Virus record (IMG/VR): IMGVR_UViG_3300045004_000041
Coordinates: 1 to 47,480 of that record
Origin: a virus
Strand: one strand, 5' to 3'
DNA: 47,480 nt
Under the pieces are notes generated by a model. That model was not told where the DNA came from. It was given only the letters and a program-made list of their open reading frames with translations, and made no database searches. Position 1 is the stretch's first letter. Each line of letters opens with the position of its first letter. The translations under genes were made by a program, and so were the position numbers. Below are positions 1-47,480 of the stretch, piece after piece.

Positions 1-602
1 CCCCGCCGGAGGCCGGGTCGCTGCGCGATCAGGATGACGTCGACCGGTACCGCGCCACCCGCGCCTTGAAGGACACGCCCCGCTGGGATCAGGCCCGCGC
101 CGACAATGAGATCGAGACGCCGACCGCGCCTCGGGTCTTTGACGAGGCGCTCGGCATTCGGTTCGAGCCCGCGCGCATGCCGACCCTGACCCGGCTCCTG
201 GGCCGGATGCTGGGGGACCTTGAGATCGTCCAGACCCCCGCCAAACGCGGCTTCTTCCGCCCACGTCCCTTCGTCACGGAACCGGCCGAAACCTGTTTCC
301 CGCCCGAGCCCTGGCTGGCGAACAGCGGCTCCTATCCTTCCGGCCACGCCGCCCTGGGCTGGGCCTGGGCCCTGGTCCTGGCTGAAATGGCGCCGGACCG
401 CGCCGACGCCGTCCTGGCCCGCGGCCTGGCCTATGGCGACAGCCGAATGATCTGCGGCGTCCACTACGCCAGCGACGTCGAGGCCGGCCGCCTGGTCGGC
501 GCCGCCCTGGTCGCCGCCCTGAAGGCGAATCCCGCCTTCCAGGCCGACTTCAGAATAGCCCGCAATGAACTGGAGGCGGCGCGCCTAGAGGCTGAGCGCT
601 GA
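1..602 (+). CDS. Class A / PAP2-type acid phosphatase, 5' end missing
   Basis: The 3' portion of a non-specific acid phosphatase of the PAP2 superfamily, normally a periplasmic enzyme removing phosphate from organic phosphomonoesters through a phospho-histidine. The reading frame is open to the left edge (codons start at base 3), so the start and any signal peptide lie outside. All three PAP2 signatures are visible: K-x6-RP (KRGFFRPRP), PSGH (in GSYPSGHA), and SR-x5-H-x3-D (SRMICGVHYASD). About 200 residues remain of a family usually 230-280 aa long, so most of the catalytic domain is present. It is the only gene here that looks like ordinary host chromosome and sits 63 bp left of the proposed prophage end. 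Substrate cannot be told from the sequence. Confidence 0.9.
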   Translation, partial: PPEAGSLRDQDDVDRYRATRALKDTPRWDQARADNEIETPTAPRVFDEALGIRFEPARMPTLTRLLGRMLGDLEIVQTPAKRGFFRPRPFVTEPAETCFPPEPWLANSGSYPSGHAALGWAWALVLAEMAPDRADAVLARGLAYGDSRMICGVHYASDVEAGRLVGAALVAALKANPAFQADFRIARNELEAARLEAER

Positions 603-664
603 CGACTGGACGCAGGCGAACAGCTCCGGGGCGAGCTTCCGTTTCACTCATGCTTCCAAGGAGG

Positions 665-676
665 TGGCGGAGACGG
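665..676. other. Candidate attL core
   Basis: TGGCGGAGACGG, identical to 43615-43626. It lies between the phosphatase gene and the integrase, with GTGCCA sites on its integrase side. The sequence resembles the reverse complement of the 3' end of many bacterial tRNA-Ser genes, a common tyrosine-integrase target, but no tRNA body is attached here. Confidence 0.5.
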
Positions 677-737
677 TGCCACGCAATCCTGCAAAACCGG
701 GCTTTTGTCTACAGGCATCGTGCCAAGCTGGCACGAT
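676..737. repeat. Integrase-side GTGCCA sites and a perfect inverted repeat
   Basis: GTGCCA occurs at 676-681 and 720-725, with its complement TGGCAC at 729-734. The last two form a perfect 9-bp inverted repeat, ATCGTGCCA/TGGCACGAT, at 717-725 and 729-737 with a 3-base centre. There is no T-run on either side, so it is not a good terminator. The same hexamer is heavily repeated at the other prophage end (43381-43573), so these are best read as integrase or excisionase arm-type binding sites. Confidence 0.5.
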
Positions 738-758
738 TACCCGTGACTTTAACGGATA

Positions 759-767
759 TTGCGTTGA
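759..767 (-). promoter_or_regulatory. TCAACGCAA motif, copy 1 (next to int)
   Basis: TTGCGTTGA on the plus strand, that is TCAACGCAA on the minus strand, just past the integrase stop codon. It shares the 13-mer GCGTCAACGCAAT with the copy at 34488. It is one of five copies of this 9-mer, all in or beside intergenic DNA of the prophage. The bound protein is unknown. Confidence 0.4.
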
Positions 768-771
768 CGCA

Positions 772-1965
772 CTATGCGGCATCGCGTTTTTGCTTACCCT
801 TCACCAGTCCCTTGAGGTCGTCGGCGATGATGTGGCCGTAGCGGTCAGCGGTGATCTTCACGCTGCTATGCCCGGCGAAGCGACTGACCAGAGTCAGGCT
901 CTCCTTGTTCCGAAGCATGTCCGTGATCGTCGTGTGTCGCAAGGTATGGAACTTCACATCGTCGATGTTCTGCCCCGCCTTCTTCACGCCCTCGCGGACG
1001 CGGCGCCATTTCCAATCCATCGTCGAGGTGTGCCACGGGAACAGGCGACCATCCGGCGACAGCATCCGCAGGACCGGAAGCATATCGACGATGGCTTGGG
1101 AGGCAGGGAGGGTTTTGCCTTTCCCGTTCTTGAGCCGTGCGATCTTGGCGAGGCCGGTGCGAGCCAGTTCCGCCGGGGTGGCCTCACGGAAGCGCGGCCA
1201 AGCGATGATCGTGTCCCCGTCCCCATCGACGCTGATCCATTCGTCGCGAAGCATGAGGGCTTCACCCTTGCGGCAAGCAGTGTCGAGAAGGAACCTGACG
1301 AAGAACCCGAACCGCTTCCAATCATTGGCCGGGTTCTCGATCTCATAGTCCCCGATCACCTTGAAGATGGCGACGACCTCGGCCTTGGTCAGCGTCCGCT
1401 CTTGGACGTTGTTGACCCTGATCGTCGGGAACGGCGGCTTGGCGAAGAGGATCGGTTTCTTGTCCGGTCCCTGCATCTTGGTCGCCTTGTCGAGCGCACC
1501 CGACAGCACTTCCAGCTTGCGCTTGACCGTCGCCGGTGCTGCCCGTCCGCTCTTGCGTCCACCCCGGAGAGCCAACGTCTCGGCGATCTCTTCAAGCCGG
1601 AAGGCATGAAGGTCCGACAGCAGGTCTTCCCCGCAAATCTCCCGCAGGATTTTGGCGGTGGATTTCAGCGTGGCTTGGGAGCGGTGCGTCTTCCAGATGG
1701 TCTTCTCGCAGTGGTCGAACAGGTCGTTGACGGTCATGCCCTTGGGCTTTCCATCCTCGTCCTTCTTCACGGCGGGCTTGGCCATCTGCTCGGCGGAAAT
1801 GCCGAGTGCGATTTGCGGGGCCATCATGATCGCTGTCCGCCTGTCGCGGCTCTTGGTCGAGACGCGATGGCGTTGGCCATCCTCTCCCTTGAACTCGACA
1901 ATCCAGATGCCGTTCGGACGCTGTTTCACGTCCCATGCGGTCTCGATGTTAGCCTGATACGTCAT
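772..1965 (-). CDS. int: Tyrosine-family phage integrase
   Basis: Site-specific recombinase that would insert and excise the prophage by strand exchange through a 3'-phosphotyrosine. The 397-aa protein has an N-terminal arm-binding and SAM-like core-binding half (about 1-185) and a C-terminal catalytic domain. The active-site set is complete: R232 (TACRKGEA), H340 and R343 (FHTLRHT), H366 (AGHSS) and nucleophile Y376 (DRYGH). It starts at ATG 1965 with GGAG just upstream and overlaps the preceding regulator gene by 17 bp, so the two are probably co-transcribed leftward. It lies 96 bp from the proposed attL, the usual place for int. No truncation or missing residue is seen. Confidence 0.95.
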   Translation of the reverse strand: MTYQANIETAWDVKQRPNGIWIVEFKGEDGQRHRVSTKSRDRRTAIMMAPQIALGISAEQMAKPAVKKDEDGKPKGMTVNDLFDHCEKTIWKTHRSQATLKSTAKILREICGEDLLSDLHAFRLEEIAETLALRGGRKSGRAAPATVKRKLEVLSGALDKATKMQGPDKKPILFAKPPFPTIRVNNVQERTLTKAEVVAIFKVIGDYEIENPANDWKRFGFFVRFLLDTACRKGEALMLRDEWISVDGDGDTIIAWPRFREATPAELARTGLAKIARLKNGKGKTLPASQAIVDMLPVLRMLSPDGRLFPWHTSTMDWKWRRVREGVKKAGQNIDDVKFHTLRHTTITDMLRNKESLTLVSRFAGHSSVKITADRYGHIIADDLKGLVKGKQKRDAA

Positions 1966-2437
1966 GGTCTCCGTCCTTGCTCTGTCCAGTGGCTACGGTT
2001 CGACGGAGTTGGTTTGCGATGGCTTCTCCCTTTTCGGTCAAGCGGATGACTTTGCGGCGTTGGTCGTCTTCGTCGGTTTCGAGCTTGATCCAGCCCAGCC
2101 CATCGGGGTCGCGCTTGGTCGGCTCCATGAGCAGTTGATAGGACCGGCCAATGGACTGGCCGAAGATCGGCTCGCCCGTGTTGTCGGCGCCCGCGATCTC
2201 TTTGAGGTCGCTGATGATGATCGACTTACCGAGGCTGTTGGCTTCGACGATCAGCGCGAAGGCGTAGATTTGGCGCAGCGATGTGCGCGGCGGGATTTCG
2301 TAGGCGATGATCTGCAACGCCTTCGCCAGAGCCATGAACTGGCCCGCCCCTTCCTTGAGGCGGCTCGGCGCCTTGAGGTCGATGCCCTCGACGACAGAGC
2401 CTTGAAGTTCTTCGGAGGATTTGCGGCGACGGGGCAT
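1949..2437 (-). CDS. Winged-helix (MarR-like) DNA-binding regulator, candidate lysogeny control
   Basis: A 162-aa protein with a basic N-terminus (MPRRRK) and a C-terminal winged-helix-like part: a helical segment around SLRQIYAFALIVE, a recognition-helix-like stretch, then a wing ending in RRKVIRLTEKGEAIA, a phrase typical of MarR-family proteins. I chose ATG 2437 because AAGGA lies nine bases upstream. An in-frame ATG at 2488 would add 17 residues but has its GAGG only two bases away. The gene is transcribed away from the RNA polymerase gene across a 212-bp spacer holding operator-like repeats, and overlaps int. Position suggests a switch between lysogeny and RNAP expression; that role is inference. 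Confidence 0.6.
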   Translation of the reverse strand: MPRRRKSSEELQGSVVEGIDLKAPSRLKEGAGQFMALAKALQIIAYEIPPRTSLRQIYAFALIVEANSLGKSIIISDLKEIAGADNTGEPIFGQSIGRSYQLLMEPTKRDPDGLGWIKLETDEDDQRRKVIRLTEKGEAIANQLRRTVATGQSKDGDHDVSG

Positions 2438-2526
2438 CTTTGGCGGTCCTTTTACGGGTCTGCCAAACGATTGCTCTGAGTCACCCATTTCCTCAATTGA
2501 AAACAGGGTTTGGATAGCGGCCTCCT

Positions 2527-2591
2527 GTGGCTGGTGAGAACCCCTATGTGCCACAGCAAGGAAGATGTGGTCAACGCAATTATGGGCGTTG
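2527..2591. promoter_or_regulatory. Operator-like inverted repeats between regulator and RNAP
   Basis: Two inverted repeats lie in the divergent spacer. One has arms CTGTGGC and GCCACAG inside 2525-2556. The other is CAACGC-N8-GCGTTG at 2572-2591, and its left half is part of a TCAACGCAA motif at 2571-2579 that recurs near int and the ArdC gene. They are placed where a repressor could control both the leftward regulator-int operon and rightward RNAP transcription. No convincing sigma70 hexamer pair could be picked by eye. Confidence 0.4.
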
Positions 2592-2649
2592 TTGCGCGTC
2601 GTCGGTTCTGCCCGGCGTTAAGCCTCCGCGCTCCCATGATAAGTAGAAG

Positions 2650-5070
2650 GTGCGAGAAGCCTTCAAAGACAAACTGGCGCGACAGATCGCGCTTGAGGAC
2701 GAGAGCCGTGCGCTCGGCGCCAGCCGATATCGTGCGCGCCGCCCGCTACCGTGGCGACATGAACCCTCCAGCACGGACGAGGAAGGCGACCTGCCTCCCG
2801 GCCGTCAGCTACTGCGTCTGGCCATCCAGCCCACCGCCGAAGCGATCCGGTCGTTCTGCGACATCGTGAACCACGGCGGCGGTGCCCGCACCCCGGAAGC
2901 TGCTCTGATCCTCTCCAGTGTCGGCGCCGAAGAGGCCGCCTATCTGACCGGCCGCGTGATCCTGTCCGCCGCAGCCGAAGGCAAGAAGCTGACCGCGACC
3001 GCCATCGCCGTCGCCGACGCCATCATCGAGCACGGCCAGATGGAGACCCTTCGCCGCGCCCGCGCCGATGTCTTCAAAGGCGTCCTCCGCGTTCAGGCGC
3101 ACGGCGTCCGCTCGGCCAAGATGAAGCGCAAAATCCAGAACGTCATGACCGAACACGGCGTGGATCAGTCGTTCCCGCTGGCCATGCGTATCCGCACCGG
3201 CGTCAAGGCCATCGAACTGTTCTGCGATGCGACCGGCCTGTTCGCCATCGAGAGCCAAGGCCAGCGCACCAAGTATGTCCGCCCGACCGAGGCCGTTCAC
3301 AAATGGCTGGAGCAGCAACACGCCCGCTGCGAACTGCTGGAGCCGATCAACCTTCCTATGATCGTGCGTCCGCGCCGTTGGTCGTCGCCATTCAAGGGCG
3401 GCTACGTCACCAAGCAGCCCGGCAACCGTCTCGTGAAACAGGCGAACGCCGCCTATCACGATCAGCTTCGCGACCACATGATGCCCGGCGTCTATGACGC
3501 CGTGAACGCGGTGCAGGAGACGGCGTGGAAGATCAACCCACCCATCCTCGCGATCATGCGCGAAATCTGGGACGGCGGCGGCGTCCTCGGCGATCTCCCG
3601 GCGCGTAATCCGCAGCCGATCCCGCCACGTCCGGCGGACTATGCGGAGAACGAAGAGGCCGCCAACCGCTGGAAGCGCGAGGCGTCGGACATCCACGACC
3701 TCAACGCCAAGAACGTCAGCCAGCGGCTGGCCCTATCGCAACGCCTCTGGGTCGCGACGAAGTTCGCCGACGAGGAAGAAATCTTCTTCCCACACTCGGT
3801 GGATTTCCGAGGCCGCGTCTATCCGCTGTCCACCGGCGGGCCGAACCCGCAGGGTGATGATGTCGCCAAGTCTCTCCTGACTTTCGCCAAGGGCGAGCCG
3901 ATCACTCATGACGGCGCCCGCTGGCTGGCGATCCACCTCGCCGGTCTGTTCGGCATCGACAAGGTTCCGTTCGAAGAACGGGTCCAATGGGTTCACGCCA
4001 ACCAAGCCGCCATCCTCGACAGCGCAGCGGAACCCCTCGACGGGCAACGGTTCTGGGCCACGGCCGATAGCCCCTTCATGGCTCTGGCCGCCTGTATGGA
4101 ATGGGCGGGCTACATCAACGAGGGCGCCGATTTCATCAGCCATCTGCCTGTCAGCCTCGACGGGTCGAACTCCGGCCTCCAGCATTTCAGCGCAATGCTC
4201 CGCGATCCCATCGGAGCCAAGGCAGTCAACCTCGAACCGGGCGACCGTCCGCAGGACATCTACAGCGATGTCGCCCGCGACGTTCAGGCCAAGGTCAACG
4301 ACAGCTACGACCCCGACGCCACGGCGTGGAAGGGCAACAAGGTCACGCGCAAGATCACCAAGCGTCCGGTGATGACCTTCACCTACTCGGCCACGAAATA
4401 CGGCTACTGCGACCAAATCCTCCAGACCCTTCGCGAGATCGACGGCGAGGGTCAGCCCTACCTCGACGCCGACAACTATCTGGCCGCGCGCTACATGGCG
4501 GCCGAAATCTGGGACGGCGTTCAGGGCACGGTCGTCGCCGCCGCAGAGGCCATGGCGTGGCTGCGAACTGTGGCGTCGATCATGACCAAAGCTGGCGTCC
4601 CGATCCGCTGGACGGCGCCGACAGGCTTCCCGGTTCTCCAGACATACGCCAGCCGCAAGACCGGCCGGGTGGTGGTGACATATAAGGGCCAGCGCATCCG
4701 GCTCGAAACCAAGATCGAGCAACGCAAGCTGGACTCCAAACGTCAGGCCAACGGCATCAGCCCAAACCTGATCCACAGCATGGACGCCTCGCACCTCATG
4801 GGTGTGGCCAACCGCTGCTACGACCACGACATCCGTTCGTTGGCCGTGGTCCACGACAGTTTCGGGGTCCACGCGGCGCGAGCTTCAGAGCTTCAAAGCA
4901 TCCTCCGCAACACCTTCGCCGATCTCTACGAGACGAACTGGCTTGAGGTCTTCCGCGAAGAGTTCGTTTCGCAGCTACCGCCCGAGTGGGCCGACCAAAT
5001 CCCGCCGGTTCCAGACCTCGGCGACTTCGACATCCAGAGCGTTCGACGCTCTGATTACCTGTTCGCGTGA
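2650..5070 (+). CDS. T7-type single-subunit DNA-directed RNA polymerase
   Basis: Phage RNA polymerase that would transcribe the late genes from its own promoters. The 806-aa protein is somewhat shorter than T7 gp1 (883 aa). The N-terminus (RQIALEDESRALG) matches the family. Catalytic motifs are all present: motif A with D504 (SLDGSNSGLQHFS), motif B with K571 and Y579 (KRPVMTFTY), the NGISPNLIHSMDASH segment, and motif C with D736 (VVHDSFG). These correspond to T7 D537, K631, Y639 and D812. The start is GTG 2650, the first possible codon after an in-frame TAG; its ribosome-binding site is weak. Only about 1.7 kb separates it from the portal gene, whereas T7 has its replication module there. 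I could not recognise a repeated phage promoter by eye. Confidence 0.97.
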   Translation: MREAFKDKLARQIALEDESRALGASRYRARRPLPWRHEPSSTDEEGDLPPGRQLLRLAIQPTAEAIRSFCDIVNHGGGARTPEAALILSSVGAEEAAYLTGRVILSAAAEGKKLTATAIAVADAIIEHGQMETLRRARADVFKGVLRVQAHGVRSAKMKRKIQNVMTEHGVDQSFPLAMRIRTGVKAIELFCDATGLFAIESQGQRTKYVRPTEAVHKWLEQQHARCELLEPINLPMIVRPRRWSSPFKGGYVTKQPGNRLVKQANAAYHDQLRDHMMPGVYDAVNAVQETAWKINPPILAIMREIWDGGGVLGDLPARNPQPIPPRPADYAENEEAANRWKREASDIHDLNAKNVSQRLALSQRLWVATKFADEEEIFFPHSVDFRGRVYPLSTGGPNPQGDDVAKSLLTFAKGEPITHDGARWLAIHLAGLFGIDKVPFEERVQWVHANQAAILDSAAEPLDGQRFWATADSPFMALAACMEWAGYINEGADFISHLPVSLDGSNSGLQHFSAMLRDPIGAKAVNLEPGDRPQDIYSDVARDVQAKVNDSYDPDATAWKGNKVTRKITKRPVMTFTYSATKYGYCDQILQTLREIDGEGQPYLDADNYLAARYMAAEIWDGVQGTVVAAAEAMAWLRTVASIMTKAGVPIRWTAPTGFPVLQTYASRKTGRVVVTYKGQRIRLETKIEQRKLDSKRQANGISPNLIHSMDASHLMGVANRCYDHDIRSLAVVHDSFGVHAARASELQSILRNTFADLYETNWLEVFREEFVSQLPPEWADQIPPVPDLGDFDIQSVRRSDYLFA

Positions 5071-5106
5071 GCCGTCAGCCCGCTATTGAACAACCGAACC
5101 AATCCC

Positions 5107-5394
5107 ATGAACCCTCTTCCCTCAATCGGTGATCGCGTCCGCACGGACTCGACGGTCGCCATCCTGCGCGAGCCAGCATTCGAACTGCTTTCGCGCATAC
5201 AAGACGCCAATCCTTCGGATCAGGTCCGGGCCTTGTTTCTGGTTGCAGCCGTGATCTCCGACGCCATTGGCATCGACGGTCATGACGCCCTGAACAGCGC
5301 GAAGCGAATGCTCTCGACGGCGGAAGGCCCGCACACCGTCCACGTCCAAGCGATCCGCGACTATGCTGACGGCGAGTTGCGCCGGATTGATTGA
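5107..5394 (+). CDS. Hypothetical protein, 95 aa
   Basis: Unrecognised small protein, mostly helical, with the phrase DQVRALFLVAAVISDAIG in the middle. It follows RNAP by 36 bp in the same direction and overlaps the next frame by four bases (TTGA), so translation may be coupled. ATG 5107 is preferred; an upstream TTG at 5086 is possible. No strong ribosome-binding site precedes either. Its place matches the small host-takeover and replication genes of lytic T7-like phages, but no motif supports a function. Confidence 0.55.
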   Translation: MNPLPSIGDRVRTDSTVAILREPAFELLSRIQDANPSDQVRALFLVAAVISDAIGIDGHDALNSAKRMLSTAEGPHTVHVQAIRDYADGELRRID

Positions 5395-5717
5395 AGCCTG
5401 ATCCGTCAGTCTTCGTCGCGCTGGCCCGGCCGATGCAGTCGGACGCCGCGCACTTCCTCATGCCGACAGACTTGGCCGACGAGGCGTCAGCTTGGCTCCT
5501 GTCGCAGGGCATCCAGCACGATTGGAACGACCTCTACATCATGGGGCGCGAGCCTACCGGCGGAACCCTGATCTCGATTGCCGATCCCAAAGGCGCACTG
5601 GCGTTCAGGATGTGGGGGACTGATGATGTCGTCGGGCCTGTCTCTTTCGGTTCGACACCACACGCTGACACCGTTCGCTGCACGTCAGTCTCGGCTTGCC
5701 GACCCGCAAGTAGGTGA
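5391..5717 (+). CDS. Hypothetical protein, TTG start
   Basis: A 108-aa reading frame starting at TTG 5391, overlapping the previous stop. The first ~85 residues have ordinary protein composition. The last ~35 (after LAFRMWGTDD) lie antisense to the 3' end of the zinc-finger gene on the other strand and look like shadow sequence. It is either a genuine convergent overlap or a gene whose original 3' end was replaced when the minus-strand gene arrived. No family recognised. Confidence 0.45.
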   Translation: MKPDPSVFVALARPMQSDAAHFLMPTDLADEASAWLLSQGIQHDWNDLYIMGREPTGGTLISIADPKGALAFRMWGTDDVVGPVSFGSTPHADTVRCTSVSACRPASR

Positions 5718-6021
5718 AGTCAGCAGCGCATCCGGCGCACTTGGTCGTGACCTCAAGGCCCGTGCCTCTGGCCTCGGGCATGCCGACCGAGCGTCGCTTC
5801 GCGGCCATCACCTTGCAGCGATCATTGCAGAACCTTCTGGCTTGGCTCGATAGCGGAAGCTCGTTCCCGCAGTAGGCACAGCCGCCTTCGTCTTCTTTGA
5901 GAAGTCGTGGAGCGGGCGCCTCCTCTTCAATCGAGTGGGGCGCCAGCAGTCCTTCGATCTTCTCGGCCCACCGGCCCTCTGATTTCAGCATCCCGTATTT
6001 AACGCGGATGCCCCTTCCCAT
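5605..6021 (-). CDS. Small protein with two Cys4-type zinc-finger motifs, against the late-gene direction
   Basis: A 138-aa protein with two treble-clef-like cysteine clusters: CAYCG-N...FCNDRC at about 48-70 and CAGC...TCSERC at about 94-118, each followed by basic residues. Such CxxC...CxxxC modules occur in DNA-binding finger proteins and in some HNH-associated proteins; no catalytic HNH is visible. It is the only minus-strand gene between RNAP (2650) and the large terminase (ends 28329). It starts at ATG 6021 with a weak ribosome-binding site and converges on the frame ending at 5717. It may be a late arrival (moron) or a regulator expressed in lysogeny. Zinc binding is inferred from cysteine spacing. 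Confidence 0.6.
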   Translation of the reverse strand: MGRGIRVKYGMLKSEGRWAEKIEGLLAPHSIEEEAPAPRLLKEDEGGCAYCGNELPLSSQARRFCNDRCKVMAAKRRSVGMPEARGTGLEVTTKCAGCAADFTYLRVGKPRLTCSERCQRVVSNRKRQARRHHQSPTS

Positions 6022-6047
6022 TCCATTTTCTCGAAAGGGCTGACGCC

Positions 6048-6233
6048 ATGAATTTCGTCCGCGACTACATCCTCCCGCGCCTCAAAGAGCGCAGCACCTA
6101 CGTCGGCCTCGTCGCCCTCGCGACCGCCTTCGGCATCGTCATTGATCCGGCTCTTGTCGATGTCGCACTGGCAGTCGGCGCCGCTGTTGGCGGCGTGGTT
6201 TCCATCGTCTGGAAAGACAAGCCCGCCGCGTGA
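6048..6233 (+). CDS. Holin-like small membrane protein
   Basis: A 61-aa protein with two hydrophobic segments (about 18-33 and 36-56), a charged N-terminus (LPRLKERS) and a short positively charged tail (WKDKPAA). Size and layout fit a small phage holin or a related membrane protein that controls lysis timing; the phrase LPRLKERSTYVGL is typical of small phage membrane proteins from memory. A GAAAGG lies just upstream. The next gene overlaps its stop codon (GTGA). No separate endolysin gene was found nearby, so a lysis role is likely but not proven. Confidence 0.55.
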   Translation: MNFVRDYILPRLKERSTYVGLVALATAFGIVIDPALVDVALAVGAAVGGVVSIVWKDKPAA

Positions 6234-6448
6234 GCGACCGTCATCAGCCCACCGCCCACGGTGCGGACAACACCTTCCCGACCAATATCCCCGACCTGAT
6301 ACTTTGGCTCGACAAGCACTGCCCGGAGCCGATGCCGCGCCCCGGCCAGACGATTGAGGAAGTGATGTTCGCCGCTGGCCGCCGCGACTTCGCGCGCCAG
6401 ATCAAACGCCAGTTCGAGCGATCCCTTGAGCGGCCGAACGCCCTTTAA
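6230..6448 (+). CDS. Hypothetical protein, 72 aa, GTG start
   Basis: Starts at GTG 6230 inside the stop region of the holin-like gene (GTGA overlap). It contains NIPDLILWLDKHCPEP, then a basic helical C-terminus rich in Arg. T7-like phages often have one or two small unassigned genes just before the portal. No family recognised. Confidence 0.6.
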   Translation: MSDRHQPTAHGADNTFPTNIPDLILWLDKHCPEPMPRPGQTIEEVMFAAGRRDFARQIKRQFERSLERPNAL

Positions 6449-6460
6449 GGAGATCGCCCC

Positions 6461-6766
6461 ATGTGCCTCTTCAAGAAACCGAAGGTGGTTTCAGCCCCCG
6501 TCGCGGCCGACGCACCCATCCTTCGCAACCCCTACCTCGACGGTCTTGATGCCGTGGTTCGTGCCCGTCAGGGCGGCGTCCGCTCGCTGACTATCCGTAA
6601 GGCCACGGGCACCGCGACGACTGGAAACCCAACCGTCAGCCCCGTTCCTTCGACGCCGCCTGTCACCGGCGGATCAGGCGTCGGTTCCGGCTCCAGCCTG
6701 ACCGACCTGACGACCATGCGTCCGACGCTGGCGATCACGAACAGAACCCTCTCTTCGAAAGTCTAA
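6461..6766 (+). CDS. Small pre-portal phage protein
   Basis: A 101-aa protein starting MCLFKKPK, with a helical start and a low-complexity Gly/Ser/Thr/Pro tail (PVTGGSGVGSGSS). It has a good ribosome-binding site, AAGGAG eight bases before ATG. Short proteins with an N-terminal Met-Cys and a disordered tail are common directly upstream of the portal in T7-like marine and alphaproteobacterial podoviruses, and some are virion components. The specific role is unknown. Confidence 0.65.
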   Translation: MCLFKKPKVVSAPVAADAPILRNPYLDGLDAVVRARQGGVRSLTIRKATGTATTGNPTVSPVPSTPPVTGGSGVGSGSSLTDLTTMRPTLAITNRTLSSKV

Positions 6767-6775
6767 CCCCACCGC

Positions 6776-8296
6776 ATGAAGACCGCAGCAGCGCGTTTCA
6801 GCGCGCTGTCTGTTGCTCGCAACTCCGTTCTGGAGAAGGCGCGTCAAGCATCGCGCCTGACCATTCCCGGCCTGATCCCAGAGCCGGGCCAGAACGAACA
6901 CTACACCCCGAGCCAACCCTATCAGTCGGCGGGCGCCCACGGCCTCCGCAGCCTGTCGGCCCGGTTGCTTTCGACCCTGTTCCCGACATCGGTTCAGTTC
7001 TTCCGACTGGAACTCGACGCCTTCGCGGCGGCGCAGCTTCAGGCCGACAAGAACAACGTAGACACCCGCCTCTCGCAGGTCGCCGAAACGACCGCCGCGA
7101 TGATGGACGACCTCAAGGTTCGTCCCGCGCTGGGCGAAATCATCAAGCAACTGATCGCAGCGGGCAACGTCGTCGGCTACCTGCCGCAGGACCGCGCGCC
7201 TCGCGTCTATCGCATCGACCAGTTCGTGTTGAAGCGAGACAACTACGGTCAGTTCACCGACATCATCATCCAAGAGAAGGTCTGGCCTTCCACGCTTCCC
7301 GAGGCCGTTCGCACCGCCCTCGGCGTGAAGCTGGACCCGAACAAGGATGAGCAGCAGGTCGATGTCTACACCGTCGTCGAACAGCGCGACGGCCTCGTCA
7401 CCCACTGGCAAGAGATCGAAGGCAAGGAAGTCCCCGGCACGAAGTCGGACGCCATCCCGACCGATCAGGCCGGTTGGCTTGCGCCCCGCTGGAGCGTCGT
7501 TCCCGGTAGCGATTACGGCCGCAGCCACATCACCGAATATCTCGGCGACCTCCTGTCGATGGAGGACAACTACAAGGCCATCACGCAGTTCGCGGCCATC
7601 GCCTCGCGCGTGGTCACGGTCGTCAATCCGAGTTCATCGCTCGATGTCGCAGAACTCGCGGCGGCTGAATCCGGCGACTACCTCTATGGCGAGCCTGATG
7701 CGATCCAGACGCTCGGTCTGAACAAGTCGCAGGACTTTGCCGTCATCAAAGACGTGACGATGACCATTGAGGCGCGGGTGAAGGAAGCCTTCCTCGTCAC
7801 TCAATTCCGCAATGCAGAGCGCGTCACCGCCGAGGAAATCCGCAGCCAGTCCGAAGAACTGGAGAACGGCTTGGGCGGCTCCTTCTCGGTGCTGGCTTCC
7901 GAACTCCAGCAGCCGATTGCGTCGCGCTATCTCTACGTCGCCGCACAGCGAAACCTCATCCCCCCGATCCCTGACGGCATCCGTCCCAAGATCGTGACGG
8001 GTCTGGCTGCGCTTGGTCGAGCCGCTGAGGTCAACCGCCTCCGCACGTTCGCCGCCGACGCCATCCAAATCCTGACGCCGCAAGTCTTCGCCAGCCTCGT
8101 GAACGCCCCGTCGTTCTTGAGCCGCCTTGGCAATGAACACGGTGTCTCAAGCCTCGAAACCCTCCTGAAGACGGAGGAACAAATGGCCCAAGAGCAGCAG
8201 CAAGCCATGGCGCAACAGGCCATGCAAGCCGCGACCCCGGCCATCGCGGAAGCCGCCATCGGCGCGGCTACCCAAGACCCTAACCAAGGAACTTAA
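6776..8296 (+). CDS. Portal / head-to-tail connector protein (T7 gp8-like)
   Basis: A dodecameric ring at the capsid vertex through which DNA enters and leaves and to which the tail attaches. The 506-aa protein (T7 gp8 is 536 aa) has the family hallmarks: an N-terminal LRSLSARLLSTLFPTS segment, a central PRWSVVPGSDYGRSHITEY block, then LLSMEDNYKAITQFAAIASR, and a C-terminal Gln/Ala-rich tail (EEQMAQEQQQ). It is followed by the scaffold gene with stop and start overlapping (TAATG). No obvious ribosome-binding site precedes ATG 6776, which is nine bases after the previous stop, so reinitiation is possible. Confidence 0.95.
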   Translation: MKTAAARFSALSVARNSVLEKARQASRLTIPGLIPEPGQNEHYTPSQPYQSAGAHGLRSLSARLLSTLFPTSVQFFRLELDAFAAAQLQADKNNVDTRLSQVAETTAAMMDDLKVRPALGEIIKQLIAAGNVVGYLPQDRAPRVYRIDQFVLKRDNYGQFTDIIIQEKVWPSTLPEAVRTALGVKLDPNKDEQQVDVYTVVEQRDGLVTHWQEIEGKEVPGTKSDAIPTDQAGWLAPRWSVVPGSDYGRSHITEYLGDLLSMEDNYKAITQFAAIASRVVTVVNPSSSLDVAELAAAESGDYLYGEPDAIQTLGLNKSQDFAVIKDVTMTIEARVKEAFLVTQFRNAERVTAEEIRSQSEELENGLGGSFSVLASELQQPIASRYLYVAAQRNLIPPIPDGIRPKIVTGLAALGRAAEVNRLRTFAADAIQILTPQVFASLVNAPSFLSRLGNEHGVSSLETLLKTEEQMAQEQQQAMAQQAMQAATPAIAEAAIGAATQDPNQGT

Positions 8297-9147
8297 TGAG
8301 CCTCGAAAGCCCGGTCACAGAGACCACCACGCCCGCTGACTATTCGCAGATTCCGGCGTCGGCCTTCCCAGAGGGTGCAGACCCCTCGACCTACAAAGAC
8401 TCCCTGTCGGCACCGGAAACCCCGGCCAAGCCGGAACGCCCCGCCCACATCCCCGAGAAGTTCTGGGATGCAGAAGCGGGCACGATCCGCGTCGATGATC
8501 TCGCCAAGTCTTACGCGGAACTGGAGAAGATGAAGTCGGCTGCGAAGCCCGAGGACAAGCCCGCTGACCAAGCGGCCAAGCCTAACGACCTGACCATCAA
8601 ACCGGCGACGGAAGAGACCCCGGCACAAGTCGAGGCCAACCCTGTCACGACCGCGTTCGAGTCATTCGCCAAACACTACGAAGAGACGCAGGGACAACCC
8701 GCCGAAGATCAGATCGCAGAGATCGTGAAGCTCGGCGTCCCGCAGTCCGTCGTAGAAAACTACCTCGCCGGTTTGTCGGCCATGTCCCAACTCGCATTCC
8801 AACAGGCACATGCGACGGCGGGCGGCGAGGATGTCTTCGACGCTGCAACGGATTGGGCTTCAAAGTCCCTGACCGCAGCGGAGATCGACAGCTACAACAC
8901 CCTCGTCTCCAACCCCACGACCGCCACTCAAGGCATCGAATGGTTGGTGGCGAAATACAAGGCGGCTCGTCCGTCCGAAGGCTCGTTCGTCGAGTCGATG
9001 CCGGGCACCGCAGTCGGTGACGTGTTCCGATCCAAATCGGAAATGGTCGCCGCGATGAAGACCGACCGATACCAGACCGACCGTGCCTTTGTGGCAGAGG
9101 TCGCGGCGAAGGTCGCTCGCTCACAAGCAGCAGGAACGCTGCTCTAA
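8296..9147 (+). CDS. Capsid assembly scaffolding protein (T7 gp9-like)
   Basis: An internal scaffold that guides procapsid assembly and is then lost. At 283 aa it is close to T7 gp9 (307 aa). The recognisable segment is HIPEKFWDAEAGTIRVDDL followed by AKSYAELEKM near residues 50-85, common to podovirus scaffolds. The rest is acidic, Ala/Glu/Pro-rich and helical, as expected. It starts at ATG 8296 overlapping the portal stop by one base, with AAGGA upstream. The position between portal and capsid is diagnostic. Confidence 0.92.
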   Translation: MSLESPVTETTTPADYSQIPASAFPEGADPSTYKDSLSAPETPAKPERPAHIPEKFWDAEAGTIRVDDLAKSYAELEKMKSAAKPEDKPADQAAKPNDLTIKPATEETPAQVEANPVTTAFESFAKHYEETQGQPAEDQIAEIVKLGVPQSVVENYLAGLSAMSQLAFQQAHATAGGEDVFDAATDWASKSLTAAEIDSYNTLVSNPTTATQGIEWLVAKYKAARPSEGSFVESMPGTAVGDVFRSKSEMVAAMKTDRYQTDRAFVAEVAAKVARSQAAGTLL

Positions 9148-9395
9148 AGCACCCATAAGACCCTGATCGCTTGCCTCCACAGAGGCTCGCCAGCGGGGCC
9201 GCACAGTTCCCAGCGCAAACACGGAACTGACCGTCTGCGGGCGGGCGGCCGGTGAAAGCCCGGCCTAACCCTTTCTCCCAAATCAAAGCGGAAACATCCG
9301 GCTGCGAAGAGGCCGGATCACTCCGACAACCTTTGCGCCAGCGGACTCCGATTGATCGACGGGAGCCAAAAACTCTCTCTCAATCAAGGAGCCTA
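9148..9395 (+). promoter_or_regulatory. Long leader before the capsid gene, probable phage promoter/processing region
   Basis: This 248-bp spacer is the longest gap in the structural module. It contains small stems: GCCTC/GAGGC near 9175, GGCCGG/CCGGCC near 9248-9270, and TCCGGC/GCCGGA near 9298-9320. In T7 the spacer between genes 9 and 10 carries the strong phi10 promoter and an RNase III site. By analogy a phage promoter is likely here, but I found no sequence repeated at other gene starts that would identify it. It ends in AAGGAG four bases before the capsid ATG. Confidence 0.4.
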
Positions 9396-10355
9396 ATGGC
9401 TAACTCCACCCCCTCGAATCCCGGCTACAAGGCCGGTGATCCCGCTGGCACCAACAACCTGCTGCTCGATATCTTCGGCGGCGAGGTCCAAGCATCCTAC
9501 GAGCGCATGACCGTCATGCGCGACAAGCACCGCATCTTCTCGCTGTCCAACGGCAAGTCGCTGCGCTTCCCCCGCGTCGGCCGCGCGACCGCGACCTACC
9601 ACACGCCGGGCACCGAGATCGTCGGCAAGCAAATCGACCACGATGAGATCGTGCTGTCGTCCGACGACAAGCTGATCTCGGACGTGTTCGTCTCCGACAT
9701 TCAAGAAATCCTGAACCACTTCGACATCCGCTCGGAATACGTTCGCCAACTGGCTGAAGCTCTGGCCGTTCAGTTCGACCAGAACGCCATGCGCGCGGTC
9801 GTGAAGGCTGCTCGTGTGACCGACCTGCTCGGCGGCGGCGCCTCGACCCCGGTCGTGGATGCGGCTCTGCTCACGGACGCCACCAAGCTTTTCGAAGCCT
9901 TCTCCAAGGCCAAGGAAAACCTCGACGGCAAGAACGTCCGCGTCGATATGGTCGATGTGTTCGGTCTCGTGAAGAACGCCCAATGGTATCTGATGGCGCG
10001 CTCGGACAAGAACCTGAACCGCGACTACAACGGCGGTGACGCTTCGCTCCGCAAGCACACCCTCGAAACCATCGACGGCATTAAGATCATCAAGTCGAAC
10101 ATCGCACCGTTCGGTGCTGACGACTCGGCCAACCTGACGATCCCGGCTCGCTACCGTCTGAAGATGGGCACGACTGTCGGCGCCGTCTGGACCAAGGACG
10201 CCATCGGCACCGCCGAAGTCCAAGGCGTCTCGGTGCAGACCGAAGACCAGATCAGCAAGCAAGGCACGCTGATCCTCGCGCGTCAGATGACCGGCACGGA
10301 CACGTTCCGCGCCTCGGATGCGGTCGAACTCCGCACCGGCGCCATCCCGGCCTAA
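9396..10355 (+). CDS. Major capsid protein (T7 gp10A-like)
   Basis: Forms the icosahedral shell. The 319-aa protein (T7 gp10A is 345 aa) has the HK97-type podovirus capsid start, with EVQASYERMTVMRDKHRIF and KSLRFPRVGRATATYHTPG, then YVRQLAEALAVQFDQNAMR. The true start is ATG 9396 (MANSTPSNPGY), set by AAGGAG at 9386-9391; an upstream in-frame ATG at 9252 lies in leader sequence. A strong terminator lies 25 bp after the stop, as after T7 gene 10. I saw no convincing slippery site for a gp10B-like frameshift product. Confidence 0.95.
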   Translation: MANSTPSNPGYKAGDPAGTNNLLLDIFGGEVQASYERMTVMRDKHRIFSLSNGKSLRFPRVGRATATYHTPGTEIVGKQIDHDEIVLSSDDKLISDVFVSDIQEILNHFDIRSEYVRQLAEALAVQFDQNAMRAVVKAARVTDLLGGGASTPVVDAALLTDATKLFEAFSKAKENLDGKNVRVDMVDVFGLVKNAQWYLMARSDKNLNRDYNGGDASLRKHTLETIDGIKIIKSNIAPFGADDSANLTIPARYRLKMGTTVGAVWTKDAIGTAEVQGVSVQTEDQISKQGTLILARQMTGTDTFRASDAVELRTGAIPA

Positions 10356-10380
10356 CGACCGGCAAACCGCCAAACCAGAA

Positions 10381-10415
10381 GGGCGCGCTCTCTCACGAGG
10401 GCGCGTCCTTTTTTT
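10381..10415 (+). terminator. Strong terminator after the capsid gene (T7 T-phi position)
   Basis: A 12-bp stem (10381-10392 with 10397-10408, two G-U pairs), four-base loop TCAC, then seven consecutive T (10409-10415). The position just after the major capsid gene matches the T-phi terminator of T7, which limits expression of tail genes relative to capsid. Confidence 0.85.
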
Positions 10416-10442
10416 CACCTCGTTCCGAAGGAGACCGCGCCC

Positions 10443-11054
10443 ATGCTGGCTGCGCCCATGACGGAACTTGAGGCCGTCAACGACATGCTGATCGGCATCG
10501 GCCAGCTTCCCGTCAACGCCATCATTCCCGAGATCGTCGATCAATCCATCGCGCTCGGAGAACTGAACAAGGTCGTTCGCGAAGTCTGCCTCTACGGCTT
10601 CAAGTTCAACACCGATGAGGATTTCGTCCTCTCCCCCGACATCGACGGTTTCATCGCCGTCCCCTCTGGCGCCCTCGACATCGACCCGATGGACAAGGCC
10701 CAAGACCTGATCGTCCGCAAGCATCCGACGAAGGGCTTCGGCCTCTGGGATGCTGCGAACCTGACGTGGGTGATGGCCCTGCCGGTCAAGGTCCGCATCA
10801 AATGGTCCTTCACCTTCGACGCCTTGCCGGAAGCCGCTCGCGGATACGCCGTGATCGCAGCCGGTCGGAAGTTCACCGCGCGCGTCATCGGCGACCCTGC
10901 CGCTGATCGCTTCGGCGAAGAGGATCAACGCCGCGCATGGCTGACGCTGCAACGCCAGCAGTCCGCCTCGGCCGACATCAACATCTTCCGCGCCAACAAG
11001 GCTCTCGCGGCATCCCTCAACCGGCGTGGCCGGGCTTGGAGGTCCGATAAGTGA
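10443..11054 (+). CDS. Tail tubular protein A (T7 gp11-like, gatekeeper)
   Basis: Ring protein joining the portal to the tail nozzle. The 203-aa protein (T7 gp11 196 aa) has the family start EAVNDMLIGIGQLPVNAI, then LNKVVREVCLYGFKFNTDED, and the helical C-terminus with FTARVIGDPAADRFGEEDQ. ATG 10443 has AAGGAG nine bases upstream; an in-frame ATG at 10458 is an alternative. It is the first gene after the terminator. The next gene overlaps its stop by four bases (GTGA). Confidence 0.93.
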   Translation: MLAAPMTELEAVNDMLIGIGQLPVNAIIPEIVDQSIALGELNKVVREVCLYGFKFNTDEDFVLSPDIDGFIAVPSGALDIDPMDKAQDLIVRKHPTKGFGLWDAANLTWVMALPVKVRIKWSFTFDALPEAARGYAVIAAGRKFTARVIGDPAADRFGEEDQRRAWLTLQRQQSASADINIFRANKALAASLNRRGRAWRSDK

Positions 11055-13258
11055 GCCTCGTGACCCGCTCGCTGCCGTCCCTTCACGGGGGCGTTTCGCA
11101 GCAATCGCCGCTGGTCCGCTCGCCCGATCAACTCGAAAGCCTGACCAACGGCTGGCCGTCCATCGCGACCGGCCTGACCAAACGCGCCCCCTCCGAGATC
11201 ATCGCCCGGCTGACGCCGACCGCGCCGGAAAACGCACACGTCCACACCATCAACCGCGACACCATTGAACAGTATGTCGTCATCGTCGCAGACGGTCAGA
11301 TAAAGGTGTTCGACACCCTGACCGGCGAAGAGAAGACCGTCACCGCTCCCGGCGGATGGGGCTATCTCTCGACCGTCGAGGACTACAGCACCGACATCTC
11401 GGCGTTCAGCGTCGCGGACTACACCTTCATCACGAACCGCCGCGTGAAGTGCGCCATGGGCGCCCTCGGCGCCGATACCCAGCCCGATCCCGCCGAACAA
11501 ATCTGGCTGAACCGCCGGATCGGCACCGACGCTAATGGCGATCCCTACGCACCGGGAAGCACCTACAGCTATCCGCTGAACCCAGCTTACGGCGTCATCA
11601 CCGGCACGGTGCAGCGGTTCGACAAACTGCCGCCGGTCAATCAAGGCGACACGCCCCCGGCCGAAGGCGCGATCTACCGTGTCCAAGGCGACGAGACTGG
11701 CGGGTTCATGTCCTACTATGTCGTCCGTCGCGGCGGCGTCTGGGAGGAATGCGTCAAGCCCGGACTGGTCAACGCCATCGACTACAAGACCATGCCTCAC
11801 GCATTGGTCCGCGATAGCGACGGCACGTTCGTCTTCGCTCCGTTCTCGTGGGCGCATCGCCGCGTCGGCGATACCGAGATCAACCCGAACCCCGGCTTCA
11901 TCGGTCGCCCGATCCGCAAGGTGTTCTTCTATCAAAACCGCTTGGCGTTCCTCTACGACGAGAACTGCATCCTCTCGTGCGTCGGTGACTTCGGGAACTT
12001 CTGGCGGATGTCCCAGACCGACTATCTGGAAAGCGATGTGCTGGACGCCGGGGCGACCTCTACCAAGGTCTCGCCGCTGCTTGATGCGACCACCCACAAT
12101 GACGGCATCCTGCTCACGTCCGACCAGACACAGTTCAGCATGTCGCATGGCGAACTCGGGCTGAACGCATCGTCGCTCGCGATCCGGCCGACGACGAACT
12201 ACACCCTCAACACGTCCGCTGGCCTCGCCGCACTCGGCTCCGAAATCTACTTCGCAGTCGAGAACAGCGGGTATGCGAAGGTCATGGAATACACCCGGCT
12301 CGCCGGGGCTGACACGACCACGGCCTCGGACGTGACGGCGCATTGCGACCGCTACATCCCGGCTGGCGTCCACGACCTGATCCCGGCCGATGACCTGTCG
12401 GCTCTATTCGTCCTGACGCACGGCGCCCCGAACACGGTCTACTGCTACAACTTCTATTGGGCTTCGTCCGACGAGAAGCTTCAGTCGGCTTGGCACGAGT
12501 GGGACTTCGGACCCGGCGCCCGGATCGTCTCCGGCGCCTATCTCAAGGGCAACGTCTTCCTGACCGTCGAGCGCAACGACGGCCTATGGCTGGAAAAGGT
12601 CAACCTGACCGCTGGCTCGCGCCCGGCCCAGACCTCCCGACAAATCCATCTGGATCGTCGGGCGACCGTCACCGGCGAGTATCAGCAGACCACGAACACG
12701 ACGCAGTTCATCCTTCCGTATCGCCCGGTCAAAGACCGGTTCGAGATCGTCCGGGGTGACGCCTTCACGACCCGGCCGCAAACGCTGATCGACCCTTCGA
12801 CCTACGTCTGGATCACAGACAACATCGTCGAGGTTCCGGCCAGCGAGATCGCCGGTCCTGTCGTGATCGGCGAAGGCTACGAGTTCGCGTTCGAGTTCTC
12901 GACGCAATACATGCGGACCCAGCGCGGCGAGGCCATCACGACCGGCCGCACCACGTTGCGGACGTTCAACGTCAACTTCGTGGACACCGCCTATTTCAAG
13001 ACCTCGGTTGCGCCCTACGGCTTCAATCCGAACGTCGAAGAAATCCTGCCCGCCAAACTCTCGCAGTTCAGCGGCAAGACCTTGGGCGCCGCGAGCTTCC
13101 GTCTGAACGCCCCGGCCTACGCGACAGGGACTCACCGTTTTCAGGTCTACGGCCAGAACACGACGACCCGCATCCGCATCGCCAACGACACCCACGTCGC
13201 CTCGACGTTCGTCGCGGCCGAGTGGGAAGCTAACTACTACAACCGTTCCAGAACCTGA
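11051..13258 (+). CDS. Tail tubular protein B (T7 gp12-like nozzle)
   Basis: Hexameric nozzle of the short tail, carrying fibre-docking surfaces. The 735-aa protein (T7 gp12 794 aa) opens with the family signature: LPSLHGGVSQQSPLVRSPDQ and GWPSIATGLTKRAP. Internally it has FFYQNRLAFLYDENCILS and the LTSDQTQFSMSHGE block typical of these beta-propeller nozzle proteins. It starts at GTG 11051 with GGAGG eight bases upstream, overlapping the gp11-like stop. Confidence 0.95.
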   Translation: MSLVTRSLPSLHGGVSQQSPLVRSPDQLESLTNGWPSIATGLTKRAPSEIIARLTPTAPENAHVHTINRDTIEQYVVIVADGQIKVFDTLTGEEKTVTAPGGWGYLSTVEDYSTDISAFSVADYTFITNRRVKCAMGALGADTQPDPAEQIWLNRRIGTDANGDPYAPGSTYSYPLNPAYGVITGTVQRFDKLPPVNQGDTPPAEGAIYRVQGDETGGFMSYYVVRRGGVWEECVKPGLVNAIDYKTMPHALVRDSDGTFVFAPFSWAHRRVGDTEINPNPGFIGRPIRKVFFYQNRLAFLYDENCILSCVGDFGNFWRMSQTDYLESDVLDAGATSTKVSPLLDATTHNDGILLTSDQTQFSMSHGELGLNASSLAIRPTTNYTLNTSAGLAALGSEIYFAVENSGYAKVMEYTRLAGADTTTASDVTAHCDRYIPAGVHDLIPADDLSALFVLTHGAPNTVYCYNFYWASSDEKLQSAWHEWDFGPGARIVSGAYLKGNVFLTVERNDGLWLEKVNLTAGSRPAQTSRQIHLDRRATVTGEYQQTTNTTQFILPYRPVKDRFEIVRGDAFTTRPQTLIDPSTYVWITDNIVEVPASEIAGPVVIGEGYEFAFEFSTQYMRTQRGEAITTGRTTLRTFNVNFVDTAYFKTSVAPYGFNPNVEEILPAKLSQFSGKTLGAASFRLNAPAYATGTHRFQVYGQNTTTRIRIANDTHVASTFVAAEWEANYYNRSRT

Positions 13259-13274
13259 CCGCCTCCGGGCGGTC
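13257..13274 (+). terminator. Hairpin at the end of the nozzle gene
   Basis: GACCGCC/GGCGGTC with a four-base loop, beginning inside the stop codon and followed by AGGGCCTTTCC. The T-run is only three bases, so termination would be weak. It may instead be an RNA-processing or mRNA-stabilising stem, like those between T7 late genes. Confidence 0.45.
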
Positions 13275-13287
13275 AGGGCCTTTCCCC

Positions 13288-13806
13288 ATGATCGAATTCC
13301 ATGACCTCGCCGACGTATCGGGCGAACAGATTCACGACTGGCTCGACGCCATCGCGAACGACATGCGCCCCGCCGACTTCGACGAGATCAGAGCGACCAA
13401 CCCTCTCCTGACCATCGGTGATCCAGACCCGCTTCTGGTTCTCACGATGTCGGTCATGAACAGCTTGGACGCTTGGGTCATCACCGACGATAGCAAGGCC
13501 ATCGCCGTCTATGGCGTGGGGCCTTCCGACGACCCGGCTTCCGGCATCGTCTGGATGCTCGGGACGCCGGGCATGGAAAGACCGAGGGCCAAGATCGCCA
13601 TCGGTCGCGAGACCTACGCCGTCATCAGACGGTGGCACGAGCGTTGGCCGCGTCTCTTCAATCACGTCGATGCTCGCAACAGCATGAGCATTCTCTGGCT
13701 CTTCCGCGCTGGGTTCCAGATCGAGGACGTCGATCTCACCCATGGCCGCGAGAGCCGCCCATTCTACCTCATCAGCAGCATTCAGGAGGGACCAATCCAT
13801 CTGTGA
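13288..13806 (+). CDS. Internal virion protein A (T7 gp13-like, GNAT-fold)
   Basis: A 172-aa protein in the position of T7 gp13 (138 aa), with the acetyltransferase-like look of that family (Pfam DUF2833): an N-terminal DFDEIRATNP segment, central strands VVGPSDDP-like (YGVGPSDDPASGIVWMLGT), and the C-terminal NSMSILWLFRAGFQIEDV, the usual end of GNAT-like folds. T7 gp13 is needed for virion assembly though absent or minor in the particle; whether this protein binds acetyl-CoA is unknown. It overlaps the start of the next gene by eight bases if the ATC start proposed there is right. Confidence 0.82.
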   Translation: MIEFHDLADVSGEQIHDWLDAIANDMRPADFDEIRATNPLLTIGDPDPLLVLTMSVMNSLDAWVITDDSKAIAVYGVGPSDDPASGIVWMLGTPGMERPRAKIAIGRETYAVIRRWHERWPRLFNHVDARNSMSILWLFRAGFQIEDVDLTHGRESRPFYLISSIQEGPIHL

Positions 13807-14281
13807 TCCCGTGACCATCATGACGACCCTCGCTGTCGTCGGGGCTGCGACCGAAACCATCGGTCAAATGCAGTCCGCCAAGGCCCAACAGAAGGCCATC
13901 GACAACCAGCTTGCCACCGCCCAGCAGGAAATCCGCGTCGCCCAGACCGCCGAACTCAACGAGCGTCAGCGCGTCGCCCGAAAGGAGCAGGCCCGCATCA
14001 AGGTCGCCGCCGGTGAAGCCGGTCTAAATATCGGGGGAAGCATCGAAGCTCTTCTCAAGGACAGCTTGATGCAGACCCAACTTTCCGCCGAACGCACAAA
14101 CCTCAACGCAGAGTCCCAGCAGCGCGCCGCCGCCGCCGAAGCCAACTCCATGTCCAGCCGCATCCAGTCGCCGACCATTCTCGGCGCGGGTCTCCGCATC
14201 GCTACAGCGGGCGCCCAAGGATACTACGGCGGCAAGAGCCTCCAGCTTCAGCAGAGCGCAGCAGCCAAGGGTCCGAACTGA
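13799..14281 (+). CDS. Internal virion protein B (T7 gp14-like), apparent ATC start codon
   Basis: An ejected core protein thought to form the outer-membrane pore during DNA entry. From ATC 13799 the protein is 160 aa (T7 gp14 196 aa): Ala/Gln-rich and helical, with AKAQQKAIDNQLATAQQE and the glycine-rich NIGGSIEAL segment. I place the start at ATC because the next codons read CDPVT, and Met-Cys-Asp-Pro-Val-Thr is, from memory, the common N-terminus of this protein family. AGGAGG at 13784-13789 is also spaced nine bases from ATC. The conventional alternatives, GTG 13811 and ATG 13820, are 21 and 30 bases from that site and lose CDP. Confidence 0.8.
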   Translation: MCDPVTIMTTLAVVGAATETIGQMQSAKAQQKAIDNQLATAQQEIRVAQTAELNERQRVARKEQARIKVAAGEAGLNIGGSIEALLKDSLMQTQLSAERTNLNAESQQRAAAAEANSMSSRIQSPTILGAGLRIATAGAQGYYGGKSLQLQQSAAAKGPN

Positions 14282-14284
14282 TCC

Positions 14285-16462
14285 ATGGCCGACCTTTCCA
14301 GACAATCCCAGCGTCGCACGACGCAAGACCGCATCACCAACAACCGTGATGCGATCCTCCCGACCCGCCGCGAAGATCGCGTTGACCCGGTTCGCATCAA
14401 CGCCTCGATGCGCGACGCCCAGCGCGGCAACAATCTCGACGAACTTCGCCGGTTCTTCGGCCAGACGCAGGACGCAGCCGAAGCCTACTTCCGCAACGAC
14501 ATCGCCCAGACCGCCAAGCGGGCCGAAGGCGAGTTCGCACAGGGCACGACCGACGCCCTTGCCGGTGTCGAAATGGACCCGGCCAAGGCCCAAGCTACCG
14601 CCTATCAGCGCGCCTACTACAGCGTCACGGCGTCCAACCGTCAGACGAAGTTCGAGACGGAAACCGCCCAAGGTCTGGACGACCTGATCCAGAACGGCGC
14701 GACGGTCGAGGACATCGAGACCTACATGAACGAGCGATCCTCGGCCTTCATCGGCGAGGTCAGCGACCTGTTCGAAAGCCCGGAGGTCCGCCTTCAGGTC
14801 GGACAGCGGATGCAGCGTTGGTCGAACGACCTGAACGCTCGCGCATCCGGCGTCCTGCAAGAGCGCACCGACCGCGAAATGCTCGAAATGACGACCGGCG
14901 AGGTTCAAGCCGCGCTGGGCCGTGGCGAGGGCATCGACCTTCTCGGAACCGTGCGCCGCCTGAAAGAGGCTGGCCTTGATGGCGTCGCCGTCCAAGAGGA
15001 AGTCGTCAACGCCGTCGTCGCCTACGCCACCCAGACCGGCGATCTATCCGGCCTTTACTCGCTGATCGACACCCGTCGCCCGGAAGATGTGGCGGCCGAA
15101 ATCGAAGAGGCTCGCGCCAACGCGAACAGTGCGGTGATCGAAGGCCAGCCGCTTCCGTCCGTCGTCGCTGAACCCGAACCGGCTCCGGCTGCTCCGGCTC
15201 CCGCCTCGACCTACATCATGCCGCTGGAAGGCCGCGTGACCTCGGGCTTCGGTTCCCGCCGCGCTCCGCTTCGTGGTGCATCCACCGATCACGGCGGCAT
15301 CGACATCGCAGTTCCGATTGGAACGCCCGTCGTGGCACCGGCGGATGGCGTCGTGGAGTTCGCTGGCCCGCGTGGACGGGGCGGCAACACCGTCCTGATC
15401 CGTCACGCAGACGGTCGCGTGACCGGCTACGCCCACCTCGACACGATCACCGTCAAGGCAGGAGATCGCGTGTCGCAAGGCACGGCGTTCGCCGCTTCCG
15501 GCAACACCGGCAACTCGACCGGCCCGCACCTTCACTTCTCGGCTCGCGACGCTCAAGGGCGCCGCATCGACCCGCGCTCCATCGTCGGCCAACCGGCGCA
15601 GACCGCAGCCGCAGACCCGGCGGCTCCAGCCGTCGAAGTCGCGGATGCAGAAACCCCGGCCCAACGGCGCGCTCGCGCACCGGGCGCCTCGGTTCTGACC
15701 TCGGCCCAGCAAATCCGCGTCCTGAACGCGATTGAGGGCGTCGAGGCCGACACCGAACGCCGCACCGAAAAGGCGCGTGTGGAAGCCAAGGACGACCTGA
15801 CCATCGACCTCTACAACCGCTCGCTTCGCGGCGAGAACGTGGACGAGGCGATCCAGACCGCAGCAGCCAACGGGGTTCTCGAACCCGGCGAGGCCATGAC
15901 CATGCGCGGCGCCTTCCGCAGCCTCCGCAACGATGTCGCGGACGGCGAGGCTAACGAGGACTTGGCTCTCAACTACGCCAGCCGCTTCGCCACGGCCGAA
16001 CCCAACTACGCCAGCATCGGCGCCCAAGCAGATCGCGACTACAATGCGGGACGTTTCGGGACCGGACGCAATGCGACCCGCGCCTATCTGGCGGTGAAGG
16101 AACGTGTGGCCGCTGGCTCTCGTCAGACCGCCAGCGTCCCGCCCGAGGAACGTCGCACCGCGACTGTCGCCCGATCCTATGTCGGCTCGGCTCTCGGCCA
16201 ACTCGTCGGCGAAGGCGCCCCGCCGTCACGTCGCCGCATCGGCGCCGAAGCCCTGATCGAATGGGAACGCCGCGTCGCAGGAGGCGCCGCCCCCATGAAA
16301 GCGGCCGACGACATCATTGCTGAATATACCCCCCGACTGACTCAACGTGCAGCCGCCCCGCCGGGCGGTGGCAACACCCGCGCCCCCGGCTCAACCCAGA
16401 CCGCCAGTGCTGGCGGTGTCACGCGCGTCGATAGGAACGGAAACATCATCCAAGGAGACTAA
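14285..16462 (+). CDS. Internal virion protein C (T7 gp15-like) with M23 endopeptidase domain
   Basis: Ejected core protein, 725 aa (T7 gp15 747 aa). The helical N-terminal half (about 1-290) resembles gp15: LDELRRFFGQTQDAAEAYF, AYYSVTASNRQTKFETE. A Pro/Ala linker (about 296-308) leads into a LytM/M23 zinc peptidase domain (about 310-430) with H336 and D340 (DHGGID), H384 (GYAHLD) and H415/H417 (GPHLHF), all the metal and catalytic residues. The helical gp15-like sequence then resumes. The domain would cut peptidoglycan cross-links during entry, a job done in T7 by a transglycosylase in gp16. ATG 14285 lies three bases after the preceding stop. Confidence 0.9.
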   Translation: MADLSRQSQRRTTQDRITNNRDAILPTRREDRVDPVRINASMRDAQRGNNLDELRRFFGQTQDAAEAYFRNDIAQTAKRAEGEFAQGTTDALAGVEMDPAKAQATAYQRAYYSVTASNRQTKFETETAQGLDDLIQNGATVEDIETYMNERSSAFIGEVSDLFESPEVRLQVGQRMQRWSNDLNARASGVLQERTDREMLEMTTGEVQAALGRGEGIDLLGTVRRLKEAGLDGVAVQEEVVNAVVAYATQTGDLSGLYSLIDTRRPEDVAAEIEEARANANSAVIEGQPLPSVVAEPEPAPAAPAPASTYIMPLEGRVTSGFGSRRAPLRGASTDHGGIDIAVPIGTPVVAPADGVVEFAGPRGRGGNTVLIRHADGRVTGYAHLDTITVKAGDRVSQGTAFAASGNTGNSTGPHLHFSARDAQGRRIDPRSIVGQPAQTAAADPAAPAVEVADAETPAQRRARAPGASVLTSAQQIRVLNAIEGVEADTERRTEKARVEAKDDLTIDLYNRSLRGENVDEAIQTAAANGVLEPGEAMTMRGAFRSLRNDVADGEANEDLALNYASRFATAEPNYASIGAQADRDYNAGRFGTGRNATRAYLAVKERVAAGSRQTASVPPEERRTATVARSYVGSALGQLVGEGAPPSRRRIGAEALIEWERRVAGGAAPMKAADDIIAEYTPRLTQRAAAPPGGGNTRAPGSTQTASAGGVTRVDRNGNIIQGD

Positions 16463-19400
16463 TGGCTTCCATCCGCTTCACCGGCCCTGACGGGCACGTC
16501 TTTGAGTTCGAGGACGGCACCCCTGAACACGTCCGTCGCGCCTTCATTCAACGCCACTACGGCACGTCCGCAGAGCAGAACAACAGCCGCCGCTCGGCGG
16601 CTGTCTCCCTCTCGGCTCCGAAGGACAAGCGCAGCCTCGGCGAACGTCTCGGCGACGTGTTCTCCAATACCTTCAACACCGGCTTCATCGCCGAAGGTTG
16701 GCGGGCCGGTCTGGATGACACGGCCGATTACATCGAGGCAGGACAGCGCGGCGATACGAAAGCCGCCATGGCGGTCAATGACCGCTTCACCCTGAACCCG
16801 GTTCGTCTCGTCTCCCGCCTCTACAACTCGGGCGGCGTCCTGATGGACATGACCCGCGACACGCAGAACACCCGCGAAGCGGCTGACGATTGGGTTAGCC
16901 GTGAGCGCACCCGTCGTCAGGAATTCGCACAGGCGTCCAAGGACGACCCGTTCTGGGAGGCCGAAGGCGGCATCGTCGGCAAGACGCTGCACGGCGGCGC
17001 GGCCTTGCTCGGCACCCTCGGGGGCGCCGCGCTGGACCCTACGTCCTACATCACCGGCGGCTCGTCAGTCGGCGCCAAGATCGCGGTTCAGGCCACGGTC
17101 GCCGGGGCCGTGGACCTGCTCGCCCAGATGGACGCCACCGGCCTGACGCAGGATCGCTACGACGTTCTCCAGACCGTGCTTTCGGCTGGCGCCGGTGCGG
17201 TCTTCACTGGCGCGTTTGAAGGGGCCGGTGCGCTGATGAAGGGACGCGGAACCGTCCGCGCTCGCATTGACGCCGACCTCCGTTCGGAGCCGGTGAACCT
17301 GTCCCAGACCTTCCGCGACGAACTCGACACGGCCGATGCGATCTCGCTCCCAGCCCTGACGCTGGACGACTGGACCTTCCGACCCACGAAGCAGGGTCCG
17401 GTGTCGGCTCTGCCGATGCGCGTCGAGGCTCCCCGAGCCGAACGCATGGACGGCCCGCGTATGGATGGCCCCGAAGCTGGCCCGGACATCAACCCGGAAT
17501 GGACGAAGGGCATATCGCCCGAACGGCTCAAGGCCGTGACCGAACACCTCGACCGCCTGAAGGCTTACATCAAGCCGGATCAGGTCGAACTCTTCGTGCG
17601 CTGGGCGGGCAAGGAAGCCGTGGCCCTCGCGGACGATCCGTCGCCGCACTGGAACCAAGAGATTTTTGATTTCGACAAGCTGTCGAACGAGCCGGAGAAG
17701 TTCGAAGAAATCGTCGGCGTCATGGCCCAGATTTTCAAGCCGCTCTACGACGCGGCCGGAGACGCCAAGAAGACTTGGAAGTCGGTCGCGGATCGTCAGG
17801 CTGCATTCGGCGTCACCGTGTCTGACGTGGTGAAGGCCCATAGCGACATTACCGGCGAGAACGGCATCGCGGCCAAGATGCACGCCTTGGAGACAATTTC
17901 GATCCAGCACACCGACCATCTCGTGACGAAGATGGCGCAACTGGAGAAATCGCTGAACGGCAACGTCATCGACAACAATCTGATCGGCGACGTGGCCGCT
18001 CAACTGCAAGCGACCGTGATGTTCGACGCCATGGCGGCGGGCGCCAAATCCGAGATCGGCCGCGCCCTCAACATCATGAAGATGGCGAAGCAGCGCAGCC
18101 GGATCATCAACGACCTACAGGGCCAGATGGACCTCATGGCCGACGCCCTCGGCACCGGCGACCTCGACGCGAAGAAGATGGCCGAAGCCCTCAAGCGACT
18201 GCGCGAAGCCTACGGCTCGGGCGGCGAACGCGGCCTCAAAGACGAACTCCGCAAGGGCCGTCACATGGGGTTCAGCGACTACCTGTCCTACTACATCGTC
18301 GCCGGTTATCTGACGACGCCCGCGACCGCCGTCCGCAACGCTGTCGGCTCGGTTCTCCATGCGTCCATGACGGTCGGGGAACGCTACATCGCCGCTGGCA
18401 TCACCAGCCCGCTCCGGCGCGGCCTCGGGGGAAAGCGCACCTCCGCAGAGGGCGTCACCTTCCGCGAAGCCAACGCCTATCTGTTCGGCATCCACCAGTC
18501 GTTCGTCGATGCGACGAAGGCCGGGTTCAAAGCCTTCATCCACGCGGCCCCGCAGACCGACATCGAAACGAGCGTCGGCCGCTACGCCATGGCCCAGCCG
18601 TTCGAGTTCAACGCCGAAAGGGTCAAGAAGTGGAAGGAAGGCGGCATCAAGTCCGTGCCCGACATGGCGATGACCGGCCTGTTCGGAACGCTCCGCACCC
18701 TCGGCATTCGCCCCTCCCTCGGGATGGACGAGTTCACGAAGGTCATGACACGCCGGATGCAGATCAACGCACTGGCCGCGCGCGAAGCCTCCTACCGTTC
18801 GGCGCGTCTGCGCGGGAGCGAAGCGGATCGCGTCTTCGCCAAGACTCTTGAAGCGGTGACGCAGCGGCCCACGGCCGAAGCCTTCGTCCGCGCCAAATCC
18901 GAGTTCGAGGCCACCGGCGAAATCTACGATCCGGCGAAATCCTACATGGGCGACGCCCGGCTTGAGGAAGCCGCCGATGTGCTTGCCTCGGTCGATCTCC
19001 ACGAAATGGCGAACGACTACGCGCGGCTCATGGCTTTCCAAAAGACCGGCCCGGCGGTTGAGGCTTTCGAGAAGGCGATGAAATACATCCCCATCGTCAA
19101 AGCTCTCTACGTCCCGTTCCTCCGCACTCCGCTGAACCTTGTTCGCGCTGGCATGGTGGATCGCAACCCGGCTCTGGCTTGGCTCACCAAGGAAAACCGT
19201 GCGGCGTTCAAGACCTACTTCGCCGCCCTCGACGGTCAGGAAAAGGCTCTCTCTCGTGGGGGCGCCGAAGCCGACATCGTGATGGCCCGAATGGTCAGCG
19301 GCATGGCCCTCATGGGGACCGCCGCCATGCTGTTCGCCAACGGCGATCTCGTCGGCAAGCGCACCCCGGCAGAGGAAGAGGACGGCGTGAAATCCTACTC

Positions 19401-20376
19401 CATCCGCCTCGGGGGCCGCTGGTATCAATACAGCACCCTGTCGCCGGTAGCCGAAATGATCGGCATTACGGCCGACCTCTACCAGACTATGCGAGACCGC
19501 GATCTCGCCGATGACCAAGCCTCCGCACTGGCGGGCGGCGTCATGGGCGCGATCATGAACAACATCGTCAACAAGGCCGCGCTTCAAGGCGTCGGCGATT
19601 TCTTCGACCTCTTGGACCCGTCGTTCTCGACCACGGCGTCATCGCGCGGCACAGCCGTTGCGAAGGCCGCGTTCAAGAAGCTGGGCGACTCCCTCGTCCC
19701 GGCCATCGTCAGGAACACGGCGCAAGCCCAAGACCCGGTGATGCGCGAGGCGTCGGAATTCCTCGACTACTTCGCCCGCAACATTCCGATGTTGTCGGAC
19801 AGTCTGCCCGAACGCCGCGACTGGCTCGGCCTTCCCATCGTCCGCAAGGATAAGGACGGCGGCTTCATCGAAGCTCTGGTCCAGCCGCTCCGCGTGTCTG
19901 AACGAGAGGACGACATGGTGCGTCTGGAAATCTCGGCTCTGGCCCAGAACGATCCCGACCTCCTGATGGCGACCCGACCTGACGCCCGCTTCAACGGGCA
20001 GAAGATCACGCCGAAGGAACATGCGCGCCTTCTGGCGATCCAAGGTCAGGAATGGCGCGATCCGATGACTGGCCTGAACATGCACGAAGCCTTGGCCGAA
20101 CTTGTCAACTCGGCTGACTACGCCAGCTACAGCGACCCTCGTCGCGCCCAAGAGATCAAGGACACTGTGTCCCGCTATCGCCGACTGGCGACAGCGGCGA
20201 TCAAGCGCGGCGAGTTCCCTGACATGGCCCCCATGCTCGACCGCACAGGCGCCGCACAGGCGCAGGACATGGGCGAGAAGAAGGGCTGGGAGCCATACCG
20301 GATCGAGAACAAGGCTCGGTCCTACGGCGTCTCCGATGATGCCCTCGCCGACATCATGAACTTCGGCGCCGACTAA
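16462..20376 (+). CDS. Internal virion protein D (T7 gp16-like)
   Basis: The largest ejected core protein, 1304 aa (T7 gp16 1318 aa). It opens with SIRFTGPDGHVFEFEDGTP, a short N-terminal module seen in many podovirus internal proteins, then long Ala/Gly-rich helical sequence with membrane-active-looking segments (for example GGAALLGTLGGAALDP and MVSGMALMGTAAMLFANG). I found no lytic transglycosylase active site at the N-terminus where T7 gp16 has one; the M23 domain of the preceding gene may replace it. The start at ATG 16462 overlaps the previous stop by one base and has AAGGAG upstream. Confidence 0.88.
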   Translation: MASIRFTGPDGHVFEFEDGTPEHVRRAFIQRHYGTSAEQNNSRRSAAVSLSAPKDKRSLGERLGDVFSNTFNTGFIAEGWRAGLDDTADYIEAGQRGDTKAAMAVNDRFTLNPVRLVSRLYNSGGVLMDMTRDTQNTREAADDWVSRERTRRQEFAQASKDDPFWEAEGGIVGKTLHGGAALLGTLGGAALDPTSYITGGSSVGAKIAVQATVAGAVDLLAQMDATGLTQDRYDVLQTVLSAGAGAVFTGAFEGAGALMKGRGTVRARIDADLRSEPVNLSQTFRDELDTADAISLPALTLDDWTFRPTKQGPVSALPMRVEAPRAERMDGPRMDGPEAGPDINPEWTKGISPERLKAVTEHLDRLKAYIKPDQVELFVRWAGKEAVALADDPSPHWNQEIFDFDKLSNEPEKFEEIVGVMAQIFKPLYDAAGDAKKTWKSVADRQAAFGVTVSDVVKAHSDITGENGIAAKMHALETISIQHTDHLVTKMAQLEKSLNGNVIDNNLIGDVAAQLQATVMFDAMAAGAKSEIGRALNIMKMAKQRSRIINDLQGQMDLMADALGTGDLDAKKMAEALKRLREAYGSGGERGLKDELRKGRHMGFSDYLSYYIVAGYLTTPATAVRNAVGSVLHASMTVGERYIAAGITSPLRRGLGGKRTSAEGVTFREANAYLFGIHQSFVDATKAGFKAFIHAAPQTDIETSVGRYAMAQPFEFNAERVKKWKEGGIKSVPDMAMTGLFGTLRTLGIRPSLGMDEFTKVMTRRMQINALAAREASYRSARLRGSEADRVFAKTLEAVTQRPTAEAFVRAKSEFEATGEIYDPAKSYMGDARLEEAADVLASVDLHEMANDYARLMAFQKTGPAVEAFEKAMKYIPIVKALYVPFLRTPLNLVRAGMVDRNPALAWLTKENRAAFKTYFAALDGQEKALSRGGAEADIVMARMVSGMALMGTAAMLFANGDLVGKRTPAEEEDGVKSYSIRLGGRWYQYSTLSPVAEMIGITADLYQTMRDRDLADDQASALAGGVMGAIMNNIVNKAALQGVGDFFDLLDPSFSTTASSRGTAVAKAAFKKLGDSLVPAIVRNTAQAQDPVMREASEFLDYFARNIPMLSDSLPERRDWLGLPIVRKDKDGGFIEALVQPLRVSEREDDMVRLEISALAQNDPDLLMATRPDARFNGQKITPKEHARLLAIQGQEWRDPMTGLNMHEALAELVNSADYASYSDPRRAQEIKDTVSRYRRLATAAIKRGEFPDMAPMLDRTGAAQAQDMGEKKGWEPYRIENKARSYGVSDDALADIMNFGAD

Positions 20377-20402
20377 AACACCAACCTCAATCCACCCGGA
20401 AA

Positions 20403-20430
20403 GCCCGGTCGCTCACGCGGCCGGGCCTTT
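20403..20430 (+). terminator. Terminator-like hairpin after the gp16-like gene
   Basis: A nine-bp stem GCCCGGTCG/CGGCCGGGC with loop CTCACG (20403-20426), extended by A/T pairs after a bulge, then CTTTCGT. The T-run is interrupted, so efficiency is uncertain. It separates the internal-protein block from the tail-fibre block. Confidence 0.55.
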
Positions 20431-20454
20431 CGTCGTGGGTGAACGAAAGGATCA

Positions 20455-22650
20455 ATGTCTAACCAGACCCGCGCCCAATACATCGTGACGGGAGGCCAGC
20501 AAGAGTTCGACCTTGCCGTTCCCTTCCTCGACCGAAACCACATCAAGGTCACGCTCAACGGCTCCACGCCGTTCTTTGAATGGCTGACCGACAGCCGCAT
20601 CCGCCTTCGTCAGGCGCCGGTCGAAAGCAGCGTCCTGCAAATCCGACGCGAGACCCCGATCTCGACGGCCCTCGTGGAGTTCCAGAACGGGGCGACCCTG
20701 ACCGCCGAAGAACTGAACCGGGCACACCTTCAGAACCTCTATCGCCTTCAGGAACTCGACGACCTCTACACCGGCTCTCTCGACCGGGCGCAGGTCCGCC
20801 TTGGCGATCACCTCGGCGTCGTCACCACGCCAGACGCTATTGTCGATGAACTGATCCTGACCTCCGAACTCGGGGACGAAGCCCTCAATCGCTTCCGTGA
20901 CGCGCTGGCGACCATCGACCTCTCCACCGAACAGATCATCGGCAACACCCTCGCGCTGACCGATCAAGCCTTCCGCTTGGACAACCTGACGGGCGTCGTG
21001 GACGCTCTGACCAATCTCGAAGACGGGACCGGCCTCGCCACCGTCATCCAGAACGAAGCCAACGCCCGCCTCTCGGGCGACCAAGCCCTTGTCGATACCT
21101 TCGCCCTGATCGGCGCGAAGAGCGCGGACAATCTCTCCTTCATCCTCGACCTCAACAAACTGAAGTCGTCGCCGACCGAGACGATGGCCCAGCGGTTCAA
21201 CGCGATCTACGCGGCGAACGCCAACGCGCTCGGGCTGATCCAGACCGAACAGACGGCCCGCGTGACGGCGATAGATTCCGTGACGCAGACCTTGCAGACG
21301 CAAGGGAGCCGGATCGACGCGAACCAAGCGGCCATCGCCAATGAAGCGACCACACGGGCCGATGCGATCTCGGCGGAAGCCAGCGCGCGCGCCGCCCTGT
21401 CGGCTTCGATTCCGGGCCTCATCAACGCGGCCGTCCTCGTGGAAACCAACGCCCGCGTCGCGGCGGATGCGGCCGAAGCCCAGCTTCGGCAATCGCTGGC
21501 CGTTCAGGTCGGGCAGAACTCGACCGCGATCCAGAACGAAGCGACGGCACGGGCGAACGCCGATGGCGCAATCGCCCAGCAGTTCGCTGTCCTCGGCGCC
21601 TTCCGCAACAATCAGTCCGCCTTCACCCTCGACCTGAACCGGGTCGAAGTCGGTCCCGGCTATAGCCTCGGCACCCGACTGTCGGGGATTGATGTCGCAG
21701 TCGGCAACGTCTCGGCTTCCGTCGTCAATGAGGCGACGGCTCGCGCGAATGCGGACAGCGCGCTCTCCCAAACGATCCAGACCGTTCAGAACACGGTTGG
21801 GGCGCACACGGGTTCGATCACCACGCTTCAGCAAGTGACTGACGGCCTGAATCTCCGATGGAGCGTCGCCCTCAACTCCAACGGCCACATCACCGGGATT
21901 ACGGCCCAGAACAACGGCTCCTTCGGGTCGCTCTCGTTCGTGGCAGATGAAGTCGGTTTCGTCGCGCCGAACGGCGGCTCGCCGGTCAAGATCATGTCCG
22001 TCGTCGCGAACAAGGTCCGCTTCAACTCGAACGTCGAAATCTTCGGCGACCTGCTCGTCACCGGCTCAATCAACAACTCCCGTCTGGTCAACAACACTGT
22101 CACTGGCGTCGAAGCGGCCTACAACGGCGGGACCGTCACCCTCAACAACACCACGCCGACGCGCATTCACGGCGTCTGGATCGGCGTCGAAAAAGCCGAC
22201 AGCCCCATCGACATCGACTTCAACGCCTATGGGACATTCACCCACAATGCGAGCGGGTCGTTCGTGGCCGTCGTGCAGCTTGTCCGGTCGCGCGGGACCG
22301 ATGGCGGAACCGTCATCCAGTCCGTCCAACTGAACGGCTCCGGCATGGCGAACGATACATGGCAAGGCGCCCTGCCGATGAAGTTCCTCGACCGTCCGGG
22401 TGAGGCTGGCAACTGGCACTATTACGTCCAAATCTACTTCAGTTCCGGCATGTCCACCCAGATCGTGACCGCCCGCTACGGCAAGGTCACGGAGATGAAG
22501 AACAACACCTCGACCCTCGGCGGCGGCTCCGGCTCCGGCGGCGGCGTTGGATCAGGAGGCGGTTCATCTGGCGGTGGCGGCGGCGGTGGGGGCTACGACC
22601 CTGACCCCGGCGGCGGCGGCGGTGGCGGCATCGAACCCATCATGGCCTGA
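20455..22650 (+). CDS. Tail fibre protein (T7 gp17-like N-terminus)
   Basis: Trimeric fibre that docks on the tail and contacts the host surface. Residues 1-110 are the conserved T7 tail-fibre attachment domain: QYIVTGGQQEFDLAVPFLDR, then FQNGATLTAEELNRAHLQN and LYRLQELDDLY. The middle (about 200-460) is a long coiled coil with repeated NEATARANADSA-type units, a DUF1983-like segment (VADEVGFVAPNGGSPVKIM) follows, and a beta-rich distal domain ends in a Gly-rich tail (from about residue 690). AAGGA precedes ATG 20455. The distal part likely sets host range; the receptor is unknown. Confidence 0.92.
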   Translation: MSNQTRAQYIVTGGQQEFDLAVPFLDRNHIKVTLNGSTPFFEWLTDSRIRLRQAPVESSVLQIRRETPISTALVEFQNGATLTAEELNRAHLQNLYRLQELDDLYTGSLDRAQVRLGDHLGVVTTPDAIVDELILTSELGDEALNRFRDALATIDLSTEQIIGNTLALTDQAFRLDNLTGVVDALTNLEDGTGLATVIQNEANARLSGDQALVDTFALIGAKSADNLSFILDLNKLKSSPTETMAQRFNAIYAANANALGLIQTEQTARVTAIDSVTQTLQTQGSRIDANQAAIANEATTRADAISAEASARAALSASIPGLINAAVLVETNARVAADAAEAQLRQSLAVQVGQNSTAIQNEATARANADGAIAQQFAVLGAFRNNQSAFTLDLNRVEVGPGYSLGTRLSGIDVAVGNVSASVVNEATARANADSALSQTIQTVQNTVGAHTGSITTLQQVTDGLNLRWSVALNSNGHITGITAQNNGSFGSLSFVADEVGFVAPNGGSPVKIMSVVANKVRFNSNVEIFGDLLVTGSINNSRLVNNTVTGVEAAYNGGTVTLNNTTPTRIHGVWIGVEKADSPIDIDFNAYGTFTHNASGSFVAVVQLVRSRGTDGGTVIQSVQLNGSGMANDTWQGALPMKFLDRPGEAGNWHYYVQIYFSSGMSTQIVTARYGKVTEMKNNTSTLGGGSGSGGGVGSGGGSSGGGGGGGGYDPDPGGGGGGGIEPIMA

Positions 22651-22655
22651 CGAGT

Positions 22656-22677
22656 GACCGGCCTTAACCGGCCGGTC
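22656..22677 (+). terminator. Perfect hairpin between fibre genes, no T-run
   Basis: GACCGGCC/GGCCGGTC, eight perfect pairs with loop TTAACC, six bases after the fibre stop. No U-tract follows, so it is more likely an mRNA-stabilising or processing stem than an intrinsic terminator. It is the third such stem at a late-gene boundary. Confidence 0.4.
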
Positions 22678-22719
22678 CCACATCTAAATACAAGACCCTC
22701 AAACGATCACAGGAGACGC

Positions 22720-22941
22720 ATGTCCCAAACGCCTTCCGCTGCACAGCAGCACCAGACCCTCGCGGCGCAGGAGCAATCGCTTCTGGCTTCCCTCGGCCAC
22801 CTCATGTCGCAGGTCGAAACCACGAAGATCGCCCTGTCGAATGTCCGCGCAGCCCTTCAAGGCGCCGAACTCGGCTACCAACTCGCAACGCCTGAACCGG
22901 CGGCTCCGGTCGAAACCGCTCCGGCTCCCGACACGGAGTAA
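22720..22941 (+). CDS. Small coiled-coil protein between fibre genes
   Basis: A 73-aa, Gln/Ala-rich helical protein (AAQEQSLLASLGHLMSQVE) with a Pro/Ala tail. ATG 22720 is fixed by AGGAG four bases upstream. The two fibre genes on either side suggest a fibre adaptor or assembly helper, but there is no motif to support that. Confidence 0.7.
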   Translation: MSQTPSAAQQHQTLAAQEQSLLASLGHLMSQVETTKIALSNVRAALQGAELGYQLATPEPAAPVETAPAPDTE

Positions 22942-22947
22942 GGTCGA

Positions 22948-25515
22948 ATGAGCGGGCTGACGATCACCACTCTCGCCCAGCAGATTGAAGACCTAATCGT
23001 CAAATCGGAGCAGCAGACGAAAGCCGTCTCTGCTTGGCTGGGTGGGTCCGCGACCGGCGGACCCAACAATGACGGTCGCTATCCCTTTGTGGATTTGGGC
23101 GGCCAAGAAATCCTCGTGCCGTCGCCCGCATCGTTCAACGACATGACCTCCGGCCCGGCGGCGCAATCCGCCGCCGCCAAGGTCGCGACTGAACTCGCGC
23201 GCGATCTGGCAAACGATCACGCCAACCGTGCCGACGCGCAGCGTATCCTTTCGGAAGCGGCGCGCGGCGCGGCGGTCGAAGCGCGCGATCTCGCACAGCA
23301 ACATCGCAATCACGCGGGCACGAGCGAGGCGAATGCCCGCTATTGGGCCGAACTCGCGCAAGGCTCGGGACAGTCCACCTCGGCGGATCGCGCCGTCGTG
23401 GAAGACCTCGCTGAACAGGTGGCGGACAACGCCGCCCTTGCGTCGCAGAAGGCGACCGCTGCCGCAGCCTCGGCCACGCTGGCGGCGACATTCGATCCGA
23501 CCCTTTACGACAAGAAATCCGACACGCTCGCGGCAACCCGTCTGGTCGGGACGCTCGATCCGGCGCGTCTGCCCTCGACGGTTTTCCAAGCCCCCATCGT
23601 GGCGTCATCGACCATCGCGTCGCTGACATCGACACAGCAGTCGGAAGTCCGCATCGGCTCCACCGTCGTCACGTCGGACGGCGTGTTCTGGTCATTCCTC
23701 GGCGGGTCCAAGACTTCGGAGTCCAGCTATAGGGCCATGGCCGACACGACGCCCCCTTGGTCCGCCATCGCCGACAAACCGGCCTATTTCCCGACCAACA
23801 TCGCCAACGTCTCCGGGCTGCAATCGGCGTTGGACGCCAAGGCCGGTCTGACGGCGACCAACACCTTCACGGTCAAGCAGACCATGAACGGCGGGATCAA
23901 CGTCAAAGACAGTCTGACGATGACCGGCTCGGACCCCTACCTGCGTCGTGACAGCAACTCGGCGGCTTGGGTTCTCACGGGCGGTCAGGGCTGGACGGAC
24001 ACCGGCGCCGTCATCGTTCTGCATGGCAAGGATCACGCCACAAGGCCGGGTCACACGCTGATCTATGGCGTCGATGGCGCAAACACTTCGACCCTCGCCA
24101 TCGACGGCTTCAAGGACATCTTCATGAACCGTCGCCCGTCCTTCGCCGGGGCGACGCCGTGGGATTCCGCAAACCTCAATCCCGGCAACTACGCATGGAA
24201 AGCCGGTGGCAACACCATGACCGGCCTGACGCAGTTCCGATCAGGATCAGGAAATAACGCCGCCAACTTCGGCGACCGGGTTCTGGAAGTCTTCAATGAC
24301 GGCGGCGGCGCGGCCATGATCGCCTTCCACCGCAGCGGTAGTTTCGGAGCCTACTTCGGTCTCGATACCGACAACCAACTGAAGGTCGGGGGTTGGTCGA
24401 ACGGGGCCGCTTCGCAGCCTGTCTGGACCGGGTTCAACTTCACGCCATCCAGCAAGGTTAGCTGGACCGACACGAACATGGATGGCGGGGCCTACACTGT
24501 CGTTCGTCGCAACGGTGACGGCGGTGGGTTCTTCACCGGCCGACTTCACGCCTATTCACAGACCGCCACGGTGGACGTCTGGAACGGCGGGATCGAAATC
24601 CAAGAGGTTCAAAACGTCGCCAACACCCAGAGCGGCCATGCCTACGCCCCGGCTCTCACCTTCCACTGGAAGGGTGTCGCGGCCCGGTCACTCTTCATGG
24701 GGTCTGACGCTTGGCTCTACATCGGCCAGCAGGGCGATAAGGGGAACTTCGGCAACCTTGGGGTCAACCGTATCTCGTCGGACGGCAACGAACTCTGGCT
24801 TCAAAAGGCCAAGGTCACGAAGCTGAAAATCCACGACAACGGCATCAACGCCCTCGGCAACTGCGACGTGGACGGCGGTGTCTTTATCCGTTCGGGCGCC
24901 CCGACGATCACGTTTCAAGATAGCGATCACCGCTCTGCGATGATCCACGTCAACAGCAACCGCTTCTACGTCCTCCGAGGCTCGGGCACGAATGCCACAG
25001 GGTGGGAAAGCACCGGCAGCGGGTGGCCGCTGGAAATCAACCTCGACAACAACGACGCCTATTTCGGGGGTCAAATCTACAGCGCGAACAACGGATGGTT
25101 CCGAGTCAGAGGCTCCGGCAACGGCATCTATTGGGAGAACCACGGCGGCGGCTTCCACATGTCCGACAACGATTGGGTTCGCGTCTACAACGGCAAGAAC
25201 CTCTACTGTCAGGCACAGGTCCGCGCGAACACGGTCGTCGGCGAATCCGATAGGCGCCTCAAGACGAACATTGCTCCGATCACCGACGCTACGGAGAAGG
25301 TCGCGGCCCTGTCGGGCGTGACCTTCGATTGGAAGCGTGACGGATCGGCGGGCATGGGTTTCATCGCCCAAGAGTTCGAACGGGTGCTTCCGGCTCTCGT
25401 GACCGAGGACGTGGAGGGGATGAAGGGCGTCGAATACGGCCCTGTCGTCGCGCTGCTCGTCGAGGCTTTGAAGGAGACGAACGCTCGCGTCGCGCTCTTG
25501 GAAGGGAGGGTCTGA
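22948..25515 (+). CDS. Second tail fibre/spike with C-terminal S74 self-cleaving chaperone
   Basis: An 855-aa receptor-binding-type protein. The N-terminal third is helical and Ala-rich (AKVATELARDLANDHANRA), the middle is beta-rich with many Gly/Asn/Trp motifs (for example GGNTMTGLTQFRSGSGNNAA), and the last ~90 residues are an intramolecular chaperone of peptidase family S74: SDRRLKTNI (catalytic Ser about 767, Lys about 772), then GMGFIAQEFERVLPALV and YGPVVALLVEALKE. Such domains trimerise the fibre and then release themselves. There is no T7 anchoring domain, so it probably attaches to the first fibre or another tail part. The following gene overlaps its stop codon (TGATG). Confidence 0.9.
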   Translation: MSGLTITTLAQQIEDLIVKSEQQTKAVSAWLGGSATGGPNNDGRYPFVDLGGQEILVPSPASFNDMTSGPAAQSAAAKVATELARDLANDHANRADAQRILSEAARGAAVEARDLAQQHRNHAGTSEANARYWAELAQGSGQSTSADRAVVEDLAEQVADNAALASQKATAAAASATLAATFDPTLYDKKSDTLAATRLVGTLDPARLPSTVFQAPIVASSTIASLTSTQQSEVRIGSTVVTSDGVFWSFLGGSKTSESSYRAMADTTPPWSAIADKPAYFPTNIANVSGLQSALDAKAGLTATNTFTVKQTMNGGINVKDSLTMTGSDPYLRRDSNSAAWVLTGGQGWTDTGAVIVLHGKDHATRPGHTLIYGVDGANTSTLAIDGFKDIFMNRRPSFAGATPWDSANLNPGNYAWKAGGNTMTGLTQFRSGSGNNAANFGDRVLEVFNDGGGAAMIAFHRSGSFGAYFGLDTDNQLKVGGWSNGAASQPVWTGFNFTPSSKVSWTDTNMDGGAYTVVRRNGDGGGFFTGRLHAYSQTATVDVWNGGIEIQEVQNVANTQSGHAYAPALTFHWKGVAARSLFMGSDAWLYIGQQGDKGNFGNLGVNRISSDGNELWLQKAKVTKLKIHDNGINALGNCDVDGGVFIRSGAPTITFQDSDHRSAMIHVNSNRFYVLRGSGTNATGWESTGSGWPLEINLDNNDAYFGGQIYSANNGWFRVRGSGNGIYWENHGGGFHMSDNDWVRVYNGKNLYCQAQVRANTVVGESDRRLKTNIAPITDATEKVAALSGVTFDWKRDGSAGMGFIAQEFERVLPALVTEDVEGMKGVEYGPVVALLVEALKETNARVALLEGRV

Positions 25516-25979
25516 TGGCCCTCCCATCTTCCGGCTCGATCACCATCGACCAGATCAAAACCGAACTCGGCATCACCGGCGAACTGTCGTTGACCGACAG
25601 CCGCGTTCGCGCCTTGGCGGGTCGATCCTCCGGCGATGTCACCTTGCCGAATGACTTCTGGGGCAAATCGGCTCGAACCGTTCGTCTCATCATCCAGTCA
25701 TCCGAACAGGTCCGAACGAACTGGGGCCAATGGAACGAGCAGCAATATGACAAGATCACATTCGGGATTTCGGTCTCTCCGTATCTCGCGCCGACTTCAT
25801 ACTCATGGGGCGGCGATGTCTCGGGGACTGGTTCGACAGCCATCTTCTACGGCCCGACCTACAACACCAACGGCTACACCTATCAGACCTTCGGCCAAGC
25901 CTACTGCTCGGTCGTCGTCGGCGGTCAGACCTACGATCTAACCCTCGATTTCCAATACACCGCTGGCGATCAAATCTAA
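25515..25979 (+). CDS. Tail tip/adhesin-like small virion protein
   Basis: A 154-aa protein whose first ~50 residues, LPSSGSITIDQIKTELG through LPNDFWGKS, match a short module common in phage tail-tip and fibre-accessory proteins. The rest is beta-rich with many Tyr, Gly and Thr residues. It overlaps the S74 fibre gene by one base, so the two products are probably made together. It may cap or extend the fibre; no enzyme motif is present. Confidence 0.72.
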   Translation: MALPSSGSITIDQIKTELGITGELSLTDSRVRALAGRSSGDVTLPNDFWGKSARTVRLIIQSSEQVRTNWGQWNEQQYDKITFGISVSPYLAPTSYSWGGDVSGTGSTAIFYGPTYNTNGYTYQTFGQAYCSVVVGGQTYDLTLDFQYTAGDQI

Positions 25980-26005
25980 CCTCCCACCCACAATCGAAAG
26001 GTCTA

Positions 26006-26233
26006 ATGGACCCCCATCAAACACCGAACTCCGACCCAGCCTTGGTGCTGATCCTCGGCGAAATCAAAGGCCAGTTGGCCACCTACATCAAGTTCATGGA
26101 GAACTTGCAGAGCAAGCACGACGGTCTGGAAACCCGGACCCGATCTCTTGAGAACGCCAAGTTCTGGATCATGGGCGCCGCCGCCACAGTCGGCGGTCTG
26201 GCGGGCTTCCTCGTGGACCTGTTCAAGTCATGA
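26006..26233 (+). CDS. Coiled-coil plus C-terminal membrane segment, lysis-module candidate
   Basis: A 75-aa protein with a helical, charged region (EIKGQLATYIKFMENLQSKH) and one C-terminal membrane segment (ILGAAATVGGL-type, about 53-72), ending in a short charged tail. This layout is like XhlA/DUF1515-type holin-associated proteins. ATG 26006 has GAAAGG upstream; an upstream in-frame ATG at 25805 is antisense-like shadow over the previous gene. T7-like phages carry lysis genes (holin 17.5, spanin 18.5) exactly here, next to the terminase genes, which supports a lysis role. Confidence 0.62.
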   Translation: MDPHQTPNSDPALVLILGEIKGQLATYIKFMENLQSKHDGLETRTRSLENAKFWIMGAAATVGGLAGFLVDLFKS

Positions 26234-26508
26234 GCGAGCGCGCTTCTGACAAGGCGTTGGATCAGCTTCACGCCACCGTCGCCATGCTGCTAACGAACGA
26301 ACTCTCCCGCGCATGTATCCGCGCCGAAGAGAACCCCGGAGACCCCGGCAAGGCGATCTCACCTCAACTGATCTCGCAAGCCATCAAGTTCCTGAAGGAC
26401 AACGGCGTCGCCGCCTCGGCGACCTCGCCGCGTCTCGACGACCTCACGGCCAAACTCGCTGACCTCGACCTCGACGACGAGGTTCTGTCGGGGATGACGC
26501 CCCAATAA
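26230..26508 (+). CDS. Terminase small subunit (T7 gp18-like DNA maturase A)
   Basis: A 92-aa acidic helical protein immediately before the large terminase. The ISQAIKFLKDNGVAA segment followed by an acidic tail (LADLDLDDEVLSGM) is the familiar form of T7-like small terminases, which recognise concatemer DNA and regulate the large subunit. Its ATG overlaps the preceding stop by four bases (ATGA). T7 gp18 is 89 aa. Confidence 0.85.
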   Translation: MSERASDKALDQLHATVAMLLTNELSRACIRAEENPGDPGKAISPQLISQAIKFLKDNGVAASATSPRLDDLTAKLADLDLDDEVLSGMTPQ

Positions 26509-26574
26509 CACAAAGCCCCACGCTGACCGACCGCTCGCCTTCACCGGCGGACGGCTGGGTCATGCCATGACTGA

Positions 26575-28329
26575 TTGAAACAACGCTCCGAAACGCCGCG
26601 CGAAAAGCTCCAGCGGTCCTTCATCAACTTCGTCCGCTACGTCTGGCGATACGTCCTCGGCCTCCCGAAGCCGACCCGCATCCAAGAAGACATCGCCCGC
26701 TATCTTGAGAACGGCCCGACCCGCCGCGCCATCGAAGCCCTGCGCGGCATCGGCAAGTCATTCATCACCTGCGCCTATGTCGTCTGGTGCCTGTGGCGCG
26801 ACCCGCAGAAGACCGTTCTTATCGTCTCGGCTGGCGAGAGCGGCGCCGCCGACAACGCCAACCTCATCAAGTCGATCATCTTCCACGAGGCGGGCGATCA
26901 GCTATGGGCCGAACTGCGCCCCGGCCGCGATCAGCGATCCTCGACGCTCGCGTTCGATGTCGGCCCGGCCAAGTCGAACAAGCAGCCATCCGTCAAATGC
27001 CTCGGCATCACCGGCCAGCTTGCGGGCAACCGCGCCGACATCCTGATCGGCGACGACGTTGAGAACCAACGCAACTCCGCGACCGAAGACCAGCGCGACA
27101 AGCTGCGCCACGCCACGTCCGAGTTCGGCAAGATCATCAAGCCGCTCGACACGTCAGAGATCATCTACCTCGGAACGCCGCAGACCGAAGAGTCCATCTA
27201 CAACGACCTTCCGAAACGCGGCTATGACATCCGGGTCTGGCCCGCTCGCTACCCCCTGAAATCCAAGCTACCGAACTACGGCGACACCCTCGCGCCGCTG
27301 CTGCGCGCGGACATCGAAAAGTGCGGGACGCTCTGCGATCCGACCGGCCTCTCGCTGTTGGGCGGCGCCCCGACCGACCCCGACCGCTTCACCGACGCCA
27401 AGCTGCTCGAAAGCGAGATGGACGGCACGGCGGCCGAGTTCATGTTGCAGATGATGTTGGACACGAGCCTGTCCGACGCCGAGCGGTTCCCGCTCAAGAC
27501 CTCCGACCTCATCGTCATGAACGTAGATAAGAGTCGGGCGCCGGTCGCACTCTCCTACACGTCCGCCGACGACAAGCAGATCAAAGACGTGATGCTCCCG
27601 AACGTCGGCTTCACCGGCGACAGGTTCTTCTCACCCTTCAACGTCTCCGAACATTGGGCCGACTACACCGGCGCCGTCATGCACATCGACCCCTCGGGCA
27701 CGGGTGCGGACGAGACGGCCTTCGTCGTCACCAAGTTCCTCAACGGCAAGGTCTTCGTCACCAAATGGGGCGGCGTCGCCGGTGACGGCGGTTCGCCCGA
27801 AACGCTCGGGAAGCTGGCGAGCATTGCGGCCGAACAGGAAGTCCGCGCCGTCATCGTCGAGGACAACTTCTCGGACGGCATGTTCCGCCGTCTGCTGACC
27901 CCGATCCTGATCGCCAAGCACACGTCGAAATGGCGGTGCGGCATCGAGGGGGTGAAAGTCCACGGCATGAAAGAGAAGCGGATCGTCGGCGCACTGGAGC
28001 CGGTCATGAAGCAACACCGACTCGTCATCGACAGAGAAGTTCTGAAACTGGACCTCGCCGGTGCAGACCGGATTAAATCTGGCGTATTCCAGATGACCCA
28101 CATGACCGCCCAGCGCGGAGCCTTGAAGCATGACGACCGGATCGACGTGCTGGCCTTGGCTGTCGATTACTGGAAGCAGCACATGGCCGTGGACGCCGCA
28201 CAGGCCGAGGCCGAGCATCGCAAGAAGCTGGATCGCGAGTTCGAGAAACGCTTCTTTGCGGGCACGACCATCAGCCCGCTATTGAATACCAAAGGACGCG
28301 CGCGCGGCGCCGGAAGGCGGATGATTTAG
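26575..28329 (+). CDS. Terminase large subunit (T7 gp19-like DNA maturase B)
   Basis: Packaging motor and nuclease, 584 aa (T7 gp19 586 aa). The ATPase has Walker A at 57-62 (RGIGKS) and Walker B at 155-162 (DILIGDDVE with the catalytic acid). The RNase H-like nuclease has D372 in HIDPSGTGADE, a second acidic site around IVEDNFSDGM, and HDDRIDVLALAVDYW near 525. The start appears to be TTG 26575. An ATG eight bases earlier opens a three-codon frame (Met-Thr-Asp-stop) that ends across this TTG, so initiation may be coupled to it. It is the last gene of the T7 module; the strand switches right after it. Confidence 0.95.
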   Translation: MKQRSETPREKLQRSFINFVRYVWRYVLGLPKPTRIQEDIARYLENGPTRRAIEALRGIGKSFITCAYVVWCLWRDPQKTVLIVSAGESGAADNANLIKSIIFHEAGDQLWAELRPGRDQRSSTLAFDVGPAKSNKQPSVKCLGITGQLAGNRADILIGDDVENQRNSATEDQRDKLRHATSEFGKIIKPLDTSEIIYLGTPQTEESIYNDLPKRGYDIRVWPARYPLKSKLPNYGDTLAPLLRADIEKCGTLCDPTGLSLLGGAPTDPDRFTDAKLLESEMDGTAAEFMLQMMLDTSLSDAERFPLKTSDLIVMNVDKSRAPVALSYTSADDKQIKDVMLPNVGFTGDRFFSPFNVSEHWADYTGAVMHIDPSGTGADETAFVVTKFLNGKVFVTKWGGVAGDGGSPETLGKLASIAAEQEVRAVIVEDNFSDGMFRRLLTPILIAKHTSKWRCGIEGVKVHGMKEKRIVGALEPVMKQHRLVIDREVLKLDLAGADRIKSGVFQMTHMTAQRGALKHDDRIDVLALAVDYWKQHMAVDAAQAEAEHRKKLDREFEKRFFAGTTISPLLNTKGRARGAGRRMI

Positions 28330-28709
28330 GTAGCGATCACGCGCTCGGAGAAAAACATCTTGAACAGCGTAGCGGCCTCCTTCTTGCGGATGCGGACCAC
28401 GAAATAAAGCAGGTTCGTGTGGGGATAGGCGAGATTGAAGGTCCGCATGGTCGATGGCGGATCATTCGCGTTCAGCCAGTCAAAAGCCTCTTGGATCAGT
28501 TCATCATCATCGGTCACGAACTCGATCAAAGTCGATGGCGACGTGTCCTTCGCAATCTCGGCCATCCATTGGCGGGCGGTCTCGATATTGTCGATCATGA
28601 GAGACGGATAGTTTGGACTGGTCGGATCGCTGGAAGTCGTCGCATCGGCAAATGCCAGATTGATGCGGGCCTCCAGCCAGCCCTGCGTGTCGTAGAAGCC
28701 GTCCTTCAT
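28326..28709 (-). CDS. Hypothetical protein, last gene of a four-gene minus-strand operon
   Basis: A 127-aa acidic alpha/beta protein with no recognised family. Conserved-looking stretches include MKDGFYDTQGWLEARI and PHTNLLYFVVRIRKKEAA. The ATG at 28709 has GGAGG six bases upstream and overlaps the stop of the preceding HTH gene (TGATG). Its stop codon overlaps the terminase stop on the other strand by four bases, so there is no room for a terminator between the convergent units. Confidence 0.75.
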   Translation of the reverse strand: MKDGFYDTQGWLEARINLAFADATTSSDPTSPNYPSLMIDNIETARQWMAEIAKDTSPSTLIEFVTDDDELIQEAFDWLNANDPPSTMRTFNLAYPHTNLLYFVVRIRKKEAATLFKMFFSERVIAT

Positions 28710-29119
28710 CACTTTCCTCCCCGCTCAATAAGAGGGTGGTTGCCGTGCAGGACTTTGCTGACCGTCGTGTCGGCCAACCCGAGTTCGGCGGCGACATGCT
28801 TATTCTTCCGGCCCTCGTCAGAGAGCATAAAGATTTTCAGGATGATGTCGTCCGTCATCCTTGCGCGATGCGGCCAGTTCTGACGGACCTGACGGGGCGT
28901 CAGCGACAGAAGTTCGGCCACCTCACTGATCGTCATTCCCTTGTCACGGGCGTTCTTGATTTCCAGAGTGACGGACGACCGAACCGAACCTTCCTCCGCG
29001 CCTTGTCGCGTGGTCGCTTCGATCACGAGTTTCAGGAGTTCGGCTTGGATGGTGTGCGGGCAGTCATGCCGCGTCGCGATCACCGCGATCTTGGCCGCAA
29101 GGGCTTGGGCTTCCATCAT
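28709..29119 (-). CDS. Helix-turn-helix protein, probable operon regulator
   Basis: A 136-aa protein with two helix-turn-helix-like stretches: TISEVAELLSLTPRQVRQNW around 72-92 and KNKHVAAELGLADTTVSKVL around 108-127. Both have the spacing of resolvase/LuxR-type or Trp-repressor-type DNA-reading helices. GGAG four bases before the tandem ATGATG favours the first ATG (29119). It overlaps genes on both sides, so it is translated with the operon. Two HTH units in one chain suggest DNA bending or asymmetric operator recognition; the target is unknown. Confidence 0.65.
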   Translation of the reverse strand: MMEAQALAAKIAVIATRHDCPHTIQAELLKLVIEATTRQGAEEGSVRSSVTLEIKNARDKGMTISEVAELLSLTPRQVRQNWPHRARMTDDIILKIFMLSDEGRKNKHVAAELGLADTTVSKVLHGNHPLIERGGK

Positions 29120-29580
29120 CGTTCTCCAAAAAGTTTGAGAATGGTTCCGGTGCGCTTGGCCCAATCAAGATAGCGGCGGGTGTCCTTGCCCCTAACGATC
29201 TCGATATCAAAGGACCAGTCTTCATCGCCGTAGGGTCCGGTGAATGCGCGAAAGCGTTCGTAGTCCCGCTGGATCACGCGAACTTCGAACCATGGACCTT
29301 TGAAGAAGAAATCCGTGAAGTAGCCGTGGTGGACGGTGACGACGCCATTGTTGAACTTCGCACGGGTGACGCCTCGAAACGGTTCTTCGAGGTCGAAGCG
29401 GTCGTCGCTGACGATGACCGTCTTCCAAACGCCGTCTCCAATCTCGGGGTAGACGGCTTTCGCCAGCTTCGAGATCGCGGGATCAGGATTGGAAGGGTCG
29501 AGCGACCGCAGCGTCTTGATTAGATCAAGCGTCGTGGCGAGAGTCGGGTGAAACGGACTGGTGATCTGGTAGGCTTCCAT
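29116..29580 (-). CDS. Hypothetical protein, 154 aa
   Basis: Unrecognised alpha/beta protein. It has an N-terminal helical half (LDLIKTLRSLDPSNPD) and an aromatic-rich second half (FTDFFFKGPWFEVRVIQRDY). Strong GGAGGG lies seven bases before ATG 29580. It overlaps the HTH gene by four bases. No membrane segment, signal peptide or catalytic motif is visible. Confidence 0.75.
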   Translation of the reverse strand: MEAYQITSPFHPTLATTLDLIKTLRSLDPSNPDPAISKLAKAVYPEIGDGVWKTVIVSDDRFDLEEPFRGVTRAKFNNGVVTVHHGYFTDFFFKGPWFEVRVIQRDYERFRAFTGPYGDEDWSFDIEIVRGKDTRRYLDWAKRTGTILKLFGER

Positions 29581-29583
29581 GTT

Positions 29584-30096
29584 TCAGCCCTCCGCTTTCG
29601 AAGGGTTCACGGTCGTCCACCACCGGGCCATCTTGCCGAAGGCGTCAGCGTCGTCGGCGTTCATGCCGCAGAAGATCGCCACCGCTTGAAGATGGTCAGA
29701 CAGACGAATTTCATCCTCGTCGTCGTCATAGCTCTCACCGAATTCGACGACCGAGACGACGACAAGTCGGGTCCACCAGCCGTCACCCTCAACCTTCACG
29801 GTGAAGCGCGTGTTGAACTCACAGGCAGGGTTAGGGTCTTTGTAGGCTTCCCATTTGGACACGCTGTATCCGCGCTTGCCCTTGAACGCATTGCGGTAGA
29901 CCGTGAGGACATCACCCATCCCGAAGCCGGAGCTTTGATGATAGATCATGGCCTCTTCGGACCAGTCGAACGCGACCGCCGCGATGGCCGCCATACGCTC
30001 GAAAATGATCTGGTTGATGATGCCTTGGTGGTAGCTGTTCGGCTTAAAGCCTGAAGCGAACTGATTTTCGGGCACGGGTTCGTAGTAGGTCGTCAA
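29584..30096 (-). CDS. Hypothetical protein, first gene of the minus-strand operon, TTG start
   Basis: A 170-aa protein starting at TTG 30096, with GGAG eight bases upstream. It is Tyr/Trp/Phe-rich with a C-terminal acidic patch (GESYDDDEDEIRL) and SDHLQAVAIFCGMNADDADAF. No family recognised. It heads the four-gene unit 28326-30096, whose promoter should lie in 30097-30200, shared with the divergent gene at 30220. Confidence 0.75.
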   Translation of the reverse strand: MTTYYEPVPENQFASGFKPNSYHQGIINQIIFERMAAIAAVAFDWSEEAMIYHQSSGFGMGDVLTVYRNAFKGKRGYSVSKWEAYKDPNPACEFNTRFTVKVEGDGWWTRLVVVSVVEFGESYDDDEDEIRLSDHLQAVAIFCGMNADDADAFGKMARWWTTVNPSKAEG

Positions 30097-30219
30097 AGTC
30101 GGGTCTCCGTTCGAGTGGACGTATGACCAGATTAAAACTCACCCTCCCGAAATTGGCCGGGTTAACGTCGCATTAAGCAAGCAAACTCATGTTATGATTG
30201 GTATTTCAGGCGAGCGGTC

Positions 30220-30711
30220 ATGGATTTAGAACAACATTGGAGAGAGGCTCGCCGCCTCCGCGCCAAACGAAAACCTGTTCCGAACTCGCCGGAACTCAAC
30301 GCTCTATTTCGCGAAGCCATTCTCGAAAAGCTCGGAAATCCTCGTCGCGACCTGTCCAACGCGGCCTTCGCCAAGCACCTGAACGAACTCGGTCTGATGA
30401 CCTTCCAAGGACGGTCGTGGGACGCTGACAGCGCGCGCCATTACCGTCAGGCCCTTGAGACCGACATCGCCCGTGCTGGCGCCGAAATGGATGAGGAAGA
30501 CCAGAAAGAGCCGCGCCGCATCAAGGCGATCCGCGACTATGCGCTGGCCGCAGTCGCCCGATCAAACACTCCCGGCCAGACGCTTCAGGAATTGGACAAC
30601 GACATCATACGACTGCGCCTCGATCTTGTTGAGCATCGAAACGCCGGAATGCACGAGATCGAGAGAGCGGTCTCGCTTCTTGAACGGAAGCGCGCCAGCC
30701 GGTCAGCCTGA
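30220..30711 (+). CDS. Hypothetical protein with a recombinase-like helical segment
   Basis: A 163-aa, highly charged, mostly helical protein. The stretch FAKHLNELGLMTFQGRSWDADSARH resembles the segment of serine recombinases that reads DNA after the catalytic domain (no catalytic serine domain is present), so DNA binding is possible. TATGAT at 30193-30198 could be a -10 box just upstream, without a clear -35. It is divergent from the minus-strand operon and converges on the next gene with a nine-base overlap. Confidence 0.62.
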   Translation: MDLEQHWREARRLRAKRKPVPNSPELNALFREAILEKLGNPRRDLSNAAFAKHLNELGLMTFQGRSWDADSARHYRQALETDIARAGAEMDEEDQKEPRRIKAIRDYALAAVARSNTPGQTLQELDNDIIRLRLDLVEHRNAGMHEIERAVSLLERKRASRSA

Positions 30712-31221
30712 TTTCTTCGGAGCCTTGCGAGCCTTCACTTCCGACAGCTTCGCAGCCGTCAGGGCCTCGACCTTCGCGGACAGGGCATCGACGCTCACAT
30801 GCAAGACCGCGTTGGACGCTTTAAGCTGGGCGACTTCGGCCGCGAGGCCAGACACGAAACCCGAGAGGCCGAACGGCGTGAAGCCATCCTCTCGCATCGG
30901 CATATCGCCGAACGTGCAGTTCCCGATCTCACCATCCAGTCGATTGAGCTTCAGACGAAGCGTCTCGACATCTTCGGCGAGGGCGCGGCTGGCGATGAGG
31001 TTTTCAATGGCGTCCAGACGGTCGCTCAAGGACTCATACCGCGTCTCGTAGGGGTCGCCGAACTGGCGATCCTCCTTCCCCACGATGCCTCGCGCTCCGT
31101 AAATCGCAGCGACCGTATTGGACAGAAGGCTCATGGTGGTCGCGTGTTGCGTGTCGAGATTCAGGACGCGCGTGTTCAGTTTCGGCAGGTCGATGCCGCC
31201 TGTCAGAATGGAAAGGATCAT
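30703..31221 (-). CDS. Hypothetical coiled-coil protein
   Basis: A 172-aa protein with coiled-coil potential in two places: about 62-95 (RYESLSDRLDAIENLIASRA, LAEDVETLRLKLNRL) and about 130-165 (AAEVAQLKASNAVL onwards), ending in a lysine-rich tail (KARKAPKKSG). No membrane segment. It probably forms an elongated oligomer; function unknown. ATG 31221 has only a weak ribosome-binding site. Confidence 0.62.
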   Translation of the reverse strand: MILSILTGGIDLPKLNTRVLNLDTQHATTMSLLSNTVAAIYGARGIVGKEDRQFGDPYETRYESLSDRLDAIENLIASRALAEDVETLRLKLNRLDGEIGNCTFGDMPMREDGFTPFGLSGFVSGLAAEVAQLKASNAVLHVSVDALSAKVEALTAAKLSEVKARKAPKKSG

Positions 31222-31271
31222 GCTGATATTTAGTCAGCGGCGATCCGACTAATGCCCGGCCAGAACGTCAC

Positions 31272-31502
31272 CTAAAGAGGCAGGATCACCGCTCGCTCAT
31301 AGCCCATATGGCCGTCACTGGTCGGCAGAATGACGAACTCGTCGGTAGGCCGATTGATGAGATCGCGAACAAGGTTCGTGAACTCTTCCGCATGTTCGTT
31401 GTCGCGAACGAGTATGAATCCGCCGTCGCCGGTCGGCTCCACGTTGTAGGCGGTTGAACCCGCCTTAAGGCGTTCAAGCAAGCGTCCCATAACGGCGGCC
31501 AT
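31272..31502 (-). CDS. Small paralogous family, member A
   Basis: A 76-aa protein, one of four diverged copies of an unrecognised family within 2.5 kb (others at 32136, 33218, 33563). Shared pattern: an N-terminal xxLLxxIxxGS, then VEPxGxGGFIL, a middle helix (EEFTNLVRDLI), and the ending TSDGHMGYERAVILPL. The layout suggests a compact alpha/beta fold without a catalytic motif. The start may be ATG 31502 or 31490; neither has a strong ribosome-binding site. It is divergent from the XRE regulator gene across a spacer with a perfect 12-bp palindrome, so the regulator may control it. Confidence 0.68.
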   Translation of the reverse strand: MAAVMGRLLERLKAGSTAYNVEPTGDGGFILVRDNEHAEEFTNLVRDLINRPTDEFVILPTSDGHMGYERAVILPL

Positions 31503-31568
31503 TAAAGCTTCAGGTTGGCCAAAAATTCCAGTCCCATATCAATCGCCAATTCGCCACTACGCTTGTGA

Positions 31569-31580
31569 CGAAAGCTTTCG
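31569..31580. promoter_or_regulatory. Perfect 12-bp palindrome, candidate XRE operator
   Basis: CGAAAGCTTTCG, fully self-complementary, in the 151-bp spacer between divergent genes 31272 and 31654. XRE-type repressors commonly bind such short palindromes beside their own gene. There is no direct evidence of binding. Confidence 0.4.
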
Positions 31581-31653
31581 AAGTTGCTGCGACCAATATG
31601 CCAAGGTATCGAATGCAGCGACTTTAGTGCTGGAATCGGCATACATACGGATC

Positions 31654-31992
31654 ATGTCTCGCATCACCCTTTCGCCTGTCGATACTCAAATCGGCAAAAC
31701 AATACGCGACCGGCGCGTAGCTCTGGGCCTTACTCAGTCAGAACTTGGGGAGGCTATTGGCGTCTCGTTCCAGCAAGTTCAGAAATATGAGCGCGGAGCA
31801 AATCGAGTTGCTGCTTCAACGCTGTTGCAAGTCGCAGGTGCTTTGAGATGCAGCGTAGCCGACCTCTACGGCGATCCCGTCTTAACAGGGCAATCACCCT
31901 CGGAACGAGCCATTTTGAAACTGTGGTCGCAGTTGAATCAGAAGCAGAGCGATGCTGTCGCAGCTATGCTTCGACAGTTCCTGACGCGCTAA
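31654..31992 (+). CDS. XRE-family helix-turn-helix transcriptional regulator
   Basis: A 112-aa protein with a classic Cro/C1-type HTH at about 14-70: IGKTIRDRRVALGLTQSELG, then GVSFQQVQKYERGANRVAAS and LLQVAGALRCSVADLYG. The C-terminal part (LWSQLNQKQSDAVAAMLRQF) is short and probably dimerises. This architecture is very common in alphaproteobacteria and their phages. ATG 31654 is chosen because the HTH begins 14 residues later; GTG 31627 would add nine residues. It could regulate the neighbouring small genes or the lysogenic state; phage context allows both. Confidence 0.88.
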   Translation: MSRITLSPVDTQIGKTIRDRRVALGLTQSELGEAIGVSFQQVQKYERGANRVAASTLLQVAGALRCSVADLYGDPVLTGQSPSERAILKLWSQLNQKQSDAVAAMLRQFLTR

Positions 31993-32049
31993 ACATGTTG
32001 TTCCCGGCTCGTAGGAGCGGGGTCGTAAGCATGAAGATGTGAGACCATT

Positions 32050-32076
32050 TGTTAGCTACCACTCGATATGCTAACA
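32050..32076. promoter_or_regulatory. Inverted repeat upstream of family member B
   Basis: TGTTAGC-N13-GCTAACA, perfect 7-bp arms, between the XRE stop codon and ATG 32136. The spacing (about two helical turns centre to centre) suits a dimeric regulator, so it is either an operator or a weak RNA hairpin. No T-run follows. Confidence 0.4.
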
Positions 32077-32135
32077 GTATCGCCGCACTTTGGTTCAGTC
32101 TCCATAGTCGTAGTCTTTCTGAGAGGAAACTACCT

Positions 32136-32366
32136 ATGATCGGCTTATTATCGCGCCTTCGCAACCCGTCAGAGATACACTCCGTCGAGCCGGGCGGGGA
32201 CGGTTTTGGTATTATAGCCAAGCCTGACCGCTTATCCGATTTCTCGATGCTCGTTCGAGACGCTATCAACGATCCAGACCCATCTTACGCGGTTTTTGCC
32301 ACCCGGATGACGGAAGGCACAGAACGATTATATGAGCGCGCATATATTCTCCCCTTCGACGAATAG
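32136..32366 (+). CDS. Small paralogous family, member B
   Basis: A 76-aa relative of the proteins at 31272, 33218 and 33563: MIGLLSRLRNP, VEPGGDGFGIIAKPDR, a central helix (DFSMLVRDAIN), and the C-terminal RLYERAYILPF. GAGAGGAAA lies about seven bases before ATG 32136, the clearest ribosome-binding site in the family. It is on the opposite strand from the other three copies and is preceded by an inverted repeat. Function unknown. Confidence 0.75.
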   Translation: MIGLLSRLRNPSEIHSVEPGGDGFGIIAKPDRLSDFSMLVRDAINDPDPSYAVFATRMTEGTERLYERAYILPFDE

Positions 32367-32502
32367 GCTTGGCCTGATCGTCGCGGGCCTCGATTGCAAG
32401 GCGTTGTTTTAACGTAGGTTAATGACGCGCTCGGTATTCCGAGACACATCGCGAAACTGCCGAGGCACTTTTGCGTTATGGCAGGTTCCGAATGGAGTTG
32501 TC

Positions 32503-32910
32503 ATGACCGAAGTTGTTTGTGTTTTCGTCGTTGACGACGATCCACTTGTGATGATGACACTCGAACATGCGCTCGAAGACGGGGGTTTTGTTTTTAAGAC
32601 GGCTTGCTCGGCAATCGAAGCAAAAGCCCTTTTCGACACCTGCGGCGCCGAATGCCGCGCTCTGATTACAGATGTAAACCTTGGAAGCGCGGCAACAGGT
32701 TGGGATGTCGCCAGATCAGCGCGGGAAATGAACGGCACTTTGCCCGTCGTGTATGTGACTGGCGACAGTGCTAATGAGTGGCGGGCACAGGGCGTCCCCG
32801 ATAGCATTCTCATCGAGAAGCCATTCGTTTCTGCACAAATCACAAACGCGGTAGCGTTCCTACTAAATGCTCAAAGCCAGCTTAGCCAAACCTTCCCTCA
32901 ACGGCCTTGA
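32503..32910 (+). CDS. Single-domain response regulator (CheY-like receiver)
   Basis: A 135-aa stand-alone receiver domain. The phosphorylation site is intact: acidic pocket D11-D13 (VVDDDP), phospho-acceptor D57 (LITDVNL), switch Thr86 (YVTGD) and Lys106 (IEKPF). No output domain follows, so it would act through protein contact or phosphotransfer, as many alphaproteobacterial single-domain regulators do. ATG 32503 has GGAG five bases upstream. No histidine kinase is nearby, so a phage-borne copy would draw on or interfere with host signalling. Base composition is less GC-rich than in the structural genes. Confidence 0.9.
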   Translation: MTEVVCVFVVDDDPLVMMTLEHALEDGGFVFKTACSAIEAKALFDTCGAECRALITDVNLGSAATGWDVARSAREMNGTLPVVYVTGDSANEWRAQGVPDSILIEKPFVSAQITNAVAFLLNAQSQLSQTFPQRP

Positions 32911-32973
32911 ACCGACCCGCTTCTGTCGCGACTATAGCGCATATGCTCGCACCTATTGGTGGAGCGAAACGCG

Positions 32974-33186
32974 GTGAATAGCGACGACGACAAGATTAAA
33001 CGCGAGTATATACGCAAAGTAGATGGCTTTATCCGCGAAGCCCTTCTTGAAAAAAATTTATTTTGCCGGGCTAAGCTGCTTGGGAAGGCAGTCTACTGGA
33101 ATTTGATGGCTTTGAAAGCTGACCCTAACGTCATGGTCGTCAGGGGCAAGCCTATCCCACCCGATGACTACATCAAACCAGAGTAG
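32974..33186 (+). CDS. Hypothetical protein, 70 aa
   Basis: Small charged helical protein (KIKREYIRKVDGFIREALLE) with the ending GKPIPPDDYIKPE. I use GTG 32974 because GGAG lies nine bases upstream; an in-frame TTG at 32956 is possible. It follows the response regulator by 63 bp in the same direction and may be co-transcribed. No family recognised. Moderately AT-rich, with an A/T-rich stretch around 33050. Confidence 0.55.
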   Translation: MNSDDDKIKREYIRKVDGFIREALLEKNLFCRAKLLGKAVYWNLMALKADPNVMVVRGKPIPPDDYIKPE

Positions 33187-33217
33187 ATTAACTGATTATC
33201 CATTTAGCTCGGTTCGC

Positions 33218-33451
33218 TCACGATGACGCTTCAGTTTCGAATGGAGCGACCACAGCACGAACATACCTCCCGAGCGCATCAGTGACGGGCTGCGCAACCA
33301 CCTTATCACAGTGACCGACAGTAAGCTCGTCTACAAATTTTACAAAGGCACTCTCCTGACCATCCTTCGGAGAGATTACCCAGCACTTTCCAAGTGGCTG
33401 AGCTTCAAATATTACCGAACCTTTTCCAATGGATTCAAGTAAGTTAATCAT
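33218..33451 (-). CDS. Small paralogous family, member C
   Basis: A 77-aa relative of the proteins at 31272, 32136 and 33563: MINLLESIGKGSVIFEAQPL, KCWVISPKDGQESAFVKFV, DELTVG, and the ending GRYVRAVVAPF. The match to member D is closest: identical NLL, GS-IF and K-GQE-xF positions with the same DELT, suggesting a tandem duplication of C and D. It is the most divergent at the C-terminus, where GYERA has become RYVRA. An upstream ATG (33472) would add seven residues. Confidence 0.66.
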   Translation of the reverse strand: MINLLESIGKGSVIFEAQPLGKCWVISPKDGQESAFVKFVDELTVGHCDKVVAQPVTDALGRYVRAVVAPFETEASS

Positions 33452-33562
33452 CGGCACCCAACAACGCGACACTCTCGATACTCGTGGATAACCAGCCGAT
33501 CCTTAAAGATTCAGCTAATGCGAAAGGCCCTCGCGCAATGCGAGCCGCTCGATCCGGCACAG

Positions 33563-33778
33563 TCAGAGTGGCATTACCGTAGCGCGTTCGTAGCCTAACT
33601 TGCCGTCAGTGATGGGGAAGATGGCGTATTCATCGCTTTGATGAAACGTCAGTTCATCAATCATCTTGGCGAACTCCGCTTCCTGCCCCCGTTTTGGGAC
33701 AATAACGAATCCCTCGCCGAAGACCTCGACATCGAAGATCGGCGATCCGCTTTTAATGTTTGCCAAAAGGTTCTTCAT
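33563..33778 (-). CDS. Small paralogous family, member D
   Basis: A 71-aa protein: MKNLLANIKSGSPIFDVEVF, GEGFVIVPKRGQEAEFAKMI, DELTFHQSDEYAI, and the ending TDGKLGYERATVMPL shared with member A. The start is placed at ATG 33778, where alignment with the other copies begins; the open frame runs on to 33898 without similarity. Downstream, on its strand, CTCGC/GCGAG followed by GGCCTTTCG at about 33521-33545 may act as a weak terminator. Function unknown. Confidence 0.72.
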   Translation of the reverse strand: MKNLLANIKSGSPIFDVEVFGEGFVIVPKRGQEAEFAKMIDELTFHQSDEYAIFPITDGKLGYERATVMPL

Positions 33779-33929
33779 TGGCGTGATTATAAGTTTCGGG
33801 GGTCGTGCCTGTCGAGAGCTTAACAGGACAATGAGAGTTATGACCCGGATTGAAATTTGGGTCACGCATCCGAAGTGGGGAATAAGCGTGGTCCGCAACT
33901 GTCAGCCCCCCCCGTGTGGGTATCGTCCG

Positions 33930-34219
33930 GGGACCGTCAGGCCCAACGCTGGCCAGCGCGGGACGGTATAGGCGATGCGCGGGGAGCCTCGTTTCTGATT
34001 CCGACGCGATGCCTTGGCACGATTTCCGGCACGGTCTGCCCTACTCTCTCGCTAACCGCTTGAGATCGCTTGCCCTCGTTCCCGTAAGACAGGGCACACA
34101 GGGCCGGGCCTGATCGTCAGGCCCAATGCTCCAGCACATCGAGCGACGATCCTCGCGCGTGATCTAAACGCGCGCACGATGGGGGCTGATCGTATTCGGG
34201 TTAGACCCTGCGCTTTTTT
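33930..34219 (+). ncRNA. Candidate structured small RNA or leader ending at a T-run
   Basis: Several nested stems (33933-33967, 34106-34124 and one just before 34214) are followed by TTTTTT at 34214-34219, with no coding frame of normal composition. Both copies of the 16-mer direct repeat lie in or next to stems. This is a pattern call only; strand and 5' end are uncertain and no known RNA family was recognised. Confidence 0.25.
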
Positions 34220-34234
34220 CGTTGACGACATTTT

Positions 34235-34293
34235 TTGCGTTGACAACAACCATTCGTCGATGCACGTTTGGGGCATCTAATGACTCAACGCAA
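34235..34293. promoter_or_regulatory. Two TCAACGCAA motifs upstream of the ArdC locus
   Basis: Copies lie at 34235-34243 (as TTGCGTTGA) and 34285-34293 (as TCAACGCAA), facing each other across 41 bases, the second just 12 bases before ATG 34306. A related CGTTGACGAC lies at 34221-34230. Placement over the start region of gene 34306 suggests repression of the 34306-35931 unit. The same 9-mer is found upstream of RNAP and beside int. Confidence 0.5.
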
Positions 34294-34305
34294 AGGTTGA
34301 CCTCA

Positions 34306-34479
34306 ATGCTTACCGAACTGCCCGGCGACTTCACCCGCCTGATCGAACTGACCGGCGGGCACTATGACCTGACTGTCTGGGTCCGCGCCGATGTCGATCT
34401 GGACTCCACCTTCGAAGCCATCTGCGACGTGACCGGCGACCGCCTGTCGGTCAACGGCTGGCTGTTCTGCGAAGCCTAA
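34306..34479 (+). CDS. Small acidic protein upstream of the ArdC-like gene
   Basis: A 57-aa acidic protein (ELPGDFTRLIELTGGHYDLT, then ADVDLDSTFEAICDVTG, ending NGWLFCEA). No family recognised. ATG 34306 directly follows a TCAACGCAA motif, and another copy lies between its stop and the next gene, 33 bp on. Small acidic proteins next to anti-restriction genes are sometimes DNA mimics, but its size and charge alone do not prove that. Confidence 0.65.
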   Translation: MLTELPGDFTRLIELTGGHYDLTVWVRADVDLDSTFEAICDVTGDRLSVNGWLFCEA

Positions 34480-34487
34480 TACCCGCG

Positions 34488-34496
34488 TCAACGCAA
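34488..34496 (+). promoter_or_regulatory. TCAACGCAA motif between gene 34306 and the ArdC-like gene
   Basis: Within GCGTCAACGCAATCAACGG, 17 bases before ATG 34513. It shares 13 identical bases with the copy beside the integrase gene (759-767 region). It could make the ArdC-like gene separately controllable from its upstream neighbour. Confidence 0.45.
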
Positions 34497-34512
34497 TCAA
34501 CGGATCAGAACA

Positions 34513-35931
34513 ATGAAAGCCGACATCTACCAAACCGTCACGGACTCAATCGTCGCCATGTTGGAAGACGGGGTCCGCCCTTGGGCGCCGCAATGGGAGG
34601 CCGGATCGTGCGGCCTTCCGGCGATCCCGACCCGCGCTAACGGCGAGGCGTATCGCGGGATCAACGTCGCCCTGCTTTGGGGCGCGGCCGAGATGAAGGG
34701 CTATCGTCACCACACTTGGATGACCTTCAATCAGGCCAAAGAGGTTGGGGGATGCGTCCGCAAAGGGGAGAAGTCGTCGCCGGTAATCTATTGGGGATCG
34801 TATTCGAAAGAGGATGAAACCGGCGAGGAGGAAACCCGGCTGTTTGCCAAGGGCTACGCGGTTTTCAACGTCGAGCAAATCGACCATTTGCCCGAACGCT
34901 TCTATGAGGCCGCGCCTGTCGCTGCGACGGCTGAACGCATCAAGCTCGCGGATCAATGGGCGGTCGGAACTGGCGCCGAAATCAGGCATGGCGGATCAAA
35001 GGCTTTCTTCTCGCCCAAGTCCGATCACGTCCAAATGCCGCCTTTAGAGGCGTTCTATGAACACGAAGCCTATTACGCGACGCTCGCCCATGAACTGACG
35101 CACTGGAGCGGAGCCAAGGCCCGGCTTGATCGCCAGTTTGGGAAGCGGTTCGGCGATAAGGAGTATGCGTTTGAGGAACTGGTCGCCGAAATGGGCGCCG
35201 CCTTCGCGATGGCTCGCCTTGGGATCGCGGTTGAGCCTCGCGAGGATCATGCGTCCTATCTGGCGTCATGGCTTAAGGTTCTACGTCAGGACAAGCGCGC
35301 GATCTTCACGGCGGCGAGCAAGGCTCAAGCCGCGTGTGACTACCTTTTCGACCTCGCCAATAAGGCCCCAAAACAGGCCGTAGAGCAGCCTTGGATGGCC
35401 GATGGCGTCATCTATCTCCCTGACCTGTCGGGAGGCTCCAGCGCGGCGGAAATCGAGTCCCATGGAGACGATGACGACACAGACCCGACGCCGCCTGTCG
35501 CGCCCAAGCGTCCGCCGGTCTCGACCGATGTCGCCGCCGGGTTCCTGTCCAAGCTGACGGCGTTTGCAGGGGGAGGCATTAGTGCCTCCCGCCCATTCCA
35601 TCCCCGACGCGACCCGTCGCTTTGCGAGTTCTTGAGCCTCCGGGGCATCTGCGACGATGGCGGGGAGCTAAAGGCCCGTGACCTCGACCGCTGGCATCGC
35701 GAGGCGCCTTTCCGCCGCAAGCTTGTCCGGGCCGATGGCGTGTCGCTGGAGCGGGCCGCGATGATGGCTTGGGAGGCCGGATATTTCGATGATGTTGCGG
35801 TTCCTGCTTGGGATAGCAGCGACAACATGCACCCGGTATCGGAAGCGATGTTGCTGGCGGCTCTGGAGCGTGAGCTACGCGCCGACTACGCCCATGTTTG
35901 GGGCGACCATGATGCGGAGTTCTTCGCCTGA
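34513..35931 (+). CDS. ArdC-like anti-restriction zincin polyvalent protein
   Basis: A 472-aa multidomain protein of mobile elements. Residues about 1-125 form the ArdC N-terminal ssDNA-binding domain (DIYQTVTDSIVAML, AYRGINVALLWGAA, MTFNQAKEVGGCVRKGEKS). Residues about 135-290 are a zincin-like metallopeptidase with HELTH at 193-197 and the downstream EELVAE at 221-226 as third ligand. After a Pro/Asp linker, a C-terminal module (about 370-430: FLSLRGICDDGGELKARDLD, AAMMAWEAGYF) is one I recall from phage and conjugative-element polyvalent proteins. Such proteins are thought to enter or act early to shield incoming DNA. Protection against restriction here is inferred from family. Confidence 0.88.
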   Translation: MKADIYQTVTDSIVAMLEDGVRPWAPQWEAGSCGLPAIPTRANGEAYRGINVALLWGAAEMKGYRHHTWMTFNQAKEVGGCVRKGEKSSPVIYWGSYSKEDETGEEETRLFAKGYAVFNVEQIDHLPERFYEAAPVAATAERIKLADQWAVGTGAEIRHGGSKAFFSPKSDHVQMPPLEAFYEHEAYYATLAHELTHWSGAKARLDRQFGKRFGDKEYAFEELVAEMGAAFAMARLGIAVEPREDHASYLASWLKVLRQDKRAIFTAASKAQAACDYLFDLANKAPKQAVEQPWMADGVIYLPDLSGGSSAAEIESHGDDDDTDPTPPVAPKRPPVSTDVAAGFLSKLTAFAGGGISASRPFHPRRDPSLCEFLSLRGICDDGGELKARDLDRWHREAPFRRKLVRADGVSLERAAMMAWEAGYFDDVAVPAWDSSDNMHPVSEAMLLAALERELRADYAHVWGDHDAEFFA

Positions 35932-36001
35932 CTTTGGATTGCGGACGGCTTGCCGCCCGCAACCCTCGCGTTAGAATCATCCGAACTCATAGGGGGAAAC
36001 C

Positions 36002-36487
36002 ATGAAACGAATCATCGCTCTCGCCGTGCTGGCGACTTTGACTGCTTGCGGGAATCCGACCGACACTTCGTCAGCCATGACGGCCGAGGAAGCTGGAAAC
36101 GCACCCGCAACAGATGCGGCGGGAGCAACCGCAGCCAGCCAGCCCGCTCCTGTCGTCGAACAGGCTTCGCTATCCGACGCCGACAAGGGCCGCGTCTGCC
36201 GCGCCGCCATCGCCAGCCTCAACGGTCGCGATCCGGCAATCATCCGCGTGATCTCGACCAAGGATGACATCCACCGCGTCCGCTACACGCGCGACGACGG
36301 CACGGTCTGGACTAACGAATGCCGCGTCGGCACGGGCACGGCGGAATGGCGCATGGTTCAGGACGGCCAGCCCGGCCGCTGGCGCAACGAAGACACCATC
36401 CGCTTCACGGTCGATGGCTCCGCAATCAACATCCAGACGTTCATGGGCGGCGAGCCGGTCACGAACGACACCTACGAAGTGGAGTAG
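36002..36487 (+). CDS. Small lipoprotein, unknown function
   Basis: A 161-aa protein with a lipoprotein signal: MKRIIALAVLATLTAC, lipobox LTAC with the modified Cys at residue 16, so probably outer-membrane anchored. A disordered Ala/Thr/Pro linker (about 20-55) precedes a globular domain with two Cys (RVCRAAIASLNGRDPAI, WTNECRVGTGTAEWRM) that could form a disulfide. The ribosome-binding site AGGGGG is just upstream. Phage-borne lipoproteins often alter the lysogen surface or block superinfection; that is only a possibility here. Confidence 0.8.
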   Translation: MKRIIALAVLATLTACGNPTDTSSAMTAEEAGNAPATDAAGATAASQPAPVVEQASLSDADKGRVCRAAIASLNGRDPAIIRVISTKDDIHRVRYTRDDGTVWTNECRVGTGTAEWRMVQDGQPGRWRNEDTIRFTVDGSAINIQTFMGGEPVTNDTYEVE

Positions 36488-36491
36488 CGCG

Positions 36492-36848
36492 ATGGCGACG
36501 ATGAAGGTCCATGGCGGCGACTTCGGCAAAGGCAATGGAGTCTATGCTTTTGGCGGAATGTCGCTTCCCGATCCGGCCAGTAATTGGGGGGGGCAAATCT
36601 CCATCCCGTGCAGCTTTATCGAGGAGGTGGCCGTCGCGACCGAGGACTCGGTTAAGAAGTTCGGGGGAGCGGCTGGCTGGGGCGCAGTAGGCGCGCTCGC
36701 TCTTGGACCTGTCGGCCTGTTGGCCGGAGTGATCCTCGGCGGGAACAAGAAGGAAGTGACCTTCGTGGCCCGCCTGAAAGACGGCAAGAAGTTCCTCGCC
36801 ACTGTCGATAGCAAGACCTACGCGAAAATCCTCGGCGCAACGATGTGA
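36492..36848 (+). CDS. Hypothetical protein with glycine-zipper segment
   Basis: A 118-aa protein with a Gly/Ala-rich hydrophobic stretch (AAGWGAVGALALGPVGLLAG, about 68-92) that could insert in or associate with membrane. It ends KEVTFVARLKDGKKFLATVD, a beta-strand-like phrase. GGAG lies seven bases before ATG 36492, four bases after the lipoprotein stop, so the two are in one operon. Function unknown. Confidence 0.72.
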   Translation: MATMKVHGGDFGKGNGVYAFGGMSLPDPASNWGGQISIPCSFIEEVAVATEDSVKKFGGAAGWGAVGALALGPVGLLAGVILGGNKKEVTFVARLKDGKKFLATVDSKTYAKILGATM

Positions 36849-36859
36849 GGTGAAGGCGC

Positions 36860-37291
36860 GTGTCCTTTTTCAATCCGAACAAGATCATCAAAACCGCTGC
36901 CGATTTTCAGCAAGCTTTGCGGAAAGGTGGAATGACTGCCGACCTCCGCACAGGCGGGCCGACACCTCCGCACCTGTTGGTCCAAGAAGCGGGCCTCACG
37001 TTTGTCGTCGGGGTTTCGCCGGAAGCCTACACCTTTGTGACCACGGTGAGTGCGAGGCTTGGCGTCGATTTCGACAAAATCGCATCTTGGAACATCAATA
37101 AGGCGTTCTGTAGCGCGTCCTACATCGAGGGTCAGGACAAATATATGCTGACCTATGCTCTGATTTCCTCCGGCGGTCTGTTAACCCGAAACGCTCAAGC
37201 CATCGCCAAAAGATGGCCAGAGCGCGTCGGTTTATTCGTTCAGCATGTAGGTTTAGACCGGTCTGACATCGCGGTGCCCCGCAATGCTTGA
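36860..37291 (+). CDS. YbjN-like fold protein, first of a tandem pair
   Basis: A 143-aa cytosolic-looking protein starting at GTG 36860. The pattern of a helix, a strand meander (LTFVVGVSPEAYTFVTTVSA), a WNINKAFCSASYIEG segment and a C-terminal helix after YMLTYALISSGGLL is like YbjN-domain proteins, a chaperone/type III-secretion-chaperone-like fold often called sensory transduction regulators. It is paralogous to the next gene, which starts eight bases before its stop. Similarity is judged by eye; the biological role of the pair is unknown. Confidence 0.62.
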   Translation: MSFFNPNKIIKTAADFQQALRKGGMTADLRTGGPTPPHLLVQEAGLTFVVGVSPEAYTFVTTVSARLGVDFDKIASWNINKAFCSASYIEGQDKYMLTYALISSGGLLTRNAQAIAKRWPERVGLFVQHVGLDRSDIAVPRNA

Positions 37292-37730
37292 TAAGATTCA
37301 AGACAAACCGACGCTCGATTATATCGTGAGCATCGCCAGAAGATCGGCAATCACAGCAGTCATAGAATATCTCCCCAAGGTGAAACAAAACGCAGTTAGA
37401 TGCAGCGTTTTGTATCCGGGCTTTGAATCCGAAGTGTCCTTTCACATCGTGATTGGCTCTGACGGCCACTACGTCCGCATCATGGGCGAGATCGACCTCG
37501 GGCAAATGGGCCAGTTAAGGCTGGCCAACGACTGGAACAATTCAATCAAGCTTATCGGCCCGGCTATTCCGATGTCTGATGGCTACTTCCTGACCTATTG
37601 CGTGACATTTAGTCAGGGGATGGTCGGGATGAACTTCGCACAGACCCTTCTGCTGTTCTGCAAGGAGATGTCGGAGTTCAGAGCTTACACCGTTGAGGGT
37701 CACGCACGACAAGCCGACATTCCATCATGA
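37284..37730 (+). CDS. YbjN-like fold protein, second of a tandem pair
   Basis: A 148-aa protein with the same architecture as the preceding one: SFHIVIGSDGHYVRIMGEID, NDWNNSIKLIG, and GYFLTYCVTFSQGMVGMNFA before a C-terminal helix. The start (ATG 37284) overlaps the preceding coding end by eight bases, so translation is coupled, which fits a heterodimer made in fixed ratio. No catalytic residues. After its stop comes a 204-bp spacer with a promoter and a terminator. Confidence 0.65.
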   Translation: MLDKIQDKPTLDYIVSIARRSAITAVIEYLPKVKQNAVRCSVLYPGFESEVSFHIVIGSDGHYVRIMGEIDLGQMGQLRLANDWNNSIKLIGPAIPMSDGYFLTYCVTFSQGMVGMNFAQTLLLFCKEMSEFRAYTVEGHARQADIPS

Positions 37731-37829
37731 GACTTACGAAATATATGGCGGCCATCCAGCACATCCGACTAAATATGTTTCATAACCTGTTTCGCCGTGT
37801 GCAAGACGTGCAAACAGGGCCGTTAGATA

Positions 37830-37858
37830 TTGGATAAATATGGATAGTATCGTATACT
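37830..37858 (+). promoter_or_regulatory. Sigma70-type promoter upstream of an attenuator
   Basis: TTGGAT (37830-37835), a 17-base spacer, and TATACT (37853-37858), in an AT-rich stretch unlike the surroundings. The inverted repeat AGTAT-CGT-ATACT (37846-37858) overlaps the -10 box, a possible operator. Transcription would start near 37865 and meet the terminator at 37887 almost at once. Confidence 0.55.
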
Positions 37859-37886
37859 CGATTCTATCACCAAATCCGAAAACTTA

Positions 37887-37926
37887 AGGCCCTGCGATCT
37901 TGCACATCGTGGGGCCTCTTGTTTTT
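37887..37926 (+). terminator. Terminator in the leader of gene 37935 (attenuator candidate)
   Basis: A 12-bp stem with two G-U pairs (37887-37898 with 37906-37917), loop CTTGCAC, then CTTGTTTTT. It ends nine bases before ATG 37935, so it either closes the upstream operon or attenuates the gene. A nearly identical element with loop CTTGCTC is at 39671-39711, also just before a start codon. Confidence 0.75.
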
Positions 37927-37934
37927 GGATTATT

Positions 37935-38594
37935 ATGGACAACCCTTTTGCCGCCGTCGTGGCTGAACTTGATTTTCTCGGGCAAGACAATGCCCTTCTC
38001 AACTCTGCTCTCTACAAGAACCCTGACTTCGTGGCGTGGTGCGAGCGGATCGCCGACCGTCAGCACAAGGTCCGCGCATCGGTCGTGACGCCCCTGCCAG
38101 CGTTGGAGACGATCTTGGCCCTTGAGGCGACGGTCTTCGACAATGGGCCTGAACCGAAGTTCCGGCACAAGATCACACTGCAAACCTACATGGGCGACCA
38201 TCCCAACTGGAAGCGTCCGAACTGGAAAGGGACGGCGACGCTCTGGCCGCACGATGTCGCCGTGAAGACGGCGAAGAAATCGAAGGCGAAGTTCTCCGAA
38301 GCGACGCTCGCCGTGGTCGAGGCTTTGGCCGGTCAAGGCTCCGGCTTTGTTGGCGTCTTCATGCACACCGGCGCGGGCATGGGGTCCACCTACAACGATC
38401 AGCACGTCGTCTGGATCGACATCGAAGCAAACACGGCCATGGTCTATTCGCCGAACGCCCACTTCTGGCTGGCACCGTTCGACAAGCTGGACGCCAAGGG
38501 CAAGCCGCTCAAGAGCAACGGCATCCTGCATTCGCGGTCATCGTCGGCCGACACTCTGGATCACTGGTCCACGGGCGAGCCGGTTTCGCTTTAA
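37935..38594 (+). CDS. Hypothetical protein, 219 aa
   Basis: Unrecognised alpha/beta protein with many Trp and Lys. Segments include AVVAELDFLGQDNALLNSAL, an internal ATLWPHDVAVKTAKKSKAKF, and VVWIDIEANTAMVYSPNAHF. No signal peptide, membrane segment or clear active site. It begins nine bases after a strong terminator hairpin and has no Shine-Dalgarno visible outside that hairpin's T-run, so expression may depend on read-through. It is followed by the palindrome array. Confidence 0.7.
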   Translation: MDNPFAAVVAELDFLGQDNALLNSALYKNPDFVAWCERIADRQHKVRASVVTPLPALETILALEATVFDNGPEPKFRHKITLQTYMGDHPNWKRPNWKGTATLWPHDVAVKTAKKSKAKFSEATLAVVEALAGQGSGFVGVFMHTGAGMGSTYNDQHVVWIDIEANTAMVYSPNAHFWLAPFDKLDAKGKPLKSNGILHSRSSSADTLDHWSTGEPVSL

Positions 38595-38596
38595 CT

Positions 38597-38797
38597 ATTC
38601 GCCGGGAGTGATGCTCCCTCTATTAATACCCCCTAATACTAATATATTAATAGAGGGAGCACCCCTCGGCGAATACGGCTTTGGTCGGTTCCCTCTAATA
38701 GAGAGCATCACCTGACGGTTCGCCCAACAATAGGGACATAGGCTTGCCCCCGCCTCGTTCCTCGTCGGCGCCAAACCATTTCTCTAATAGAGGGAGC
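38597..38797. repeat. Nested palindromes and repeated CTCTAATAGAG units
   Basis: A perfect 16-bp inverted repeat GCTCCCTCTATTAATA / TATTAATAGAGGGAGC (38613-38628, 38645-38660) is enclosed by outer arms ATTCGCCG / CGGCGAAT (38597-38604, 38667-38674). Two further units, CCCTCTAATAGAGAGC (38691-38706) and TCTCTAATAGAGGGAGC (38781-38797), repeat the core, and GTGATGCTC/GAGCATCAC arms join the first and third. The 357-bp spacer 38595-38951 has no gene. Possible roles are origin or protein-binding array, recombination site, or a small non-coding transcript. Confidence 0.7.
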
Positions 38798-38864
38798 GGT
38801 GGTTGCGGCGCGGTAGTCGAGGGCGGATCGGGTCGGTGCATCACCCTGTGAAGGATGGCGACCC

Positions 38865-38893
38865 AAAAAAGAGCGGTGACCGAGGTCACCGCT
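38865..38893 (-). terminator. Terminator for the ferritin-like gene
   Basis: On the minus strand AGCGGTGAC-CTCG-GTCACCGCT (nine perfect pairs) followed by CTTTTTT. It lies 59 bp after the stop codon of the gene at 38952, in the right orientation. Confidence 0.82.
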
Positions 38894-38951
38894 ACAGATA
38901 GTTTGCTTCGCCTTCGTTCAACACCGGTTGATGACGCGAGTTCCTTACGAA

Positions 38952-39452
38952 TCAGGCGGACTTCTTCATCGCTTCAGCGTTAACGGCGGCGTCTGCAATG
39001 GCCGTGAGGTCTTCATCGGTTTGGGACTCTTCATTCAAGGTCTCTTCGAGCAAAGCGGCTGCGTCAGTTAGGCCCAGCACGTTCGCCCAGCGTCGCAGAG
39101 TGCCGTATCGGGTAATTTCGTAGTGTTCGACTGCTTGCGCGGCGGCCAGCAGACCCGCATCCATGGCAGGATTATCCTTATATTCCTCCATGATCTCATC
39201 GCCCTCGGCGAGAATGCCTTCGATGGCGTCGCACGTCTTTCCTCGCGGAGCCTTCCCGATGATCTCAAACACCTGTTGCAGACGTTCGATCTGCCCCTCA
39301 GTTTGATCCTTGTGCTTCTCGAACGCGGCCTTCAGTTCGGGCGACTGGGCGGCGCGAGCCATCTTGGGGAGCGACTTCAGGATTTTCCGCTCAGCGTAAT
39401 AGATATCCTTCAGGGTGTCGTGGAACAGAGTGTCGAGTGTTTTCTCGGCCAT
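38952..39452 (-). CDS. Ferritin-like DUF892 protein (YciE/YciF family)
   Basis: A 166-aa four-helix-bundle protein of the YciF/DUF892 family, stress-linked proteins with a ferritin-like di-iron-type fold. It shows the family opening TLDTLFHDTLKDIYYAERKI, then LKSLPKMARAAQSPELKAAF and HYEITRYGTL near 115-125; Glu and His positions for a di-metal site (E36, E/H in FEKHKDQTE, E in VEHYEI) look kept. ATG 39452 is preferred (GGAG eight bases upstream) over ATG 39458. It is monocistronic with its own terminator and opposite to its neighbours, which looks like an independently expressed lysogen gene. Host-derived cargo is likely. Confidence 0.9.
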   Translation of the reverse strand: MAEKTLDTLFHDTLKDIYYAERKILKSLPKMARAAQSPELKAAFEKHKDQTEGQIERLQQVFEIIGKAPRGKTCDAIEGILAEGDEIMEEYKDNPAMDAGLLAAAQAVEHYEITRYGTLRRWANVLGLTDAAALLEETLNEESQTDEDLTAIADAAVNAEAMKKSA

Positions 39453-39670
39453 AACCATATCTCCGTTGGGTGAGACACATAAAAGCACAGCTAAGCGGGT
39501 CAGTTCCTTGCGTCGGTGGTTCGAAATGAGGCCAGCGCGCGATTAACCTCCCGACAGCGTTTCCCGCGTCGCTGACTAAATAACATCACAACCGTTCCGG
39601 CGAGAGCAAGTCGCGGATCGGGCCGATGTTTGAAACGCGCGCATAGTCTGAACAGCTTGTTCGTTTCCAG
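39453..39670. other. Spacer with no recognisable gene
   Basis: Region between the ferritin-like gene start and the terminator at 39671. It should hold the promoter of the leftward gene and possibly one for the rightward operon; TTGAAA at 39630-39635 is the only -35-like element and lacks a good partner. An 85-aa minus-strand frame (39500-39757) crosses the terminator and the HNH start and looks spurious. Confidence 0.4.
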
Positions 39671-39711
39671 AAAGAGGCCCTGCCGATCTTGCTCATCGGT
39701 GGGGCCTTTTT
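39671..39711 (+). terminator. Terminator in the leader of the HNH operon (attenuator candidate)
   Basis: A 13-bp stem with two G-U pairs (39675-39687 with 39695-39707), extendable by A-T pairs, loop CTTGCTC, and T-run to 39711. It ends 15 bases before ATG 39727. It is nearly identical in stem and loop to the element at 37887-37926. Confidence 0.8.
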
Positions 39712-39726
39712 CGTTTGGTGACAACA

Positions 39727-40233
39727 ATGGAGCTATGGAAACAGATTCCGAACTCAAAGTATGAGGCGTCCAGCCTCGGCCGCATTCGCGGCCCGAAGGG
39801 CAATATTCTCAAGCCCTTCAATCACCCCCTCGGGTATCATCTGGTCGGCGTGAAGCTCGACCATGACCCAAAAACCAAGACCCGCACGGTCCACAGTCTG
39901 ATCGCCCTGACATTCCACGGCCCGCGCCCGGAAGGTTTGGACATCGCGCACGGCAACTGCATCAAGACCGACAACCGACCGTCGAACCTGCGCTACGCCA
40001 CGCGATCAGAGAACCTTCGCGATAGCCATGCGATGGGAGTGAACAGAGGCGGGCGCCCTTTCATCTACCCTTGGGATATTCTGGAAGTCGGCCAGACTTT
40101 CACATCCAGCCCACTCATCCGCGCCAGCATTCAGCGGCAAGTCTGGGCGGCGAGCCGACGTGGCGAGCGAAGCTTCAACCTCGCCAAGGCCGCCAACGAC
40201 GACGGTTCTTGGACCGTCACGAGGGTCGCTTGA
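39727..40233 (+). CDS. HNH homing-type endonuclease (NUMOD4 + HNH_3)
   Basis: A 168-aa DNA nuclease of the type found free-standing in phages. The N-terminal NUMOD4 DNA-binding motif (LWKQIPNSKYEASSLGRIRG) is followed by the HNH core (VHSLIALTFHGPRP, DIAHGNCIKTDNRPSNLRYA, ENLRDSH), with the His, Asn and Asn ligand/catalytic positions in place. ATG 39727 is used; a GTG-type start 12 bases earlier lies in the hairpin T-run. It heads a train of overlapping small genes ending at 42046. Such enzymes usually spread themselves into related phage genomes; the target is not identifiable here. Confidence 0.9.
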   Translation: MELWKQIPNSKYEASSLGRIRGPKGNILKPFNHPLGYHLVGVKLDHDPKTKTRTVHSLIALTFHGPRPEGLDIAHGNCIKTDNRPSNLRYATRSENLRDSHAMGVNRGGRPFIYPWDILEVGQTFTSSPLIRASIQRQVWAASRRGERSFNLAKAANDDGSWTVTRVA

Positions 40234-40379
40234 TGGACGTGACCAAAGACGAACAGCACGAGCGCATCGTCGCTCTGGTGCGTCAGCGCATGGCCGAACT
40301 CTACGCCGAGAAAGGTCCGCCGGTCTGGGATTTGGTGCGCCCCTACCTCGACGAACTGATCGGGGAGGCCAACCGATGA
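40233..40379 (+). CDS. Small charged protein, 48 aa
   Basis: A highly charged helical peptide (EQHERIVALVRQRMAELYAE, PPVWDLVRPYLDELIGE). Its ATG overlaps the HNH stop codon (TGATG) and its own stop overlaps the next ATG (ATGA). Overlap at both ends and normal composition argue that it is real. Function unknown. Confidence 0.65.
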   Translation: MDVTKDEQHERIVALVRQRMAELYAEKGPPVWDLVRPYLDELIGEANR

Positions 40380-40552
40380 TCTCGGCCTTCGAATACAACG
40401 GCAAGCCCGTCACCGCAGCGGAGGCCGCCGCGATCATCAACGACCGCCGGGCGGAATGGCATCGCAAGCGGCTGGATCGTGCACGAGATCGCGACGCCCG
40501 CGATGGCGTCCTGCACCGCCAACTCTGGGCGATGATCCGGGGGCGCGCATGA
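40376..40552 (+). CDS. Small basic protein, 58 aa
   Basis: FEYNGKPVTAAEAAAIINDR then a strongly basic helix (WHRKRLDRARDRDARD), ending LWAMIRGRA. ATGA overlaps on both sides. Its last residues and the underlying bases (ATGATCCGGGGGCG) are repeated at the end of the next gene, hinting at a local duplication. A nucleic-acid-binding role is possible from charge alone. Confidence 0.65.
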   Translation: MISAFEYNGKPVTAAEAAAIINDRRAEWHRKRLDRARDRDARDGVLHRQLWAMIRGRA

Positions 40553-40680
40553 GCCTGTCGGACTTCGCCCTCTACGTTGTCCTGCCCGGCACCCTTGGCG
40601 GCGTGGTCGGAAGCCTCACAGCGAACTGGCTCGCGGACAACTGGCGTCAGCTTTGGCGGATGATCCGGGGGCGGTCGTGA
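40549..40680 (+). CDS. Small membrane protein, 43 aa
   Basis: One hydrophobic segment (FALYVVLPGTLGGVVGSLTA) and a short basic tail ending LWRMIRGRS. Overlaps both neighbours (ATGA, TGATG). It could be a membrane-acting phage peptide; no family recognised. Confidence 0.62.
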   Translation: MSLSDFALYVVLPGTLGGVVGSLTANWLADNWRQLWRMIRGRS

Positions 40681-40889
40681 TGGAGTTCTACATCTACGTC
40701 GCGGTCGGGATGCTGACCCTGTTCCTCTCGACCATCCAAGCCCTTCGTCAGGAGCGCGGCGGCGAGCCAGTATCTGATGAGGGATGGAAGACCTGCGCGT
40801 TCGCGTCGTTCGCGCTCTGGCCTCTCGTTCTACCGATGATGTTGGCGTTGCTGCTGTTCTGGAAGCCGCCGGTGAAAGCCGATGTCTGA
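40680..40889 (+). CDS. Small two-TM membrane protein, 69 aa
   Basis: Two predicted membrane helices (YIYVAVGMLTLFLSTI and FALWPLVLPMMLALLLFW) joined by a charged loop containing ALRQERGGEPVSDEG. It begins within the previous stop (TGATG) and overlaps the next gene by eight bases. Function unknown; a superinfection-exclusion or membrane-stress role would be conjecture. Confidence 0.65.
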   Translation: MEFYIYVAVGMLTLFLSTIQALRQERGGEPVSDEGWKTCAFASFALWPLVLPMMLALLLFWKPPVKADV

Positions 40890-41106
40890 CCGTCCGCCCT
40901 GTCACCATACCGGCAAGCTCTCCTACGCTTCCGAGCGTGAAGCGAACGCCTCTCGCGTCGGGATCAGCTTGTCTCGCAAGAGCCGCAACGGCGGGCCGCC
41001 CCGCCAAGCCGGGCCTCTCCAATCCTTCAAATGTCGGGAGTGCGGCAACTGGCACCTCGGCCGTCCTCGGACGCACCAAAACCCTTTGAAACGAAAGGGC
41101 GCATGA
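40882..41106 (+). CDS. Small basic protein with zinc-ribbon-like Cys pairs
   Basis: A 74-aa, Arg/Lys-rich protein with PPCHHTGKLSY near the N-terminus and FKCRECGNWHLGR near 48-60. The C-H-H and C-x2-C-x-x-H arrangement could bind one zinc and resembles the ends of small phage zinc-ribbon proteins. It overlaps the preceding gene by eight bases. Confidence 0.65.
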   Translation: MSDRPPCHHTGKLSYASEREANASRVGISLSRKSRNGGPPRQAGPLQSFKCRECGNWHLGRPRTHQNPLKRKGA

Positions 41107-41107
41107 C

Positions 41108-41191
41108 ATGACCGCCCGCACCATCCGCACGACCATCAACCAGACCGAACTCCGAATCCCGGTCTGGACCCTGCCGGAGGACGATCAATGA
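41108..41191 (+). CDS. 27-aa peptide in the small-gene train
   Basis: ATG 41108 to TGA 41191, encoding MTARTIRTTINQTELRIPVW and a short acidic end. Its stop overlaps the next ATG (ATGA at 41188-41191), the same coupling used through the whole train, which is the main argument that it is translated. Its start resembles that of the next protein (both contain the bases ACCATCCGCACG), so it may be a partial duplicate acting as a leader peptide. Confidence 0.45.
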   Translation: MTARTIRTTINQTELRIPVWTLPEDDQ

Positions 41192-41559
41192 GCGCAACCA
41201 TCCGCACGTCCCGCACCGTCTACGAGGTCTACGGAAAGCTTCAGGAAACTGCGCCGATCCTCGCTTGGATCGCAGACCAAGCTCCGTCCGCCCAACTGAA
41301 GTTTGACGTGGACGTTCACGGTCGCGAGCAGCGCGTCACGCAGTGGTTCGAATTCTCCGTCTCGTTCGAGAACGACACCGACGAGGTGAACTTCAAGATG
41401 TTCCAGTCGGAGGCGTTCGAAGCCGGGGCAGAACAGGTCATCCCGCCCCTCAAGCCTCTGCCCGGCACTGTCATGATCGGGACGAAGCCGACGTTTTACA
41501 GCATCTTCGACGAGGTGCAGGTCCCCCGGAAGCCGATGAGCTTCAAGGTGGGAAAATGA
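41188..41559 (+). CDS. Hypothetical protein, 123 aa
   Basis: A soluble, beta-rich protein (QLKFDVDVHGREQRVTQWFE, FSVSFENDTDEVNFKMFQSE) with no recognised family. Coupled by ATGA overlaps to the 27-aa peptide before and the gene after. No catalytic motif seen. Confidence 0.7.
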   Translation: MSATIRTSRTVYEVYGKLQETAPILAWIADQAPSAQLKFDVDVHGREQRVTQWFEFSVSFENDTDEVNFKMFQSEAFEAGAEQVIPPLKPLPGTVMIGTKPTFYSIFDEVQVPRKPMSFKVGK

Positions 41560-41822
41560 TCGCACCGCCCAGACCCGGCGCATACGTCGCCCCTTGGAAG
41601 GACGGCCACCCGCCCGAAGACATCATGGACTGGCTGCGCTGTGCTGGGGTGTCTCCCCACACCCGCATTTTCCAAATGGTCAGGAACAGCGCGCCTCAAA
41701 ATGGCACCCGCAGCGTATCGCGGCAGGTCGAGGTTCACTTCGACAACGAGATGGACGCCTTCATGTGCTGGATGGCGTTTAGTGACGACCTTGTTGAGCA
41801 GCCGAGGAAGGTTGCGCCATGA
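41556..41822 (+). CDS. Hypothetical protein, 88 aa
   Basis: APPRPGAYVAPWKDGHPPED, then a helical segment with two Cys (DWLRCAGV, AFMCWMAFSDDL). ATGA overlaps with both neighbours. Its residues SVSRQVEVHFDNEMDAF echo the VTQWFEFSVSFENDTDEVNF pattern of the preceding protein, so the two may be distantly related. Function unknown. Confidence 0.66.
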   Translation: MIAPPRPGAYVAPWKDGHPPEDIMDWLRCAGVSPHTRIFQMVRNSAPQNGTRSVSRQVEVHFDNEMDAFMCWMAFSDDLVEQPRKVAP

Positions 41823-42046
41823 GCCGCCTCTACACCGACGACGAACTGACGCCCCGGATGCTCGCCCAAAAGCTGGTGCTGTTCACTCGGGCGGACATGA
41901 ACGCCCAGAACACACGATCCGAGATCAGCAAGACCCGGACCCGGCTGCACGAGCTTGAGAACCTGCTGGTCACGCTGGATGCCGAAATCGACGAGGCGGC
42001 CGATTTCGCCGAAGCCTACTTCCTGCGACACGGCCGGATGGACTGA
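41819..42046 (+). CDS. Hypothetical coiled-coil protein, 75 aa
   Basis: SRLYTDDELTPRMLAQKLVL followed by a long charged helix with heptad-like spacing (ISKTRTRLHELENLLVTLDA). It is the last gene of the overlapping train; 44 bp separate it from the next gene. No family recognised. Confidence 0.68.
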   Translation: MSRLYTDDELTPRMLAQKLVLFTRADMNAQNTRSEISKTRTRLHELENLLVTLDAEIDEAADFAEAYFLRHGRMD

Positions 42047-42090
42047 CAGCTTCGCGTTGCGGCGTTCTACCTGTGCCGTAGAATGCCGCC

Positions 42091-42933
42091 ATGACCGATG
42101 ACACCGAAAGTCTGCCGACCCCGCCTCCCGCGCCAAGCCTACCCGCGATCACCAGCTTGCTGCTCGAAACTCCACTCTACACCGTCTTCCCGTTTGAGGA
42201 TGACGATGACACCCGGAGGAAGCTTGAGGCTCTTCGTCGAGGGAATTTGTCGATTGATGCCTATTGCTTGCACTGCAAGCGAGACAGCGTTTTCAAGACG
42301 CTGCGTAGCGTGGGCGGTGGATCAGGGAGTGGCGGGGGTTCGTCTGACCCAGAATGGATGCTCAAAAACTCCGAGTGGATGGTGGACGTTTCCTGCGTTC
42401 GAAACTCGTTCCACAAATATCGCTACATACTGCTGATCACTGACAGGAAGCTCCTGAAAATCGGCCAGTGGCCCTCTTTGGAAGACATCGCCGGAGCCGA
42501 CATTGAAAAGTATCGGAACCAGCTAAAGGGCGGCTACTTCCGCGAACTGAAAACAGCGACCGGTCTGGCCAGCCACGGCATCGGCATAGGTTCGTTCGTT
42601 TATCTGCGGCGCATTTTCGAACGGCTGATCTACCAGCACCATGAGGAACTCCCCAAACCTGTCGAGGGGTTTGGAACGATGCGGATGGATGAGAAAATCA
42701 ACGCGCTGAAAAGCGTTCTGCCCTCCGCGCTCGTCACACATCGAGCGGCCTATGCCATCTTGAGCAAGGGCCTCCATGAACTCGATGAGGAAACCTGCAA
42801 GCGGTTCTTTCCCATCGTGCGCGCCGCGATCATCCAGATTCTTGAACAGGATTTTCAAAAGCGCGCCGCAGAGAAGGCCGAAGCCGACCTCGCTCGCAGC
42901 ATCGCCGACATCACTCGGCAGCTAAAGGAATGA
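42091..42933 (+). CDS. Conserved Cys-pair protein of unknown function, possible defence-type gene
   Basis: A 280-aa protein. The N-terminal part has a zinc-knuckle-like pair (YCLHCKRDSVF, about 51-61) and a later Cys/His (VSCVRNSFHKY, about 98-109). The central ATGLASHGIGIGSFVYLRRI is a phrase I recall from a widespread family of uncharacterised bacterial and prophage proteins. The C-terminal third (ALVTHRAAYAILSKGLHELD) is helical. No known catalytic site is evident. Cargo position in a prophage and patchy distribution make a defence or stress role plausible but unproven. It overlaps the following gene by four bases. Confidence 0.72.
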   Translation: MTDDTESLPTPPPAPSLPAITSLLLETPLYTVFPFEDDDDTRRKLEALRRGNLSIDAYCLHCKRDSVFKTLRSVGGGSGSGGGSSDPEWMLKNSEWMVDVSCVRNSFHKYRYILLITDRKLLKIGQWPSLEDIAGADIEKYRNQLKGGYFRELKTATGLASHGIGIGSFVYLRRIFERLIYQHHEELPKPVEGFGTMRMDEKINALKSVLPSALVTHRAAYAILSKGLHELDEETCKRFFPIVRAAIIQILEQDFQKRAAEKAEADLARSIADITRQLKE

Positions 42934-43358
42934 TCAACATGAAGCTGATTGCACTCGGGGCCGCCGTTGGTTTGCTGTGCCTTCCGGCGACGGTGCGAGC
43001 CGAAGCGTGCCTCGATATTTCGGAAGCTAACTCCAAGGTGACTTTCACCGGAAAGTTGACGACGCAGCTTTTCGCTGGCCCGCCGAATTACGAGAGCATC
43101 GCAGATGGGGACGCAGAAGAGCGGGCGTTCATTCTGGAGCTACAAGCCCGTCAATGCGCCAATGACGGCGGTCAGTTTCTTGAGCAGGACCAGTCATTCG
43201 ACCGCGTTCACTTAAGCTCCATGGAGCCAGCCCTTCTTCGCATCCTGTCGGCCGCAGTCGGTCGAGATGTCACTGTGACCGGCGAAGCCTTCGGCTCACA
43301 TACGGGCCATCACCATGCACCAGTGGTCATGATGGTCGAGCAAGTCGCGACTCGCTGA
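42930..43358 (+). CDS. Exported DUF4431-type protein
   Basis: A 142-aa protein with a Sec signal peptide (MKLIALGAAVGLLCLPATVR, cleavage near ARA-EA) and a small beta-barrel-like mature domain. The phrases KVTFTGKLTTQLFAGPPNYE near the front and VTGEAFGSHTGHHHAPVVMM at the end match DUF4431 proteins. The HTGHHH run could bind metal. Translation may start at ATG 42930 or 42939. It is the last gene before the proposed right attachment region. The role in the lysogen envelope is unknown. Confidence 0.8.
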   Translation: MINMKLIALGAAVGLLCLPATVRAEACLDISEANSKVTFTGKLTTQLFAGPPNYESIADGDAEERAFILELQARQCANDGGQFLEQDQSFDRVHLSSMEPALLRILSAAVGRDVTVTGEAFGSHTGHHHAPVVMMVEQVATR

Positions 43359-43380
43359 ACCGAATCCTATCAGCGAAACC

Positions 43381-43573
43381 GTGCCAGACCGTGCCAAGCC
43401 CATCAGCGCGGGCCTGAAAATCGTGCCAACCGTGCCAAACCATGCGGCACGATGTTGATTTCGTTTACGAAAATGGAGAGCGGGGAAACCGTGCCAAGGG
43501 CCAGATTTCCCCGCTGAAACCGTGCCACCCGTGCCAAAAACGAGCCATTTGGCGCGCTTGGCACGGCACGATC
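43381..43573. repeat. Cluster of GTGCCA repeats at the right prophage end (integrase arm-site candidates)
   Basis: GTGCCA begins at 43381, 43391, 43423, 43432, 43491, 43522 and 43531, often in adjacent pairs about 9-10 bases apart, plus TGGCAC at 43559 and GGCACGAT at about 43446 and 43566. The same hexamer flanks the integrase end (676-737). Roughly one-helical-turn spacing of paired sites is what arm-type integrase or excisionase sites look like. The 336-bp spacer 43359-43694 has no convincing gene. Confidence 0.6.
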
Positions 43574-43614
43574 CGGCCAGATGGCCGTAAGTTATTGGAT
43601 TATCAGGAAAAGAA

Positions 43615-43626
43615 TGGCGGAGACGG
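43615..43626. other. Candidate attR core
   Basis: TGGCGGAGACGG, identical to 665-676, here followed by AGGG. Read on the minus strand, CCCTCCGTCTCCGCCA is a typical tRNA-Ser 3' end, but the sequence to the right departs from a tRNA at once. The GTGCCA array lies on the prophage side, mirroring the left end. Confidence 0.5.
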
Positions 43627-43694
43627 AGGGCGCGCTACCTTCCCTCTGTGCTTGGGTTTGCGGGGCGATTTGTCGATCCACCCTAAGCCGCGCC

Positions 43695-43886
43695 CTAAGC
43701 CGCGTCGTCGGTCTCGCCCAGAAGAGCGAGCAATGAAGATCTGGGGATAACCGTTTTCGACCCGATCTTCACCCGCGTCAGGCGCCCATCGGCGAGCAAT
43801 TCGAAGATGGTCGAGCGGCCGACGCCCAAGGCTTCGCTCGCCTCCTTTACAGAGAAGGCCAGCTTGTTGTCGTTCGCCGCGCTCAT
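43695..43886 (-). CDS. AlpA/excisionase-family HTH protein
   Basis: A 63-aa MerR/AlpA-like winged HTH (helix_turn_helix_17): KLAFSVKEASEALGVGRSTI, then FELLADGRLTRVKIGSKTVI and a C-terminal PRSSLLALLGE. Such proteins are excisionases or activators of integrase in prophages. It starts at ATG 43886, overlapping the nuclease stop, and ends 68 bp from the proposed attR core. It could serve the second prophage, or assist excision of the T7-like element next door. Confidence 0.85.
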   Translation of the reverse strand: MSAANDNKLAFSVKEASEALGVGRSTIFELLADGRLTRVKIGSKTVIPRSSLLALLGETDDAA

Positions 43887-44302
43887 CGCCAGATCCCTTT
43901 CCTCTCCCGCCGGGCTGCGTCTTCCTCGCGCCTGTAGGGGTCGCCGTAGTTGGTCTCGCTGATGGCCAGGCCTTCGCGGACCAGTTGCCCGCCTAGATCC
44001 TGTCCATTGACCGTGCAGACGGCGACGTTCCGGCCGTAGCGATCAGTATCCGTGACAGTGCAGCGGGCGCCGCCGCCGGCCATCTGCCGGGCCCGACGCG
44101 CGGCCTCTGACCCCGTTGTCCTGGCGACCGGCGAACAGGCCCAGACGTTGGGCCGCTGGCGACACCGGGTAAACGGCGCGACCTCGCCCGCGTCGGCGCC
44201 AGCCAGCCGGATGCGGTGGCGCTCGCCGTCTTCGGTCAGGCAGCGGCCGGAGTCGCCATCTGACATCGCCAGGGTCAGGCAGATCAGGGCGATGGCGCTC
44301 AT
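43883..44302 (-). CDS. Exported thermonuclease-like (SNase) protein
   Basis: A 139-aa staphylococcal-nuclease-fold protein with a short signal-peptide-like start (MSAIALICLTLAMS). Family elements: DGDSGRC, RIRLAGADAGE, the Cys-rich insert with CRQRPNVWACSP, DTDRYGRNVAVCTVNG and LVREGLA, then ARRERKGIW. The usual catalytic Asp/Arg/Glu positions (RIRLAGADAGE, DRYGR) are present, so it is probably active on DNA or RNA in the periplasm. ATG 44302 is chosen because it overlaps the preceding stop by four bases. Confidence 0.8.
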   Translation of the reverse strand: MSAIALICLTLAMSDGDSGRCLTEDGERHRIRLAGADAGEVAPFTRCRQRPNVWACSPVARTTGSEAARRARQMAGGGARCTVTDTDRYGRNVAVCTVNGQDLGGQLVREGLAISETNYGDPYRREEDAARRERKGIWR

Positions 44303-44730
44303 TTGGGTTGGTCCTGTAGGGCGGCGTCGATCACCAGTTTCTCTGACACGCCGTTCGGGTACTCGGTCTTGACCCATTCAGGGTCGGTTGAATAGAGCCG
44401 CTCCAGCGCGTCGCAGAGACGTGTAGACAGGCGCGTGGATAGGGTCGCCAGCCTATCGGCTCGGGCCTCTTCTGCTTGGGCGCGGCGTTCTTGGTCGCCG
44501 ACCATCATTTTCGTGACGGCAAGCGCGAGGTCAGCAGCTTCGAACTTAGCCTCCAGCTCAGCGATCCTGGCTTGTGCAGATGCGGCGGTGACGAGGGGTT
44601 CGACGCGGCAGGATTCCGAGATCGTAAACGGCTCGCCCTCGGGGCAATACCTGACGCCCCCGGCTTTGAGCCAAACAATGTGACCTGCGTTCTCCAGCCC
44701 TGCCGTGTTTGTGGGAGAGGAGGCGTTCAT
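44299..44730 (-). CDS. Hypothetical coiled-coil phage protein, 143 aa
   Basis: An N-terminal globular piece (HIVWLKAGGVRYCPEGEPFT) then a long Ala/Glu/Arg coiled coil (AQARIAELEAKFEAADLALA onward) with C-terminal ERLYSTDPEWVKTEYPNG. Overlaps both neighbours. No family recognised. Confidence 0.7.
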   Translation of the reverse strand: MNASSPTNTAGLENAGHIVWLKAGGVRYCPEGEPFTISESCRVEPLVTAASAQARIAELEAKFEAADLALAVTKMMVGDQERRAQAEEARADRLATLSTRLSTRLCDALERLYSTDPEWVKTEYPNGVSEKLVIDAALQDQPK

Positions 44731-45005
44731 TGGGCTGTTCCATGCGCAGGGCGAGCATCAAGCAGGCTCTCGGTCAGGGCCTCCAAAATGTCGTGGTCGG
44801 TGACGTCGGGGGTGTTGAGGCGCATGACGCTGCGGGCAAATATGATTGCGGAAGCAGCCGCCGCGATGGCTATGACCTCTCGCTGATAGGGCGTCTGCCC
44901 GAGCACAAATGTCCGCGTGATCGTGTCGCCAATGTCGGCACCGACTTTGCGCCCCAAGTCGGAAGCCATAGCGTAATCGGCTTTGCCTTCAGGCTTGATG
45001 CTCAC
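44727..45005 (-). CDS. Hypothetical protein, 92 aa, GTG start
   Basis: SIKPEGKADYAMASDLGRKV, a hydrophobic Ala/Ile segment (EVIAIAAAASAIIFARSV) and an acidic end. GTG 45005 is preferred because it overlaps the preceding stop (GTGA), as elsewhere in this operon. Function unknown. Confidence 0.65.
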   Translation of the reverse strand: MSIKPEGKADYAMASDLGRKVGADIGDTITRTFVLGQTPYQREVIAIAAAASAIIFARSVMRLNTPDVTDHDILEALTESLLDARPAHGTAQ

Positions 45006-45265
45006 AGCTCTCCCCCTTCCTTCGCGGCGGTCGATTTCAGGGCGGCAGCAAACCTCGCGTTGCCGCTGTGCTGGCTTTTGGTTCCGTTTACCCAGCCCTC
45101 GCGGGCGTCCCACGCGGGTCGCAAGAGCCTAGGACCCGGCTCGCTGTCCACGTCGCTGTAGCCCCCGCGCTTAGCCAGTTCGATTGCTTCTTCCTCTGTA
45201 TCGGCCTCGACGCGCATCATGATCGTGGTGCGTTCGTAGCCAGTGACAGTCCATGTCCTAGCCAT
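45002..45265 (-). CDS. Hypothetical protein, 87 aa
   Basis: WTVTGYERTTIMMRVEADTE followed by EEAIELAKRGGYSDVD resembles small phage proteins with a beta strand and a helix (the strand, EADTEEEAIELA pattern is common in DUF-type early proteins). No precise family. Overlaps the next gene by four bases. Confidence 0.68.
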   Translation of the reverse strand: MARTWTVTGYERTTIMMRVEADTEEEAIELAKRGGYSDVDSEPGPRLLRPAWDAREGWVNGTKSQHSGNARFAAALKSTAAKEGGEL

Positions 45266-45634
45266 CTACTTCCCCTCCGATTTCAGGGCGGCGAGGGCTT
45301 CCTTGAGGCCTGCGATGCGGCCTCGGTCCCATGCCCCGTGCGTTGGCCCCGTCAGTGGAGCGTTGATTTTGGCTTGGATGTCCTCGACCGCGATCCGCAC
45401 CCTGTCGGCATCGGCGGCGGGGGTCGGGGATGGGTGGGCGCGACGGTTCCAGTTTTCGACGAAGTTCTCCTTGCGTCCGAACTCGACGTTTCCTGATGCC
45501 TGACACTTGGTGCAGCAGACGCACGAACCGCCCGCGTTGTCGTCATCATCCAAGTGGATGATCTCAGCTTCGCCACCACAGAACGGGCAAGGCAGAAGCA
45601 ACGGCCCAGCGGCGGGGGTTTGTTCATTCTGCAT
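45266..45634 (-). CDS. Lar-like restriction-alleviation zinc-ribbon protein
   Basis: A 122-aa protein whose first half carries the Lar-family pattern LLPCPFCGGEAEI then CVCCTKCQASG and a WNRRA end, a zinc ribbon found in phage early proteins that ease host type I restriction (Lar of Rac prophage). The second half (RVRIAVEDIQAKINAPL, GRIAGLKEALAAL) is a separate helical module. ATG 45634 overlaps the stop of the gene upstream. Activity against restriction is inferred from family. Confidence 0.78.
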   Translation of the reverse strand: MQNEQTPAAGPLLLPCPFCGGEAEIIHLDDDDNAGGSCVCCTKCQASGNVEFGRKENFVENWNRRAHPSPTPAADADRVRIAVEDIQAKINAPLTGPTHGAWDRGRIAGLKEALAALKSEGK

Positions 45635-45950
45635 GGCGGGTCTCGTTGAGATTGAGGGCGCACTGTCGAAGGGCTTGGGCCACCTCGGCTTGCGTTCGGC
45701 CGGGCGCGTCGTTGAAATCGGCCATGTGTCGGAAGCCCCGCTTTCGGGCGTATCCGTCAAATCGGTTCCAGGCGTCGGAGCGGTTGCGGCCATCGACCTT
45801 CTGAAGAGCCGCCGAGACGCAGAAGCACGTCGCTTCCTTGGTCCACATATCGACCCGTTCACCGGCCTCGTTTCGAGCGAACGTACCTTGCGTCCAGCCA
45901 CGCTCGACAATCACAGCCGCCCGTTCCAGCTTCTCCACGAGCCCGCTCAT
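45624..45950 (-). CDS. DUF6197-like hypothetical protein
   Basis: A 108-aa helical protein: LVEKLERAAVIVERGWTQGT, TKEATCFCVSAALQKV, RSDAWNRFDGYARKRGF and TQAEVAQALRQCALNL. This order of segments (a WTQG strand, a Cys-bearing helix, then DAWNR) fits the DUF6197 family as I recall it. Overlaps neighbours on both sides by short stretches. Function unknown. Confidence 0.62.
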   Translation of the reverse strand: MSGLVEKLERAAVIVERGWTQGTFARNEAGERVDMWTKEATCFCVSAALQKVDGRNRSDAWNRFDGYARKRGFRHMADFNDAPGRTQAEVAQALRQCALNLNETRHAE

Positions 45951-46390
45951 TGATCCGCTCCGGTGGGGTGGGTGGAACGGAGGGCGGCAAGGATCGCCAC
46001 CGGATCAACCGTCACCTCAATGGTGTCGTCCCATGGCGCTCGTCGGTCTCGGACGGCCTGACGGTCGGGCCAGTCGGACGATTGAAACGGCGCGATGGTG
46101 GGGATGACGCGCGCTGTCTCGTCAGGGTTCTCGGCGTGAGCCTTCGCAACAACGCGCTCAAACTGTTCGGCCTCGACCCATGAATAGCCCATCGACGTGC
46201 CGCAGGAGCCGGTCGAGTATTCCTCGGCGGCGTCTTCGATAAAGCGGGCCGTGTTACAGCGCGGGCAAGCCCAATCACCGCCATGGGTCAGACCGTCGTC
46301 ATCGCCGCTGTCAGCGTCCCAAAGGAACCCGTCGATGCAGATGCTATCGGGGTAGCGCGCCCCGAACTCATGTCCAGTATAGCCGCACAT
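45947..46390 (-). CDS. Hypothetical Cys-rich phage protein, 147 aa
   Basis: Contains GDWACPRCNTARFIEDAAEE and earlier DSICIDGFLWDADSGDDDG; the CPRC pair with the N-terminal Cys residues may bind zinc. Acidic overall. The first residues (MCGYTGHEFGARYPDS) follow a clear ATG at 46390. Function unknown. Confidence 0.68.
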   Translation of the reverse strand: MCGYTGHEFGARYPDSICIDGFLWDADSGDDDGLTHGGDWACPRCNTARFIEDAAEEYSTGSCGTSMGYSWVEAEQFERVVAKAHAENPDETARVIPTIAPFQSSDWPDRQAVRDRRAPWDDTIEVTVDPVAILAALRSTHPTGADQ

Positions 46391-46393
46391 GGC

Positions 46394-46744
46394 TTACCCT
46401 TCTCCCTGGTCGGTGGAGGGGTTGGCGCGGGCCTTGTCGAGCGCCCCGTCGATCTGCTGGACAACAGCCCAGTTCTTGAAGTCAGACAGGTTCCATTGGT
46501 CGCGCGCCCCGATCCACAGCGCGCGTTTCGCCTCCCTCAGCGCCTCATACAGATCAGGCGCGGCGGCGATCAGGCGGGCGTTGGCTTCCGTGTTCTGGGC
46601 GTAGCAAAACTGCGTCGTGCAAACGGCATCGTGCTCGTCGTCGATCTGCCAGACATCGGGCGAACCATTCTCACCACGGAAGTTCAGGTGAGCCTTCCAA
46701 GGCCCCGGCGTCCAACCGCCTTGCTTCTGCGAGATGTCGGTCAT
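46394..46744 (-). CDS. Phage early protein of the TPGPW / [11 protein letters not shown] type
   Basis: A 116-aa protein with the well-known opening WTPGPWKA and the segment [20 protein letters not shown], very common in prophages of Proteobacteria but without an assigned function. It overlaps the HNH gene upstream by four bases (ATGA). The central part ([20 protein letters not shown]) has two Cys. Confidence 0.8.
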
Positions 46745-47349
46745 GCGGCGGTCCTCCGCTGGCGCCGCAGTTCAAGGGCGCGGTGATCGATCTTGGCGAT
46801 GGTCAGGATCGCGGGCTTCAGTTCATCCGGCGCCGTGTCGTAGGCCATGATCCGGGTGGATTTGCCGCCGTTCAGCCGGGGAAGGACGCCGCGCGGGATA
46901 AGCGTCCAGTTCGCTGGGTCTGTGTTGGTCTTGTCGCCGTCGAGGCACTTCAGGCAGTGGCCCTCGGGGACCGGCCCGTTAATCGCCTCCCACAGGTGGA
47001 CGTGCTTGTGGACGTAGCGGTGCCCGTAGCCGGTGTGCGGGTTCGTCTCGGCGACGCTGATCTCGATATAGCCGTCGACGTTGATCCGCTCGTGGCCCAG
47101 GTGCTTCGTATTGTGCGGCTCCTGCCCCTTGCGGAACTGCGTCCGCCGTGCGTTCGGATGGCGCCCGCCGGTGCCTTCGGGGCAGCGTTTGCCCTTGTTG
47201 GCCGGCGCTTGGCCCTTCTCGAAGTGCCCGCGGATATACTCGCCCTTGGTGGGGAGTTTCACTGTCCGCCGGGTCTGCGTCTTCCGACCGTCCAGCAGGG
47301 CGCGGACCATGGGGCCGCTGAAGAGGATGGGGCGCTCTTTCACAGGCAT
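46741..47349 (-). CDS. HNH endonuclease joined to a phage-protein N-terminus
   Basis: A 202-aa protein. Residues 1-31 ([20 protein letters not shown]) are the start of a common ~200-aa prophage protein, after which the sequence becomes an HNH-type nuclease: [20 protein letters not shown], then [40 protein letters not shown] with the His, Asn and Asn residues. The join suggests that an endonuclease cassette landed in, and replaced the rest of, the original gene. ATG 47349 overlaps the upstream coding end by ten bases. Confidence 0.82.
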
Positions 47350-47471
47350 GCCTCCCGCAGGGCTTCGCGTTTCGCCTCGGGCATTGTCCGGACTTCCGGC
47401 GGCGCCCAGCCGTCGTAGAGATGCCCGCCGTCCGCCGCAGTCACGGTGATGTAGTAGGCGCTATCCGGCAT
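47340..47471 (-). CDS. Small hypothetical protein at the window edge
   Basis: A 43-aa frame from ATG 47471 to TGA 47340: [20 protein letters not shown] followed by [20 protein letters not shown]. It overlaps the HNH gene start by ten bases, and the frame remains open to the edge of the window, so a longer 5' end is possible. No family recognised. Confidence 0.55.
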
Positions 47472-47480
47472 CGTCCGGTC

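Follow-up and report, generated by a model that had tools for sequence, protein, structure and literature searches.

In phage T7, the textbook example of a phage with its own replisome, it is the T7 RNA polymerase that primes the origins. The stretch of DNA analysed here (the window, 47,480 nucleotides in full) can be compared with Caulobacter phage S2B (MN857473) and phage jiawei (OR464703), which resemble it in the early side composed of integrase, regulator and RNA polymerase (RNAP), in the virion module and in terL, with identities of 52% for RNAP, 55% for terL and 56-59% for gp12, and which share homologs of the window ORF 5086 after RNAP and of ORF 6461 before the portal. In both, unlike in the window, RNAP and portal are separated by a full replication module, and neither has the ArdC and c24 genes described below. 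Two further T7-like phages, Pasto and LUZ100, have an integrase and a regulator near RNAP as in the window; Pasto lysogenises its host and LUZ100 has been proposed to be temperate (PMC10134795), and the S2B and Pasto papers are cited in PMC9145550 (Boeckman 2022, Ely 2022). Pasto differs from the window in carrying SSB, endonuclease, primase-helicase, DNA polymerase and exonuclease, and the core genes of LUZ100, again unlike the window, include DNA polymerase (PMC10134795).

The sequence of the window reads as a T7-type virus integrated in a bacterial chromosome, with the following features.

66..602, + strand: host flank, fragment of a PAP2-type phosphatase gene (tblastn, 45-49% identity to PAP2 genes of alphaproteobacterial plasmids)
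772..1965, - strand: tyrosine integrase (PHROG_1, E 3e-43; homologs in S2B, jiawei, G004, G017 and G025)
1949..2554, - strand: putative regulator adjoining the integrase (PHROG_9665, E 4e-9; kept with the integrase in S2B and relatives)
2650..5070, + strand: single-subunit T7-type RNA polymerase (PHROG_414, E 2e-237; PF00940)
5071..6775, + strand: compact RNAP-portal junction (flanking ORFs 5086-5394 and 6230-6766 homologous to the module borders of S2B and jiawei)
6776..8296, + strand: portal, the head-tail connector (PHROG_449, E 6e-143)
8296..13258, + strand: scaffold, major capsid, tail tubular A and B (PHROG_1052, 267, 446 and 457)
13288..25979, + strand: internal virion proteins, an M23-peptidase internal protein and tail spike/fibre genes (PHROG_308, 805, 6651, 5668 and others)
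26230-26508 and 26575-28329, + strand: terS (PHROG_891, small) and terL (PHROG_38, E 8e-113)

The hallmarks of Autographiviridae, a phage-encoded single-subunit RNAP and the T7 order of virion and terminase genes, are present, and so is the integrase with a neighbouring regulator beside RNAP that is a feature of temperate T7-like phages of the S2B/Pasto type; the putative regulator sits where such phages have a MarR-like regulator. An earlier note on this DNA had described RNAP, portal through terminase, and integrase as intact and in T7 order, and the PHROG matches and readable catalytic motifs bear this out: all reading frames from portal to terminase are intact and in T7 order, the RNAP translation shows the motifs DGSNSGLQHF, KRPVMTFTYSATKYGY and HDSFG, and the integrase translation shows the R/H-R/H/Y residue set. 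The integrase itself lies to the left of the interval 2650-28329 to which that note referred. Judged from its genes, the element in the window is an intact temperate autographivirus, for which lysogeny and induction are predicted. No convincing phage-RNAP promoters emerged from mismatch-tolerant word clustering.

A T7-type replication module is usual in Autographiviridae, but it is not a taxonomic criterion. The gap between RNAP and portal (5071-6775) spans 1,705 bp and contains, as had been claimed, only small ORFs: 5086, 5391 and 5605 (the last on the - strand) with Zn-ribbons, a holin-like ORF of 61 aa (6048), and ORFs 6230 and 6461, none of which matched a replication family in PHROGs or Pfam in six frames. 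The same profile search of the cargo ORFs (28.3-43.6 kb), from which replication genes had also been said to be missing, found no recognisable one and matched only HTH regulators, ArdC, DUF892 (38952..39488, - strand, an accessory ferritin-like protein; PF05974, E 2e-63), HNH and a response-regulator receiver. DNA_pol_A (PF00476) was not found anywhere in the whole records of close relatives, and was detected by the same search in S2B, jiawei, G014, G020 and G021.

No fewer than 14 further IMG/VR records, with RNAPs 58-100% identical, show the same compact RNAP-portal junction, and this recurrence rules out chance. The records without the module, some of which derive from isolate genomes according to their IMG identifiers, formed a single clade with support 100/100 whether the tree was built from RNAP, terL or portal, and this clade lies among temperate T7-like phages that have the module (S2B, jiawei and IMG/VR records). 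At precisely the position of the compact junction, relatives of the S2B/jiawei type have a module of about 9-11 kb with SSB, RusA, primase-helicase, DNA polymerase and exonuclease, and one record retaining just RusA and an amidase takes a sister position in the RNAP and terL trees. These results show that the whole T7-type module (SSB, RusA, amidase, primase-helicase, DNA polymerase and exonuclease) was lost once between RNAP and portal. Values of dN/dS for RNAP, portal, tail, terL and ArdC were mostly 0.06-0.37 (0.10-0.29 for RNAP and 0.06-0.31 for terL), indicating purifying selection, and the relatives vary in integrase type and position, cargo and tail fibres; the lineage diversified after the loss, with selection maintaining its genes for RNAP, virion, packaging and integration. 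The earlier note had held that its reading would fall if the element were a fixed deletion derivative of a relative with the module at this spot. In an evolutionary sense this applies, as such relatives exist (S2B, jiawei and G020) and the lineage therefore descends from a module-bearing ancestor, but the loss is old and fixed at the base of a diverse clade, and the element is not a defective derivative.

Elsewhere in the genome the lineage seems to carry small modules resembling new start sites of replication, which the earlier note had missed. They lie downstream of an ArdC gene that is present in every module-less record covering the region and absent from the module-bearing relatives compared. 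In the window this region contains the following features.

34513..35931, + strand: ArdC-type protein, ArdcN with PolyVal metallopeptidase (PF08401 and PF18818, profile search)
37935..38594, + strand: c24, a 219-aa protein and candidate initiator (dN/dS 0.06-0.30)
38597..38800, directly 3' of c24: candidate origin, a hairpin with an inverted TAATAGAGGGAG array
38612-38628/38645-38661: arms of the candidate-origin hairpin, with an outer stem at 38597-38604/38668-38675
38614 (-), 38648 (+), 38689 (-, degenerate) and 38785 (+): copies of TAATAGAGGGAG

All 10 of the long records have downstream of ArdC exactly one of two mutually unrelated modules, c24 (in seven of them, and also in G022) or c52 (in G008, G011 and G023, which represent three separate branches); with fixed margins and ignoring relatedness, the odds of this occupancy are 1 in C(10,3) = 120. 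The c52 proteins of G011 and G023 are identical across 333 aligned residues and their RNAPs are on different branches, which indicates that the slot is exchanged. Two modules that exclude each other, both with origin-like repeats and one of them in every long record, suggest that the T7 replication genes were not just lost but replaced.

The c24 protein had no match in Pfam, PHROGs, PADLOC or the PDB and none among plasmids, and its predicted structure, of moderate quality (pLDDT 73), gave no significant PDB match. Three copies of TAATAGAGGGAG occur at one mismatch or fewer as compared to 0.05 expected (0 of 100 shuffles), the array lies within the AT-richest ~1% of the record, and the hairpin and array 3' of c24 are kept in 7/7 records. 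Repeated inverted sites in AT-rich noncoding DNA beside c24 are site features of an iteron or stem-loop replicon. No DnaA boxes were found near the array, and DnaA boxes and GC skew were uninformative. In RNAalifold the covariation term was slightly unfavourable (+4.1), which neither supports nor refutes an RNA structure because the stem is nearly invariant. Against initial readings of the array as T7-like promoters or as a simple terminator, the alternating orientation, the AT-rich position and the parallel c52 array favour an origin, a terminator being the less likely alternative.

The alternative module consists of an ORF of about 960 aa (c52) beside its own inverted repeats; in G011, four inverted copies of AACTTCCCCCAAACTG are located just upstream of c52 and nowhere else in the record. 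No match to c52 was found in Pfam, PHROGs or the PDB, nor among plasmids or phages, and its N-terminus was poorly modelled (pLDDT 37), making structure matches meaningless. Motifs read by eye in the alignment (FxFEFDxE, SGNKSxHxH and DxxxxQPExxRRLPxGT) resemble those of archaeo-eukaryotic primases (AEP), for which PMC4434180 describes SGxRG and the acidic/His set; the catalytic motifs expected of an AEP are an acidic pair, SGx(K/R)xxH and a third acidic residue. On these motifs c52 is a putative AEP-like primase-helicase. For plasmid pRN1 there is experimental support for an origin at a stem-loop 3' of the AEP replication gene, and such origins have been proposed for phages (PMC4234260). The c52 records parallel these replicons in a large protein that has AEP-like motifs and adjoins inverted repeats, and the c24 records in a conserved stem-loop directly 3' of the gene; on the other side, no sequence relationship to them could be detected, the small c24 is unrelated, and host and genome context differ. 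The RSF1010 RepB' primase and ssi hairpins (PMC4434180) provide only an analogy, that of hairpins as possible priming points.

We consider the chances about even that this is an intact temperate lineage whose T7 replisome was swapped for an origin-plus-initiator replicon using the host polymerase, a replacement function that we infer. A small replicon downstream of ArdC, in the early/accessory region, would start replication: in the window, c24 would act on the adjoining AT-rich hairpin and inverted-repeat array, and in G008, G011 and G023 the AEP-like primase-helicase would act on its own inverted repeats. Elongation would be carried out by host DNA polymerase III and helicase, and the terminase would package the product. 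The more specific version is held more tentatively, at somewhat below even: that the clade swapped its replisome for minimal replicons that can be exchanged and come in two unrelated kinds, one with c24, a 219-aa initiator of a family not described before, and a hairpin/inverted-repeat origin, the other with an AEP-like primase-helicase and the repeats beside it.

A less likely explanation, though one with perhaps a quarter of the weight, is that no dedicated initiator exists and the host alone copies the prophage, for example in situ, from an origin of the host or of the prophage, or through recombination once it is excised, with c24, c52 and the hairpins being ordinary cargo and terminators. 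The window has no recognisable replication protein, and the hairpins lie directly 3' of c24 and in several records between convergent genes. They may serve to terminate transcription or have some other regulatory role. Speaking against this explanation are the filling of the slot by exactly one of the two modules in each of the 10 long records, inverted arrays of conserved sequence adjoining two unrelated proteins, and the exchange of modules between divergent phages.

Among the routes that the earlier note had offered (host replication, a helper or a packaging device), the host is likely to serve for elongation, but no positive evidence was obtained for the other two. Borrowing of the replisome from a co-infecting T7-like relative, e.g. 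an S2B-type phage, by an element with its own virion and self-packaging is improbable: module-bearing relatives with RNAPs 50-55% identical do exist, but the whole of a long-diverged 14-record clade, including isolate genomes, would need helpers. Phage satellites of the P4/PICI type lack a full virion set and use that of the helper; the window, unlike these, has a complete virion and terminase set. Retention of virion and packaging genes without a known replication module would also fit a domesticated, gene-transfer-agent-like device packaging host DNA, which we rate marginally lower still. Gene transfer agents have no integrase and are vertically inherited; in contrast, the window has an intact integrase and regulator, integrase types and positions vary in the clade, cargo is exchangeable, tail fibres have diversified, and the records are scattered, with no relatives found by RNAP in two scans of GTDB representatives (~85,000 species genomes); all of this is typical of a mobile phage. 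Searching plasmids with RNAP gave only matches below 60%. Simple decay or an assembly artefact, to which a few rearranged or frameshifted records (G023, G002) might point, is very improbable and for the lineage as a whole already refuted, since the junction is reproduced across independent assemblies and divergent relatives and, where a prophage remnant should have broken genes and relaxed selection, reading frames are intact and under purifying selection; the earlier argument against simple decay has strong support.

That a natural lineage under selection has discarded the replisome and kept its T7-type polymerase and virion means that these two halves are separable, and how a T7-like phage replicates without T7 replication proteins becomes a directly testable question, with the loss placed on one branch and a partial-module sister record available. 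If the replicon swap is true, control by the phage RNA polymerase has been decoupled from phage DNA replication.

As for the ends of the element, no exact direct repeat of at least 16 bp was found as att sites, and the right end proposed at 43626, based on a 12-bp match (668/43616), is weakly supported. ArdC found its best matches in Caulobacter phages and further ones in Brevundimonas phages, and the PAP2 flank matched alphaproteobacteria best, which only suggests a Caulobacterales-like host. Host-type DNA flanks the left side of both the window and G004.

In the window, an IMG/VR virus record, the RNAP, the genes from portal through terL and the integrase were described in the earlier note as intact, and this was borne out by strong E-values to T7-type PHROG families:

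772-1965 (-), integrase, PHROG family
2650-5070, RNAP, T7-type PHROG family
6776-8296, portal, T7-type PHROG family
26575-28329, terL, T7-type PHROG family

The RNAP-portal interval is 1,705 bp long and contains only small ORFs, none of which matched a replication family (PHROGs E<=0.01, Pfam E<=0.1); a Zn-ribbon ORF at 5605-6021(-) gave weak HNH/treble-clef matches. This ORF is antisense, overlaps the end of 5391-5717 and is retained in most relatives (33-88% identity). The cargo at 28.3-43.6 kb was scanned per ORF, with 63 leftover six-frame ORFs searched as a set, and yielded only regulators, ArdC, DUF892, HNH and a response-regulator receiver, with no replication gene. Given that the core genes matched and that these PHROGs/Pfam searches found no replication family in the junction or the cargo, the observation that the gap holds only small genes and the cargo no replication genes was confirmed. 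Four small paralogous ORFs lie in one cargo stretch (31272-31502(-), 32049-32366, 33218-33472(-) and 33563-33898(-)), and multiple copies occur in relatives too.

The nearest cultured relatives are Caulobacter phage S2B and phage jiawei (RNAP identity about 52%), in which the RNAP-portal region encodes SSB (DUF2815), RusA, amidase/lysozyme, primase-helicase, DNA polymerase and exonuclease. This module is flanked on either side by conserved genes (window 5086-5394 after RNAP and 6230-6766 before portal), and the window is therefore short of exactly the replication block. The module is retained in the related records L045/G020 (RNAP 54%) and L046/G021 (RNAP 39%), and L044/L047 (G022; RNAP 55%) is intermediate, with only RusA and amidase from the module. 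L047/G022 (20,402 bp) carries RNAP, RusA, amidase, portal, terS/terL, ArdC and c24, with no recognisable capsid or tail-tube genes from portal to terS, and is possibly a virion-reduced derivative. Jiawei (OR464703, 'Mycobacterium phage jiawei') is close kin of S2B, yet its host is labelled Mycolicibacterium smegmatis, a label that looks doubtful.

IMG/VR scans gave at least 14 further records with the same compact RNAP-portal junction and an RNAP 58-100% identical to that of the window; individual records were unevenly complete (G004 and G005 are truncated and G023 is rearranged). DNA_pol_A was found nowhere in the whole records of this module-less set by a search identical to the one that detected it in module-bearing records. 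Trees of RNAP, of terL and of portal each placed the module-less records in a single clade with support 100/100, such that one change suffices for module loss on each tree, and G022 was sister to this clade in the RNAP and terL trees. Pairwise dN/dS between the window and six relatives was 0.10-0.29 for RNAP, 0.06-0.31 for terL, 0.10-0.37 for portal and 0.10-0.20 for ArdC. The module was lost and the RNAP, virion, packaging and integration genes were kept clade-wide. The clade support and low dN/dS bear out the earlier view that the absence of replication genes is not simple decay, and these sequence comparisons indicate an old lineage that is selected as a phage.

T7-like phages that are temperate and encode an integrase and a MarR-like regulator are already established: Pasto lysogenises its host, LUZ100 shows temperate features, and S2B has been cited as functional and temperate (PMC10134795, PMC9145550). 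Unlike the module-less lineage, Pasto and S2B have the full replication module, and LUZ100 has DNA polymerase listed among its core genes (PMC10134795). No description of a module-less T7-like lineage was found in the literature covered.

ArdC was present in all module-less records spanning the region and absent from every module-bearing record compared. Downstream of ArdC exactly one of two unrelated genes was found in 10/10 long records:

c24, 219 aa, window 37935-38594(+): window, G003, G016, G017, G018, G024, G025
c52, 961-966 aa: G008, G011, G023

A perfect split given these margins has a probability of 1/120, relatedness ignored. Because c52 is spread over three separate branches, and is identical across 333 aligned residues in G011 and G023, the RNAPs of which belong to different branches, the slot is exchanged horizontally.

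Both alternatives of this two-way slot are accompanied by origin-like repeat arrays. Directly 3' of c24, a noncoding block conserved in 7/7 clade members that carry this gene contains a hairpin with 17-bp arms and alternating inverted copies of TAATAGAGGGAG, which in the window lie at:

38614 (-), copy of TAATAGAGGGAG
38648 (+), copy of TAATAGAGGGAG
38689 (-), degenerate copy of TAATAGAGGGAG
38785 (+), copy of TAATAGAGGGAG

At <=1 mismatch there are 3 copies in the window vs 0.05 expected, and in each record the block is among the ~1.5% of 150-bp windows that are poorest in G+C. Just upstream of c52 in G011 and G023, AACTTCCCCCAAACTG occurs as two inverted pairs, these four copies being the only ones in the record, and c52 of G008 is preceded by a long palindrome that encloses TATTAATACC-TTAATAC, the same sequence as the c24 hairpin loop. 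Three motifs in c52 (FxFEFDxE, SGNKSxHxH and DxxxxQPExxRRLPxGT) were read by eye as AEP-primase-like, and P-loop-like and DExx-like segments were seen as well; Pfam, PHROGs, a sequence search of the PDB and an AlphaFold model of poor quality gave no confirmation. c24 had neither a family nor a fold match.

We infer that the slot encodes a replacement replicon, in which c24 (or c52) would bind the repeats, open the AT-rich hairpin region and recruit or prime host replication. Elongation would fall to the host polymerase, given the lack of a phage replicative polymerase, and the product would be packaged by terminase. The layout may be analogous to that of plasmid pRN1, where a stem-loop needed for replication adjoins an AEP replication gene; this is experimentally supported for pRN1 and has been proposed for some phages (PMC4234260). 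RSF1010 RepB' primes at hairpin ssi sites (PMC4434180).

Between terL and the integrase side, the accessory regions can be exchanged among relatives. A UmuC-like polymerase, an AbiU/AIPR protein and a pair of N6/N4 methyltransferases are found there (G018 29373-30611, G008 36999-38900, G017 26872-28671; coordinates on other records refer throughout to contigs turned so that RNAP is on the plus strand), making this variable region a defence/anti-defence hotspot. A separate block at window 43695-47349(-), with HTH_17/AlpA-like, SNase, HNH and several small phage-early-type ORFs, had no homologs in any relative and is probably a neighbouring element outside the T7-like prophage. The regulator-integrase pair lies at the opposite end and in the opposite orientation in G017 (38476-39851(+)) and G025 (38854-40322(+)) compared with the window (772-2554(-)), which suggests that integration modules have been exchanged among relatives.
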